A stretch of 64,000 nt of DNA from Aphelocoma coerulescens. Taxonomy: Eukaryota; Chordata; Aves; Passeriformes; Corvidae. Where the stretch lies: positions 49,308,078 to 49,372,077 of the forward strand of contig NC_091014.1 in assembly GCF_041296385.1 (NCBI RefSeq), written 5' to 3'. Both the position numbers and the translations under genes were made by a program. Position 1 is the first letter of the stretch, and every line of letters begins with the position of its first letter. The notes beneath the pieces are model-generated. The model was given only the letters and a program-made list of their open reading frames with translations. It made no database searches and was not told where the DNA came from. Below, in pieces: positions 1 through 64,000 of the stretch.

Positions 1-1814
1 TAGTAAAATCTTTCTTATCCCTCCTCGTGGTGAGCATGGCTGGTGCACACAGCAGCATCCAGCCCCATAGCACAGCAGAAGTGAAAGCACACACACAGTG
101 GCAAATTCCCCAGCTATTCCCAAGGTCACAGATGTGGGCACATGCATGCAGGTTGGACTGAGTGAGAGTTTTAGGATATAATTGGAAGGTCACAAAATCC
201 CATCTGTCCTGTGATTTTGTTGATGAGGGAAGTAGTAAGAATTTCTTGTATAGCCATGTGCTTCAGCTGTCCTTTTCATAGTGAAGCTGAACAAAATAGA
301 TTGGCTTTGAGTTAAAAACAAGTTCAATAAATGCATTTCATAGCTCTTGTGCATTTGTGTGGTAGGTAGCTCTTAATGGGCACTTTTTTGTCTGTCCTCA
401 AGTTCATAGAGATGGTCACAAGGCAACTTGGCTAGAGCTTGAAAAGAGGTCACAGAAGAAAATCAGAAGGGTCCTTATAGAATGTACAGGAACATTTTAT
501 CTCTTTTCCAAAATCTAATGACTAAATTTCTTTTGTCTTGTTAGGGTTATCTTTCGAATGAAAAACTCTACCATTGTTTTGTGCAAGTGTATTCACTTAA
601 ACTTTGATTATTTAAAGCATATCCTAACATGCTCAGACATCTACTACTGCTGAGATCCCTGCTGTTGAGTTAAAAGGTATCAGCACCAGCCCTGAAATGG
701 GTTTCAGCGTGGTTTCAGAAGACATGACCACAAAATATTTCTGAAGTAAATGCTTAGAAATGTCTAAATAATGAAACTGTGTCAATGGAATTAAAAATCA
801 AGTTGTAATTTTAATGCAAGTATTCCATCCAATTTTTTAAACATTTTCATAAAGTATCTTAAGCTATCACATTTCTCTTTTCATTATGAACAATGTATCA
901 GAATTTCTGTAATTTGTTTCATTTTATGTTTTTTGATACTTTTCTATACTCACTTTTAATATCTAGAAGATATCACCCCTGCTTGCCTTCTCAAGGAGCT
1001 GCTGTTTAGCATTAAAGAAGCAAGTAGAAAAGGCATGTTTGAATCAAGATCTTTGAGGCAGATCTTTAAGATCTTCTGCTTCAGTGGAACAGATCCACTG
1101 AGACAGTTAAAAACATATAGCTGGGAGCACGTGAATGGTCCCCTTAACATGAAAGACAAGCAGGTGGTGTTCATGTTTGGGTATTCAACTGTAGCCTAAG
1201 TCGATGTTAACAACAAATTATTTTTCGTGAATATTTTAGTGCTGTGTGAGAAACGGGATTGCTTGCTTCCTACTGGTGCAGGAATTGGCTTGAAGAAAAG
1301 AAAAAAAAGGGGAGGGGTGGGGGAGAACAGAGAGAACCCACAACAACAACAAAAGACTACTGTAATCTTCAAAAGCACCTCTTAAATGGACAAGTCAGAG
1401 ATTAGGTGGGCCATAGAAGTGAGCAACTTTTATGGCTTTGAAGTTGCTCCAGGGTCAGTGGGCAGCACACTGCTGGATTGGTCTGGCTGCTACTTTTGCA
1501 GTATTTTACTGGTACCTTTGGTGCATTTGTTTGAGGGTAGGGGTAAGCCAGAGTTTCCACTGCGGTGTCTTTCAGAGGCACTGTGTTCACCAACATTAAA
1601 TATCTCTCCAATTTTATTTTGAAAGTAAATACCTCTTCCTGTGGTGACTAAATGCAGTATCAGCCATCATATTTATCATTCAGCTGACACTTGTCTTGAC
1701 CTCACCTCTTCAAGTGTCCAAAGTTGGCTCCTCTCCTTATCCACCACAGACCAAAGCCTTTTGCAAAACTTCAGCTAAGCTCCTGGCTTGACAAATGCAT
1801 CCATACTAGTAAAT
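1..1814. other. unassigned AT-rich sequence
   Basis: I see no gene, RNA or known mobile element here. Open frames are short, overlap on both strands and resemble no family I know. There is an A/G-rich patch around 1,298-1,325. The segment lies upstream of the first recognisable dynein exon remnant, but I could not match any part of it to the N-terminal half of a dynein. Confidence 0.5.
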
Positions 1815-2737
1815 GACTGGGACACAGGACTGGAAGGGATACTAAGCAAGTTTGCAGATAATACAAAACTGGGAGGAGCAGTTAACTCCGTTGAAGGCAG
1901 AGAGGACCTGCAGAGACCTCGACAAATTAGAGATGGGCAACCACCAACCATATGAAGTTCAACAAGGGGAAGTTCCAGATTCTGCACCTGGGACTTGATA
2001 ACCCTAGATGAACAAACAGACTGGAGAACAAGATGCTGGAGAGCAGTGCCATGGAAAGGAACCTGGAGGTCCTGGTTGATGGCAGGTTGAATGTGAGTCA
2101 GCAGTGCCCTGGCAGCCAGGAGGGCCAAGCGTGTCCTGGGGGACATCAGGCACAGCATCACCAGCCGGACAAGGGAGGAGATTGTCCCGCTCTGCTCTGC
2201 ACTGGGGTGGCCTCACCTCGAGTGCTGGGGGCAGGTCTGGGTGCCACAATATAAAACAGACATTAAGCCATTAAAGACCATCCAAAGGAGGGCAACAAAG
2301 ATGGTGAAGGGCCTTGAGGGGAAGCCTTATGAGGAGCAGCTGAGGACACTTGGTCTGTTCAGCCTGGAGAAGAGGAGACTGAGGGGAGACCTCATTACAG
2401 TCTGCAGCTTGCTCACGAGGGGAAGAGGAGGGCCAGACACTGATCTCTTCTCTGTAGTGACAAGTGACAGGATGCAAGGGAATGGCCTGAAGTTGTGTCA
2501 GGTAAGGTTTAGATTGGATATTAGAAAAAGTTTCTTCTTCCAGAAGGACACTGGAATGGGCTCCCCAGGGCAGTGATCACAGCGCCAGCCTGACAGAGCT
2601 CAAAAAGCATTTGGACAATGCTCTCAGGCACAGGGTGTGACTCTTGGGGATGGTGCTGTGCAGGGCTGGGAGCTGGACTCAATGATCCTTGTGGATCACT
2701 CCCAACTCACCTTACTGTGTGATTCTGTGATTCTGTG
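1815..2737 (+). mobile_element. CR1 LINE, 3' portion (end of RT ORF plus 3' UTR)
   Basis: This is the 3' part of a chicken-repeat-1 non-LTR retrotransposon. The 5' edge carries the reverse transcriptase 'SKFADDTKLGG'-type stretch as DNA (cagataatacaaaactggg near 1,855). About 2,270-2,560 translates to the C-terminal region with IQRRATKMVKGLEGKPYEEQ, LGLFSLEKRRLRGDLI and FRLDIRKSFFFQ, all typical of CR1 ORF2. The element ends in two copies of an ATTCTGTG-type unit at 2,721-2,737, the usual CR1 terminus. Frameshifts and stops split the ORF, so it is dead. It is 5'-truncated, as most CR1 copies are. Confidence 0.95.
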
Positions 2738-5700
2738 GATATCAAGTTGCTGTCCTGCTGCTGAAGCTGGACCTTGCCTGATGCTGGCATGGAGGAGCCT
2801 GGGGCACCAGGCCACTTCTTGACCCCAAAAGATCCCAGTACAATAGCAGCTCCTGCTTCATCCCAGCACCTCAGAGGAGGAAGAAATCTAGGAATTGGTA
2901 TCCTGGTATCTGTTCTGTATGAAATTACATTTACAGGTCATTTGGATGTGTTTGCATGAATCAGATATGTTTGAATTATTTACAGGATGTGGTGGCTTCA
3001 AAGAACCTAATTAGAGTAGAGTAGCATGTTTTAGAACCTGAAAAGGCAAACTCTGCTCCTGCAAGTAATTACTGCTCTAATGAACAAACTCGGAAGAGTG
3101 AAATGCATAAATGGATTCTGTGGGATCAGTGCACAGAACATATTTTCAAGGCCAAGGAGAATGGCAGTGTAATAGCTGTGAAACTGTAAAAGTATTAGTG
3201 GTAAAAGAAATAACAGCACTATAACTTTATAGTGCAATATAGTCTATTCAACATCAGAGGCAAAGTATCTCATTCAGTATGAATTAATAGAAAACCAGTA
3301 TTTACTCACCAGAATGGAATTCAAATATTCACAGAAAATACTGTGTTTTAATTTTACAACAAAATGAATCATACTTAGCCTCTGTGCTGCTGACACACCT
3401 GTTACCTCAGGTTCTTTGTCTTCATTTCAGCAGTCACAAACTCTGCCATAAACCTTAAGGACTTTCATATTCCATAATTCAATTTATAGTAGCTTCAGGT
3501 ACTATAAGAAGTGTCCTTATAAAAATGACATCCAAACAGTCCCTACATATTCCTGCACCATAAATGCCGTATGAATTCACTCATTTTAAAAGTCAGTTCA
3601 GGATTTTTTGACCAAGAGTGGAGATTCAGCCTGATAACTTCAAGTTAAACTGTGTTATTTCTGTGCTTTAAGTATCATTGCTGACTATAAAAATTGTAAA
3701 ATAAAAACTTAACTGAAAATTCTCCAGGGAAGTGTTTGAATGAGATTGCAGTATGTTCATGTGTAGCTATATTGTCTCTACTCTGGTGACAGAAAGAAAA
3801 ATATGGTTTTTTTTTTTCAGTAAACTGAACGCATATCTTTCAAAGATCTCACAGGGAATGGTTATTTATAGCACTGAGCTTCCATTTTAAGATGGGTACT
3901 TTTTTTGTTTGTTTTTGCCTGCCACCAATAATAAGGATGCAAGGCAGCAAATCAGATCCTATAATGGGTATTTTACCACTTTCATTCTTGTTGGTGTTTT
4001 AGACGTAATCGTGAACTTCTGTTGAGATACTAAGGCTGAAATTTGGACCAGTTGTGATCATTAAGAAACCCTGGTCCTAAACTTATCATGTCTGTAAAAT
4101 ACTGGTGTTCAAAAACCCCTCAGCTGTGGACAGCTGTAAACCTACTTACTTATTACTGTTCCTAAATCCCTGCAGGGTGAAAGAGAAATGAAAGATATTA
4201 TAGCTCTCCCCCTCTTTTATGTTTTTATTTGTGGCATGTCTGACCTGCACCTCAGCCCTTCAGTTATGATTTCACTGTGCACCATTTACTACACACAGGT
4301 AACAGCAGCCTACCTTGTAATCTCCCAATCAAAATCTAAAGACCTTCTGTATGTCAGGGATATTCTGTTATTAAACCCCAACATTATTAGTTTTTCTTTC
4401 CTTTTGACAACAGAAATAGAAACGTGTCAGTGAGAGAAACTCCTCAATTATATGGATTTTTTTGAAGGGCAGATCTGAGCCTCCTGAACTTTATCCTATT
4501 TTTAACAGCTTGCTACAAATAGGGAAGAAGTAGCCTGGCTGGTTGCCAAATCCTCCAAATCCAACTTAAACACCCATTCACTGGCTTTGTCTAGACTAGG
4601 GCCTGTAGGGGATTCATTTGCAAATGTTTGCTCACCCTTTCTAACCTGTGTGAAAATTCAGGCACTTTTAAGGCAGAATGCCTGTAACAAATACTGATTT
4701 GACCTATCTACAGTGTCCCAGATGTCCATGGCCCTGGTCAGCCACTGAGGCAGTGGGGGTGAGGGTACTGGGTATTACTGCCACACACCAGTTCCTTGTT
4801 TCTATGCATCTGAAAGCATCATATCAGGGGATTTTTCCCCCTCTGAGTGCAGCATTAGCTCAAGGTACCACTCAAGGCTGGCCCAAACTCAGCCAGCACG
4901 TACAGCACTGAGGCAGACGAAGAGCATGGAAACCTCTGCACATGACTCAACCAGAAAAAATTCTTTGTGTGGTGTCTGTTTGATCACCTTAGCAAAAGAA
5001 TAGCTTGGTGAGGGTCTTTTCTGAGACAGAACTGCAAGTTTGTACCTGGAGCAAATATTGGAGAAAAGAAAGCCCTCAAAGAACATGGGGGACATACATG
5101 CAGCCAGGGAGGTGAATCAGAAGTGCATATGGTCCTTCATCTTGCCAGGTACATGATCCTCAGGAATTCATTTAGGCACCCTTCATGCAGAGCCAGAATT
5201 TGGGTCTACTGAAAGTCATAATCAAAGCCTGCAGGTACCCAGCTTGCAGAAACTGTAAATGTTGAGCTGAAGGTCAGTTTCCATGCTTTACTGTCAGTTT
5301 CTGATCTTCCTCTTGAAAACATGGCCCAGCTATTAAATTCTTATCTCAGGGACTTGGTCCTAAATGTTATAAGCCATATATAGTCTCCATTGCCCTTAGG
5401 ATCCCAGTATATAGAAACATCATTTATGAGGATGCTGTATAAGGTTTTTCTTCCTTATGAAGAATCTCAGTCTTGTGAGTGGCAAGATTTTTATCACCAG
5501 CATGCAGAAACCTTCCTGCCAAAGACAAAATTGCTTGCTGACTACCAAAGCCAGAGGAACAGAAAGAGGTGGATCTGTGGAGGAGCGAAAAAAGGGAGAG
5601 GCCAGCCCTGATATGGATGTTCTTTTCCACTGTGAAAGCTATTATCATTATTTTTGGAGTCCAAACAGTTACATAAAAGGACATTCCTTTGACTAGTGTT

Positions 5701-8700
5701 TATCTCAGTTTTAAAATACAACTTTCATTATGTGTTAGAGCTCAATAATATTTATAAACACAAGTGTCTGCATTGCTTCACCTCTGACCTAAACTTCAAG
5801 CTACTGAAGTGGAAATTAGTTTCTGTTTTTAACTTGGCGTGATTTTTGCAAATGATATTTTCTGGATTTGCTGAAGACTGCTTCTACAGATTACACCCTC
5901 ACCCCAGAACAGAAAGGATGGGCCAAATACAATGGGGAGTGGAGAAACCTTTTTTTTTCTTTGACAGACATAATTGTTACTCCAACATGAAATTTTGGCT
6001 CATCCTCTGTTTTGAATCCCTATTAAGAAAAAATTACATGATTCTGACTCCTTACCTTTAATTAATTATGGGTTTTCTTAAAATACTAGAACATAAAGCT
6101 TGAGTTCCTAAGTAAGACACACAGTTAAGTCTTGAAATATTACATTTTTCTGCTTTGCAAATATATCTGAAAGGTTAGCACCCAGTGAAGCACGCAGAGT
6201 CATCTTAATGAAAAAAATCTGAGGTGCATCCATAAAGATTCTCATCCAAATTAAGACCTGATGTTTAAGCAGGTGCAGCTTCCCCATTATGTGAATGGAG
6301 TTTCCATAAACTGCAGTCTTGAGTTATTGACATTAAAGAACAGGTGGAACAAGCTTATCCTGTTTTAATTGGACTATAATACTCACTTGTTAGAGAGAAA
6401 AACAGCCACCTTGGCATCACAGGCACAGAAATCATCACAATTTTCTGCTGCCCAGAAAGGTTAGGAAGCTGGTGCTTTCTTCTTTTCTTACCTTTTGATC
6501 AGGTATTTACAGCAGAAACCTCACATTATGTTTCTTTCTCTCCCAGCCCTGGTGATTTTTAGTACATTTTTTTCTTCCACAGGTTGTGAAGCCTGAGCTG
6601 TTTTCTGGAAGAAGAAAGTAACCATTGTCCCTTGGTGACTCTTCAGGTGTGTCTGCAGCTTTTGTTGTTATACCCAAATTAGCTTGACTTGAGGTGCTGG
6701 GCAAATTCTTGAAATACCATACACATCTTCTCAGAATTAAGAATCCACCTGGTGGTGTTTAATTCATGTAGGGGATTTTATGTACAGATATTTATACTTT
6801 TTACACAGTTGATATCTGAAAAGTGGAAAATGATTTGAGCGTAAAGAATGTGACTAAGATCCATGGGATTCATGTTCTCCTCCCCACTGCAACTCACTTC
6901 CCATCTGACTTTTGACCAAGTTATTTACATCTCTTTGCATCTGTTTCCCAGTGCACATAAAGGAGAGTTTACAGCTACTTCAGAATAATTCATTAATAAC
7001 ATTAATATTATTTCCTATCTTCCCTGTATTGCTTTGTTGGGATAGAGACCCTGTGCCTACACAGTAACTGGCAGGAGAAACTCTGCTACAATTAGAATTC
7101 ATACAGTTTAGAGTTTGTAAGTATTCAATTGATGAAAGCTTGTTTGCCTAAACTATCCCGCCGTACACACAGATGTGACACATGCCCTGGCAATGAGACA
7201 TCTCAGAAAAATGGTGATTCTCCAGCTGTCACTCATCTTTCACCTGCCTCTGTTTCACTTTCAACTTCCTTCCCAGTGGTAAGTAGGGAGACATCCCTTC
7301 CCATTTACAGCAAATTCAGGCTGCAGACACAGAGTCCGTTCATTTCCACTTTCCATGTTATAGCCGTAATGATCAAACACTTCTGCAGTGCTCTGCACTC
7401 CACATGAGGATGGAGAAAACCCAATGTTTCTTTGGAGTCCTTCAACACCTTTCAGCTTTGGCCCCTTGGCAATTAATGAATGGCTTGAAAGCTTGCTAGA
7501 AAATGTTCTTTAGCACTGCAGCACTTCTTCATTTAGTACTTTGCAAGTGAGTTGTAAAAATTTGCCCTGGAGACAGGGAAATGCAAATATAAATTAGATG
7601 GAACACTAATAACATTACATTACAGAACAATGCAAACCGTTTTTGACACCCCACAGAGAAGAAATCCATGCATTCCTTTCTGAATCATCTTTATGGAAAT
7701 TTCTGTAAACGTGGTATTATTAAAAGAGAGTAGCAATTATTTCCTTCTTTGGTTCATCAGTTGCAGGGAGGGGGAGAATAGGCAGGGGAATTAATTTTGT
7801 TTTCTTCCCTCTTCTTCTCTTTTTCTCGCATGTCCTTGTCGGAGAGCTCTCACGACAGGAACCAACAGCACAGAAGCCACCACTGGCAGAAGAGAGCAAG
7901 AAGGATGGAAGAAGTGGTCAGTACTGTTAGAGATGAGGTTCCTTAGGTGGAAGTAGTTAAGAGAAAAGCAGAAGCAGGTTGCAGTTAATAAGGCTACTCA
8001 GAAAGCCAAAGCTATTAAGACATGTTGACATAACATTTGCAAGCTTCACAGGGGCCATTGTTATAATTTAGATTTAGTATTGATCAGCTCAGCATCAGGG
8101 CTGGAGGAAAACTGGACACAGGGTTCTTCACGAAAGTGGCACTTTGGATGTTGCCTTCCTCTTAACACAGAAAAGCAGGAATCCCCCATGTCCTGGCTGA
8201 CCTGTGATTGCTGCCCTCTCCCTTGGGGCAGACAGAAAGTTGCAGTCACTTGGTATAATCTTTTCAAATTGCAGCTGCAATCATAGCAAGGACATTAAAA
8301 ACGTGCCTGTGAAATACCAGTTCAATCCAACACGTCTGCACATGCTAGCAGCTCCCTGCTAATGAGGCCTACTGGAGATTTTGCAGGCATATCATTCAGG
8401 ATGAAAACCAGCTGGCTGTGCATTACAAGGTGTGCTCAGGAAGGGATCTGGTGATTTAACACATGGTGAGAAAGCAGCTTGTGAGGCTCATTAGATCAAT
8501 GGGGATTCCAGCCTTATACCTCAAATTATATGCCCTCTCTTCTAACATTCACCTTTCACTGTGCAACACCCACACCTTCCTCTTTTTTCCTCTTTTCTCT
8601 CTTTTTTTCCCCTCCTTCTGTTCCATCAGTGCATTTTCATGCACTTCCAGTAAGCACCACCAGAGCAGAAAATACCTGAGGTTTACAGGGAAACCAAAGG
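2738..8700. other. unassigned intergenic or intron-like sequence
   Basis: I see nothing I can name in this stretch. It is AT-rich, with short homopolymer runs such as T tracts near 3,800 and 5,950. No dynein-like translation, CR1 tail or LTR edge was recognised. Old, diverged repeats could be hidden here. Confidence 0.45.
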
Positions 8701-9510
8701 TAATTCACTCAAGAGAAAGTTTCTTTGTCCAAAATGACGATTCCACTGGCCTCTGTATCACTTGGCAGTTTTTGAATTCTCAAAGAAAAGTGCTGCTGGC
8801 AGGGACCACATGCTCTCACCATGCCAAACCCCAAGTAACATGTACCTGGCAGAGGGAGGTGATGGTGATCCACCACATCCCTCTCCAACCCCCCAGCAGT
8901 CAAGTACCCTTCCTTTGGTGCGGCGACTGGTGGAGACTTTTCCCCTGCCTGGCTGACTTGAGCTCCAGATCTCCAAAGTGTGTGCAGAAGTGGGATGGTA
9001 CTATCTCCACTTGCTCCTTCCTAGTACAAGAAGAATGACATTCTTCTGGGTGTGAGCTCCACATGTTCTCCCCAGTGGTGGCCTTTCTGGGTGGTTGTCC
9101 TTGCCCACTCACCACTCACACTGTAGGTTTTGGTCCTATTTCTAACACTGCCCAACACACAGTTTATATGGGGATCCCAGATACCATGTCGGCTGTGTTC
9201 AGTGTCCCCCAGAATGTCCAACCCCCCATGGCTTGCTCTCTGCACCTCTTCCCAACCCCCGACATGGCACAGGGCACCTCTGGCACTGAGCAGATGTTCA
9301 TGGTCCCCCAGGCAGGACTGGCAATGGCCTTTCCTTACACCTCTCCCCTCACCCTTCTGGACTGCTGGCTCCACACACATCCTGTGCTTTAAAACATTTG
9401 ATGTCCATTGGCAGACAGGAGCCACTGTTTGGTCTTCGGCAACTGTGAGCTGCTATGAAACAGCTGCTGTTAAAGCAGAAACCCCTGACATGACATGACG
9501 TCAGCACTTA
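8700..9510. other. GC-richer block with chance-like open frames on both strands
   Basis: The block is richer in C and G than its surroundings and so poor in stop codons. One frame stays open for 191 codons (8,463-9,038, +), another for 134 (9,021-9,425, -), and two overlapping + frames cover 9,063-9,498. None has a recognisable domain, signal peptide or family motif, and they overlap one another in several frames. I therefore read them as a composition effect. A TGACGTCAGCA element (CRE/Maf-like half site) lies at 9,496-9,506, so a regulatory role is possible but not shown. Confidence 0.35.
9496..9506. promoter_or_regulatory. candidate CRE/Maf-type site
   Basis: The sequence TGACGTCAGCA contains a full palindromic CREB/ATF site, TGACGTCA, followed by the GCA extension preferred by Maf proteins. 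An AP-1-type TGAGTCA lies about 500 bases downstream near 10,030. Single sites of this length occur by chance, so this is only a candidate. Confidence 0.25.
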
Positions 9511-9915
9511 GTGATTAATACTTAATGAAGTACAACCTCTCATTTCCTTGCCTGTGAGGAGAGATGAAGATCCAAAGACAAGCAAGACCCTTCCAGGCTT
9601 AGCCGTTAATTCCTGGGGGTATTTCCAGACCGCTGCCATTGCCTTCCATCTTTTCCTCCAACCTCTACCTCCAGAAAAAAGCATCTTCCCAGAGTCCTTC
9701 CAACTCTTAGGTCTCTAGTAGGCACAGGAAAATGAGAAATGCCCTTCTGAAGACACAGAGTAAACCAGGACTGTTCCGGGGACCTAAGGGGTGGCTCAAA
9801 AGTAAATTAAAACTTTTAATTAGGAAGGACTGATTCTCTGCCAATCCCTAAAGCATCAGGCTTCAATGAACCTTATGGGGTATTTTTAAACACCCCTTGG
9901 CTTCAGAGACATGCA

Positions 9916-9976
9916 GGGCATGTGGCTGGGAGCTGTGGCTGGGAGCCAAGGAGGGGACTGGCGGGGGAGGGCAGTG
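9916..9976 (+). repeat. G-rich patch with short tandem repeat, G-quadruplex potential
   Basis: The unit tggctgggagc occurs twice in tandem and is followed by runs of four, five and three G within about 30 bases. Five G-runs of at least three within about 50 bases could fold into a G-quadruplex on the + strand. No gene start is visible nearby. Confidence 0.4.
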
Positions 9977-12148
9977 TGGCCACGTCCTTGAAAGAGCCAA
10001 AGCAGAGTAGGTCAGTCATCTCTACTTGCCCATGAGTCACGGCAGTGAATTACAGCTGAGTGAGGAAGCAGCAGAGAAGTACAGTACAAAGGCCAGTGGA
10101 GGGAGAGGGGCTGCCAGCATCCTCCCGCCTTTGCATTGTGGTGGCGTGAATGGGGGTGCTCGAGCGCCCAGTCACAGAGAGGGCCACGAGAAAGAGGCTC
10201 TTTAAATGAGACTATTCAACCCTTTATGTCTCGTCTCTTCACCCACAGTGCCCCAGCAAGGAGCAGAGACTGCCCATAAATTGCAGTTTAAATCCATAAT
10301 ACCTCTTCACTAGATTGTCATCAAATAGTTATAGGTAAAATAACGAGACAAAAATGAAGGCTGAAGAAGGACTTTTATTGCTTTTAAAAGGTCTCTTGCA
10401 AGTTTCTTGCCTTTTTTTTTAAAGACAGTACTGAAGAGTATAGAGAAAGCGAGGGAAAATACAGCCCCCACATCTGAAGTGGGGAAAAACAACACTTATT
10501 TTCACCACTCCTATTTATAATGTAATCTTTCTTACACTTTGTTTCAGTACATCTTTTGTAACCATTTCTCTACTGATTTTCTGGAAGATTATGCTAAATG
10601 TCAAAATGTCTCTTTGGGCTCATAAAATGATGCCATAATAAAGCATCATTTCAACTTAGAATGGGTAAAACAACCTATAAAATAAAATGGAACATTTTGA
10701 CATTAATTGAGAAAGTTACCTGCTTTTTTAGTTTCAGCAGATTCAATTCAGCATTCAAGAAAAAAGAAATTAGGTTACAGTTTATTACAACATGTGATGA
10801 CCTTTAAGTAATTTTATAGCACTTTATGGTTCTGCTGCAGTCTTCTAATCAGCATTGTGTCTGAGGGAAATGATAAGCAGACCTTCTTATTCCTCCAAAC
10901 CTCTGTTAATTTGAATCCCTACACACCAAGCATTCCTGCTGCAGCCAGGTGACTCAGCTTATAATACAGTTATTTGCATCTTGTAATGTCTTCCTGATGC
11001 CTTTTTTTATTTCCTATTTACTCACTTTTGAGAGTTTCAGACCTTTTTTATTGCCAAATAAATGTAAATAAAAAACTGTATTTGGCTACTACAGAATTCA
11101 GACCTGTTCCTCTAACTTTGTACTCCAGTAAATAGTTCTTCTAGAAACTGCATAATTTTCCATTGAAAGACTTTCTTGTACTCGCTGCCATTTATAGAAT
11201 GAATGTACCCTCAAAGTAAATGTATACTGGCAGTCTTGATGCATGTTTACAAAATGCACAACACCACACAAGTACATACAAAGAAACACACACTAGGATG
11301 GTGTTTTAAAAAGGCTATAAAATTCTTTTTAGAAAGTCTTTGCAGAAAGACACCCTGCAAGTTTTTCTAAGTGGGTTTTGTATTTTTTTTTTTTAAGGAG
11401 AGAAGACTGCATTAACCAAATGCTTCTAGCTGAAATTAAAATGTCCATGATACATTGCTTGAGTATAATAAATTCACCCCTTCTGTTTTTCCTGTGATCT
11501 AGCTATAACTGTCTTAGAATATAAAAGAAGATACATGATTTAAATTACAAAGGTCAGAATTGAACATTTTTGAGAGTTCAGTAAAAAGGAGAAGAAAATG
11601 GTGATGAAAAGCTGCAAAGCAAAGAAGCCAGCAACCAAAAAATCAGTGAGGGACTGATGCTGCTGCCTTCTTGGTACGGGCTCCTAAGCCAGAGGAAACC
11701 TCAAACCTCAGCTGACTGCTCAGATAAGTTTTCTTCCCAGCACATATCTGATCATTTCATGTGCTAGAGCTGTTATTATAAAGCATTGTAATTTCCACTG
11801 TCAGACAACTAAGAGAAAATATTTCTAAAGCTTAGCAGTAAGAAGATATAATAGTTTGGATTCTATTGTCATCTTTAATCTGCTGGAGCGTTTAATTCCT
11901 TTTGTTATAATGAAAATACTGTATTTTTTTTACAATATCCAGAGAATTCTGGTGAAAATTGTAAGTTTTCTCAGAAAAAGTAGTGTTTGACTATTTCTCT
12001 GATGAGGTGAAAGGTCAATTTGCTTATGGTTTCCATGCTTCATTAAAATTCAGCTTCTGTGCTGTGTAATGTGGGTAATATTAATTTTCTAAACATTGAT
12101 GTACAGCAGCTGCTAACTAATTTCCATAATGGTTGTTCTATTCTAAGG
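9977..12148. other. unassigned; possible weak dynein exon at 11,590-11,740
   Basis: Most of this stretch holds nothing I can identify. About 11,590-11,740 has patchy nucleotide resemblance to the dynein coding segment that normally precedes the stalk tip, the helix with an 'A..IKDECEADLAEALP' pattern followed by 'ALAALDTLKP'. It sits about 450 bases upstream of the first clear exon, where that segment would be expected. The resemblance needs several indels, so I do not call it. Confidence 0.25.
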
Positions 12149-12295
12149 GCATTAAACCTGAAACAAGGTGGATCCACATGGAAAAAAATGTAGATGATTA
12201 CTGGCCATCTGCCAAAAAGATGCTTGGGGATGTGAAATTTCTGGAATCACTGAAGCTTCATTTTGATCAAATATTCATATTCCGAGCCATGTGCC
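12149..12295 (+). pseudogene. dynein remnant exon 1: N-terminal half of the stalk-tip microtubule-binding domain
   Basis: The translation starts GIKPETR, continues VDDYW..AKKMLGDVKFLESLK and fits the dynein pattern GIKPER...EDYWG.SKK.LGD.KFLESLK, two codons shorter. That segment lies at the base and first helices of the microtubule-binding domain. It begins right after TTCTATTCTAAG, a usable acceptor, where family genes also start an exon at G-I-K-P. After FLESLK the normal TYDKDNIPP is not readable in frame, although ATATTC and ATTCCGAGCC suggest its decayed DNA with an indel. No stop interrupts 12,149-12,295. Confidence 0.85.
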
Positions 12296-12299
12296 AACA

Positions 12300-15200
12300 A
12301 TTTTACTGTTTAAAGACAAGGAGGTTGTGGAGGGGAATATTGACACCATTCTTCGCATGGGAATTTGCTTTCAGACTTCTTATAGAAAGGGGAATATGTT
12401 GCTAAAGAACAATGGAGTTAACATTAGGGACATAAAGAAAGGTGCAAAAGAATAGGAGAATTTCTTCCCTTGGGAAAAGGAGAGTGCGGGGAGAGAGGTC
12501 ATAGAAATGCGCTCAGCTTTGAAGTCAAGCATGACCATATGCATGACCATTTGGGAAATGCTTCATGTATTTTCATTTCCACAGAATCATTATACAGATG
12601 CCAATAGACAGAACTGGTTTTTTTTAACTGAGGGAGCCACAGTCCTACCTTAATAGACTCACATGCTCAGGAAGAATCCCAGGCTTGGGGTCCTGAACTG
12701 GAAAACCAGCCAACACCTTCTGATTGCTTTCTCTCTGTGATCCTTTACCCACTGCTCCCAAAACACTTCTGGGAGAATTTGCCTGCCGCATCCCATTCAG
12801 TCCTATCTGCATATTGCCAAATAGTTCACCAAAGATCCAATTTTGATCAGCAGACCATTTTTCCATCCCTGAGAATTGCCCAAAACACCTCTCATTTTGT
12901 CTAGTGGATGTGATAAGTGATCTTACTCAAACCCATATCAGGCCAGAAGGCAGGCAAAGTGTGGTTGTAGGATTTGTCTTCATTACTGCTCTAGTCTGGC
13001 TGCATGTCTTGGTTACATGGTGCCACACATGACAGAGGTGTTTGTGCCCTTCCCTAGATGACAGCAATGTCATTCCCAGGGCTTACGGGCGTGGGTTTGT
13101 CAGAGATGTAACCCAACTTCAACACCAGACCATGGGCAGAAATGGGGTTTTATACCTGCTCCTGAGTGCTCTAAACTACCGGGAGTTTGCATGTGGGAAA
13201 GGTCAAATACGGCTTGACAGTGGTCTATTTTTAACCTTTAATTCCCTTGCTGCCTAGGCTCTCCTGATTTCTACCTGTCTCCCCCTCCCTTATTCACACC
13301 CCAGCAATGATTAGGTCAGCCACTGATAGGATTTGGCTGTGTGTAACTGTGGTGTGAAAGTTTTCATGAACGTCAGAAGCAGCTGCCCAGCTTGTCTGGG
13401 AGCTGCACTCACCACTTCTGAACATTTCTGTGGCCTTCCACCTTCCTTGTCAGTGCCTTTCCCCGCACGTGTGCAGACCTAACGAGAAGTTGCTCCACAG
13501 ACAACCTTCTTCTCTCACCTAGACAGAGCTCTGTGTGGCAGTGCGTTTTACACAGGCTTCATATTCTCATCCCTTAATTGTGTGTTTAGCATTGACAACC
13601 TGTGTCTCCTGATGCAACACATGCCAACAAAATCCCCGTGACAAATACTTTAAAAAGGTAATTTTGGTTCTTTGTCTTCTGGCTTTACAACATTAAAATG
13701 CCAAGATGCATGCAATGGTGCATCTAAGCCATCTCCCTCTGGTTTAAAGCAAGATTAAATCAAGGCAAGAACCATGTGATATTTCAGTTTTCACTAGTCT
13801 TAGTGACTTAAATAACTGGCTTCCAAAGCCAAAAACTGAGTTTGCACCTTTGTGGTTACTAGTCCTTGATGAATGTTTCTTTTGTTAATTTATCTAACTG
13901 CCCTTTCAACTGCTTTGTACTATGGCCCCAGTAAAAAGAAATGGGAAATGCAGATTTAACTAGTAAGACTACTCACTCTCTTACTTTTTTGTATTGATAT
14001 CATTTGAACAGAGGTGTTACACATTTTTTTTTAGTCTTTCAGAACAACTCTTTTCTGAAATTAAGAGAAACATAGTAATTTCCAGCAAAAATATAGTATT
14101 TCGGGAAATGTAGGCGTTTCTGTAAGTAAGAGCTATGAAGAAAGGGAAAAAAAAGATTTCTTAGCTTTTAATACAGCACTGTAATGAAAGATTATCATGT
14201 AGAAAATTAATGACTGTGTTTTACCAAGCGGAACTGATTCTGCCTTTCTGCCCTCAGAGTGGCCATTTGATTTTAACCCTGCTAAGAGCATCACATAAAT
14301 AAAGCTACCTGTTGGGATGAGCCTGGGGAAAGGGCAGTGGGGCAGGCAGGGCTGGGGACACTGCTCTCACTCTGCAGGGCTGCATCCCCATTGCTCTCTC
14401 CACATGCACAGGACTTGAGGACTGGTCCCCATTGGCCCTTAATACACGTGTTCACCCCAGGGAGAAACAAGCCCAGAAATAATACCCATGTTTTATAGGT
14501 AGGAAAAGTGGATTTTTGATGCAGAAAAGTATGGATGAGCTGCACAAACATTGTTTTGGCAGAGAACTAACAAGCTGGGAATGCCAGTACTCTTTACAAA
14601 AGCTGTGCTCAAAGCAAAGGTGTTGCCAAAAAGGAAGGAGAAGATCATTTTGTGTTCTCCATTAAAAGTGTTTTTATGGTGCTCTCTGTTCTGTTACATA
14701 TTTTATTAGGATAATAATTTCAGTAAACTACATCTGGCTTTCCTGAGGGTGGTCCCCTCAGGTTAAACAGGCTGTCTAAAAATATCTCCTTTTTTTTTAA
14801 TGTTCCTCCTTTTTATCTTCCTTTTGATGGCTTTTCATTTAAATTATTTCCCCCCTTTTTTTAAGATTACATTAGCACATTTTCCCCCTTAATTCTATAA
14901 TCTTTTCAACTCTAGGTTCCTTTGTACTTTGTGCTTTCATAGCCTTTTCTTCTCAAGTCCTTTTCATGTTTCCTCCCTTTTGTTTTTCCCTGGGAGCCTT
15001 TATTGTCATTTTATTCTTTATTTTTAGTCTTAAGCTGTACAGTAGGAAGTAATGCTAAGAAAATTGAAAAGGAAAAAGCTGCATAAGCCAACGTAGTAAA
15101 GAACAGTCATATACTGAGCCACAGAACAACTTACAAATGAAGGCACAGTGGTGAAGCCCATATACTTTGGTCTCCATGGTGCAATACTCATGAAAAATAA

Positions 15201-17438
15201 AACAGTGACATTTCCTTTAAAAAAAAAAAAGAAAAAAAAACAAAAACCTAAAAAGTCAAGCCAATAAACCAATAAAAAACCTACACCTGTGTGTGACTAT
15301 GACTTTGCTATAAAAATGGCCTGGAAATGGACCTCTTTCCGATGACAATCTGAGCTAAATCCCCCATGCATTGAGATAAATCTATTTTTAAGGCGCAGAT
15401 GTGAGAGAAATTGCCTGGAGACTCCTACCAAGTGATCAGAACCTGACAGTGACTGATTTTGGCTTGTGCTGGAAGCTGACTTACTGTTTTATGAGTTAAC
15501 AACTTATTGTTTAAATGCTTTAATGCTGATTTATGCCAAGATTGCCTGCTTTGTATAAAGAGGTATAAAACCAGCAATCTTTTATATAAATCACATTCCT
15601 GATAAAGTCTCTTTTCAACTGAGGAGACAAACATGGCCAATTAATATTGGGAATTTGGCAGATTGTTGCCACTATTAAACTGAACTATCTCTGCATGCAT
15701 CAAATCCCTTCCTCCTATTTTACTTTTTCATGCTGCAACCAAAATTGAAGACAAATGGAAGTTAAAAAGAGGAGACTGAGCACCAGCTCCCAGGGATGAT
15801 GCTGCCTGGAGCTGAGGCTCCCAGTCTCACCTATCATGCAGTTGCAAATGGAAGCTGAGGATACCCAGCACCTGCCCAGAGCACTGGGACGGGGTTCTCA
15901 CTGTCTGATCTCCTCACCATGGCTGATGGAAAGACCTTTTCTTTCTTGCTTATTGTTTTTCTGTCCCTCCTTATGAATTGCTCCATTGGTGCTCTTGGTT
16001 CTCACCAAGCCCAGAGCCTTGGGCAGGTCCAGTCTCCATTTCACTTTTGGCAGAACTACTCCTTCACTCCTGTAGTCTGTGAAAGCCTTTATACCAGAGC
16101 TTATTTTGAAGATTTTGATGGCATTAAGTATTGCTAAGATATATACGAAAGCAATCTCAACGAAGCAAGAAATCTGCTTCAACATGACTTAGTGCAAAAC
16201 TATCAGCTGAAGCTATGAACTAGGAGGAAAGAACAGAACTGGGTTGTGGGATAAAGTCAGTTCAAGCATTTTCTCACCAGTGTTTAAACCATAAAGGTCA
16301 GGCAGGTTCTAGATACAACTAAAGCAACAGGCAGGAGGCCTGGACTGGACACCTTCTGGTGTCTAGAAGGAGTCACTCAGCAGCACTTGCAGCCAGCAGG
16401 GCATTGTCCAGATACAGACAGTGTCTCATCCACAGGCTTGACCTGCAGCTCAGGCTTGTCTTTGTAACCACTCCACTGCTCATCCCCTTTTTCACCAGGA
16501 CACTGTGGGAGGCAAAAGGCACCAAATGTCCAAAAGAAAGTCTAGATGGCTTCCACTATGGATGTGTGGGGAGGATGTGATTAGCCAGCTGCATCCAACT
16601 GTTCTACAAATATGTGCCCCCCAGCCAAAATTCATAAATAACCATCTAAGTTAAGTTCTTCAGTCAGAAACCCTGACAGAATGATGCTGTCATAAATTTT
16701 TATGGAGACATAACCAGAGATGATAAGTTCTTGGGTTATGGTGTTTATTAAAATGTTTATTGGGACCTTGTGGTACAGTAACAAATGATATCATAAAACA
16801 AATTGGGCTGTTTCTAATCAGTAAAACAACACAAAACTGGGATAGCTGAGAGAGATACATTCTTTTTATTTCAATTTCCATTTTGTGAAAAATTGCAAAT
16901 ATCTTTCTTAAATTCTTCAATCACTTTGAATTTAGAGCACTGTACTACAAGGATGCCTTTTCCCCTATCCCATATATATTTCACCATCTATGCTGTAACT
17001 ATTTTGGCCTACTTCAGAGGTGACACATCCCTGTCTAAAATTTTCAACAGTCATGGCTTATAAACTCAGAGGGGACCACTGTGAATATTTAATATGTCTT
17101 AATGTTTTACTCAGACTGTAACATCCTAAATTATTTTTTATTTGAGCTAGTTGTTTAAAGAGTTAAATTCAACATTGTTGAGGATTGCATGGTCAATCAT
17201 AAAATCTTGCAACCCTGCATTCTGTGAGTGATGGTCCCCTAGCCATACCCTGTTCTTTTTGAGATGCAGGTCCATCTCAGCACATCTATCTCTGTAGACA
17301 TTACTGATGTCCCCTGCGTTGGGCTGTCCTTTTTCTTCTCTATGCTTTCCTGTTTCCCTTCTCACAAACTTCTGCTCAACCTGTCTACCGAGACTGTAAA
17401 TTCTTTTTTGAAGCAGCTTTCATGGCCAGAGCTTTTGT
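12300..17438. other. intron-like sequence of the dynein pseudogene
   Basis: No gene or named repeat is visible. There is a pyrimidine-rich stretch around 14,780-15,000 and an A-rich run at 15,218-15,245. In family genes the two flanking exon remnants are adjacent, so the roughly 7.8 kb between 12.3 and 20.1 kb should be a single intron. Confidence 0.5.
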
Positions 17439-17497
17439 CAGCTTTTTAGGGCTGGCATCATGGTGCTGTGGGGCTGGGGTACAGCTGACAGCTCCAA
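17439..17497 (+). repeat. 59-bp dispersed repeat, copy 1
   Basis: This 59-base segment recurs at 19,167-19,225 in the same orientation with three substitutions and no gap, about 95% identical. The core includes catcatggtgctgtggg and acagctgacagctccaa. The flanks do not match. I do not recognise it as part of CR1 or of the LTRs in this window. Confidence 0.9.
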
Positions 17498-19166
17498 CTT
17501 GCTTCCCATGGCTTCTCGGCAAGAGCTCGGGCAGAGCGTAGGCAGAGCTGAGACATCAGAGGGGCAATATAGCAGTGCTTTGCTCAGAGGTCAGAAATGT
17601 TTATGTCAGGGCACAGGCAAACCCACTGTGAAACCCACACCCAGGTGCAGCATAGGGATTGTGTGGAAAGGCATGTGCTGGCTGGGACAGAGAGATATCA
17701 GGGACCAGGAATGGGCAATACCTGGGGAGAAGCGAGAGAAGGAAGTGGACTGAATGGTGCAGAGGCCTGCAAAGTTTCAGTGGTCTGGGGAGACTACAGA
17801 AGACCTTTGGTGGTGTTAGGTGATAGTATAGGTTTACTGTCTCCTCCTCCCTTCTCCCCATGAATCTGTACCCTCACACTAACGGCATGGGGAAGGAGGG
17901 GGAAGGTAAAGACATGGAGAGCAGCCTGTCTGTCTCTCTCCACCCTGGTGAAATCTCCGCCAGCACCACACCCTGATCCCAACCACAAGGCAGTGGCACA
18001 TACAGCTATGTAGGGAGAGAGATGTCTGCTCTGAGGGTAGCTCAGGTGGCTCAGACAGCCTATTCCTATCCCTTCCAGGAGAAAGGACAGACAAAAACCG
18101 GCACTAGTGCCAAAGCTGCAGCAGCCAGGGCCGATCACGGTTTTACAGCCACCTGCTCTGCCTGTGCCTGAACTTTGCCCAGCTGATCTGAAGGTGAAAG
18201 GATGAAACAAAATGATAAATGTGTATGTGTATCTACATGCAATAAGGGATATCTTTTAGCTTTGGAGACTGTCAAGTGAGCTGGAAAAATATCTTAAATA
18301 ACATGAGATGTGGAAGCAAATTTGATCTATTTATCAGCATTTAATCTAAACCTACTAATATCTGTTTCCAAATATCTACAGATGCGGAATTGAGGTTTAG
18401 AATGAGTGGTGGTTTAGGCTGAGTATTTGTCCTAAAAAAATGCATCTTTTCTGCAAACAATGCCTTCAAATTTGTGGAAAGAAGGCTCGTGCTCACCCCA
18501 GCGTGAAGGAATGCTGAAGCTGCTGTCACACGCACTGTCACATCTCCAGCCACAGTCTTGCACGGGTACACAGTGCTCATTTTTCAGCCACAACTTCTAC
18601 AGTTTCCTGCCTAACACAAGCTGTGAAAGGGAATATCTCCCTTTGACATGCAGATTTTCTGTTTACATATGTAACTTTTATCTTGGAGTACAGGAGGTCC
18701 ATGCCCATCAGAATTTTATAAACCTTGCTAAGATTTTTTCATTATCATTCTCTCTTAATAGTAATATGAATAATGCAATGGAGGTAACTACAAGCTTCGT
18801 TCAAATGTTTTGCAACATGTAGCAGTTTACAGCATGCAATAGCTAATATAACAGAAAACAAAACTTCCAGTTTTTCTTTCCTACTTTTATTTCTAAGAGT
18901 CTGGAAAGCATTGCCAATGTCTCATGGGTTTGTGCACTGGCACAGTGGTCTTCAGTGGGGATTTTGCTGTTTAATCCTTGCAGAGATTGGCATGTGATGA
19001 CAGGGGCTAAGCAAGAAAAGGAGCACATTGGAGAAAGTTAGGATGCTAAAAGCCTTTTTTTCCTGACACATAACAATTTAATATTCTTAAATTGTTAGCA
19101 TTATTTTGAAGATGGAAAGGGATTACCTTGACCTTTAGGAAATGGCTTTCCTTGTGTTGTGTCAGA
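17498..19166. other. unassigned sequence between the two 59-bp repeat copies
   Basis: The first 700 bases are G+C-richer and carry overlapping open frames on both strands (for example 17,794-18,210 on the minus strand) with no recognisable domain. The rest is AT-rich. If the two 59-bp copies are the ends of one element, this 1.67 kb would be its body, but I see no coding content to support that. Confidence 0.35.
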
Positions 19167-19225
19167 CAGCTTTTCAGGGCCGGCATCATGGTGCTGTGGG
19201 TCTGGGGTACAGCTGACAGCTCCAA
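19167..19225 (+). repeat. 59-bp dispersed repeat, copy 2
   Basis: This is the second copy of the 59-base segment at 17,439-17,497, matching 56 of 59 positions without gaps. The three differences are single substitutions at repeat positions 9, 15 and 35. Flanking sequence is unrelated to that of copy 1. Confidence 0.9.
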
Positions 19226-20112
19226 GTTCTCTTGAACCTCCCTTGCACATTCACAAACACACCAAAATTTTCTTTTGCAATCCCTACCTGCTAAAGCTTG
19301 CCTTTGTCCATGAGTCAGCCTTAGTGTGAAGTTGGGAAGATTTACAAAACTCACGTTGAAACTTGGTAGAAGGTAGCACCTTGTAACTGAGCAAAGAGGT
19401 CAATGCCATCAACCTCTCTGTAGAGATGTTTTATTTTTCTTAATTTAAACAACACCAATTTAGTCAACCAGGAGGCTCAGACCTGGCTCAGAGATACCAT
19501 GTGAATACGTCATTAAAAGCCAAAATTTGGATAATACTCGTTTTCAGCATTGCAGAAAGAAAGACCTGGGAAATCATAGCAACATTTGCCCATGTTATTC
19601 TCTAAATATTTCCTTGCTATCCCAATTCAGTCACACCCATAATTGATTTCCCTGTCCAGCAAAAGACAAAATTGTCCTTTTTTTCATTAAATGGCGGCAG
19701 GGGAGGGAAGGCAGGTACAAAAATAGCAAAAGGACAAAGCTGTACACTGACTTCGAGACACAAGATGAGGCAAGGCCAGAGTTCGCAGAGGAAATGGAGA
19801 GCTGGGGATGTGGCAAGGGGATTCCTGGTGTAGGTGGCATGGGGAGAGCCATGGGTGAGACAGACAGGACTAAACAGCTATGTTTGAGAAGGTCTAGAGG
19901 GGAAGAAGTGTAATCAGTGTTAATTAATTATGCTGTGTTTATTTTTACTCTGTTATTCAGTGCCCCAGGTGCTTTACTGGTGGAGAGGGAGGGCACACTA
20001 ATAAATTGGTATTGCTGCTTATTATTGTGTACTAATTTGTAGCAGCAGTTTGCGGGCTTTTTTTTTTTTAAGCAAGTCAATAAAGATAATATTCCTCAAA
20101 GGTGTTTTCCAG

Positions 20113-20235
20113 ATAAGAAGGCAGTTTATCAGTACTCCCAAATTTCATCCAGCTGTCATTAAGTGTGTCTCCTCTGCTTGTGAAGGGCTTTGTAGCTGGG
20201 TCAGGGCTGCTGCAGCTGGCTGCAAGGTTGCTAAG
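20113..20235 (+). pseudogene. dynein remnant exon 2: C-terminal half of the microtubule-binding domain
   Basis: After the acceptor GTGTTTTCCAG the frame reads IRRQFISTPKFHPAVIKCVS, then SACEGLCSWVRA. It matches the near-invariant dynein stretch IRE.FI..P.F.PAVIKNVSSACEGLCKWVRA, the end of the microtubule-binding domain and the start of the returning stalk helix. Next should come MEVYDRVAKVVAPK. Here it reads AAAGCKVAK and runs into a stop at 20,251. VAK sits at the right spacing, so this is substitution decay without a frameshift. The following CC2 stalk helix, about 60-70 residues, is missing: the next recognisable dynein sequence starts only 63 bases later. Confidence 0.87.
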
Positions 20236-20298
20236 GGAACCGCTCTGTCCTGAGATTCTTCTTATGCATCAAACTTTCATCTTGAAAAATTTCTGTAG

Positions 20299-20470
20299 GC
20301 AAATCGCTGTGAGATGAATGCTAATATGCTACACAACTGGGACAAGTGGGCTGAGGTATCTAGAAGGACTGAATCACATTTGTTTGATTTCATTTTCATA
20401 TTAGGTGTGTGCACAGTTGCATATCTAAGAGGTCATGAATATATGGTATTACACATGTATTTGTACACTG
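20299..20470 (+). pseudogene. dynein remnant exon 3: end of stalk and start of AAA5
   Basis: After AATTTCTGTAG the frame opens ANRCEMNANML, then WDKWAEVSRR, and about 20 residues later TVAYL. Family proteins read RAEKLI.GL, EK.RW.E.A..L, and GDVLLSSGTVAYLGAFT..YR here. From the W of DKWAE to the Y of TVAYL the window is two codons shorter than the family pattern. Downstream, EYMVLHMYL can be laid over YR.Q....WL. TVAYL and W.E..R are the firmest anchors, and the position between the stalk and AAA5 remnants supports the call. The frame stays open to 20,559. Confidence 0.65.
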
Positions 20471-21330
20471 TACCACAGGGATTGTGTTTAATAATATTTG
20501 GGTTGGGGGGGACACCTACAGTTTTATGGAAGGTGTCACGCAAAAAAAAATCAATATAAAGGTTACAAGAACAACCTTATTTTGATGGGCTTTGGATCAA
20601 GTGCAGTCAGTCTCACTGAAGCATTTCTGTCTCTAACTCAGGGGGTAACAGTTACTCAGAAGCAAGACAGGTTGAACTGCACAGCTGTTGGAGCTGAAAA
20701 CTTTTGGACATGAATTTGAAACAAACTTGTCCTTGAGAAAAAGGCAGCAAGCCCTTTCATGTGTGCAGAGCAGATCGCAAGTCTCTTTTTCAGGTCTCAC
20801 CTTACCAGAGAGGTCCATAGACAGTCTAGTGCACTGCACACCATTTATCTGCCTCAAAAAGTAGAAGGGTTGAGTCAGCCCTGTTGGAATTTAAACCTTT
20901 GTTTCCAGGGCGTCTGGATATTTCAAAGTTGATACTGAGACTGCTAAGCTGACCCCTCTGGCTTGGTTCATTATACAGTGGAGCAGCTTATAATGAACTC
21001 TGACCTACAGTGAAACTGTTGAAAGTTAAAAATCTAGAACAGCTCCAAAGATGGTGCTGGCTTCTGGCAAGACTATAATTGGTTTATAAACAAGCACAAA
21101 AGTTACAGAATTTAGTGTATTTTAACTATTCTTTGCTTCAATCCTTTTAACACAATATTCAAATTTTCATCTTAAATTAGTCTTGCATTGAAATGGCATG
21201 TCTATGACATGGGATGCAGTCTATCAAGAGAGGAGTGTGATTTTTGGCCTCAGAAGTTCCCTTGCATTTCCAGCAACTAGCTAAGGGACTGATTTAAAAT
21301 CAGTAAAAAAATTAAAAATTAAATGTTTAG

Positions 21331-21504
21331 AAAGATTCCTTGTCAATCAAGATCATTAGCCCTAAAGAATACAGGTTTGACGGACCATCTGACTAGTATA
21401 AATTGCTCAGCTCTGCAATTTCCAAGAGCACGAAATCTGCTACAACATAGTCTTGTGTTTGGACTGAGGAGTCTGAGATTGATGCAGTTCATAAAGACAA
21501 ACAG
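21331..21504 (+). pseudogene. dynein remnant exon 4: AAA5 core
   Basis: This 174-base segment lies between an AG (TGTTTAG) and an intact-looking donor (AACAG/GTAACT) and is open throughout. It begins KIPC, then LKNT-GL-TD, and ends LRSLRLMQFIKTN plus AG. The family exon runs from IPCS..FSL..TLGDP.KIR to RRWPLMIDPQGQAN, and its length from I to N is 57 residues against 56 here. DNA identity is visible at the ends (ATTCCTTGT; TGATG; CAAACAG). The middle, including GLP and the IDNGI motif, is eroded. The AG left over after N joins in phase with the first base of the next remnant exon. Confidence 0.65.
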
Positions 21505-21573
21505 GTAACTTTCAAAGGCTGACTAGCAACACCCTTCAGCAGATTGTAAGAAGTAAGTTTTGACCTATATCAG

Positions 21574-21753
21574 GATTAAGACCGGCAGCATTCCAAACTG
21601 GAGTAAATTAAACTTTGTTTTATATCACCTGGCTTCATTAAAAAATGTAATTTACAGGCAGAGTCTGGGCATATGCCTCCACATATGGAAATGGGTGCCA
21701 GTGGAAGAGAGCATTACACTTTTTTTTTTGAAAACATGGTTCTTTCAAATTAC
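21574..21753 (+). pseudogene. dynein remnant exon 5: AAA5, IKN-ME to LLLK..FKQ segment
   Basis: After the acceptor CTATATCAG the first base completes an Arg codon with the previous exon. The frame then reads IKTGSIPN and ends VEESITLFFLKTWFFQ. Family proteins read (W)IKNMEK.N...EEL......LLLK.TFKQ. Both runs are 58 residues from I to the final Q. Matches include I, K, N at 8, LK at 52-53, F at 56 and Q at 58, and a shifted EE. The Trp before IK is absent. Identity is low, so the call rests on exact length, splice phase, open frame and position. The intron to exon 4 is only 69 bases. Confidence 0.55.
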
Positions 21754-21779
21754 TTAATCCAGAAAAGTGGCATTGTTGT

Positions 21780-22560
21780 TGAATCATGATAATCTATGGA
21801 TATAACTGGTGAAAGGTTTGTAGGGGAAGATAATATCTTTTATTAGACTCAGCAGATTGTTGGAAAAAACAGACAGCCTTTCAGCTATGAGAGCCATTTT
21901 TCAAAGCTGAAATAAATGCAGCATCTTCAGTGTTAAAGGCAACAGTTGGTCTGAGGTTAACTTGATTATGTTAAATAGTTAGATTATGTGGGCAAGAAAG
22001 TGGTGGGTACCTGTGGAGCATATGGGTGGTGTGAGCGATGAAAAAGCTGAAAAGGTCATTAGCTCCTAGTGGGCAAAAAGAGGAAAAGACAGGTAATTCA
22101 TTGTCTCTGAAAGATAGAGGGGCTTGGGGAGGGAATTACAATGTGCAATAAAGCCAATCTCTCTATTTAGTCTGCAATTTTTAGTGTCAAGCTGGGGTGT
22201 GTATTTTACTTCCTACATTCTTCTTCTGAAGGTGCTTTGCACATCTCCCTGGATGGTTAGGCCTGAGCAGCCACAGATGAAACTGCTATTTTGTGAAAGA
22301 AAGAAAAAAATACCCCAAACCTTCTGCTAACTGGAAGCTTCTGTCATTTAGTGTTCAACTCTGTGAGTTTTTCCAGTGTGTGGTTACTGCACTTTTACTG
22401 CCATGGAAACAGCCTGGTGGCTGCCTCACTGGATAGTGCATAGTGTGTTCTGAGATGTGTTTGCACAAGAATCAGAGGTTTTGATGCTTCTGTAGTGGTG
22501 CATTTAACATCGTGGACATGGAGGTATATTGGCAGGTCTCACATGTGTTGCTCAGATGCA
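21780..22560. other. unassigned intron-like sequence
   Basis: I see nothing definite. Around 22,050-22,090 a GTGGGCAAAAAG stretch ending in ACAGGTAATT faintly resembles the dynein VVAKERPELEE coding segment with a donor, but too few positions match to call an exon. Confidence 0.3.
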
Positions 22561-22566
22561 GCATGG

Positions 22567-24310
22567 CTCACAGAATCATTGGAATTTTGACTGGAAGAGT
22601 GCTCAGTTAGTCCAAATTCCTGCTTAAGCAGGTGTATGGCAAGCACCAAAGTATACTTTGTGGCTCTGTCTGGCCAAGCAAGTATTGAAAAACTTGCAAA
22701 GACAGAGATTCAACATCTCTCTGGGAAGCCTGTTCCACTGTTGTCCTGTTCTCCTAATGAATGTCATTTCTGATGTCCACTCTCAATATTTAAATCTGTG
22801 ACTTGCAGCCATTGCATGTTTTTATATCATCTGCTGCCTGCTAGAAGATTGTGGCTCTGTTGGCTTTGCAATTCCCCTTCAAGCTGTTGTGGGCTACTCT
22901 TGGATTCTCCCTCTATGGGTCCTCTTTAGCAGACTAACAAACTCAGTTCTTTCAATCTTTTTTTACTGGCCATGTGCCCCAGGCTCAGGACTATCATGAT
23001 GCACTCCACCAAGCCTTCCACAGCTTTTAGGAGGTGCATTCTGCATCATCATCCATTTTTCTGGTGAAGATATTGGACAGTATCAGCCTCAATTATCAAA
23101 CATTTGAGCACTCTGCTGGCTGCTGTCTTGACCTTGAGACATTGATTACTATCTTTTCAGCCTAGTGGTCCAGACAATCTACAGTTCATTTAGGGGTCCA
23201 TTCATCCAGCCTATTCTTCAGCTTCCAGATGGGAAGGATATAAGTCCGCATGCACCACTCAGTGCCAATGTCACCAGGTCTTTCACCGCAGAAAGGAATC
23301 AGATTGTCTAAACACAGAATCATAAAAACATTGGAGGGTTTTGGTTGGAAGGGAACTCAAGATCCTACTGTCTAGGATCCTGCTCAAGGCAGGGCTGACT
23401 TCAAATGTGAGATCAGATTGGTCAGGGACCTTCCCAACTGAGCTTTGTACATGTCTGATTATTCCAGTGACCAAAATTGCTATTTCTCTAGCATGTTCTT
23501 TCGCCAGGCACTTTCAAGAAGTCTCTGTCTTTGCCTTCTTTATACTTACCTATTAGGTGGAAGAAATCAGCAATCAGACTTCCCTGTAGCTTTCTCTTCT
23601 CTGGGCCATGATCATCCTGTGTTCAGAAATGGATGTGCTCTGTTATTTTTCTAAGGACTGAAGTGAGGCTGATCAGCCTGCAGTTATCTAGATCCTCCTT
23701 CTTGTCTTTCTTAAAACTGAGGGTAACGTCAGCCTAGCCAGCAGGGATGCTCCCCAAACACCATGATTTTTCAAAAATGATGGCAAGCCTCACAAGTATA
23801 TCAGCCATATCTTTCAGCACCTCTTGAGGAGTCCCATCCAGCCCTACGGATTTTAATACACTGTTGGCTTCCCATGTAGCATTGGTGCGTGTGGACATCT
23901 GGGAGCAGGTTTTCCCTGAGACAAAAAGTCATTGAGCAGCCTTTTCCATACTGTCCATCACTAGGTTTTCTTCCATTCAGAAATGGACGCATATTTTCTC
24001 TGAGTTTCTTTTCACTTCTGACATGCTCGTAAAATCACATCTTGTTAGCTCTTATGTTCCTCTCCAGTTTTAAATCCAACTGGGCTTTAGTCTTTCTGGT
24101 TTTGTCCCAACATGTCTGAGAAGTACTTTTATACTTTTCCTTTGTTGTCTGCCCTTGTTTCCACTTCTTATGTGCTTTGCATTTTAGTTCATTAAGAAGC
24201 TCCTTGCTTAGCCAAGTGGACCTCCTGCCAAATTTCCCAGTCTTCCTGAACAATGCCCTGAACCAGTGGTGCATGTTGATCTCCAGGAAATTTTCTTTGG
24301 GCAATGAACT
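22567..24310 (-). mobile_element. old CR1 LINE copy, 3' UTR to EN/RT linker, interrupted
   Basis: Read on the minus strand, the low-coordinate end starts with the CR1 3' tail (cacagaatcattgga, then a CR1-style 3' UTR). The rest passes through CR1 reverse-transcriptase DNA (23,640-23,760: the 'aggctgatcagcctgcagtt' region) to the linker before it. Around 24,060-24,290 the minus strand translates to STWLSKELLNELK, KKWKQGQTTKEKYK and KTRKTKAQLDLKLERNIR, which is the CR1 ORF2 linker. The copy is heavily diverged, has lost much of the central RT, and is interrupted by a second CR1 tail at 23,313. Confidence 0.88.
23313..23530 (-). mobile_element. CR1 3' fragment nested in or abutting an older CR1
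   Basis: A second CR1 3' end in the same orientation begins at acacagaatcataaaaac. It continues through a typical 3' UTR (ggttggaagggaactcaag) for roughly 220 bases before the older CR1 reading resumes. Two separate 3' tails within 750 bases mean two insertion events, or one element broken and rejoined. Confidence 0.65.
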
Positions 24311-25089
24311 GAGTGAGACTGGAGGGGGTGGAGAGGGTGGGAGGGAATGTGCTGCCAATTTGTTTTCCAATAAAGGAAATAAATGCCAACTTTCTTCAAG
24401 TGTGGATGATAATTCAGAGTTATTTTCAAGGCGGGGGTGTTACACAGGTAGCTGCATACAATCGAGGTGATTTTTTAAATGAAGAGACTTTGTATATGGT
24501 AGTGTTGTGGTTTGGTTACATATGGGGTACATTTTCACAGAATTCCCTCACAGGTGGTGATCCTTTCTTGGAAGCTCTGGTGGGGGTGGGTTGGGTAGAT
24601 TTAATATTTCCTCAAAGCTAATACACTGGCATTTCAGGTTCTGAGCGTATACCCCAACATTTTTGCTTTGTTTTACACTATTGCTTGGTGGATAAATTAT
24701 TGCAGAGGTGGGTGCACTGATCTTGGTTTTGTGTGTATTTCATCTGCTCTTTATGCTGCTTGTGAAAAGGAAATTAGTGTTTTGCAGAAAGTGATTAATG
24801 AAGCTGTGGTGGAAATCAATAGGTATTGTAGGTTTTCCATCCAGGTGATGATGTTTTCTTAGGCTTGTTGGTAACTATTTAGAATCTCTTCTTCATGGTG
24901 ACTCCTACAGGATATTGGGAAGCACACTGCTCTCCCAGCTGTGAAAATGTCTGAAGGAATGTTTGTTATTGAAGGCAAAGTTTGAGGGGCTAAGGATAAA
25001 ATCCATGAACTGATCTTGGTGCCTAGTATTTCTTCTCTCCACAATGCTCCTCTTCCTGTCAGTTTCCTTCTCACACTTGAGACTGTAAA

Positions 25090-25290
25090 ACTGGGTCCAG
25101 GAGTGCAGCTATGGTCTCACTGGTACGAAGTGTGGGGAGACAATAACTTCCTTTTCCAGTCTTGCTGGCTACACTCCTGCTAGTACAGCCTGTGTGTGGC
25201 TGGTCTTTGAGGGCTCACTGCTGAATCAAGTTCAACTTCTTCAGCAAACCCACAAGTCCAAATCTTTCCAGTAAAAAAAGGGGCCAAAAA
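25090..25290 (-). mobile_element. CR1 LINE fragment (late RT region)
   Basis: The + strand text (gtgcagctatggtctcactgg, then cttgctggctacactcctgc and agttcaacttcttcagcaaa) follows the reverse complement of the CR1 segment just upstream of the 'chipped' 3' half: vector of vertebrate-type wording 'tggtctcacc...ctggccacgctg...ttcaacttgct'. It is short and diverged, and probably belongs to the same old minus-strand CR1 cluster. Confidence 0.6.
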
Positions 25291-26620
25291 AGGGAATTTA
25301 GCACCTCAGTCTTTACCATGCCCCCTTGTCTCTAGGTTTCCTGTTCCACTGAGATATGGGGTACCCATTTTCATTTACTAGGGGTTTTTTTTGCTACCAG
25401 CTTACATCTATCTGCCCTTCACAACCCCCTTGTTAGTTTCAGCTCCATCTGAATTCCATCCCTGCAGGTTCAGGTAATGTCCCCCTATTACCCCTGGGTA
25501 GGTGTTCTTATTTCTTCCTTCCATGTCCTTATCTGTTGCACTTAATCAGAAGTTTCCTGCTCATTCATGCTGGCCACCTCCTTATTTTCTTGACTTGCTG
25601 CTAGCCTAGAGACAAAATGTGAAAGGGGACTTGTGTTTAGAAGAAATATTTCTCTTGGCTTCTAAATCTGATAAATTCAGGCATCAAGCAAGAAAAAATT
25701 TATACTAAGACCTTTCTTTTTGTTTTCAATTTACTTTGATCAAAATAATATTAATAATCTCAACTAAAAGAAACTCTCTACAAAAAGGTGCAGTATGGAA
25801 CTGACAATCAGCCAAGGAGCCAAAAGTGATTCTCTTCAGAATATTTTCCAGTTAAGACATCCAAAATTGAAAAACACCTTCTATAAGCCTTCAAAAAATT
25901 GATGTGGGAGAAACAACTATTCTAGGTCTCTTACATAGGCAGGTTGGTTCTGCTGAGACATGTTTTATTTGCCTTTGCAGTTTTATCTCCCTTATATTTA
26001 AACATAAGTTCTATGTTTTGAGTCTCAGTAGCTTGTAAAGATATTTAAAACATATTCTGGTTTCACACCTAAAATAATACTCATGACATTGTATGTAAGA
26101 CTTGATATTGCACAGTGAAGCTCCTAGAAATTAAGTAATAAGAGTAAAAAATTTTAAAATATCTGAAAAATCACTTATGAGTATGCTTATATCGTCAGCT
26201 AAATATAAGCAGAATAGAGTCAAATCCCAGCTCTTCTGTGATGCCATCCCATGTCCTTTGTTCAGGACCAGGTTCAAGAATGGTGAAAACGGTCCCTGAG
26301 GCAATTCACAGGTGACTCATCACATGCACATGCAAAGGTGTGATTTGTCTTATAGAAGTGAGAATGGTGCTCTGTTCCACACCAAACTACTTTTCTTTCA
26401 CACTCTTTAGCAATCTGTAAACTTCTCAGCAGAGAGGGAGAAAGGGTGCTGTGTTTTTTTAAAGTTAACAGTTCAATATCTCTTCTGCTTTAAAGAAAAC
26501 ATTGTAAGGGAAGGTCAGCTCAGACTAAAAAAACTAACAGCCAAAAAGAGAAACCTGTGACTTGGGTCAGGAACTTGTAGACTGTTAGCTATACAGAGAC
26601 CCCTTGTATAGCAAGAGACT
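25291..26620. other. unassigned intron-like sequence
   Basis: No gene or clear element is visible. AT-rich runs occur at 25,690-25,790 and 26,020-26,210. Confidence 0.45.
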
Positions 26621-26684
26621 GGATTTCATTTCAGTCTGCAATATCAGTGTTTCTATTTCTACTGTTTTCTGTCTTCTTGGTTGG
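26621..26684 (+). repeat. imperfect direct repeat, left copy (flanks the solo LTR)
   Basis: The segment starting ggatttcatttcagtctgc recurs at 27,277-27,342. The first 19 bases are identical, and the remainder (ttctatttctactg, ttttctg, cttgg) is roughly three-quarters alike with small shifts. The solo LTR at 26,700-27,014 lies between the two copies but is not part of them. Confidence 0.7.
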
Positions 26685-26693
26685 AGGGAAATT

Positions 26694-27020
26694 ATGTACT
26701 GTAGAGGGATTCCTTATGGAACAAGGGCATATGATACTCCTGGAAAGATTGGACAACCCAGGGTTGCTGAGGAAAAACCCCTAAACCGGCCCCTGGCTGC
26801 AGGCAGGCCTGGAAAGCATCTTGACAGTCCTTGGCAAAGTTATGCACTGGTCGGCTCCCCCAAGGATTAGGGGCCGTCTAGAGGGACTGGGTGTGAATCT
26901 TTGCAAAAGTAGATATAAGCTTGTATAGGTAAACAATAGAGGGAGAAAGATGCTCAAATCGTATCGGTGTTCGTGTCGTTACTCTGGCCAGCTCTCCGGA
27001 CTCGGTCCCTAACAATGTAC
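26694..27020 (+). mobile_element. solo endogenous-retrovirus LTR with 6-bp target-site duplication
   Basis: The LTR proper spans 26,700-27,014 (315 bp), beginning TGTAGAGGG and ending CCCTAACA, with TG...CA termini. The six bases ATGTAC occur immediately before (26,694-26,699) and after (27,015-27,020), a perfect target-site duplication. A TATA-like gatataagc near 26,908 and the final gttcgtgtcgttactctgg segment suggest + orientation. No gag, pol or env lies beside it, so the internal part was lost by LTR-LTR recombination. A 6-bp duplication fits class II (beta/alpharetrovirus-like) insertions. It is not a gene. Confidence 0.9.
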
Positions 27021-27276
27021 AAAATGAAGCATACATGTAAAAACTGGCAAAATAAAGAGAAAACCCAGAGATGTCCAGGACTGACTGAGGACAAAATGCC
27101 AGTCTTGTAACCTATCATTAATTATTCAATTTCCATCTTTGTTGCAGATGAGCAATTAATATCCTTCACTTTTGATAGGAGTATAATATAAAGAGATGTA
27201 TAAGGTGATTCCTTGAGACAGCAACACGGAGAGCATTGGGACAGATGGAAAAGGGAAAGATTTAACAGATTCATTG

Positions 27277-27342
27277 GGATTTCATTTCAGTCTGCCTTAA
27301 CAATATTTCTACCTCCACTGCTTTTCTGCTCTCTTGACTTGG
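27277..27342 (+). repeat. imperfect direct repeat, right copy
   Basis: This is the second copy of the segment at 26,621-26,684, sharing the exact start ggatttcatttcagtctgc and a similar T/C-rich continuation. Divergence between copies suggests the duplication is old. The LTR sits between the two copies and is absent from both. Confidence 0.7.
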
Positions 27343-28351
27343 TGATGTCCTTTCCTTACTACTAACCCCCTCCTCCAGTTTGAGGGCTGCACGAATCTTC
27401 CTAGTCCTGTCACAAAAGCGCTACAGGTACAAATAAATGTCTACTCACTGCATGTTATACCACAAAGTTATTTTACCCCCATTACACCTACACTGCTTGG
27501 GAACAGGTTAGAGATCATTCATCGAGTATTTCAAGGTTAAGCAAGCAGTGATCTGCTGGCAAGAAACTTAAGCTCAGCTTTCAATAACCATTTCGTTTTT
27601 GAGTTGACTGCCAAAATTATAACAAAGCCAAAAACTTTCCAGAGAGCAGAACAGATGGCATATGGGTTTGCAGACCTCTGCTATGATGCTGGTCCTAGTT
27701 GATGCCAAACTGTTGTGCCTTAATTGTCTAACATGGCTACCTTGCAGAGAGCATCTATGCCCAGATCCAGACCTTGATGGGAACCAAAAATGAAGGCAAA
27801 GTATCTCTTTAACCAGAAGTCATCTGGCTCCATTTTGTATTCTTCAAATTAGCACCTCAGTGTCTATCATTAAAAGTCTGGGGAATGACTTGGTCCCATT
27901 AAAGTATTTTCAAGCAGTTAACTACAAAATGTAGTTGGCACCAGTTGAAAAGTCCCTGAAAACAGCTAATTGCTCGACTCTGGCAATGGGATATTCATTC
28001 CCTTGCTGTGAGCTCCATGGGCTGTTCTGCTTCTCATATCATTCCTCTACTTTTGGTCTTGCAAGCCTCAGCCTGCTCACCTGCACTGCTGCAGGGAGGC
28101 CAGAGTGGACACAGAAAACCTCATTCAGCCCCAGGGCCCTTCATTAAAGTCTGCATGAGACTCTTACAGAGGAGTATGTTGCAGACCACTTACCGATAGG
28201 ACAAATGCAAGAAAGTCCTTGCTAGCAATGGGGTAAGCGCTTCTGGGATGGATATCAGACTTTTAGGCAGCCCAGATGGCTACAGCAGGATGGAAGTAGA
28301 AAAAGCACTGAGATTCTTTGCAATGAGGTGAATGAAACAACATGGGTGTCT
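27343..28351. other. unassigned intron-like sequence
   Basis: I see nothing identifiable here. No dynein exon, LTR edge or CR1 tail was found. Confidence 0.45.
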
Positions 28352-28632
28352 CTTCCCAAGTATCAAGTGACAGAAAAAATGGATATAGCCTTGAGTAATA
28401 CCAGAGGAGGTTTAGATTGGATATTTGGAAAAATTTCTTCACTGAAATGGCTGTCAAGCATTGGAACAGGCTGCCCAGAAAAGTAGTGGAACTGTCATTC
28501 CTGGAGGTATTTTGATGTGAAGATGTTGTGCTTAGGGGCATAGTTTAGTGGAGGACTTGGTAGTGCTGGGTAACAGTTAGACTCAATGACCTTAAGGGTC
28601 TTTTCCAACCTAAATGATTCTATAATTTTATA
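28352..28632 (+). mobile_element. CR1 LINE 3' end fragment
   Basis: The order of features is the standard CR1 end: ggtttagattggatattt (the RT C-terminal FRLDI codons), a 'ttcttcactg' step, ggaacaggctgcccagaa, ggaggtattttgatg, gactcaatgaccttaaggg and the terminal gattctataattt. It is a 5'-truncated copy of about 280 bp with many substitutions. Confidence 0.9.
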
Positions 28633-29517
28633 AATATATGTGAGGGCCCTTGGAGGCACAGCAGTGCCTGCAGGAAGAACATGGATGATCATCTCCGGTG
28701 TGCTGTGTTGACCATCAACTGAAATCCTACAAGTGCCTGCCTGAAACCATCACCAGATACCCAAGTGTGCTGTAAATCTGCCAGTACCTCCTTTTCAAGT
28801 CAGAGCTACATGAGAGCCTAAGCAAAAGTTTCCAAATGTACTAAAAAATATCATGTGTCAAGAGAAATAACCCTCCACTTCAGGTCTGTTGCACTTGTGA
28901 AATAACTCAGCCTTACTCCTCAAGAAGGCCCCAGCAGATTAGGTCTAGGCACGCCTGCTTCCCTTGGCTACGACGCGTTCAACTACATTTGCAGCTGTAT
29001 CCACCTTTGGCACAGCAGTTGGTGCAGAAGCCCAGCCTGTGCACTGCTTCCCTGGAGGGCTGCTCTTCAGGAAATCTTAGAAGCCACCTCTGTTCCCATT
29101 CAGCCACAAAGCTCTCTCTGAGAGCTTCTCTGGGGCTACACACTCAAAGCTCAATCAGTCCACTTAGTGCTCCTTCTCTCTCCTTCATCCTTCTCCAGCC
29201 ATCCCTGCTTCTCTCTAATTCCTCTGCTTCTCATGAAGAGACTCTTGGAGCATTGAAGGCAGCAAATTCCTCTCACCCTGCATACAAGGCACATGCTTTT
29301 ATTTTGGATGATGCAGCAGAGATGACAGTATGTTCAGGCCCTGGTCAGGACATCTTAGCTACTCCTCATAACTATCCTCAGTGAAGACTAACATTTACAG
29401 CCGTATGATAATGCTAAGAAACAATTGTTCTGCTTCTTTTCATTTCTATTTAAAAATAAAAATAAGTAATAAGATCAAGTTAATGAAATGCAAAAAATGT
29501 CCCTGCAGTGCAAGAGA
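28633..29517. other. unassigned sequence
   Basis: An open frame of 131 codons (28,989-29,384, +) is rich in Ser and Leu and has no domain, motif or splice context that I recognise. I treat it as chance. Confidence 0.4.
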
Positions 29518-29650
29518 GAGTCATTAATGTTGGAAAAGACCTCTAAAGGCTCTGAACCCAAGCGTTAACCCAGCACCACTGTGTTCACCACTAAACCATG
29601 TCCCCAAGTGCCACGTCTAGATACTTTTGGGTGATGCTGCCGCTTCTCTG
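29518..29650 (-). mobile_element. CR1 LINE 3' UTR fragment
   Basis: The + strand shows the reverse complement of a CR1 3' end: aatgttggaaaagacctct, ccactaaaccatgtcccca and gtgccacgtctagatactttt. The terminal octamer repeats are eroded. Only about 130 bp remain. Confidence 0.85.
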
Positions 29651-32600
29651 TGCAGTTAAAATTCTTTTAAAAGAATTTGACCTTCCAGACTGACTGAGCC
29701 CTGCTAAAGATCTCCTATTCCTGCTTTTTCTAGTACTCAGTAAATATACTGACTCTGTAACAATCACAACACTTCTCTATTAAAATGCTCATCCCTTTGT
29801 GCATCACAGTTCACCATGTCATTGCTTACCTACTAACAACTGCAGTACAGAACATATCAAAATGGTACAGTAAATCAAAAATGGTAATAAATGACCAGTA
29901 CTACTCTCACACTGACTACATGTGTGCTCCTCTTAAAAGTTTATCATATATTCAGTCCCTGTGTAGAATGCTGTGCTTCTCTGGTTAAATTAAACCAACA
30001 GAGGTTGTTCATTTCCACCTCTAAGAAACACACTAGACAAATTAGATAGTAGGATAATGATCTCTGTTAAAGAATTTGTAGAGATAAGAAGCAATAACAC
30101 ACTGCACAACCTGGCTAAAATTCTGTATATTTACCTTCATAAAAGAAGGAAAAAATAATCTAAGTACCTCTCAATTAAAATAATAATAAATATTGCTATT
30201 TATAGTTGTATAATTACTGAATTTTCTCTACCTTGGACTGTTCTGTGCCTTTTAGTGTTTGCCATGACCGACACATTGTATATTGATAAAACACCATCTT
30301 TTAGAAAATCCTTTACAGATAATGTAAACACATGGCAGATTTTGAGATCCTTTATTTGTTTTTAACTAATCTTGTTTCCTTTTAAATAGGATTTTTTAAA
30401 ACACATCAGAATTTATCAATAAAGGAAATCCAAAACTGCTTTTAAAATTTGTATGTCATTCCATGCAAGAGATCATTGCTTTCTGCATGAATTTTAAAGA
30501 CCACTGCTTAGTGACAGTGACTGGAAGTTCAGAAGAACTATCTTAAACATGCAGGCAAAGAAAAAACAATGACATGCCAGCAGTGCTCTTAGGGACTGAG
30601 AGGTGAAGTAGCAACCTCAAGGCCCAGCTCTGTCATATCTGTCAGAGGAGAATGCTGGGGGAAAACATTGAACTAAAAAAGTAAGTGATTTACAACCTCA
30701 TTCTCATAGAATGAGTGTCATTGTTCTTGCAGGCAAAAAACGTGGTGCAAGTACAGTGGCCACTGAGCTAAAAACACAGTACAAATGAATTTCCATAATC
30801 TCAGCCAGGAAAATCCTGCACCTGGGAATATCTTAGTCCTGCAAAGCATTAGGCTACCTTTGATATAGGTATCATGTATCTGTTGAATGAATTGGTACTT
30901 CAAAAAAACCTTTTTCATGTAGAAAAATGACAGGCAGGACTTGGAGATAAGGGAAAACATAAGGATTAATTTTGTGTTATTTCACCTTCATTTCATTTGC
31001 CCTTTGTCTGCCTTTCCTCTCTTTCTCAAGGATTTGGGCACTAAAAGCCAGCGTAGTGATTAAGACTATTTTGGTGTGGTTTGTATGAATTTTTTTCTCC
31101 CCTCTATAATCTGCATGTCTCACAGACAATGCCTGAATCCCAAGCAATTACTTCAGTATTGCTTTATCATATGTGTCAATAGGGTTTAATCCACTGGCAT
31201 TCATTGAACTGCTGAATCTGGGCTTGGAGAAAAAAAAAATATTTTTTGTAAAACATATGCACCAAACAGTAATGATAACCAAAACTCCCTAATCAAATAT
31301 TACTCCATGGTCCTAATGGAGCTTCTGCTCCTGAAGCTTTGCAGGTCTTTTGCTTTGAGTCACTCCTGCAGCCTACCCTAGTTTATAGTTTCTGTATAAC
31401 ACAGCTATTTGTGCTGCTGCAGATCACGCTGATTTCTTATTAGTGCACCTGCAGATCCCTAAATCTGCTGTAACAAATACCCAATGAGCAACTGATGGTT
31501 TTGCAGAGTTTAAGATGAATTTCTGGTTCAGGTGCCTAAGAACACAGATGGGTATCTGGTGGCATTTTTAGATGCCCATCATCACCTAGAGCTCATAGCT
31601 TTTGTAATTTCATCTGCATTTTTAGAAGACAGTTTTAATGCTTTGTCAGGCCTTCAAGGTCAAGCTGTTACACAAACGAAAAACAAAGAGAGAAATTAAA
31701 ATCCATTTTTGCAAAGCCAATGACATTTGTAATTTGGAACTTCCATTTAGGCACTGGTAAAAATGGAAAAGCCCTCCTTCTATCAAGCCATATTGTTTAC
31801 CTAATAAATAAACTGTGGCTTCTGGTTTTAGATGAAATTTCTACTTTCTTACTGTTTCTCATAATATGTAAGTTCCTGCAGAGCTGCTGCATCATTCATC
31901 CAAACTCACATAAAGAAACAAAAGAAAACATAATCAGAGCTGTGCTTATTAAATCAGTAGACATTGTCTATCTGCTGATAACAAAGAGCTGATAAAACTT
32001 GGGGGGGCTGTACTTTGGCACAACATGAGATATCTACATTCTGCAAAGATGTATATTTATAACTGGAATTTCTTACAACAATAGAAACAAAGCTATGAAT
32101 AAATTTTTGCAGATTGGGATCATATAAAATGGACAGGGTTTTATAAAGTCTCACAAAGGTACATAACTAACTTGTACTGCAGTCTCTTGGCTACTGAAGC
32201 AGGCAGGAGGCTGAACATTCCTTGGACCACCAGACCTGTGCAACTATAATTGCTCTATTTGTAGCATGTCAGGATCATACCAGGCAAACTCTGGTACTTC
32301 ACTAATAGCAACCACCCCATTTTATTTTGTACAGAAAATGGTTCTGCGCAGAGTTTCAGCTGACAGATCTTTCCTTTGACATCTCTTGGTGTCAGCACCT
32401 TTTTCCTCTCCAGCCAGGCAGTAAGGAAATTGTGGATTTTGGCAGTAACCAAGCACTGAATGAAAGAGATTAATACAGTCAAGCATAAAGTATCAACTGA
32501 ACATAGTGGTCTAATGTCCCTCCTGCCTTCAAACATACCAAGTACATGCAATATTTAAGACTGAAATTCTTCTTTTTATCTTGGTTTCCTCAGGAAACGA

Positions 32601-33915
32601 GGAAATACATTTGCGAATACACTACATCTTCAGACACATTTCCTTCTCTCTCTCCAAAAATTTTTGAACCCTAAAGGCCAAGTTTATTTTATTATCATCA
32701 TATCTAATAGAAAGATGGCGATCTGAGAACATTCAGCTTTGGTAAGAAGAAAGACTTCACTGTTGACTTTGCTCTATTGATTGCATGGAACCTCCTTCTC
32801 TCTATGGACAGGAGCAACCCCATAACTATAGCTCCTTCCCCAGCCCTCCTCTATCAGCATGCCACCAGACCAGAGCTTACATGGAAACCCCTCCTTTCCA
32901 AGGGATTTGGATCACTTGTGTAAGTGGAAAGATTTTACACAGATCTACCATGGGAATTTTCTTTTCAATAGGCAATTTCATTTTCTGGAAATTTCAAACA
33001 AGAGAGGAGATCAGTATGAGACTATTTGCTGCCAAAAGAATGCAAAAGTAACCAAAACAATTAAGACAGGGTAGAAAATATTGCTAAGTACATTACTTCC
33101 AGGCCTCAAGGAGCATGATTTTATTTTAAACATAGTATTTCAAAGTATGTATAGAGCAGCTAATCCCTAATATTTCTTTTGCCTCTTGACTTGACTGGTC
33201 CTTGCACCATCACATGATGGAGTGCAGCAAATTACATTCACCAACAGTCAACTCCAGATGCTAACAGCTACTAATTAGTAAGGGAGAGAGGGAAAGCACT
33301 GCTTTGCTACCTGTTGCCATAGCATTTAATAGACTCTACTCCCTCAAACCCCGGGTTCCCATCCCTCCTGCCCCACAGGTGCCATTAGTAGAGAATAATG
33401 GTTCCCAGGCTGAGGTCTGCAGATCACAGATGAGCTGCAAAGCCTCACTTTGAAAGGTTTCCTAATTGGCAGCACACACGTGTTTTCCCAGCTGCTGCAG
33501 AGTATGAATGCTCCCGCCTTAGCTGGGTGAAAGCAGGTATGTTCTCCAGCATGTGAAAAGCCCATGTTAGGTCCAGCTGCCACTTATTTATCTGGGGAAC
33601 TTAGAGCAGCAATAGAGGAATTTCTTGTTGAGCAGCAGTATGTTCCTTCAATAACAAGCTGTGTCTAGAGGCAGTACTTCAAAACTTTCCTGGTTCATAT
33701 TACGAGCTTTCAATACTATCACACCAGGACAAAACCTGCATGTTGTCATATACTTTTAAAACACACTCATGGTATTTCTGAAATACATAAGACTTCTGTG
33801 TGTTCATGGGTTTGGGTTTTGACTTTTTGTCTGTGTCTGCTAAACATCCCTTTGTACCTGGGGAAAGTAATATTTATTTGAAAGAAGCTTATTGCTGAAA
33901 GTCAAGGTAAACCTG
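29651..33915. other. AT-rich intron-like sequence
   Basis: No confident feature is visible. Weak dynein-like snippets at 31,509-31,560 (EFKMNFWF-R-LR) and 32,786-32,940 were considered but not called. AT-rich microsatellite-like runs occur around 30,175-30,200. Confidence 0.4.
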
Positions 33916-34092
33916 TGTCATGGTTTAAACCCAGCAAGCAACCAACCCCCACAGAGCCAATCAGTCATTCTCCCAGAAGAAGCTGGGGGAGAGAATGGGA
34001 AGAGTAAAACTGAGAAAACTCATGGATTGAGATAAAGACAGCTTAGGCAAAACTCATGCTCACAAGCAAAGCAAGGAATTAATTCACACTAA
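33916..34092 (-). mobile_element. truncated LTR (3' end of an avian ERV LTR)
   Basis: The segment starts TGTCATGGTTTAAACCCAGC and continues with a ccacagagccaatcagtc and gggggagagaatggg pattern, then tgagataaagacag. This matches an LTR family I recall as common in passerines and other birds, in reverse orientation, so the LTR's 3' end is at 33,916. The match stops near 34,092, leaving roughly the last 175 bp. I see no target-site duplication because the other end is missing. Confidence 0.75.
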
Positions 34093-36231
34093 AAAGACAG
34101 GAAATCCTTAAAATAATTTAACACTAGCAAAAAAATGGACAACATATAACTTGGTCTAATAAATCTGTTCTATTATTCTGAAGACATATCCATTATTAAC
34201 ATAACAGCTTTAAATTGGGTTCATTATATTCATCACTCTGCAAGCAGCAATTTGCTACTCTAGCTTTTGAGTGCATCAAATTCATAACTTTGTAGACTAT
34301 ATTTTTGTATGCATGTGATCAGGAAAATTCACACCACTTCAAAAGAACACCTTTTTAAAAAGTTGTTGAACAGACCAGTACCATTTTCTAAAATCGTGGA
34401 TGAATTTTCCTTCTGTATTAAATGGGTAAATATGGCAAGAAATGGTCTTCCTCCTCTAGTCCCCAAAACACAGTTTGTATGTATAACTGAAGTTTTCTCT
34501 GTCATTGTAGACACAATGGTATTCTTGGCAGTCACAGCAGAGGATGGAGGGATTGTCAGATTTCACTGTTCATTTTCTACTCTGGTTTTATGTCTCCAGT
34601 TTCCCCTTTCTTGCATGATCATTTCATCCACTCCCCTTTGTGTTACTGTAACTACTCCTTCATTATCTCTTTCTTTTCCCTTCCTCCTGTTCCTCATGAC
34701 CTGACTGCACCTTCATTCACCCACCTTCTCTCATGTTATAAAACCATGGGTCCTGAGGTATTCCAGTTCCTCTCGTGCCCTCTGTGGCTTCACTAGTCTC
34801 TTATTACATGTCCGTGCAACACTGAGAGCACAGTCACCACACACTGAAGAAAGCTGAAGCCCTCCAAAGAACTTAAGAAAAGGAATTAACAACTTCTGTG
34901 AATTGATTTTAGGAATCAGTGGATGACAACCCCTGCTTTCCTTCCCCAAATCTCAGACCCGAGTGTCAGCTCTCATAACTCTGTTTTTTAATCAGCTAAC
35001 TTTGATGAAAAGTTTAGCTGAGTCCAGCACACTTGCTCAGGAGGAAAGGACACCAATGTTAACTGCCTTAAAATCCAAGCCAACAAGAAAACACTGGAGT
35101 TTCAGGAGATTACAAGTGAAAATAAGTGGGCTATTACAAGTGAAAATAAGCCCCAGCAGTGAAATCTGTTAAAGAAAATCTTATGCCATAGCTTTTCACT
35201 GTCCTAAAAATGGGATAGGCTGATGAGCTGTCAAGGAAGAAAGAAACATTGTCAAATTCACATCATCTTTCCAAATTCCTGTCTGCTGGGAAGCTTTTCC
35301 AGATGAAGACAAATGGCCACTCTGCATGGAAAACTAGACTCAGCCGCTATCCCACCCCCAGGTTCAGGATGAAGTAAGAGAAGATAGAAAAAAGATCTTA
35401 GAAAAAAGATCACCTTTGTAAAGTTCAAAAGCCCTCTTTTACCCATTAAATCCCTGCATTCCTGCTGAAGGGTGTGGGCGCAAAATGGTGCTGCCTGACT
35501 TGGGCATCAGCCTTGTGGGTTTTCAACTCTAGTGAGAGGTAATAAAATACAGCTAGAAAAATCTACCAATTCAGAGGACAAGAGCTTTTTACCAAATCTC
35601 TTCATATAGGTTCAAGGACAATAATCCCTTGGAATCTTTCCTCTCAGTAAAGTAATGCCTGTTCCTGCTTCCCCCTGACAGGAAACTGCAGAAGGCAGTC
35701 ATCAGTTACCTAGGCTCAAAGGGCTGTGTTTCAATCGATATAATTACCCTCCTCATGCCAGGAGCTCCCACTTCATCGAATAGTTTAAATCCAGGGGCCA
35801 GTCTCCTCTGTGGCAGGTGTTGCGCTACCATCCCATGCTCTCAGGTTTAAAAAGAAGGTGAACATCCAAAGTCAAGACAAAAAAAAATTCTGGAGCATTA
35901 TGAAGGGTGCTTAGAAATGAAAAATCATTACTTTCTCACAGAAGAGAAGGAAACTTTTCATCATCTATTAATGCAAAGGAAACATTTTTTCTCCCTGGTT
36001 TGGTCTTTTTTTCCTTATGCTGAGTATACAAGCTCAGTTTTCAATTAAAATGTTTCACTTATTTCTGCTCACTGCTTGGAAATCAAAGCAATGCACTGTA
36101 TTGACTAAAAGGGAAAAAACCCAATACTTGACAGTAACAGGACTTTCAAAATTAGTTCATTCGGCTCCATTCAAATTATGTTTCTTGATATGCTAAGTGA
36201 CCAAAATTGTAAAATTTTTAATTGTTTGCTT
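34093..36231. other. unassigned intron-like sequence
   Basis: A 131-codon open frame (34,309-34,704, +) has no recognisable motif. A small tandem duplication of attacaagtgaaaataag lies at 35,109-35,150, and a gaaaaaagatc doublet near 35,386-35,411. Nothing else was identified. Confidence 0.45.
35109..35150 (+). repeat. 24-bp-period tandem duplication
   Basis: The 18-base unit attacaagtgaaaataag occurs exactly twice, at 35,109-35,126 and 35,133-35,150, with six bases between. It is likely a replication-slippage duplication. Confidence 0.85.
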
Positions 36232-36258
36232 CCCCCCCCCCCCCCCCCCCCAGCCCCC
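36232..36258 (+). repeat. poly-C run (20 C, then AG and 5 C)
   Basis: Twenty consecutive C at 36,232-36,251 are followed by AG and a further C5. The opposite strand is poly-G and could fold as a G-quadruplex. The exact length is unreliable in any assembly because such runs are hard to sequence. Confidence 0.9.
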
Positions 36259-36259
36259 A

Positions 36260-38182
36260 ATACACTTCTGCTTTGATAGTTTGGGAATACAGTGCTAATT
36301 GAAAACCTTTCAGAAGAACTCAATCCTACTCTATAGTCTGCAAAGCTGAGACAGACATTTAAACAAAGTGAAATGGAACACATCCAGTTGGGGAAAGGCT
36401 GTTACTCATTACAACAGGGATTACAAGTACCACATGATCACCCATCTCCAAAATCCTCATTATCTGCCTGAAATATCTGTCAAAGTATGTTTTCTCTATA
36501 CAAGTTACTAGGAAAGGAAAGCATAGAAATCAAATACTGTTGTTGTTGAAAAATACCTGGTAGAAAAGATAGAAAGGAAAAATTATCCCATAATGTGGTA
36601 AAAAATAAAATTTAAAAAAAAATTAAAAAGAGAAAAGGAATAAGTAGCTGGAGAATATTGTTTAAGAGAACATAAAAGCTGAAATATATAATCAGGGTAG
36701 TGGAGATGGCAACAAAATGCACACAAAAGAATGAAGTGCTCAATGTTGTGTTGGGGGAACAGAAGGGAGAGATCCTGCTTAGAAGAACATATGAAAGTGT
36801 GTTTCATAAAAAGCATTATGGGTTCTTAGATTTAAAGACTATTGGCTCTTTCCAGAGGCTAAAAGTCTGAGTTGTTTCCCAGCAGTGTAGGTCCAACACC
36901 CAGGTTTAGAATACATGCGAGATTTTCAAAGGTGAAAATTTGGAGTAGGAATATTGAAAACATAAAAGCTCTTATTTTTTAACAACTGTGTACACCCATC
37001 ATGATGCTGTGCATCACACTTGTGTATAAAATAACCCAACATGCAAGGGCAGAGAGGGTTTGCACATAATGAGGGAGTGGGGAAGGTGTAGAAACAGAAC
37101 ATCTGTGATTCCTTCCTAGCTCTGGAAGCACAAACATATTCACTCCATTGCATAGCATCAGAAACACCAAACCTGAGTATCCTTCCTCTGAAAGCATCCT
37201 GGAATTCAAAAAATGAAGAAAGGAAAAAAGTAAACTGTGTATGGAAGGAAATCTTTTTTTAATTATTGCAGTTTTAACTATTTCCAGTGGCTGCAACTAA
37301 CCCGAGCGAATGCAATTTAGAAACATTTTCCCCTTTAACACATTGTTTAATGTTAATCGGCTATTCTCATCACTGCATGGTGTTAGTGGATACACCATCC
37401 AGCGTGTTTTATGGTACATTTAAACCAGACATCTGGAGAAATAGCCATCAGAGTACTTATCTCGAACACCTATTGTAAAAACAGACTTAATAAAATGAGA
37501 ACAAATAACAGTGCTGGCAATTACCCTTATCATGTGTATTCTGGCAAGAAAGGTCAGAATGTTGTTGGTCTGTATATATATGAACGGATTTTCTCTAATA
37601 CAGTTTCTCACCTGATTTCCCATAGGTTTTCAGAGGTTTTTGTTTGAGGGAAAAGGGGGAAGAAAAGTTAGGTTAAGCTACAATATGCTAGACAATAATC
37701 AAGCAACTAATATGAGAAGCTGGTCCCCCTACCAGGTAGTCATTTATATTAACAAAGAGAAAAATAACCCATCTGAGTCTAGAAAGATAAAAGGTGCAGT
37801 AATTTCACAGATTTTACAGATATGTACAGATATGGACAGAGAAGTCACAGTCTCAGCTTTACTATCACACCAAACAACTATGAATTCAATATTATTTTTT
37901 GTTATAGATCTATTCCAGGGTACATAATTTTGTTGGGTTTTTTTTTTTTCAGATGGTTTCAGAGCAGAGCTAATATCTCTTGTATGCAGCTCCAAGGATC
38001 CCAATGCTCAGTAACTCCAGAAGTATAATCAGATAGGAACTAAAGCAGTAAATACGTGGAAATAGTTTAAATCGTTACACACGTAAGTCTCCTTTTCTCT
38101 CCGTTTAGAGCCAGGTTTAGGGAATTTCTATGAAGATGGTAAAGGGGGATAAAATCAAGTTGTTGGGGGAGGGGAATCTCAA
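36260..38182. other. unassigned intron-like sequence
   Basis: No gene or known element is visible. The stretch 37,280-37,480 is less AT-rich and follows an acceptor-like TTAATTATTGCAG, but its translations resemble nothing I know. Confidence 0.4.
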
Positions 38183-38293
38183 TCCATTGTGGTGGTTTGG
38201 TTCAAAATATCCATTACGTACTTATTTTCTTCCTGTGAGATAAGAATTAGGAGAAAGCAAAGCAGGCACAAAACTTAAAAGAATACAAAGTAG

Positions 38294-38299
38294 TTTATT
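38294..38299 (-). promoter_or_regulatory. LTR polyadenylation signal AATAAA
   Basis: TTTATT on the + strand is AATAAA on the minus strand, at the expected distance from the 3' edge of the LTR. It fixes the orientation of the element. Confidence 0.65.
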
Positions 38300-39274
38300 A
38301 ACAGACCTAAAAGAAAGGGAAAAAAATAAGTCAGACTAAACCTTCAGAACACTTCTCCTCCCCCCATCTTTCTCTCTTCTCCCACTGACAGTGTAAGAAG
38401 ACAACCCTTGAGATTTTCAGTCAGTTTACCACTTCTATAATAACCCTTTTTTAGTTCACTTAGGGAGAGGAGTCTCTCTTGCGCATGCTATGGAGACATC
38501 TCCACAAGAAGTTCTCTCATGGCCTCAGTATCACAGCGAGACAGCCGCCCGCGTTGGTTCTCTGCTCACATGTGAGAGTCCCTTCCCCCGACTTACAGCT
38601 TTCCCCACAACTGTTTTCGAGGGTCCAATCTTGAGCTACTGGGGTACCATTTTAAGGTTGAGCTGTTCAGAAACAAAGGTTCTCTTCACCTATCTCTGGG
38701 AGCATCTTCATCTCTAGGAACAGAGGTCTTCTTCTTCCCTGGGAGCAAGAGTCATCACTTTCATCTCTCTCTGTTCAAGCTTCTCATCAAATCACAGCTA
38801 CTTCAACATTTGCTTGTTTCAGCACAGGTACTTTTGCTCATGGTTGCGGTATGAACGCTCCACCCCCCATGCTTTCATGAAATTACAATGGGTACTCTGA
38901 TGTATCATAGTCCATCACCATAGCTTTACAACAGAATTCAGCTTCTAGGTTTGAAGCATCTCCTCTTTCTCCTCTCTCAGGGTTTCAGCTCTTCCTTCTT
39001 CACTGACTTTGGTGTCTTTATGGTGTTTTCTTCACATGCTTTCACCTTTCCTCTTCCTCTGACTTGGGAGAGGATTGATGTCTGCAGGCTTCATCTGTTC
39101 TGGAGAATCTCACAGCACTAAAAGGGTTAATCTCACCCAGGCCTTGCAGCTGGAATTCCCTTATCGCTGTTGGTCACACGATTTTTGCTGGGCAGCGGCC
39201 TCAGATGAATCTCGGCTGCACTGGGTGAGGGCCGGCCTGGCCAAGCCACGCTGCGGGGTCACCCGCACGGGGCA

Positions 39275-39376
39275 GGGCCGCAGGTGGAACAGGGCCGCGG
39301 GTAGAACAGGGCCGCGGGTGGAACAGGGCCGTGGGTGGAACAGGGCCGCGGGTGGAGCAGGGCCGCGGGTGGAGCA
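39275..39376 (+). repeat. 17-bp GC-rich minisatellite inside the LTR, six copies
   Basis: Six tandem copies of gggccgcgggtggaaca with one or two substitutions each occupy exactly 102 bases, then degenerate. The period is not a multiple of three, so all three frames cycle through the repeat without stops. This explains the Pro/Arg/Gly-rich open frames on both strands here. Confidence 0.93.
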
Positions 39377-39869
39377 GGGCCGCACGGCTCCGGGGTGGCT
39401 GTCTGCCGGCCGGCCCAGGCCGCACTGAGGGGGCTGTGCTGGGTGTCCAGCGAGCAGAAGCGGCTGGGATCTCAGCCAAGCCACGCTGAGGCCGACCCGG
39501 CCGGGCCACGCCAAACAGAGCCCAGCCCAGCCCCGCTGGGCCGCGCCGCGGGTTCCCAGTTACCTGTCCAAACAGCGGAACCAAGAGAGCTTTCCCGGGC
39601 TTTGTTCATTCTTAAATGTGGATCACAGAGGCATGTCAAGCCTCTTAAGTGGCTTTAAAAAGTTGCCAATATTCAAACTAGCCAGTTGATTGGTTCTCTT
39701 GGGTCTAGAGGAAGCTGTAAGCACCTCTTTACAAGAGAATCACTTCCGTGGCTGATGGAGCCGTCTTTAACTAAAACCCCAAACTATGCTAAACCATTAC
39801 ATCCATCCCATTCATATCAGTTTGATGATGGCAGTGTCAGCAACAGATACCCAGAGACTGGAGGGAGAT

Positions 39870-41190
39870 CACAGGTCAGCAGGAGAGCACCTGAATAGCA
39901 GCACAGAGGAATGCCAGTCTTTCCAGCCAGTAAATTACCTTATGGGGGCAATGCCTCTATGCAAGCGAATGCAGCATGAGAATCAAAGAAGAGGAGTTAA
40001 AGGTGTGTGCAGGCCTTCAGGGCTGTGATCTCATTGACATCAGAGAGATGTGGTGGTATGGCTCTTTGGCAAGAAGGAATGGAAGGATACAGGCTCTTTA
40101 GGCAGGATGGGCAAGGGAGATGAGGAGGGGGCATCATCCTCTGTGTCAATGACCAGCTGACATGCATGGAACTCTGCCTGGGGATGGATAAGGAACCAAT
40201 CAAGGCCTTACAGGTCAGGATTAAAGGAAGCTCAAAGACAGGTGACAGAATTATGAGGGTCTGCTACAAGCCACGTGACCAGGAAGACCAAGCAGATAAG
40301 GTCCTCTATAGATGGATAGGAGCAGCCTCACATTCACAGAATTTGACCCTCATGGGGAATTTCAACCACTCTGATGTCTATTGAAAGAACAACACAGTCA
40401 GGTGCAAGCAATCCAGAACGTTACTGGATTGCCTTGATGATAAATTCCTTCTTCAAGTGATAGAGCATCCAATAATGAGAGGTGTTCTGCTGGACAAACA
40501 AAGGGTCCTGGTGGGGGATGTGAAGCTCAAGGGTAGCTTGGCTGCAGTGACCATGAAACAGTGAAGTTCAAGATCCCTAAGGCAGCAAGGAGGGCACACA
40601 GGAAGCTCATTACACTGGATTTCAGGAGAGCAGACTTTGCCTCTTCAGGGATCCTCTTGACAGGGCGTGGTCAAAGAAAGCTGTTCAGTGTTCAAGGATC
40701 ACATTCTCCATACTCAGGAACAATACATGCCAACAAAGAGGAAGTCATGTAAAAATGCCAGGAAATCTGCTTGAATAAGCAAGGAGGTTCTGGGCAAACT
40801 CAAAAACAGAAAAGAAGCCTACAGAAGGAAGAAAGAAGGACAGGTAGCCTGGGATGAATACAGAGAGATTGTCTGAACAGCCAGGAATCCGGTTAGGAAA
40901 GTCAAAGCCCTGATGGAATTAAATCTGGCTAGAGACATCTAGGGCAGTAAGAAAAGCTTCTATAGGTGATGAAAAGAAGGATAGGGAAAATGCGGTCCAT
41001 CTCTGGAAGGAAACAGGAGACCAGTAAACCAGCATATGGAGAAGGCTAAGGTACTCAATGACTTTTTTGCATTCTTCACCTGCAAGTGCTCCAGTCACAG
41101 TGCCCAAGGAGCAGAAGGCAAAGGCAGGGATTGGGAGAACAGAGAACTGCTCTCTGACTACATAAGGAATCTGAAAGGGCACAAGAGTTA
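39870..41190 (+). mobile_element. CR1 LINE 5' portion: ORF2 endonuclease and linker, inactive
   Basis: The reading starts near 39,950 with CLYANECSM and EEELKVC (the usual CR1 ORF2 opening CLYTNARSM...EELE). It runs through the APE-type endonuclease with LMGNFNHSDVY (family GDFN..DI), LLDCLDD.FLLQVIE, and TLDFRRADF, and on to the linker with a KARRKAL-like stretch and [14 protein letters not shown]. Stops and frameshifts are scattered. The sequence ends at the codons for RNLKGHKS, just before the RT domain would begin. Confidence 0.93.
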
Positions 41191-41437
41191 AAAAGGCCCT
41201 GAAAGAGAGCTTTAAGCTGAATATATTAGGAAGAAATTATTTACTGAGATGGCAGAACACTGGAACAGGTTGCCCAGAGAAGCTGTGGATGCCACATCCC
41301 TGGCAGTGTTCAAGGCCAGGCTGGATGGGGCTTTGAACAACCTGGTCTAGTGGGAGGTGTCCCTGCCCATAGCAGGGGGTTTGGAATGAGATATTTTTAA
41401 GATCTCTTCTGACCCAAGACATTCCATAGTTCTAAGT
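41191..41437 (+). mobile_element. CR1 LINE 3' end joined directly to the ORF2 linker (RT deleted)
   Basis: Directly after the linker the sequence jumps to the CR1 3' end: aatatattaggaagaaatta (RT C-terminal), ggaacaggttgcccagagaa, ggccaggctggatggggctt, gtgtccctgcccatagcagg and a degenerate attccatagttctaag tail. The whole polymerase segment between is missing. The same orientation and subfamily-like wording on both sides suggest one element with an internal deletion. Confidence 0.88.
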
Positions 41438-42252
41438 CCTTGTCCTAAAAACTAAAAGTGTATTTTTTCCAGGATGACTGTAAGAATATTAATCTGGATT
41501 AATTCGGGCATAAACAGAATGTTTGCAAGTTGCAAAACTATATTTCCTTACATATGCATTTTAATTCTGGAATAAGAATGCCCTTCTTCTGTTTGATATA
41601 AATACAGGATCTGCTTGGACAATTAATCCAGCATAGCTATCATAGTTAATTTCCCCTGGTAGATACACCCCAAACAAAGGAAATTATCTTTTCTTATAAA
41701 TTGTAGATAAAGAGATAGATAATAGATGCTTTCCCCACAAATTATATTGATGAAAACTTAAGCTTGCCACCTAATTCAAGTTTATTTCCCTCTAGAATCC
41801 ATCCAGAGTACAAATACTTGCCTGCATTCATGCTTATATTTCCTTCCTTTTTTTTTTTTAAACAATACTACAAACACTACAGTGCATCATCATATTGCAT
41901 GGGCCAAGAAATATCTTATGGTCCCAGGAAAATGAAAACTAATTCTTAAATATTGCAGCAGACTGACCTACAGGTATACAGCCTTTAATTGCAAGTTTGA
42001 TGAATATGTTAGTGAAATAAAAAAAAAAAAAACAAGCATAAATCCCTTCTCAGATGAACTTCATTTAGCACCTACACTATTCTGAAATTACAACCTAAAA
42101 TGGACTGGAATTTCACTAACGTTTTTTTTGAAACTTATAATCTATTTTAATATCCTTTTATAAAAACCAAGCAAAACCAGGCTGTTATTAGACAGCAACC
42201 TTATTCAGATGATGCTCATGTTTCTTGACTATTTTTTTCCTTGATTTTACAG
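41438..42252. other. unassigned intron-like sequence
   Basis: A T11 run lies near 41,850 and an A13 run near 42,020. A CAG/GATCTGCTTGGACAA segment near 41,600 faintly recalls the dynein DQLLG codons but continues with no match. Confidence 0.4.
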
Positions 42253-42445
42253 AGAAGAGGCAAAGGAATTAGATTAAATTTGGGGAGTATTCTCATTGTT
42301 GCGAGGAAACATCCTGGAGGACTAATGAGCTATTAACATTCTTTCCTCAAGCAAGAAGATGTCCCAGGAGATACATAAGAAACAAGAAATAACAAAGACT
42401 GAAAAACAAATTGATGAAACTAGAGATGGCTGCAGACCTGCAAAC
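42253..42445 (+). pseudogene. dynein remnant exon 6: KEIEDKILE to IDETR..YKP, with three stops
   Basis: This is the clearest exon. It follows acceptor GATTTTACAG. One frame, without any frameshift, gives EEAKELD, then RGNILED, AINILSSSKKMSQEIHKKQ and KTEKQIDETRDGCRPA. Family proteins read KEIEDKILEVLS.S.GNILEDE.AI.VLSSSK.LSEEIS.KQ......TE.QIDETR.GYKPVA, in the helices following AAA5. Three in-frame stops break it: TAA at 42,275 (for Lys), and TAA and TGA at 42,323-42,328 (for the residues after ILED). Apart from one missing codon at ELD, spacing is as in the family. Confidence 0.94.
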
Positions 42446-42760
42446 AGCTTTTCACACCATCACAGTTACTGTTTGAATTAAATAGTTTAGATTTGCAAAG
42501 AGGTGGAAAAATCCACTCATTTCTTTAAAAATCCTTGTGAAAAACATATTTCACATTAAATCCAATTTTAAAATAAATACTAATGCTTATATTTAGTCTG
42601 CAAAATCATACCTAGTGTAATAGTAAGGAGTGTCTAGGGGACAAACCACAACAGAATTTGAAACATTGCTTTTAATACTTAAGCTGGTATTCATTGTTTC
42701 AGTGCTCACAACTTAGGTTTCCAATGTTTCATATAGGATTAGACTGCAAATCAGTCAAGT

Positions 42761-42840
42761 ATGTTAATTAGCTTCTCCTCTAACCTGGTTTACATCAATT
42801 CCATGTATCAATACTCTTTGGCCTGGTTTGTTTATCTCGC
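42761..42840 (+). pseudogene. dynein remnant exon 7: PMYQYSL..WF motif
   Basis: The frame reads SNLVYINSMYQYSLAWFVYL. The family pattern is SDLANIEPMYQYSL.WFINL, a near-invariant stretch between AAA5 and AAA6: MYQYSL and WF are exact and the spacing is unchanged. It lies about 315 bases after exon 6, its immediate neighbour in the protein. After VYL the match fades. The conserved Pro before MYQ is Ser here, and upstream, the IFFC part is short by about one residue. Confidence 0.88.
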
Positions 42841-42849
42841 ATCAGTCCT

Positions 42850-45800
42850 ATTTACAGTGGTGAAAAGTCTAATTCATTACACAGAGGATCAGCGATGTTA
42901 CAGATCATTATACATACAGATGTATTTAAAAATACACACCATTATAGCAAATTTAGGAAATGAAGGAGCTTGGAACTATCAAAGCCTTTAGCAGACGTAA
43001 AAATGCAAATATTTCATGAAAACTATTTAAAACCAAGCAGTCATTAAACCATACTGGGATTTGTCCTTGGTGAAACCTGCTGCTGCAAACACCCTGCTAT
43101 AATTCTATTTTTTCTCTCCTCACTGCAGGCTGCTGTTGATGTGTAGGTTCAAGTCATAAGCTTCAGCATCATTATGAATATTCCCCTTCTCATAAAGGAC
43201 ACCCTCATGTAAGAAATCTTCTCAGCATCCCAAAATATTACAAAGAAACAATAATTAGGGCTAATTACTCACTCCCAGTACACTTATTTGTGGTTTACAA
43301 TTTCAAAAGAGTGAATTGAAGACAGGTGCATAAAATAGGCTTAATGAGAACATCAGAAAATAGTTGCTTTAGCTGTAAATTACTACTTTTAAATGCTGTA
43401 TTTTATTTTTAGAAGAGAATGTGTTGCTCGTAAAAGATATAAAATTAGTAGGGCTAGAAACTGAGTTCTTTTATTTCACCCCAGAAAAGGCATAACATAC
43501 TACCAGTGGTACTGAAAGCTTGCTAATGACATAATATTAATATTCACTAATACCTGGTGGGGTAAAGTAATATTGTTTGGCTTTAGCTGTAACAAGCACT
43601 GATTCCCACTGTCTCTCTCAAGGAGTTTCATTCACCTTCTATATTTAGTGCTTGCTTTTATGATGCCAACTACATCATTTCTCCTAGTATGATTATTTTT
43701 CCCACCCTAACTGGATTTAATGAGAAACTCTTCTTTGCTCTATCTTTCCTTTTGGTTTTGTCTTCTAAGCAGGGACACCACCTTCTTCTGCTTTTTCCTT
43801 CCAATAAAATCCGTCATTCAGTATTAAGTTTCTGCCTTTCTCCTGGCTCAAACAGAGATTCTCCTCTTTTTTGATATATAATTTTCCTCCCTTTCTCATG
43901 GCCTCTATAAATACTGGTCTTTTTCTCAAGGCTCCCACCTACAGGCTCTTCCCTTTTGACCTAGCAAGGGACAAAGCCTTCGGACTCCACACCCATGCCT
44001 TCCACTTGTCACTGGCACTGAGCATAAATCATTGATGTAGAGTGAAGAGATTCCCCTCTGTCTCCTGCCTTTGTTATGCCTCATTTTGCAGGGAGTTTCT
44101 ATCAGCTAGATGCTAGATCAGACAACAAGAGAAGAGATAGCAGCTGAAAGCAAAAAAGCTTTAACCTGTGGTGAGAGGTTTGCCTTTTAGCTGCAGATAA
44201 TTCCTCCTTGCTTTCCTCGTTCTCCTGTTTGAGCACTTCTGCAGCCTCAGGTCAGATTTGCAGATGCCAGAACCTAACCTTTGTCATTGAGCAAAGGCCT
44301 GAGACGAAAGCATTCTCTGCCTTCTGATTATAGAAATGTATTTTGATCACAGTTAATCTGAGCCAGACAAAAAACACTTCCCAAAAGATAAAAAACTTCA
44401 ATTTTATTAGTTATACTGAATACCTCTTAACTTTGTTTCCTTTTGCTTATGTAGTTACTAATAACATAGATTAACTTTCTTTCCCTTTGAGGAAGGTGTT
44501 AGCATCTCCAGAAATCATTGTGAAATCATTGCATAGCTGGGTGCCTACTTAGTTTCCTGGAGGTCCCAAGGCTATCCTCTGCTCTAAGGCAAGAACAAAG
44601 TACCCTAAGACGCAGGAAGTACTGCCTGAAATTCCCTGGCTTTTGTACTGGTTTTGGCCTGGGAGCTTTATGGTCCTCAGGTTTATGAAGGTACAAAATG
44701 GGCCTTGATTAAAAAGAAGCAAGGAATTACCAGAAAAATTATGATGAACTGAAGGCTGGTTTCATACCTCCAGCTGTGGCCCACACACTCCCTGTTACTT
44801 ATGCGGCTGGAAGGCTTCCCCATTAATGCTGATGATGGATTATCACTAAAGCTTCCTGTAAACACAGGATATGTGTAGCTATGTATGTGTGCGTGTATGT
44901 GTTATTTTTTCCCTCAGCTAGATTCTCTCTCACAACAGTAAGCACTTGAGGTTTGGTTTTATTACAATACACTCTTCTGTCTATCTACAATCATAATACC
45001 TCTGAACTTCATTAGGTAATCAGATTTAGGATGCACTTTTTTCAATTTGCCATACAGAGCTGATACAATTTCTTCAACATTTTCATCTCTCAGCATAAGC
45101 AGTAATGAATAATGTCCTCAAAACAATAGGTAGAATTTCTTAAATCTTTATACATAATTGAAATTTCTAGTATCTTTTAAATTGTATTATATCTGGATGT
45201 AAAATTGGTCCTAGATTTTAAAAAGTCTATCTTCAACATTCAATATTTGATAGAACCTCATTGTTGGCAGCAAGAACTGCCTCTTTGCCTTGTATATACT
45301 CAGGCTTAAGCAAAATCCTTCTAATTGCTTCTTCCCTTTAATTTAACTGTAAATGAAAAAAAATTGTGGCATAATTTGGAAAATAATTTCCTATCCTAAT
45401 TTCTTATGGCCAGCATCCTGCATCTTACAGATTTCTGACTGACCAATCATTTGAATGTGTTAAAAATTCTCAATGCAAAAAAATAAAGACAGAAATGAAT
45501 ACTGTGTTCTCAGCTGTTTCTTAGACTAATCTGGGGGGAAAAGAGCATAATTTCATTATGTTGTGGTTGTATGAGGCTATCTGTACCAGATCCTGAAGGA
45601 TGTACAGCACTATTTGGTGCAAGTACTGATAAAATTTCAGCAATATTCTCTTACCTCACATATTACATAGATGTGCTAGACCTCTAATACACTTCTTGGC
45701 ATAGTATCTCCTTACTAAACACACATTCTTTCTCTAGGTCCCTAGCAAAAGCAAGCCTAATCCAAATTCTTTGTAACTCTTCACATTGCATCTTCCAGAT

Positions 45801-47324
45801 GTCATTATCACTTGCTCCTGGTTTCTTCTATCAGCTGTCACAGATACACTGGAAATGTGTCCTGTCCTGAAGGTTTATGCATACTTGGAAAAGGATATCG
45901 AAGTCTGAAGCATGGGGATTGTCCCAGCATGTCCAGAGGATCCCTCAATGCAGATGTAAATACTCAGGAGAGTTTAGTGGGGTCTCAGCCCAAGTGGCAT
46001 TGGATCTGAGCTGTGTGTCTGTGGCTGCCTTGCAAAAGAGCGAGCCAGCTCTTGGCTTTTTGGCCCACTGCTGAGGTGCAGAAATTTGATTTTTTGAAAT
46101 CTGATTATTTGAACATCTTCTTTCGCGGTATCATGCTTTACTGTCTGGTTTGCTTTACTGTGCTAAGGACATTTTTGTTTTTTCAATTTTTAGAGCAAAT
46201 GGGACCATCAGGAGAGAGAGTTTCCCATAAGGAAGGATAAAGGTTATCAGCACAATAAAAATTAACACTAAATGCTGTACGATGCTCTCTAATCTGTCCT
46301 TCTGTATGTTGTGGACTATTAAATGTCACTCCAGTAGTTTGTAAAAAGCTCATAGACTGTAGCTTTACATTTCCCACAGAAAGCCATGTTGTGGGTCACT
46401 GAGGGGAGCGCCTGAGGTCTCACAGCTACCCAGGGCTGACAAGGACAGGAATGCTTTCAGAGAAACGCCCTCATAGCCATGTCTGAGCCAAGACACAATG
46501 TAAAGGAGGGTTCTCCTGCTCCTCCAGCCTCCCAACATACTCCTTTCCAGGCTTGACCTGGCCATCACAGCTACCCAGATGCTGGACAGATGCCCAGAGG
46601 GTAGCTGTGACCCCTGCAAAGCAGCAGCCCTTCCATTCAGGTCCTGCTTCTGGCGTGGTAGGTTGAGTAAAGAGCCCTGCTTTGCTGCAAAGGCACACCA
46701 GGACCCAAAGAACAAAAATATTTAAAGAAATCAAATGTAGCCCAAGAGAAAAAATTCCTTATTTACCTTTCAGGTGAGCATCTGAACCCAAGTTTTTCAA
46801 AATTATTTCTGCCTGCATGTGAAGCTGTAAGCACTGGTGCCCTAAAGGAAGAGAGGAAACAGAGAGTCATGCATCCACAGATCTCAGGGCCAGGAATAAA
46901 CACCGCAGCCCACCTCTGTTCCTTCATAAAAAAGTCAGAGCCAAGCATATTAAAATTTGGTATTTTATCAGATGATCAATTTTAAACAGCAGCTTGAGCT
47001 TCAAGTAGTCATGTTCAGGAAAAAATGGAATTAATTTATTTCTTTCTTTCTCTTCCTTGTGCCACTCAAGTGTTGTTTCAAATAGGATTATTTTGTCATT
47101 CAAGTTTCAAGGTTAAGATTTGCTCCTATTTATGAATCTAAAATCCTTCAAACCAGTAAACTATCACAGTAATTCCAGAAATATAATGAAAAAACTGAAC
47201 TGAGAATTGAGAATCCTGTGGGCCACAAGGAATGGAATATATTAACATTCACCTCTAAATGCTTTTCTCAGTTGCTTATATATTAAAATACAATAATAAT
47301 AAAAAAAATCCTTGAAGCATCTGT
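42850..47324. other. intron-like sequence between dynein remnants
   Basis: No further exon, named transposon or gene is visible. A TG-rich tract (atgtatgtgtgcgtgtatgt) lies at 44,881-44,901. Confidence 0.45.
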
Positions 47325-47330
47325 GTGATT

Positions 47331-47507
47331 GCGTGTTGGTCTCCTTTTGAGAAACACAAATTACTCTTTATATCTCTTCTCTGTGAGGGTTTGCAGCACA
47401 ACAAAAGCCCAGTAAAGAGCCTTGAATGGCTCTTCCTTCTCACTGGGGGAGCAGCTTTGGAGTGCCCACATGCTAATCCTGTCCTTACCTGGCTGAAAGA
47501 TAAATGG
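47331..47507 (+). pseudogene. dynein remnant exon 8: LFEKHKLLF to LLTGG..NP..WL, cut by poly-G
   Basis: The frame reads ACWSPFEKHKLLFISLLCEG, then SLEWLFLLTGGAALECPHAN, then PVLTWLKDKW. Family proteins read NVCRSLFEKHKLLFSFLLC...., EWRFLLTGG.ALDNP..NP...WL..K.W. More than half the positions agree and length is preserved, with no stop inside. The conserved Trp at the end is swallowed by a 17-G run, after which no dynein sequence can be read. An in-frame TGA lies just upstream of ACW at 47,326. The TWL ending resembles my memory of DNAH3/12 more than DNAH7, but that is weak evidence. Confidence 0.92.
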
Positions 47508-47522
47508 GGGGGGGGGGGGGGG
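47506..47522 (+). repeat. poly-G run (17 G)
   Basis: Seventeen consecutive G begin inside the final Trp codon of the exon-8 remnant. Such a run in place of coding sequence is strong evidence against function and can form a G-quadruplex. Its exact length is uncertain in any assembly. Confidence 0.92.
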
Positions 47523-50500
47523 ATTCTCTGACTTTCCACCCCTCCTCTGGCTGAATGAGTCAATTCTGTTCACATGTCAGTTAAAGTATTTTGTTTCCCT
47601 CTTTCATTTTTTGCCTTTGAAGAGAGAGTAAATTGCAACAACCCATGCCTATTATTAAGACCTGAAGAGAAAATGTTTAAATTAAAGATTGTACAAACAT
47701 TTAAGCAGCAGTGTAATAAGCTCCATTTGGGAGGCAATGTAGCAAGTTTCTTATTTTTTATGTGGTTCATTACTTAAAACTAAATAACAATTGCTAGTTT
47801 TATTGCTGCCATTTCACAAATGCTGGGATCTTCTCTGTTGGTGTTGAAATCTAGTATGATTTCAATATTTTGTCTCCTTGATGTTTTACTCTGCTAGTTT
47901 AATATTGATCAGCAGATACATATTGTAATCTCTGCTTTCTGCAAGATGTAACAGAGCAAGAAAACACAAAAAAAACCCCTCTGGAAATAGCCTAACCACA
48001 CTGGTTTTTACTGTAACATAAGGCTTGCATCTGAGACTACCATATCATCCCTCTGGTTTTATTCCACTTTTTACCTTGTGGGAATTACTTAATGATGGGA
48101 GGCAAACCTTTGCTAAAAGGCAATGTGGTGTTTAAACAGTTAGATCAAAATTCCAGCTAACTGTACTTATCATTCCTGAAAAGGACTGTAAAAGGAAGTG
48201 CCATGTTCCAAAGCTGCTATTTTGAAATACGTTAGAAACAGAGTAAATGGCCAATTTTATCACTTGCCCATTTGTCTGTCTATATATTTCTGTCTGTCTA
48301 TTTACTTCTCAGATGCTCTTCTCATTCCAGTCATCAGAAAGAAAGTAACATTTTTTTCCCTCAGAAGTGTTTTTTTGCACCAAACACTTGTCACAGCCTC
48401 AAGCATTTAAACAGAGCTCCTGACAGAGATGCAGTATTACTTTGGCTTGGGTTATGAAATGGAATGCCATGAATGACTGCCTGGAATAGCCTCTCTTTCA
48501 TGAAAGATGCTGCAGGTGACCCAAGGACAGTTTGTGCCTTTCATGAATGTCATGTAGGTGGAAAAGTGAAACTTCAGCACAAGCTAAACTAGCCAGGGGA
48601 CTGGGATAGAAGAAAATATTTCAGAATCTCTGTTGCCTTCTTGTTGGCTGGGATGGTAGGAAAGACACGAGGTATGCACAAGGAAGTTGGGGGTATGTTT
48701 GGGTGCAGAACCTGGCAGGAGAGACAGGGTGCCAGGAGTAACACCCAGTTAATGTCAATTACTTAGCAAGAAGGAGAGGGCTTTTTTTCAGGTGGTTTAT
48801 TCACAAGTGAGAATTCCTGAAACTGCACAACTTTGAGCAAATATTCTAGAAGGCTTGTGGAGTCCCTCCTACAATTTTTATCTTCTTGTTGAAATCTCAC
48901 AGCTGGTAATCCCATAAATCTTCTGAAAAAGAAAAGGTCTGTTTGTTTTTCCAAAACTTTTTTTCAAATATTGCACTATCAAAATTTCTCAGATGTTCCT
49001 TTCCTGAAACCTTCAGTGGAAAGCATCCTAAGAAAGCATTGTTTGATGTAGTACAAGAGATCATGGTTTGGGAACTACTAGAATAAGTGAGAGAATGAAT
49101 GAACAAAGACTCTAAGAATTTTTTCTAGCTAAAAGGCAGGCAGGCCAAGAGAGAGACCCAGTGCTTCTCTGCCCTAGGAACAGCAAAGTCACTCACAGGA
49201 CTTCTCTGGACTGGAAATTACTTTAAAAATGCAAAATGCTTCAGCACAGTCCCACAACAGAACAATTCTTGCTGTGAGGAGATATCAACTTGCTTTGTGA
49301 AAAAGATCTTGATATTTGGGATAGTCTATAAACACCAAGAAGAACAAGCTGGGAGTGCAACCAAAAGCACAAACCCATTCTTGCAAAGTACAGATGGGGC
49401 CTACAAAAATACCAGACCAGAAGGATTGAATAAGTAAGTTACTCCTCTCTCTCACCCTCTCCCCCTCTATCTGTGTCTGTTTTTAACCACCCTGAGCTTT
49501 AGAAATGCCAGCTTTTTTAATCTCTAAAACCATCTGTGTAGCTTTTCTCAGTGGTATCCTTTCACTTACATCCTGTGTCATTGGTTTGTCTGTCTCTCCT
49601 GATGTTGATAATGTTGTTAGCAGCTTCTCTTGAAGCTTCCTATGAGCATACTTTGAATGACAAAGAGGTGTAGGGGAAGGACAGGCAATGCAAAGCAAGC
49701 ACAGAGCTGATTTATATAGCCTTGTGCATATGGAATAGGTTTCGTTCTGTCTTGGTCTATTTTTCTCTAGCAGCAAAATTTTTAACCACAGAGAATTTTG
49801 CAAGAATGGTCGACGTCTCCCCAGCCCCTTCCCCTCTGCCCTGCAGCAGGCTCCTCAGGGAGGACCTCAAGGCACTGTAGAAGTCTGGCTATTGTGATAT
49901 CATTGTTGTTTATGCAATTATTTGATAAAAGTCTCCATGATGCTTTCTCAAGCTGCATAAGAAAAGGGCCCTTTGGCTAACCACCTGAGAGAGGGGATGC
50001 TCTTAAAATCAGGGTGGTTGTCTGTTTTTCTTTTTTCTGAATAACAAATTAACTGTTTAGTTGCCATGTAATCCTGATATTTAAATACTTCCTGGTTAAT
50101 AATAATTCCTTCCTTCCACACTTCTCTCTGTGTCAAGTCTTCCTTTTTGCAAAGACTAAGTGCCCCAAAGGTACTTAACTGTAGCCAAAAGTCTAAGGGC
50201 ACTAAAATCCCTTTATTTCCCCCACTCCTCCACAAATCCACACTAGCACTTTTCCTTGAAAATAGCACATTTTGCTGTTTATGTCTCTCTGGTGCAGAAA
50301 CTGTGCTGGTTGTATGAGGAGTGGTTAATACCACAGTTAACCTCTCTCGATCTTCCTGCCACGGCAGATGAGTAAGCCTCAAGATCAAGAGGCCAGGGAA
50401 TAGGGTGGTGAGGAAGCTATCAGCTCTAAAAATATATTCTGTTTTGTTCTGTTCTGGTCACACCATGCCATTTCCATTCCATCCATTCTGTATCATCAGC

Positions 50501-53500
50501 CCAATGACTTAACTCTTCCCAATCGATCTCCCTTCAGCCTTTGGCAAAATGAGCAAGTCAGACAACTGCAGTCGAACAGCAACTGTGTCAGAGCTGGGCA
50601 GCCTCCTCCAGAGAGGCAGTAAAATGGGAATGGCAAAGCTGTCCAGAAGAATTGCTATGCATCTTTGGCAGGGATAATCCTTGCTTCAAAGGATAACAGA
50701 GGACAAGACCCCTTTGCAGTCTCTCATCCCGGCACTGGGAGGTCTGTGCAGCCCCGAGTGGGACTGTGCTGCCTGAGGCACTGCTTGCAGACAGGCAGTC
50801 GGAGTCCTGCCCAGTGCCAAGCTTACAGGGATCCCCTCGAGTTATCCTCCCATCCCTGTAGCACCAGCAGTTGGGACAGATGTTAACTGCTGGATGTGGA
50901 TGTTGCTCCAAGCCCATCTCCTTGCTGCTCCTGGCAGGTGTGCAGTGTCACACTGCGTCTCAGCCTGTATTTTCCCTGCCAAGAAATAGATATTTCTTTG
51001 AGGAACTAATAAACTAGCTGTTTTCTGTGTGTTCAGCTGGCTACATGCCGATGAATACATAGACAGATGAAGAGAGATTTGACCAATGTTTTCTCCATCT
51101 TGGGTATTTCCAAGTGTCCTCTGATTTTCATGCTGACTGTTAGCCATTGCAGGCTGGTTGGACAGGCCGAGGCCTCCTCACTCTCCCTCCTCTATATATC
51201 TCTTTCCATTTTTCCCCCAAGATTTCTAATAAACTTTGGAAACTCTTTCTATCTCATTGGCTAGGAAATATGACCATTCTCATGTGAATGACTTACCACA
51301 AGGTCTTCAAACTTAGCTATCCAAGGAAGTCGAGATTGGCTTTCAACATCAGGGACCCACAAAGGGTTTTCTGAGTCCCCTTTCACAGCACCAGAAACTT
51401 GGTAAGTGACTCGGGAACTGACACCTCCTAAAATACAATGCTCTTCTCTGTCCTCAGCAATCCATACACTTTAACAACTTGCTTCCTAAGAAGTCATATC
51501 CAAACAGAATAGTTCAAAGTTGCAATTATTGCATAGAGGGGCTGATGCTCAGTCTTCACAGTATTTCATAATTGGAACAAGCCCTCTTTGTAGACCAAGG
51601 AATAAAATCAAGGCCCTGAGACCTTGCTGTTCTGGCATACTTAGAGACCTTACAATCCTCCACTTTCAGAAGTCCATGACCTTTTTCCTTGCTTCCCTTT
51701 CACTCCCGCAGTCTAGGTTTTTGCAGTGAAAAGATCCAGCTCTTCTCACAGACATCAGAGAATGCAAAATTTCAACCCTCAAAGTTGCCTCCACGTCATG
51801 TCTTCAAACACCTGTCTGATCTTTCCTGACAATACCATTGTTACAAGCCCTCAGTTGTGTAACTATCAGCCATGTACTTAATTGGAATGTGCTGGTTTAC
51901 ATACAGCTTCTATTTGCATGCCTGTCATTGTACTTCCACAACTAATCGTGAACAAAAGTACTGTTGCTCAGCAGTTAACAAAATTGATTTCACTAGCACA
52001 AATTCTTTTTAAAATTCACTAGAAACCAGGTTCATTAATGTTTTGCAAATTTTTGTACAGCCTGCAAATCTTCTGCTATCACAATGTTGTGTTGGGCAAT
52101 ACAAATCCCATGCAACAGCTCCTGTAACTTTGCTCACTTGTCCTTCCCTGCTCCTGCAAAATTATGCTCCTAGTTCTGATATGATGTCCCCAAACCAGCA
52201 GAGCAGGTAGATACATTCATGGGTGTAGAAGGGAAGAAGATGGATCATTTTCCTTTGAAAGGCAAATATTTGCATTTGTTTCTTTACAATTATTTCAGCA
52301 ATAACTCATCAGGTCTGAAAGCTGAAAAATACAAGTGCAGAAAACCACAGTTTTCTGGACTGCCCATTGCAGCTAAGCAGCAAAACTTGTCCTGGTTTCA
52401 GCAGTGCAAACTCCCCCAATTACTGATGGTGAGATACAATCAGTATAAGACTCTCTTCCACTGACAAAGCCCAAACTCAGAGCAAGTGCTTCCCCAAAAT
52501 GGTATTCTATTTTCTAAACTGAAATTTCTCCCATTTGAAAGAATTTCTCCAGCTTGACGTGACATCACATTGCTCCCACAATGCTGATTAATACCTTCTT
52601 CTGTAGAGCAGGATGGAGACAGACAGACAATGAGATCTGAGGAAGTGTGGTAGGGCCACGGTTTCCCAGCCATAGTAGAGGGCAAATAAACTGTTCTTCA
52701 GGCAAGTTACCAGAAATCAAAAAAGGGAATGGAGAGACCTGCCTTGGGCACAGTGACAGTACAGGGATGACCTGAGAAGCATGGGACAGTTAAGCACAGG
52801 CCAGAGACTACAGTTTAAAATAGCTTTGACTCATCTTCTTATCATCTTAATTTTGAGCTTTCCAGAAGCCTGAGGGGCTTACCAGGGATGCCCCAGTGAC
52901 ATCACAGCATGATCCCCACTGCACCAGGACCTCCCACATGCTGCAACCCCATGCCACCACATTCAGCCTGGACACTTCACCCTGAGCCACTTCCATCCAC
53001 CACACTTGGTCATCTCAGGAGCAACACCAGCCACTTCACTGAAAAAAACTTTGCTCCTCAAGCCAAGCTGGGTTCACACAGAGGAGGCAGTGGCAGGCAC
53101 GACATAAACACAGATATGGCCAAAAGGAGCTTAAGTCCAAAGAGGATTTGAGGTCAGTTCCTGCAACTGGAGTGCTGCTGACAGGTTTATTAGTCAATAA
53201 ACTCTGTGAGGGGCAAACACTATTGCCATTCTTCAAAAATTTGGATCCTAAAAAGCAATGATCATGCTAGGACAATAAGGGGAGGAATGTATCAGGATCT
53301 GCTCTTTCTACCTTGTGTCTGAAGCCTGTATTGCTCACTCTCTTCAGACCCAAGGGTCTAGTTTGGCTTTTCAATCCGTAATTCCCTAATATAGATAACA
53401 GCTCAATAGAATATTTGAGATCCCCTATCAGAATTTAGTAATGTTATTTCACTGATGTCCAATAGTTGCGGTAACTTGTATATGTTCATCTGTAGGAGAT

Positions 53501-55914
53501 AAAAGCATACAGGCACTTAGCAGTGAGAGACTCTTGGACTTTAGAGCATCTCAACAGTTCTCAGTACTGAAATCTCAGAGCTGGAATTCAAACTAAGGTT
53601 TTAAACTACTGAACAACTTTATTATTCTTCTTTTTGTTTCATTAGCAGGAAAATGCAAGTACTTTCATGTCGAGTTACTGATAACAGAAGCTGGCTAGTG
53701 CCGAATGTCCCGCTGAATTCACAGTGGGGCTTGTGGAATGGGATTGTACAGCAACAAATGCCAACTACTTAATGTCTCACTGAATTATAGATTTTTGGAA
53801 GACTGTTTAATAAGAAGGAAAACAGTTAAAGTGCTTTCCACCTAATTTTGCACATGTATAAAAAGCATGGGACTGACACTGACAACATAACTCAGGAGGA
53901 TTAAATTACTGTTTCACACTCCTTGTAAATCTAAGCCCTTAATAATACATACATTACCCCCACTTATGCATTGAGATATAATTAATACTAAAAAAATCTG
54001 GGAGGTCACTTTTTAAAAGACCTAACACTTTTTATTTTTTTATAAGCAAATGATGCTTTTTTTCCTCCATGTCTCAAGATTTTTCCTCCAAAGGTGTTAA
54101 TGCATTTCAAAAGAGGAATGACAGCAGTAGGTTCCTTTGCTTTGTACTTCATTTGTTTGTATGATTCTGTGTTTACCATTTAAATTCAAGTAATTTGAAT
54201 TAGGCTACAGCATGCAGCTTTAAGCAATTCTGCATTGGTGAAACGTGAGGAGGCCCTAGTTTGTTCAGGATTTCATCCATCACTGGGGTGGGAGTCACCT
54301 TTTGCCACAGTATGTATGCTCAGCACGGTGCACAATTAATGCCATGGTGTTCTTCTGGATTTATGCAGCATTGCCTTCTGATGGGTTCTGCTCTCAGCGG
54401 CTGAAAAGTTACACCAATTTTATACAAACTCCTGCCGTTTCCACCAGCTCACGATTAAAGTGAACTGTCTGCAAGATTAAGCTCTACAGAAAAGAACAAG
54501 TAAGATAAACGAGAGGGCATCCAGCATCCTGCTAATTATTGTGCTTGTGCATGCACACAGTCTGTGTGTGGGTGCATACGTGCGTGTATCTGCCTTCTTA
54601 TTAGCAGCAAGGCCACTACAGTAAGGAACTACTTAATAGTAAAGTCATCCAGGATTTCCCTGCTTCATCTGCTAACACTTTTGCTAGACTTTAACCTGTT
54701 GGACTGAATTATTCTAGGCAGATTTTCCTGCAGGCTGTACACTTAGGGAAATATCCAATTTCAGACTGTATTTTTTTTTCTTTTTTCTAAGAACAAGTTT
54801 AAGGAAAAAAATACATATCCTGGCCTCATCTTGAAAGGTTAACACATCGTTTGCTACTCCTGTGCAAGTCAACCCAAATTTGACCATGTTACATGCCTTC
54901 CTGAGATCACAGTCCAAGCACAGGAAAGCAGGAAAATTCCTCAAAGAGTCTGTGCTTTCAGGGCATGGTCCCCACTGGGATTCCATGGCATTGCCCAGCA
55001 GCTGCTGTCCAAGGCTGCTGCTGCTCAGCTGGAGACAGTGACCAGGGCTGGCAGCAGAGCCCCCGCTTGGCTCGCTCTCAGTGGCACTGTGATGAAACTG
55101 CCCTCTTCGGCCAGAGCCAAGGTGGGCTGCCCATGGATCATTGGCTGTGGAGGGGGTGACAGATGAGCCTGTGTCTGTCTATGGTGTGTTTGTCTCAAAG
55201 AGTTTGGGAGGCACTTTGGGGCTCCAGCACTTTCCCTGTCACCAAGTGGCTGTGATGGCTGCTGCCAAAGCTTTGCTAGCACTGAACCACGTAAAGGCTG
55301 TGGCTAACTCTATCAGCTTTCCACAAGGGTAATTAGCAGAGATCTTTGGTGGCTGAAAGTAGTGGTACCTCTGGACTACAATCTTTCTTGGTTTTTTTTC
55401 CACCTGAAAAATTAAGATAACAATGTCCTTTGATCTTAGAGAGGGAAAACAAAATTCAATGCTATTTGTGAGTCACCTGAAAACAATAGCAGTGCCTGCC
55501 ACCAAAAAGCTGCTGATGGAATTAATAATTACATATCCAGATCACAGCTTGAATAGAGTGCAATGCCCGAGACATAGGGCCACGTGCTGAACTATGAAGA
55601 TAAAACAGAATATTGAAAAGCTGCCTAGCAAGTGATCCTAATGCATCCCAGCCACCTGTGGGTAAAAAACATGTAGCTGTATGATGGAGCAGTCATCGTA
55701 ATATGAACAGAACTCAATTAGACATGCACAGGCAAACTTGATTCTGGTATTTCCTAAATTCTAAGGGCTTGATTTTATAAACAACCATATCCTTTCAATG
55801 TGTATTTTTGAACATATGTATATGTCTTGTGTACAAATACAGGTATGAATGCACATTTCATTCCCTGATTTGGCTTTCACCTCACTCTGGAAAAAAATAT
55901 TGCCTGCAGCATAT
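47523..55914. other. intron-like sequence with two candidate dynein snippets
   Basis: No confident gene is visible. A candidate exon at 48,365-48,452 follows an excellent acceptor (CATTTTTTTCCCTCAG) and reads SLKHLNRAPDRDAV, which can be laid over the dynein LRCLRPDK..PAV region. At 55,109 the frame FGQSQGGLP recalls the AAA6 SLGQGQGPIA motif. Both are expected between exon 8 and the 61.6-kb exon, but identity is too low to call. A purine-pyrimidine alternating GTGTGTG/TGCATACGTGCGTG tract lies at 54,541-54,592. Confidence 0.35.
48365..48452 (+). pseudogene. possible dynein remnant exon (RCLRPDK region)
   Basis: The segment follows a strong polypyrimidine-AG acceptor. Its translation includes SLKHLNRAPDRDAVLLWLG. 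Dynein heavy chains have F.KLL.LRCLRPDK..PA...F.. at this point, about 60-100 residues after the LLTGG exon, which lies 860 bases upstream. L, K, L, R, P, D and A-V can be aligned if two residues are lost before PD. I rate it as plausible only because position, strand and splice site agree. Confidence 0.38.
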
Positions 55915-56096
55915 GGGAGGGAGAGAGGGAAAGAAGGCAGGAAGGCAGGGAGGAAGGCAGGGAGGAAGGGAGGAAGGGAGGAAGGAAGGCAGGAAGGCAG
56001 GAAGGAAGGCAGGAAGGAAGGCAGGAAGGAAGGCAGGAAGGCAGGAAGGCAGGCAGGAAGGCAGGAAGGCAGGAAGGAAGGAAGGAAGGAAGGAAA
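55915..56096 (+). repeat. T-free GGAA/GGCA satellite-like tract
   Basis: For 182 bases the + strand has no T: it is built from GGAA, GGCA and GGGA units (ggaaggcaggaaggcagg and variants). Stop codons need T on one strand and A on the other, so all + frames are open and the minus strand frames too. The long Gly/Arg/Lys-rich and Leu/Pro-rich open frames here (103, 144 and 90 codons) are therefore artefacts. The near-homopurine strand may form triplex structures. Confidence 0.95.
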
Positions 56097-59000
56097 CTCT
56101 ACTCAACCTATTACAGTGAACAGTACAGTTAGTGATCTCCAGTGCTTTAAACAAAGTAAGGGATTAAAAAGAGTGCTTATTTGCATGCTAAGCCTACTTG
56201 CAAAGCCAGACATATTACGTGCCTGGACATATACTTACCAACCTGATTATCACAGCAATCTCAAAATCTTGATCACACACTAAATTGGTGCAACTGTCAT
56301 GAATATCCTTGGGTGCACTGTTGCAGATGCCAATAATTTCAAAGTTCAGCACATCTTTAATTTCCATATGCTGAAGACACCAGGGCAATCACTTTCAGCT
56401 ATAGAGATAGTTCATCCTGTGCAATTTGAAACCATCTCAAAAGATTAGTGTTTGCAGCACTCCTAAAAAATCCCCAAATTGGGATGCTTGGTTTAGCTAC
56501 TTGGAAATTCAGTCTTGGGATACATTCAACTCTTGGTTTTGCTGCAGGGCAGCAGTGGCAGATCAGCCATCTGCATCAGAAATGGCCAGCTATTGTATCT
56601 AAGGTAGCAGCAACACATACGGGAACATTTTGAAAGAAGAGTCCAAGTGTAGGGCTCCCCAAATATGTAGCACCACTGACTGAAAATCAGCAAGACATTC
56701 CCTATTCACAGTCACTACCACAGTGGCTTTGCTGGGCTTCACAAGTTGCAGAGGAGAGATTTATTCTTGACTTGATCCCACTTCTGTCAACTCTGCAGAA
56801 TCCTGGTTAACATGCTGCAAAGTATCTCATTAGTGACCACCCCAAACACTGCGTGGACATCCTGGGTCTGCTGCTCATAGGGTGTTTGTGGAAGAGGACA
56901 CCTACAACATACACCAACCTAAAGTACCACACTTATGGGAACTGAAGAAAATACTATCTCAACATAATTTTTTTCTTGCCAGAATTCTCTAACCAGTAAT
57001 GAAATGGCATTAATGAAAATGTTCCATAATAAAAATTCAAAGTCATTACTCTAAGCACTGTAATGATTTAGGATTACTAAGCAATTTGCACAAATTAATT
57101 GGAGGCAATAAGTTAAATACAGTTTTCTACTATTGAATCAAGCCAAGCCTTTGGGTCAGGAAGAATTCACAAATACCTGCAGCAAATACACCCCTGCCTT
57201 GCAGTCCTGATGTTCTCTCCAGCACTAAAACATCCAGGATTTGAAGCACAAGTGACACAGCAGTACTGGACTAGTGTACTTGTAATCGTGCAAATTACTG
57301 CCCAGGTAGTTTGTCCAAAGTTTTCCAGAGAAACCTATAATCCAATATGTTTGTGTAAAATCCTAAAGCCACCTTCATTATTGAGAAGGAAAAAAAAAAG
57401 GAAGTAGCTTTTCTTTTGGACAGGAAGTAAAGCTTACCTAGTAAACACCAGTGGGGATTTATTATCTAAATGAGTTCTTCCCGTGCTGAACTTCTCAATG
57501 ACTGTCTGTCAATACTAATGAAATCAACCCATCTTTCTTGTTTTGAGCACTGCCTTTAAATTCCTAACTGTGTTCTTACAGCCATGTACTATGCCTGACC
57601 AGTCAAAGCTCACATCTCTATCGAGCTTACACTTTCTCAAACTTTGAAAAAGAGTTCAGTAGCTACCTCTAAAATTGGTGAGGGCAATAAAGTTGAAAAA
57701 AAAAAGTAAAAATAAATCTTACTTTATCTGCCTGAAAAAAATCTTTGTATACCTGACATAAATGCCACAGATATTTCAAAGGTGAAATACAGACAATTCA
57801 TTGCAAGATTCCTTATCAGAAAGCTCATATCCCATGCTAAAATAATGAAAAAATTTTTACACCTAAGTAATAAAAGTGGGCAGTGACAACACCTACAAAT
57901 CAAGAATATTTTCTCAAGCAGACAACTTCTGATTAAGGTAGAGATTACACTAGTTTCTGGCTTCACTTATTCTACCTAAGTATAAATGTAATTTGAGGGT
58001 ATGTTTTTACACTTATTTGGGTCTATAATTGACATCCCCTTCAGCAAAGGATTAATACATCAGAAGAAAATGAAAATACTCTAATGGTAATATAGGTTGT
58101 TTGAAATATAATGATTTTTCCGAGTTGCCAAACTCCTTATTCCACATGTTGCTGTTACAAAAGCATGTATAATGTGAATTAGAGAAAGACAAGGAGGTTT
58201 GTATTCACATCTGGACTTTTAACTGTTACCATTTAAAAGGGCTGTGAGGTACCTGTAGGTACAACTCATTCTTTTGTGACCAGTGCATTTAGCAGTTTAT
58301 TCATCTTGGGGAGAGCTTATTTGTTATTTTGCAGGCTGGATTGTGCTGGAACTTTGTGGCTTGCTGTTCTCAGTGGAGTTTGATTTCCTGCTGTCTCTCT
58401 TCATCACCTTTCTCCTTTTGTGGGCTCCCCTGCCATTGTCCTGCTTGTATCTCTGAACAGTGGGCATGCTTTTCATTTTCAAAATTATTCCTACTGTGAG
58501 CTCACTTAATGGGATTGAACATTTGTGATTTTTCTCTTCAGTGAGTCGTTCCACTTTTGATGAAAGAGTTCAGGTGTGTCCTGATCATTGCTGCTTTCCT
58601 CCAAAATGAACTTCATTTACCCTTTTTTTCCCTGATGCCTTCTTGTCTCATTGGTTTGGAAAGAGCCAATGTTTCTGATAGGCTGTATATTCAGATACTT
58701 TTTAATTCTCACTCTTCACCCAGGAGACACACACACACAGACACACTGTTCATGGCAAATATCTGCTGGGCCTGTTAGCCAGCAGCACTGAGACATCATA
58801 TTGGAGGTCCTGTGCAATGAAGAATTTCCAGGCTTAGGATTATCATGGAGACACAGATGTCACTAGTTTTTGGGTTCCTCACCACAGCACCTGGGTGCTC
58901 CCCTGCAAGGGAGCTTGCCTCTGACAGGCTCTTTTGTGGCACTTCTGGCCAGGTGTTGCATTGTAGCCCCTCTGCACAAATTTACTTTGATGCCCTAAAG

Positions 59001-61550
59001 AAACATCACTGCTGGTCTTAAGAAGCAGTATCACTTCTCAAGTGACAGCTTGTGGCTAGTCTTCATTGTGCTATATCAGGAAGTTAAAACAAGCAAAATT
59101 GCTATTGTCTTTTCTATCTGTTGAACCTGCCACTCAGTGCCATACTGGTGGTAACTACAGCCTGGTAAAGCACCTTAGTTATCTGTGATAAATTTTTATT
59201 TTGCTCTTTTGGTCTTTCCTTCATTCACTGTAAATGAATGCTCCTTAGTCAATGCTCAGCTGTTCTTCCTCAGCCTAACATGCTTACACAGGATGAAGTG
59301 CTTGATGCACTGCATCTCTCAAAATAAATATTGGAGCCTTGGAGCAGAGATATTATCCTTTCACCCCATCTTTTACTTATTCCATGAAAATGCTATTTCC
59401 ATGGAGGTATTGCAGTGTTCTTTAAAATGCATAAATGTGGGTTTCATTTCAGATCTTTCAAAGTCAGGAACATGCTCCTGGGAAAGCAAAGGTCTCACAG
59501 TGAGTGCAGTGCACAGGGATCACTGTGATTAGGCAAGTTTCATTCCTGGGTATTGAGAGCTCTGAACTGTAATGCCCAAGTTCTAAATAGACAATTAAAA
59601 TTACAGTAGTAGTATGCCAAGTGAAATTCTTTAATTGTCTTAGATATCCTCCTACTGCACCTGGGCATTTATCTCCTTTACAAAAAAAAATCTTTTCTAA
59701 CAATTAGGAAGGTGAAGTAAGATTAGAATGTGGAAAATGAAGGATAACAGAAGAAATCTCAATAATAGTTCCTTCCTTTTCATCCTCATGGAGTGATGTG
59801 CTCTGTCAGGACGAAGGTGAGGGATTGTTACTGCCCTTGTTTGTATGAACATAGGTGGAATAGTGTGGGTAGAGCCCTCTTCCACAGCCATAGAGAGATG
59901 TGAGTTCAGGGCTTTCTGCCCATGCTTAGACAACACCTCTCCTAAATAATATTCATTATGAGAAGAGAGTCAACAGCTACATTATCAAGCACCTCACAGC
60001 ACAGTGCAAAGAAATAAACTTGGAACTGTGAATTAAATGTTACTTGTCACCTCCAGGCCATATATTCAGACAGTTCTTTAGCTTATCCATTGGTCAAAAT
60101 TAAAGTTGGATGTTTCCACACCCTTAACAATAACATTAGAAATTTTGGTGTGTGATTTAACGGCATCTAGCCCTGCTCTCTGCAGGCCTAGGGTGCAAAA
60201 GCACAATATTTTGTCTTTTGTATGCCAATTACATTAAAAGTAATATTGGTGTAGTGGCACTATTTTTGAAACCCTCTACTAGAAGGGCTTGGGACCATAG
60301 ATTCCATTATCAGGCTTTTACATTACCCAGGAGAAAGTAACTACAAACATAAAGGTATGAGTTTTAATGGGGACACGATCAGAAGAGGAAAAGCCTCTAC
60401 GCTTCATTGCATTCTCAGCTGCTGATTTTAAACAGCACCCACAGTAAGGGATCAATCCCTGGTGCTCCGTGGACTGTGGGAGTAAGAAAGACATCTGAGG
60501 ATACACACTTCAGAGAAATAGCAAGGAGGCCTTTAGGACCACAAATATAATTAGCTGAACTCACCTGTGTGACACTAGTACAACCTCCTTGGATCCCAAC
60601 AGCTGGCACAAGGTCACAGGAAGCAAAGAGTTGCACTTTGCATGTTAGCACTGAAATTTGTTTCTCCGAAAGGAACTTGTGAGAAGTGATGATGACAAGG
60701 TATAAAGCTTATTTTGAAAAGAGAGGAATTTTTGAAATCTAGGCTAGACGTTATGACAAATGAGAGTGATATCAAGATTCAATAGCTATAGAAAGATAAG
60801 AAAAGCTGAAGACATGATAAAAGAAGAGACTTGTACAGTAGGAAACTGACTGCTAGAATAGTACCACATGAGGAAGCTAAGAATACTTTATTGCACAATT
60901 AAAGTTACAGGGGATGAGGGAAAAGTAGCTTAGTGTTCTTCAAGTCAAAGCTAAAGATGGTGTACATGATCAGAAATTATACCATTCCTTCTTGGAAACA
61001 AGATTTAGTGGAGATTTTTAATAAGGCTGCTCTGTAATGTTCTGCTAAAATAAGCACAGAAGAATCAGGTCGCCCTGGCTTTTTTTCAGAAGTGCTCTTG
61101 TCTTTTTACAGAAAAGCTTTCCTTGTCCTTCCACAAATTGTTATTGTCTGTCATTGGCCACTACCATTTAAAAAGTAGCATGTTTCTCTTAAGTGCTTTT
61201 TGTTCGCAGAGCACTTTGAACCTAAAAGAAATGGAGGCCTTTAGAAAGCTAATGGAAGTTTAAGGAGCTCAACACCTGTGAAAAGAAGGCTCTGGTTTTC
61301 TAGTTTCTCTCCACTCCCTTTTAAGCTACTTTAATAAAATATCATGTTGAATTGCTCACAGTAATGTACACACACAGGACCCTGGCTGAGCAATGCTTCT
61401 CATCTTCTGTTTCTGATGTTTGTGACACGGCCCTTTACTTTTGTTTCAGAAAGCTGAGAGGCGAGAGCAAGACTTTCTGTAACAACACAGTAAAGACAGG
61501 AACGTGAAAAGCTGTACAACAGATTCAGAATAAGCAGTCACCTGATGACT
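56097..61550. other. intron-like sequence
   Basis: I found no gene, CR1 tail or LTR edge in this stretch. A short (CA)n tract lies at 58,728-58,748. Open frames are short and unrecognised. Confidence 0.45.
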
Positions 61551-61559
61551 GTTCCATTC

Positions 61560-61800
61560 CTGGATTTATGCTGAAATATGAGGGAGAGTGCCAATGCATT
61601 TGTTGAATGCATAAAATCTATGAGGCTGTCTGTCAGGTGGGAATCAGTCAGGAAGCCTGGAGCAAGGATACCAATAATTATGCCGTCAAAAACCTTGCAA
61701 TAAGCAGCAGAATATTTTATTTGCCGTCAATCCTACAAAAAGTCTTTTATAACATCTGTGTCAGCAGATTTCAGGTCCCAAGAGGTGCCACACTTTGAAA
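61560..61800 (+). pseudogene. dynein remnant exon 9: AAA6 CHLA-WMP to SILQ segment
   Basis: From 61,589 the codons read C-Q-C-I-C-stop-M-H-K-I-Y-E-A-V. The family reads CHLA.SWMP(TLE)KICEEV: Cys, Met, Lys, Ile, Glu and Val agree, TGA at 61,604 replaces the TGG of the conserved Trp, and three codons are lost. Further on, L.........SILQ at 61,727 fits LTSYPSEKFPVSILQ with equal spacing, followed by VPRG where PPKG is expected. Between the two blocks there are about eight extra codons. The segment lies in the right place and strand for AAA6. The call is weaker than exons 6-8. Confidence 0.6.
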
Positions 61801-63590
61801 GCAGCAGAGAACTCAGTAAGGATTTGTGTTGTGTTTGCCAAGTACATACTGTGGAAAACCTCACTGGTTTAATGAAGTTATAGGAGGCAAAGGACATTTC
61901 AGTTTTGCCTGTGTTTGAGGCATTGTTTCTCAAGGTGAGTTGGACTTTCATGTTGATGATGCTCATTTAATTTTCATTGTTAGTGATTCCTGTTATCTAT
62001 TACTTGTACTTCAATAGCAGCTCAACTCTTTGAACAGCCCCCTCTCACCCTAGTGCTCTTCAGTGTGCAAATGCCTAAGAAAAGTCACCTCCCTTTATGT
62101 GTTAAGCTGACACATAAATCCTGGGAAAGGATGTGCTGGCAGGCACTGCACCATACAGTCATTTCCACCAGCAGAAGCCCACACCAAAACTTCCACACAG
62201 GGATGCTGTCAGTGTTTACAAGCTAAGGCTCTTCCCATGAGCTGCAACACCATGGCATACCTACATCACCTCTGGGTACAAGCTGGCTCATATCTGATGA
62301 GTGTACATCCTCGTCACATCCTCTGTACATCCAGTTCAGGAACTAGCCTGAAGGAAGCCAGTATTTCAAAATTAGCCATGCCTGCTAAGAGGCTTTACCA
62401 GAGTGGAGTGCTCTAACATAGCCAGAAAGTTCAGTTACCAATGCTATTTACTGGAACATTTTTTTTGGCACAGAAGACAGTTGTTGCTCCTTCTCTATCT
62501 GATATTACAAGGTTCATCCATGTTAGTAAATAGGGATCATTCTCCAGCACTGAGATCCACTGGCACAGCACTGCTCTCATTTTTATGGCTACATTTCTTT
62601 GCAAAATGAGGGGTCACATCTGACCTGCAGTCAGGCAGGTCCTCAGCCTGTGCTAACCCTTGGGCTGTGTCTGAAACCTGGGAGGGATGCTAACTGACAC
62701 AGGTCAAAACCATGTCAAGGACCTTGTAATGTAAACTCCAGTATGGATAATCCCAGGCCAACATGCAGACCCATGCCCTGGCCTGGTTCACTGCCACAAA
62801 AAAAGCCATATAATATCAGTAGCTTAAAAATCTAAACTTTTCATTTTGGTGACTGTAAATATAAGTATCCCACCTTATCTCAAAGAAGTTAGAAAACACA
62901 GCTCACCATTTGCATTCTGAGTACTTGTGTCTCTTAATTTATTTCTCCTGCCTTGATAAACCACTCTGAGGTCCATAGTATCTAATTCAGCTAAATTGTG
63001 TCATAAAACCTCTCTTATGACAATTTGTAGTTACGATGTAATTATCTTAATATTGTCTCTGATGAGTCTCTTTCATAGATAGAGGTTTTGATTGACCGTA
63101 TCTGTGCCTAAAAAGAAAAAAAACCAGCCATGTCTTGCTTTTTTCACTGACGGTTTCATATGGTGCCTGCTCTACTGGAGCTCTGTAAGTGGTATGTGAA
63201 GCAAAAGATTCTGCTTGTCAGCCTGCTTCACAGATCCAGTAAAAACAAACACATCAGACATTGAGCTGAGCTAATGGGAGACTTGCTTCTGGTTGCTCAT
63301 TTTTGTTTCGGGTTAATGTTGTGCCCCTGCATGTACCATCTGGAGAGGGGGAAAAGATTGAATCAAAAATAAAAATAGCTGGTTTTGGCTTAAGTTTTTC
63401 TTTTGTAATACGAAGTGCAGGAAGGGAAAATGAAAGGGTGTCATTTTCTGTGACTATTGAACAGAATAAGAGCAGTGAATGCCAGCAGGTCTGCTTCTTA
63501 CCCGTAAATCCAGCGCTTCATTTGTCTGGGGGAAAAAGCTCTGCACACCTTTCCACTGAACCTCAGCAGTGCTTCTCAGCATAAACAATA
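61801..63590. other. unassigned sequence
   Basis: A 93-codon open frame at 63,303-63,584 (+) has no motif that I know. Nothing else is identified. Confidence 0.4.
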
Positions 63591-63687
63591 GCTCATATTG
63601 TTGAGGAGGCTTATCGAGAAAGTTATGTCAGTAATGATGGGGATTTTCAGCTGGCATTCTCCAGGATTTGCGAAGCATTTGCTGCCG
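63591..63687 (+). other. candidate exon with consensus GTAAGT donor, unassigned
   Basis: From 63,591 two frames stay open up to CTGCCG/GTAAGTG, a textbook splice donor at 63,688. One frame reads HIVEEAYRESYVSNDGDFQ, then LAFSRICEAFAA. The other reads LLRRLIEKVMSVMMGIFSWH. Neither is a protein that I recognise with confidence. DNA such as TTGTTGAGGAG..TTATC could be a decayed dynein ANLLRSY segment, the next part of AAA6, but the following residues do not align well. The upstream acceptor is unclear (AACAATAG or further 5'). Confidence 0.3.
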
Positions 63688-63693
63688 GTAAGT

Positions 63694-64000
63694 GTGCTGA
63701 TAAGCTGCTTGCTGATTAGAATATTCTATCTGCAGCACAATCGGGCTTCTGTTTCCCTGACATGTCTCCTCTGTGTCTTAAAAATACCAGAAGCACATCA
63801 ACAGCTTATCACAAGAAGCTATATGAATTCAGAACATGATTCTTTTGCAAGATCGTTCAGGTTAGGTGTCAGCACAGACTGAAAAAACAAGGCACTAGCA
63901 AAAGGTGAACATAACAAGCATATCTCATAATCTTTCGGTTGTTATAGCCCTCATTCTCTCATTCCTGCACTTTTTGAATATTTGTAGTCTTCACTATCCT
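63694..64000. other. unassigned sequence at window end
   Basis: I see nothing I can support in the last 300 bases. If the dynein pseudogene continues, its C-terminal exons would lie beyond the window. Confidence 0.4.

Follow-up and report, generated by a model that had tools for sequence, protein, structure and literature searches.

A 64,000-nucleotide stretch of the Aphelocoma coerulescens genome (the window hereafter; contig C2:49308078-49372077, + strand) raises the question of whether a dynein heavy-chain gene died at this locus, which gene it was and how far its remains extend. The earlier note, made from the letters alone, read short + strand segments in the window as a dynein motor running in order from the stalk tip. 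Such segments were indeed detected: dynein heavy-chain matches from profile and tblastn searches at window positions 12184-47504 follow the order of the protein and all lie on the + strand, with profile scores above the best of 40 shuffles. Comparison with DNAH3, DNAH7 and DNAH12 specifically returned collinear + strand matches.

Sequence searches

Window coordinates (w) correspond to C2 position 49308077 + w, negative values lying upstream of the window, and the assembly searched comprises 1.33 Gb in 660 contigs. The window was searched using tblastn with bird DNAH3 and mammal DNAH3, DNAH7 and DNAH12, and with a four-sequence profile (C-half). The bird DNAH3 query was a 784-aa open frame on contig C16 that matched, among PDB chains, DNAH3 (8j07_g3, 1236 bits) and 9fqr_Xx (1261 bits; this chain carries another molecule name). 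Upstream sequence was searched with a single-sequence profile (N-half) built from bird DNAH3 exons that cover AAA1 through the stalk, picked by eye on C16 and checked against PDB. In 40 block shuffles, the maximum was 5.4 bits with the C-half profile and 6.7 bits with the N-half profile; for the C-half profile, reversed sequence reached 1.8 bits and five shuffles 4.8 bits. Minus-strand scores did not exceed 1.6 bits in the stretch searched first or 3.8 bits in the longer one. The part of bird DNAH3 that forms the stalk tip is covered by PF12777 in a domain search; the other domain labels (AAA1-AAA6) follow the general anatomy of dyneins.

Dynein segments in the window and beyond

The window segments, with profile scores from 13.9 to 56.5 bits (Table 1), carry the stops, lost residues and poly-G run that had been put forward as marks of a dead gene, along with some splice-like edges. 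In-frame stops, four in total, are confined to two segments, with none in the remaining window segments in the listed frames; the AAA5 exon is broken by a frameshift at 36.39 kb; and about 12 residues are lost between 42838 and 42876. The poly-G run (~47506-47523) lies directly 3' of the last window exon, and a poly-C run occupies ~36232-36251. Because the segments lie kilobases apart and several retain splice-like edges, this is an unprocessed pseudogene and not a retrocopy, as had been proposed for an inner-arm (DNAH3/7/12) dynein. Some of the gaps between segments may be insertions.

Table 1. Relic dynein segments along contig C2 (window coordinates unless prefixed C2)
Feature	Position	Strand	Score or identity	Remarks
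AAA1 relic exon	C2:47497537-47497677	+	77% (fetched letters: 80% over 45 aa)	0 stops
AAA2 relic	C2:47520710-47520880	+	44% (fetched letters: 44% over 57 aa)	1 stop
AAA2 relic	C2:47521468-47521776	+	36% (fetched letters: 37% over 105 aa)	3 stops
Relic exon	-35135 to -34890	+	61 bits (N-half profile)	
Relic exon	-26113 to -25931	+	69.8 bits (N-half profile)	
Weak relic segment	-16455 to -16393	+	5.7 bits, under the 6.7-bit shuffle maximum	tblastn E 0.007
Relic exon	-3711 to -3604	+	14.2 bits	in-frame TGA
Relic exon	-2894 to -2766	+	17.7 bits	
Relic exon, microtubule-binding stalk tip part 1	12184..12267 (profile match to 12270)	+	15.9 bits, columns 3-30	58% identity to mammal DNAH3 over 26 aa (tblastn)
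Relic exon, stalk tip part 2	20110..20244	+	36.2 bits, columns 40-84	62% identity to mammal DNAH3 over 45 aa (tblastn); initial residues KDNIP in a different frame immediately upstream (by eye)
Relic exon in AAA5, first frame	36277..36399 (profile match to 36402)	+	22.8 bits, columns 302-343	1 in-frame stop in 36280-36396
Same AAA5 exon after frame change	36389..36499 (profile match to 36631)	+	31.8-34.8 bits, columns 339 on	donor-like GTATGT at 36485
Relic exon, AAA5 continued	42251..42439 (profile match 42272-42529)	+	56.5 bits, columns 422-508	3 in-frame stops in 42251-42439; acceptor-like polypyrimidine-CAG immediately upstream; 42251-42271 tblastn only
Relic, AAA5 continued	42746..42917	+	13.9 bits for 42746-42838	tblastn 42779-42838 and 42876-42917, the latter tblastn only
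Relic exon, AAA5-AAA6 junction	47313..47504	+	46.2 bits, columns 537-600	49-51% identity to DNAH3, DNAH7, DNAH12 (tblastn)
Relic exon, AAA6 start	+76871 to +77005 (profile match to 77038)	+	9.3 bits	

Several other features of the window were recorded. By eye, the gap at 42.44-42.75 kb might be flanked by a target-site duplication. At 39273-39383 there are 6.5 tandem copies of a G+C-rich 17-bp repeat, and at 55928-56095 a GGAA/GGCA-type array; translations of ~2050-2720 and 40124-41440 resemble remains of CR1-type LINEs. Rfam models at gathering thresholds gave no matches in the window.

The extent of the relic had to be redrawn. Its presence over 12184-47504 stands, but the proposed span of about 50 kb with an end near 61,800 does not: between 47505 and 64000, nothing exceeded 1.5 bits with the C-half profile and no dynein segment was found, the next exon, the start of AAA6, lying beyond the window. 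The sequence from +77 to +94 kb yielded no C-terminal exons, its highest score being 1.9 bits at 79.7 kb. On the upstream side, the exons located 3-35 kb before the window correspond to AAA3 and AAA4, and further exons lie 1.75 Mb away. The first two AAA3 exons are free of stops and their splice edges, judged by eye, fit in phase; those of the third may fit as well.

A 440-aa query spanning AAA1-AAA2 gave 83 matches genome-wide, with 85 of 85 candidates scored, and on C2 these fall only at 47497537-47521776. This 5' half (47.497-47.522 Mb) has the same strand as the window relic and lies ~1.75 Mb upstream of it. In the 34 kb immediately upstream of AAA3, which are mostly satellite, no AAA1-AAA2 match exceeded 2 bits. 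A query for the 3' motor hit C2 in four places, all within the window, among the 63 of 83 candidates scored. Taken along one strand, the fragments thus read AAA1, AAA2, AAA3, AAA4, stalk tip, AAA5 and the start of AAA6. Two separate partial dynein relics, or copies of parts of different genes, could flank the satellite by chance; the sequence read at 47.5 Mb amounts to only ~700 bases, and this locus might have an AAA3 copy of its own. We consider such a coincidence quite unlikely, given that the halves are complementary, share a strand and follow each other in order, with AAA1-AAA2 found on C2 only near 47.5 Mb and the 3' motor only in the window, at the scoring depths given above.

The disabling changes, namely the four stops and the frameshift in the window, the stop at -3.7 kb and the stops in the AAA2 relics, are set against an AAA1 exon and two AAA3 exons that are stop-free, which counts against reading the gene as dead. 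Part of the gene might still be expressed, for example, if the open AAA1 and AAA3 exons gave a short product, the AAA3 splice sites matching in phase. We regard this as highly improbable: the AAA2 relics in between carry stops, the P-loop reads APTGLGKI, and a predicted transcript joining these exons would contain 1.7 Mb of satellite.

A satellite array between the two halves

The interval between the halves was probed with 14 spot samples of 200 bp. The sample at 47.540 Mb does not match the satellite, but the other 13, from 47.600 to 49.215 Mb, match it at 96-100% and are free of N; none of eight control samples matched. The repeat units measure 177-184 and 373 bp and include degenerate TAGGGT-like runs. 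At the downstream end of the array, upstream of the window, one stretch is wholly tandem and the next is so over its initial 2.7 kb; a longer period of 4757 also shows there, and the array ends near -47.3 kb (C2 ~49.261 Mb). If continuous, as assumed from the 13 of 14 samples, the array spans 1.66-1.72 Mb (~1.7 Mb).

The same satellite was found on C4:35.59-37.17 Mb (1.6 Mb; 120 match rows at 87-94%, the 40 candidates scored out of 255 all lying on C4). The query, 220 bases long, was a unit pieced together from the samples, and very common words were skipped, so C2 itself is absent from this listing. The samples over C2:47.60-49.215 Mb reveal a homogeneous tandem array on the megabase scale, and a centromere is suggested by this size and homogeneity together with the comparable extent of the matches on C4; judged by its sequence, the ~1.7 Mb array is probably that of C2.

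Satellite arrays are hard to assemble, and contiguity here rests on spot samples; accordingly, the array could reflect a scaffolding error, or be satellite of a non-centromeric kind, between the halves of a plain dead dynein gene. This seems unlikely to us, considering that 13 of 14 samples across 1.6 Mb yield the same N-free satellite and that the gene pieces on the two flanks complement each other and are of one kind.

Relationship to DNAH3, DNAH7 and DNAH12

Against PDB chains, the composite relic scored best with DNAH3 (363 and 349 bits), followed by DNAH12 (303 and 302) and DNAH7 (299 and 290), all others reaching at most 275 bits. Identities over aligned residues were 185/347 with mammal DNAH3, 174/347 with bird DNAH3, 170/346 with DNAH7, 160/347 with DNAH12 and 142/327 with bird DNAH12. 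The fragments of the relic follow the order of the motor domains in these three proteins and, by sequence similarity, the relic is a member of the DNAH3/7/12 inner-arm group, which Table 1 of PMC6008050 places opposite Chlamydomonas dyneins a, b, c and e. Its break points differ from the introns of DNAH12, and it is unbroken across the DNAH12 intron positions at profile columns 332, 461 and 565, which counts against a simple story.

In a tree of six sequences including the relic, built without an outgroup, the relic joins DNAH3 (support 95) but falls outside the clade of mammal and bird DNAH3 (90). The AU test gave p values of 0.007 for placement with DNAH7, 0.065 with DNAH12, and 0.088 and 0.090 for placements within DNAH3; the SH test rejected no placement (p 0.097 for DNAH7), and the KH test gave p 0.024 for DNAH7. 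The position outside DNAH3 (90), seen in one genome, would fit a fourth paralogue older than birds, branching off before mammalian and avian DNAH3 separated, but the DNAH12 and within-DNAH3 placements keep AU p values of at least 0.065. The SH and AU results, from so small a tree, weigh against this explanation.

Simple orthology was considered for each of the three genes. The relic is not the DNAH3 orthologue, the genome having its own DNAH3 locus on C16; by the AU values for placements within DNAH3, it could be a DNAH3 duplicate. DNAH7 orthology is opposed by the AU and KH tests and not by the SH test, and a separate DNAH7-type relic is present on C9. DNAH12 orthology is rejected with a DNAH12 locus on C14, the tree alone giving the AU value above.

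Other genes of the group in this genome

A search for an intact copy elsewhere, which had been suggested as a check, showed that DNAH3 (C16) and DNAH12 (C14) look intact over the sequence read, and that DNAH7 (C9) is decayed. For DNAH3, this holds from AAA1 through the end of the gene. Compared with the relic, with its stops, frame change and pieces kilobases apart, bird DNAH3 has a single 784-aa open frame; this frame, at C16:15502958-15505108, runs from the stalk tip to AAA6, a part that takes ~12 exons in DNAH12. The C14 locus (9.104-9.114 Mb) is 71% identical to mammal DNAH12 and 58% to DNAH7, and is open over the 9.8 kb read.

With the mammal DNAH7 query, there were 40 matches (39 of 152 candidates scored), headed by C16 (DNAH3) and C14 (DNAH12). 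It also matched a stop-free exon on C9 at 68%, and a separate search found another C9 piece with a stop. At C9:10430001-10450000 (- strand), ten DNAH7 alignments, 38-85% identical, follow in order, with two stops and at least two frame changes in the 20 kb read. As far as these 20 kb show, DNAH7 is apparently a second decayed gene, distinct from the window relic. Had DNAH7 been intact, it should have headed the matches to the DNAH7 query among the candidates scored, which supports its decay. DNAH7 is listed among expressed genes in turkey (PMC9324027); hence, its loss is not common to all birds.

A proposed split of a dead gene by a probable centromere

We consider it likely that the locus holds a dead DNAH3-like gene, the fourth of the DNAH3/7/12 group, with its halves split by a probable centromeric array. 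Under this scenario, an intron-bearing inner-arm axonemal dynein heavy-chain gene would have decayed in place, and satellite DNA would have landed or arisen between the AAA2 and AAA3 exons and then expanded to ~1.7 Mb, leaving the 5' half (AAA1, AAA2) and the 3' half (AAA3 to the start of AAA6) on opposite flanks of the array. With an array lying between complementary halves on the same strand, the landing or emergence of satellite inside the gene, followed by expansion, is the simplest account. We infer that the two halves were once one gene, that the array is the centromere and that it postdates the whole gene. More tentatively, and with somewhat less than even confidence, we propose that the centromere of C2 is an evolutionary new centromere born in an intron of this fourth DNAH3-like gene, and that its seeding was perhaps lethal to the gene. 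The site of this birth would then be marked by the fossil gene, with AAA1-AAA2 on one chromosome arm and AAA3-AAA6 on the other.

Each element of this scenario has a known counterpart. In-place gene death in birds has been described for STK33 in neognaths (PMC4509753); the relic resembles STK33 in having decayed in place but is seen in one genome and has a satellite array between its halves. Evolutionary new centromeres are reported in the Drosophila obscura group (PMC6795482), where the likeness is a putative centromere at formerly ordinary genic DNA; the difference is that the site here is marked by two dead dynein halves and that its centromere status is predicted from sequence. In a honeyeater, chromosome 1A is described as split at a point that separates the first ~50 Mb from the last ~20 Mb of its zebra finch counterpart (PMC8963300). 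Our guess from the contig order is that C2 corresponds to songbird chromosome 1A; if so, the honeyeater split point would fall near the array, which is only suggestive. Among the papers listed in literature searches, none was recognised as describing the present locus, and the term 'DNAH' is absent from the main text of PMC4290089 and PMC12954441.

If the proposed history is true, fossil exons flank a probable centromere on both sides, and a relative with joined halves would represent the pre-satellite state and would date the birth of the centromere. With both the window relic and DNAH7 decayed, the latter judged from 20 kb, at least two genes of one inner-arm dynein group would be dead in this genome, and these two losses can be compared with the structure of cilia and sperm.
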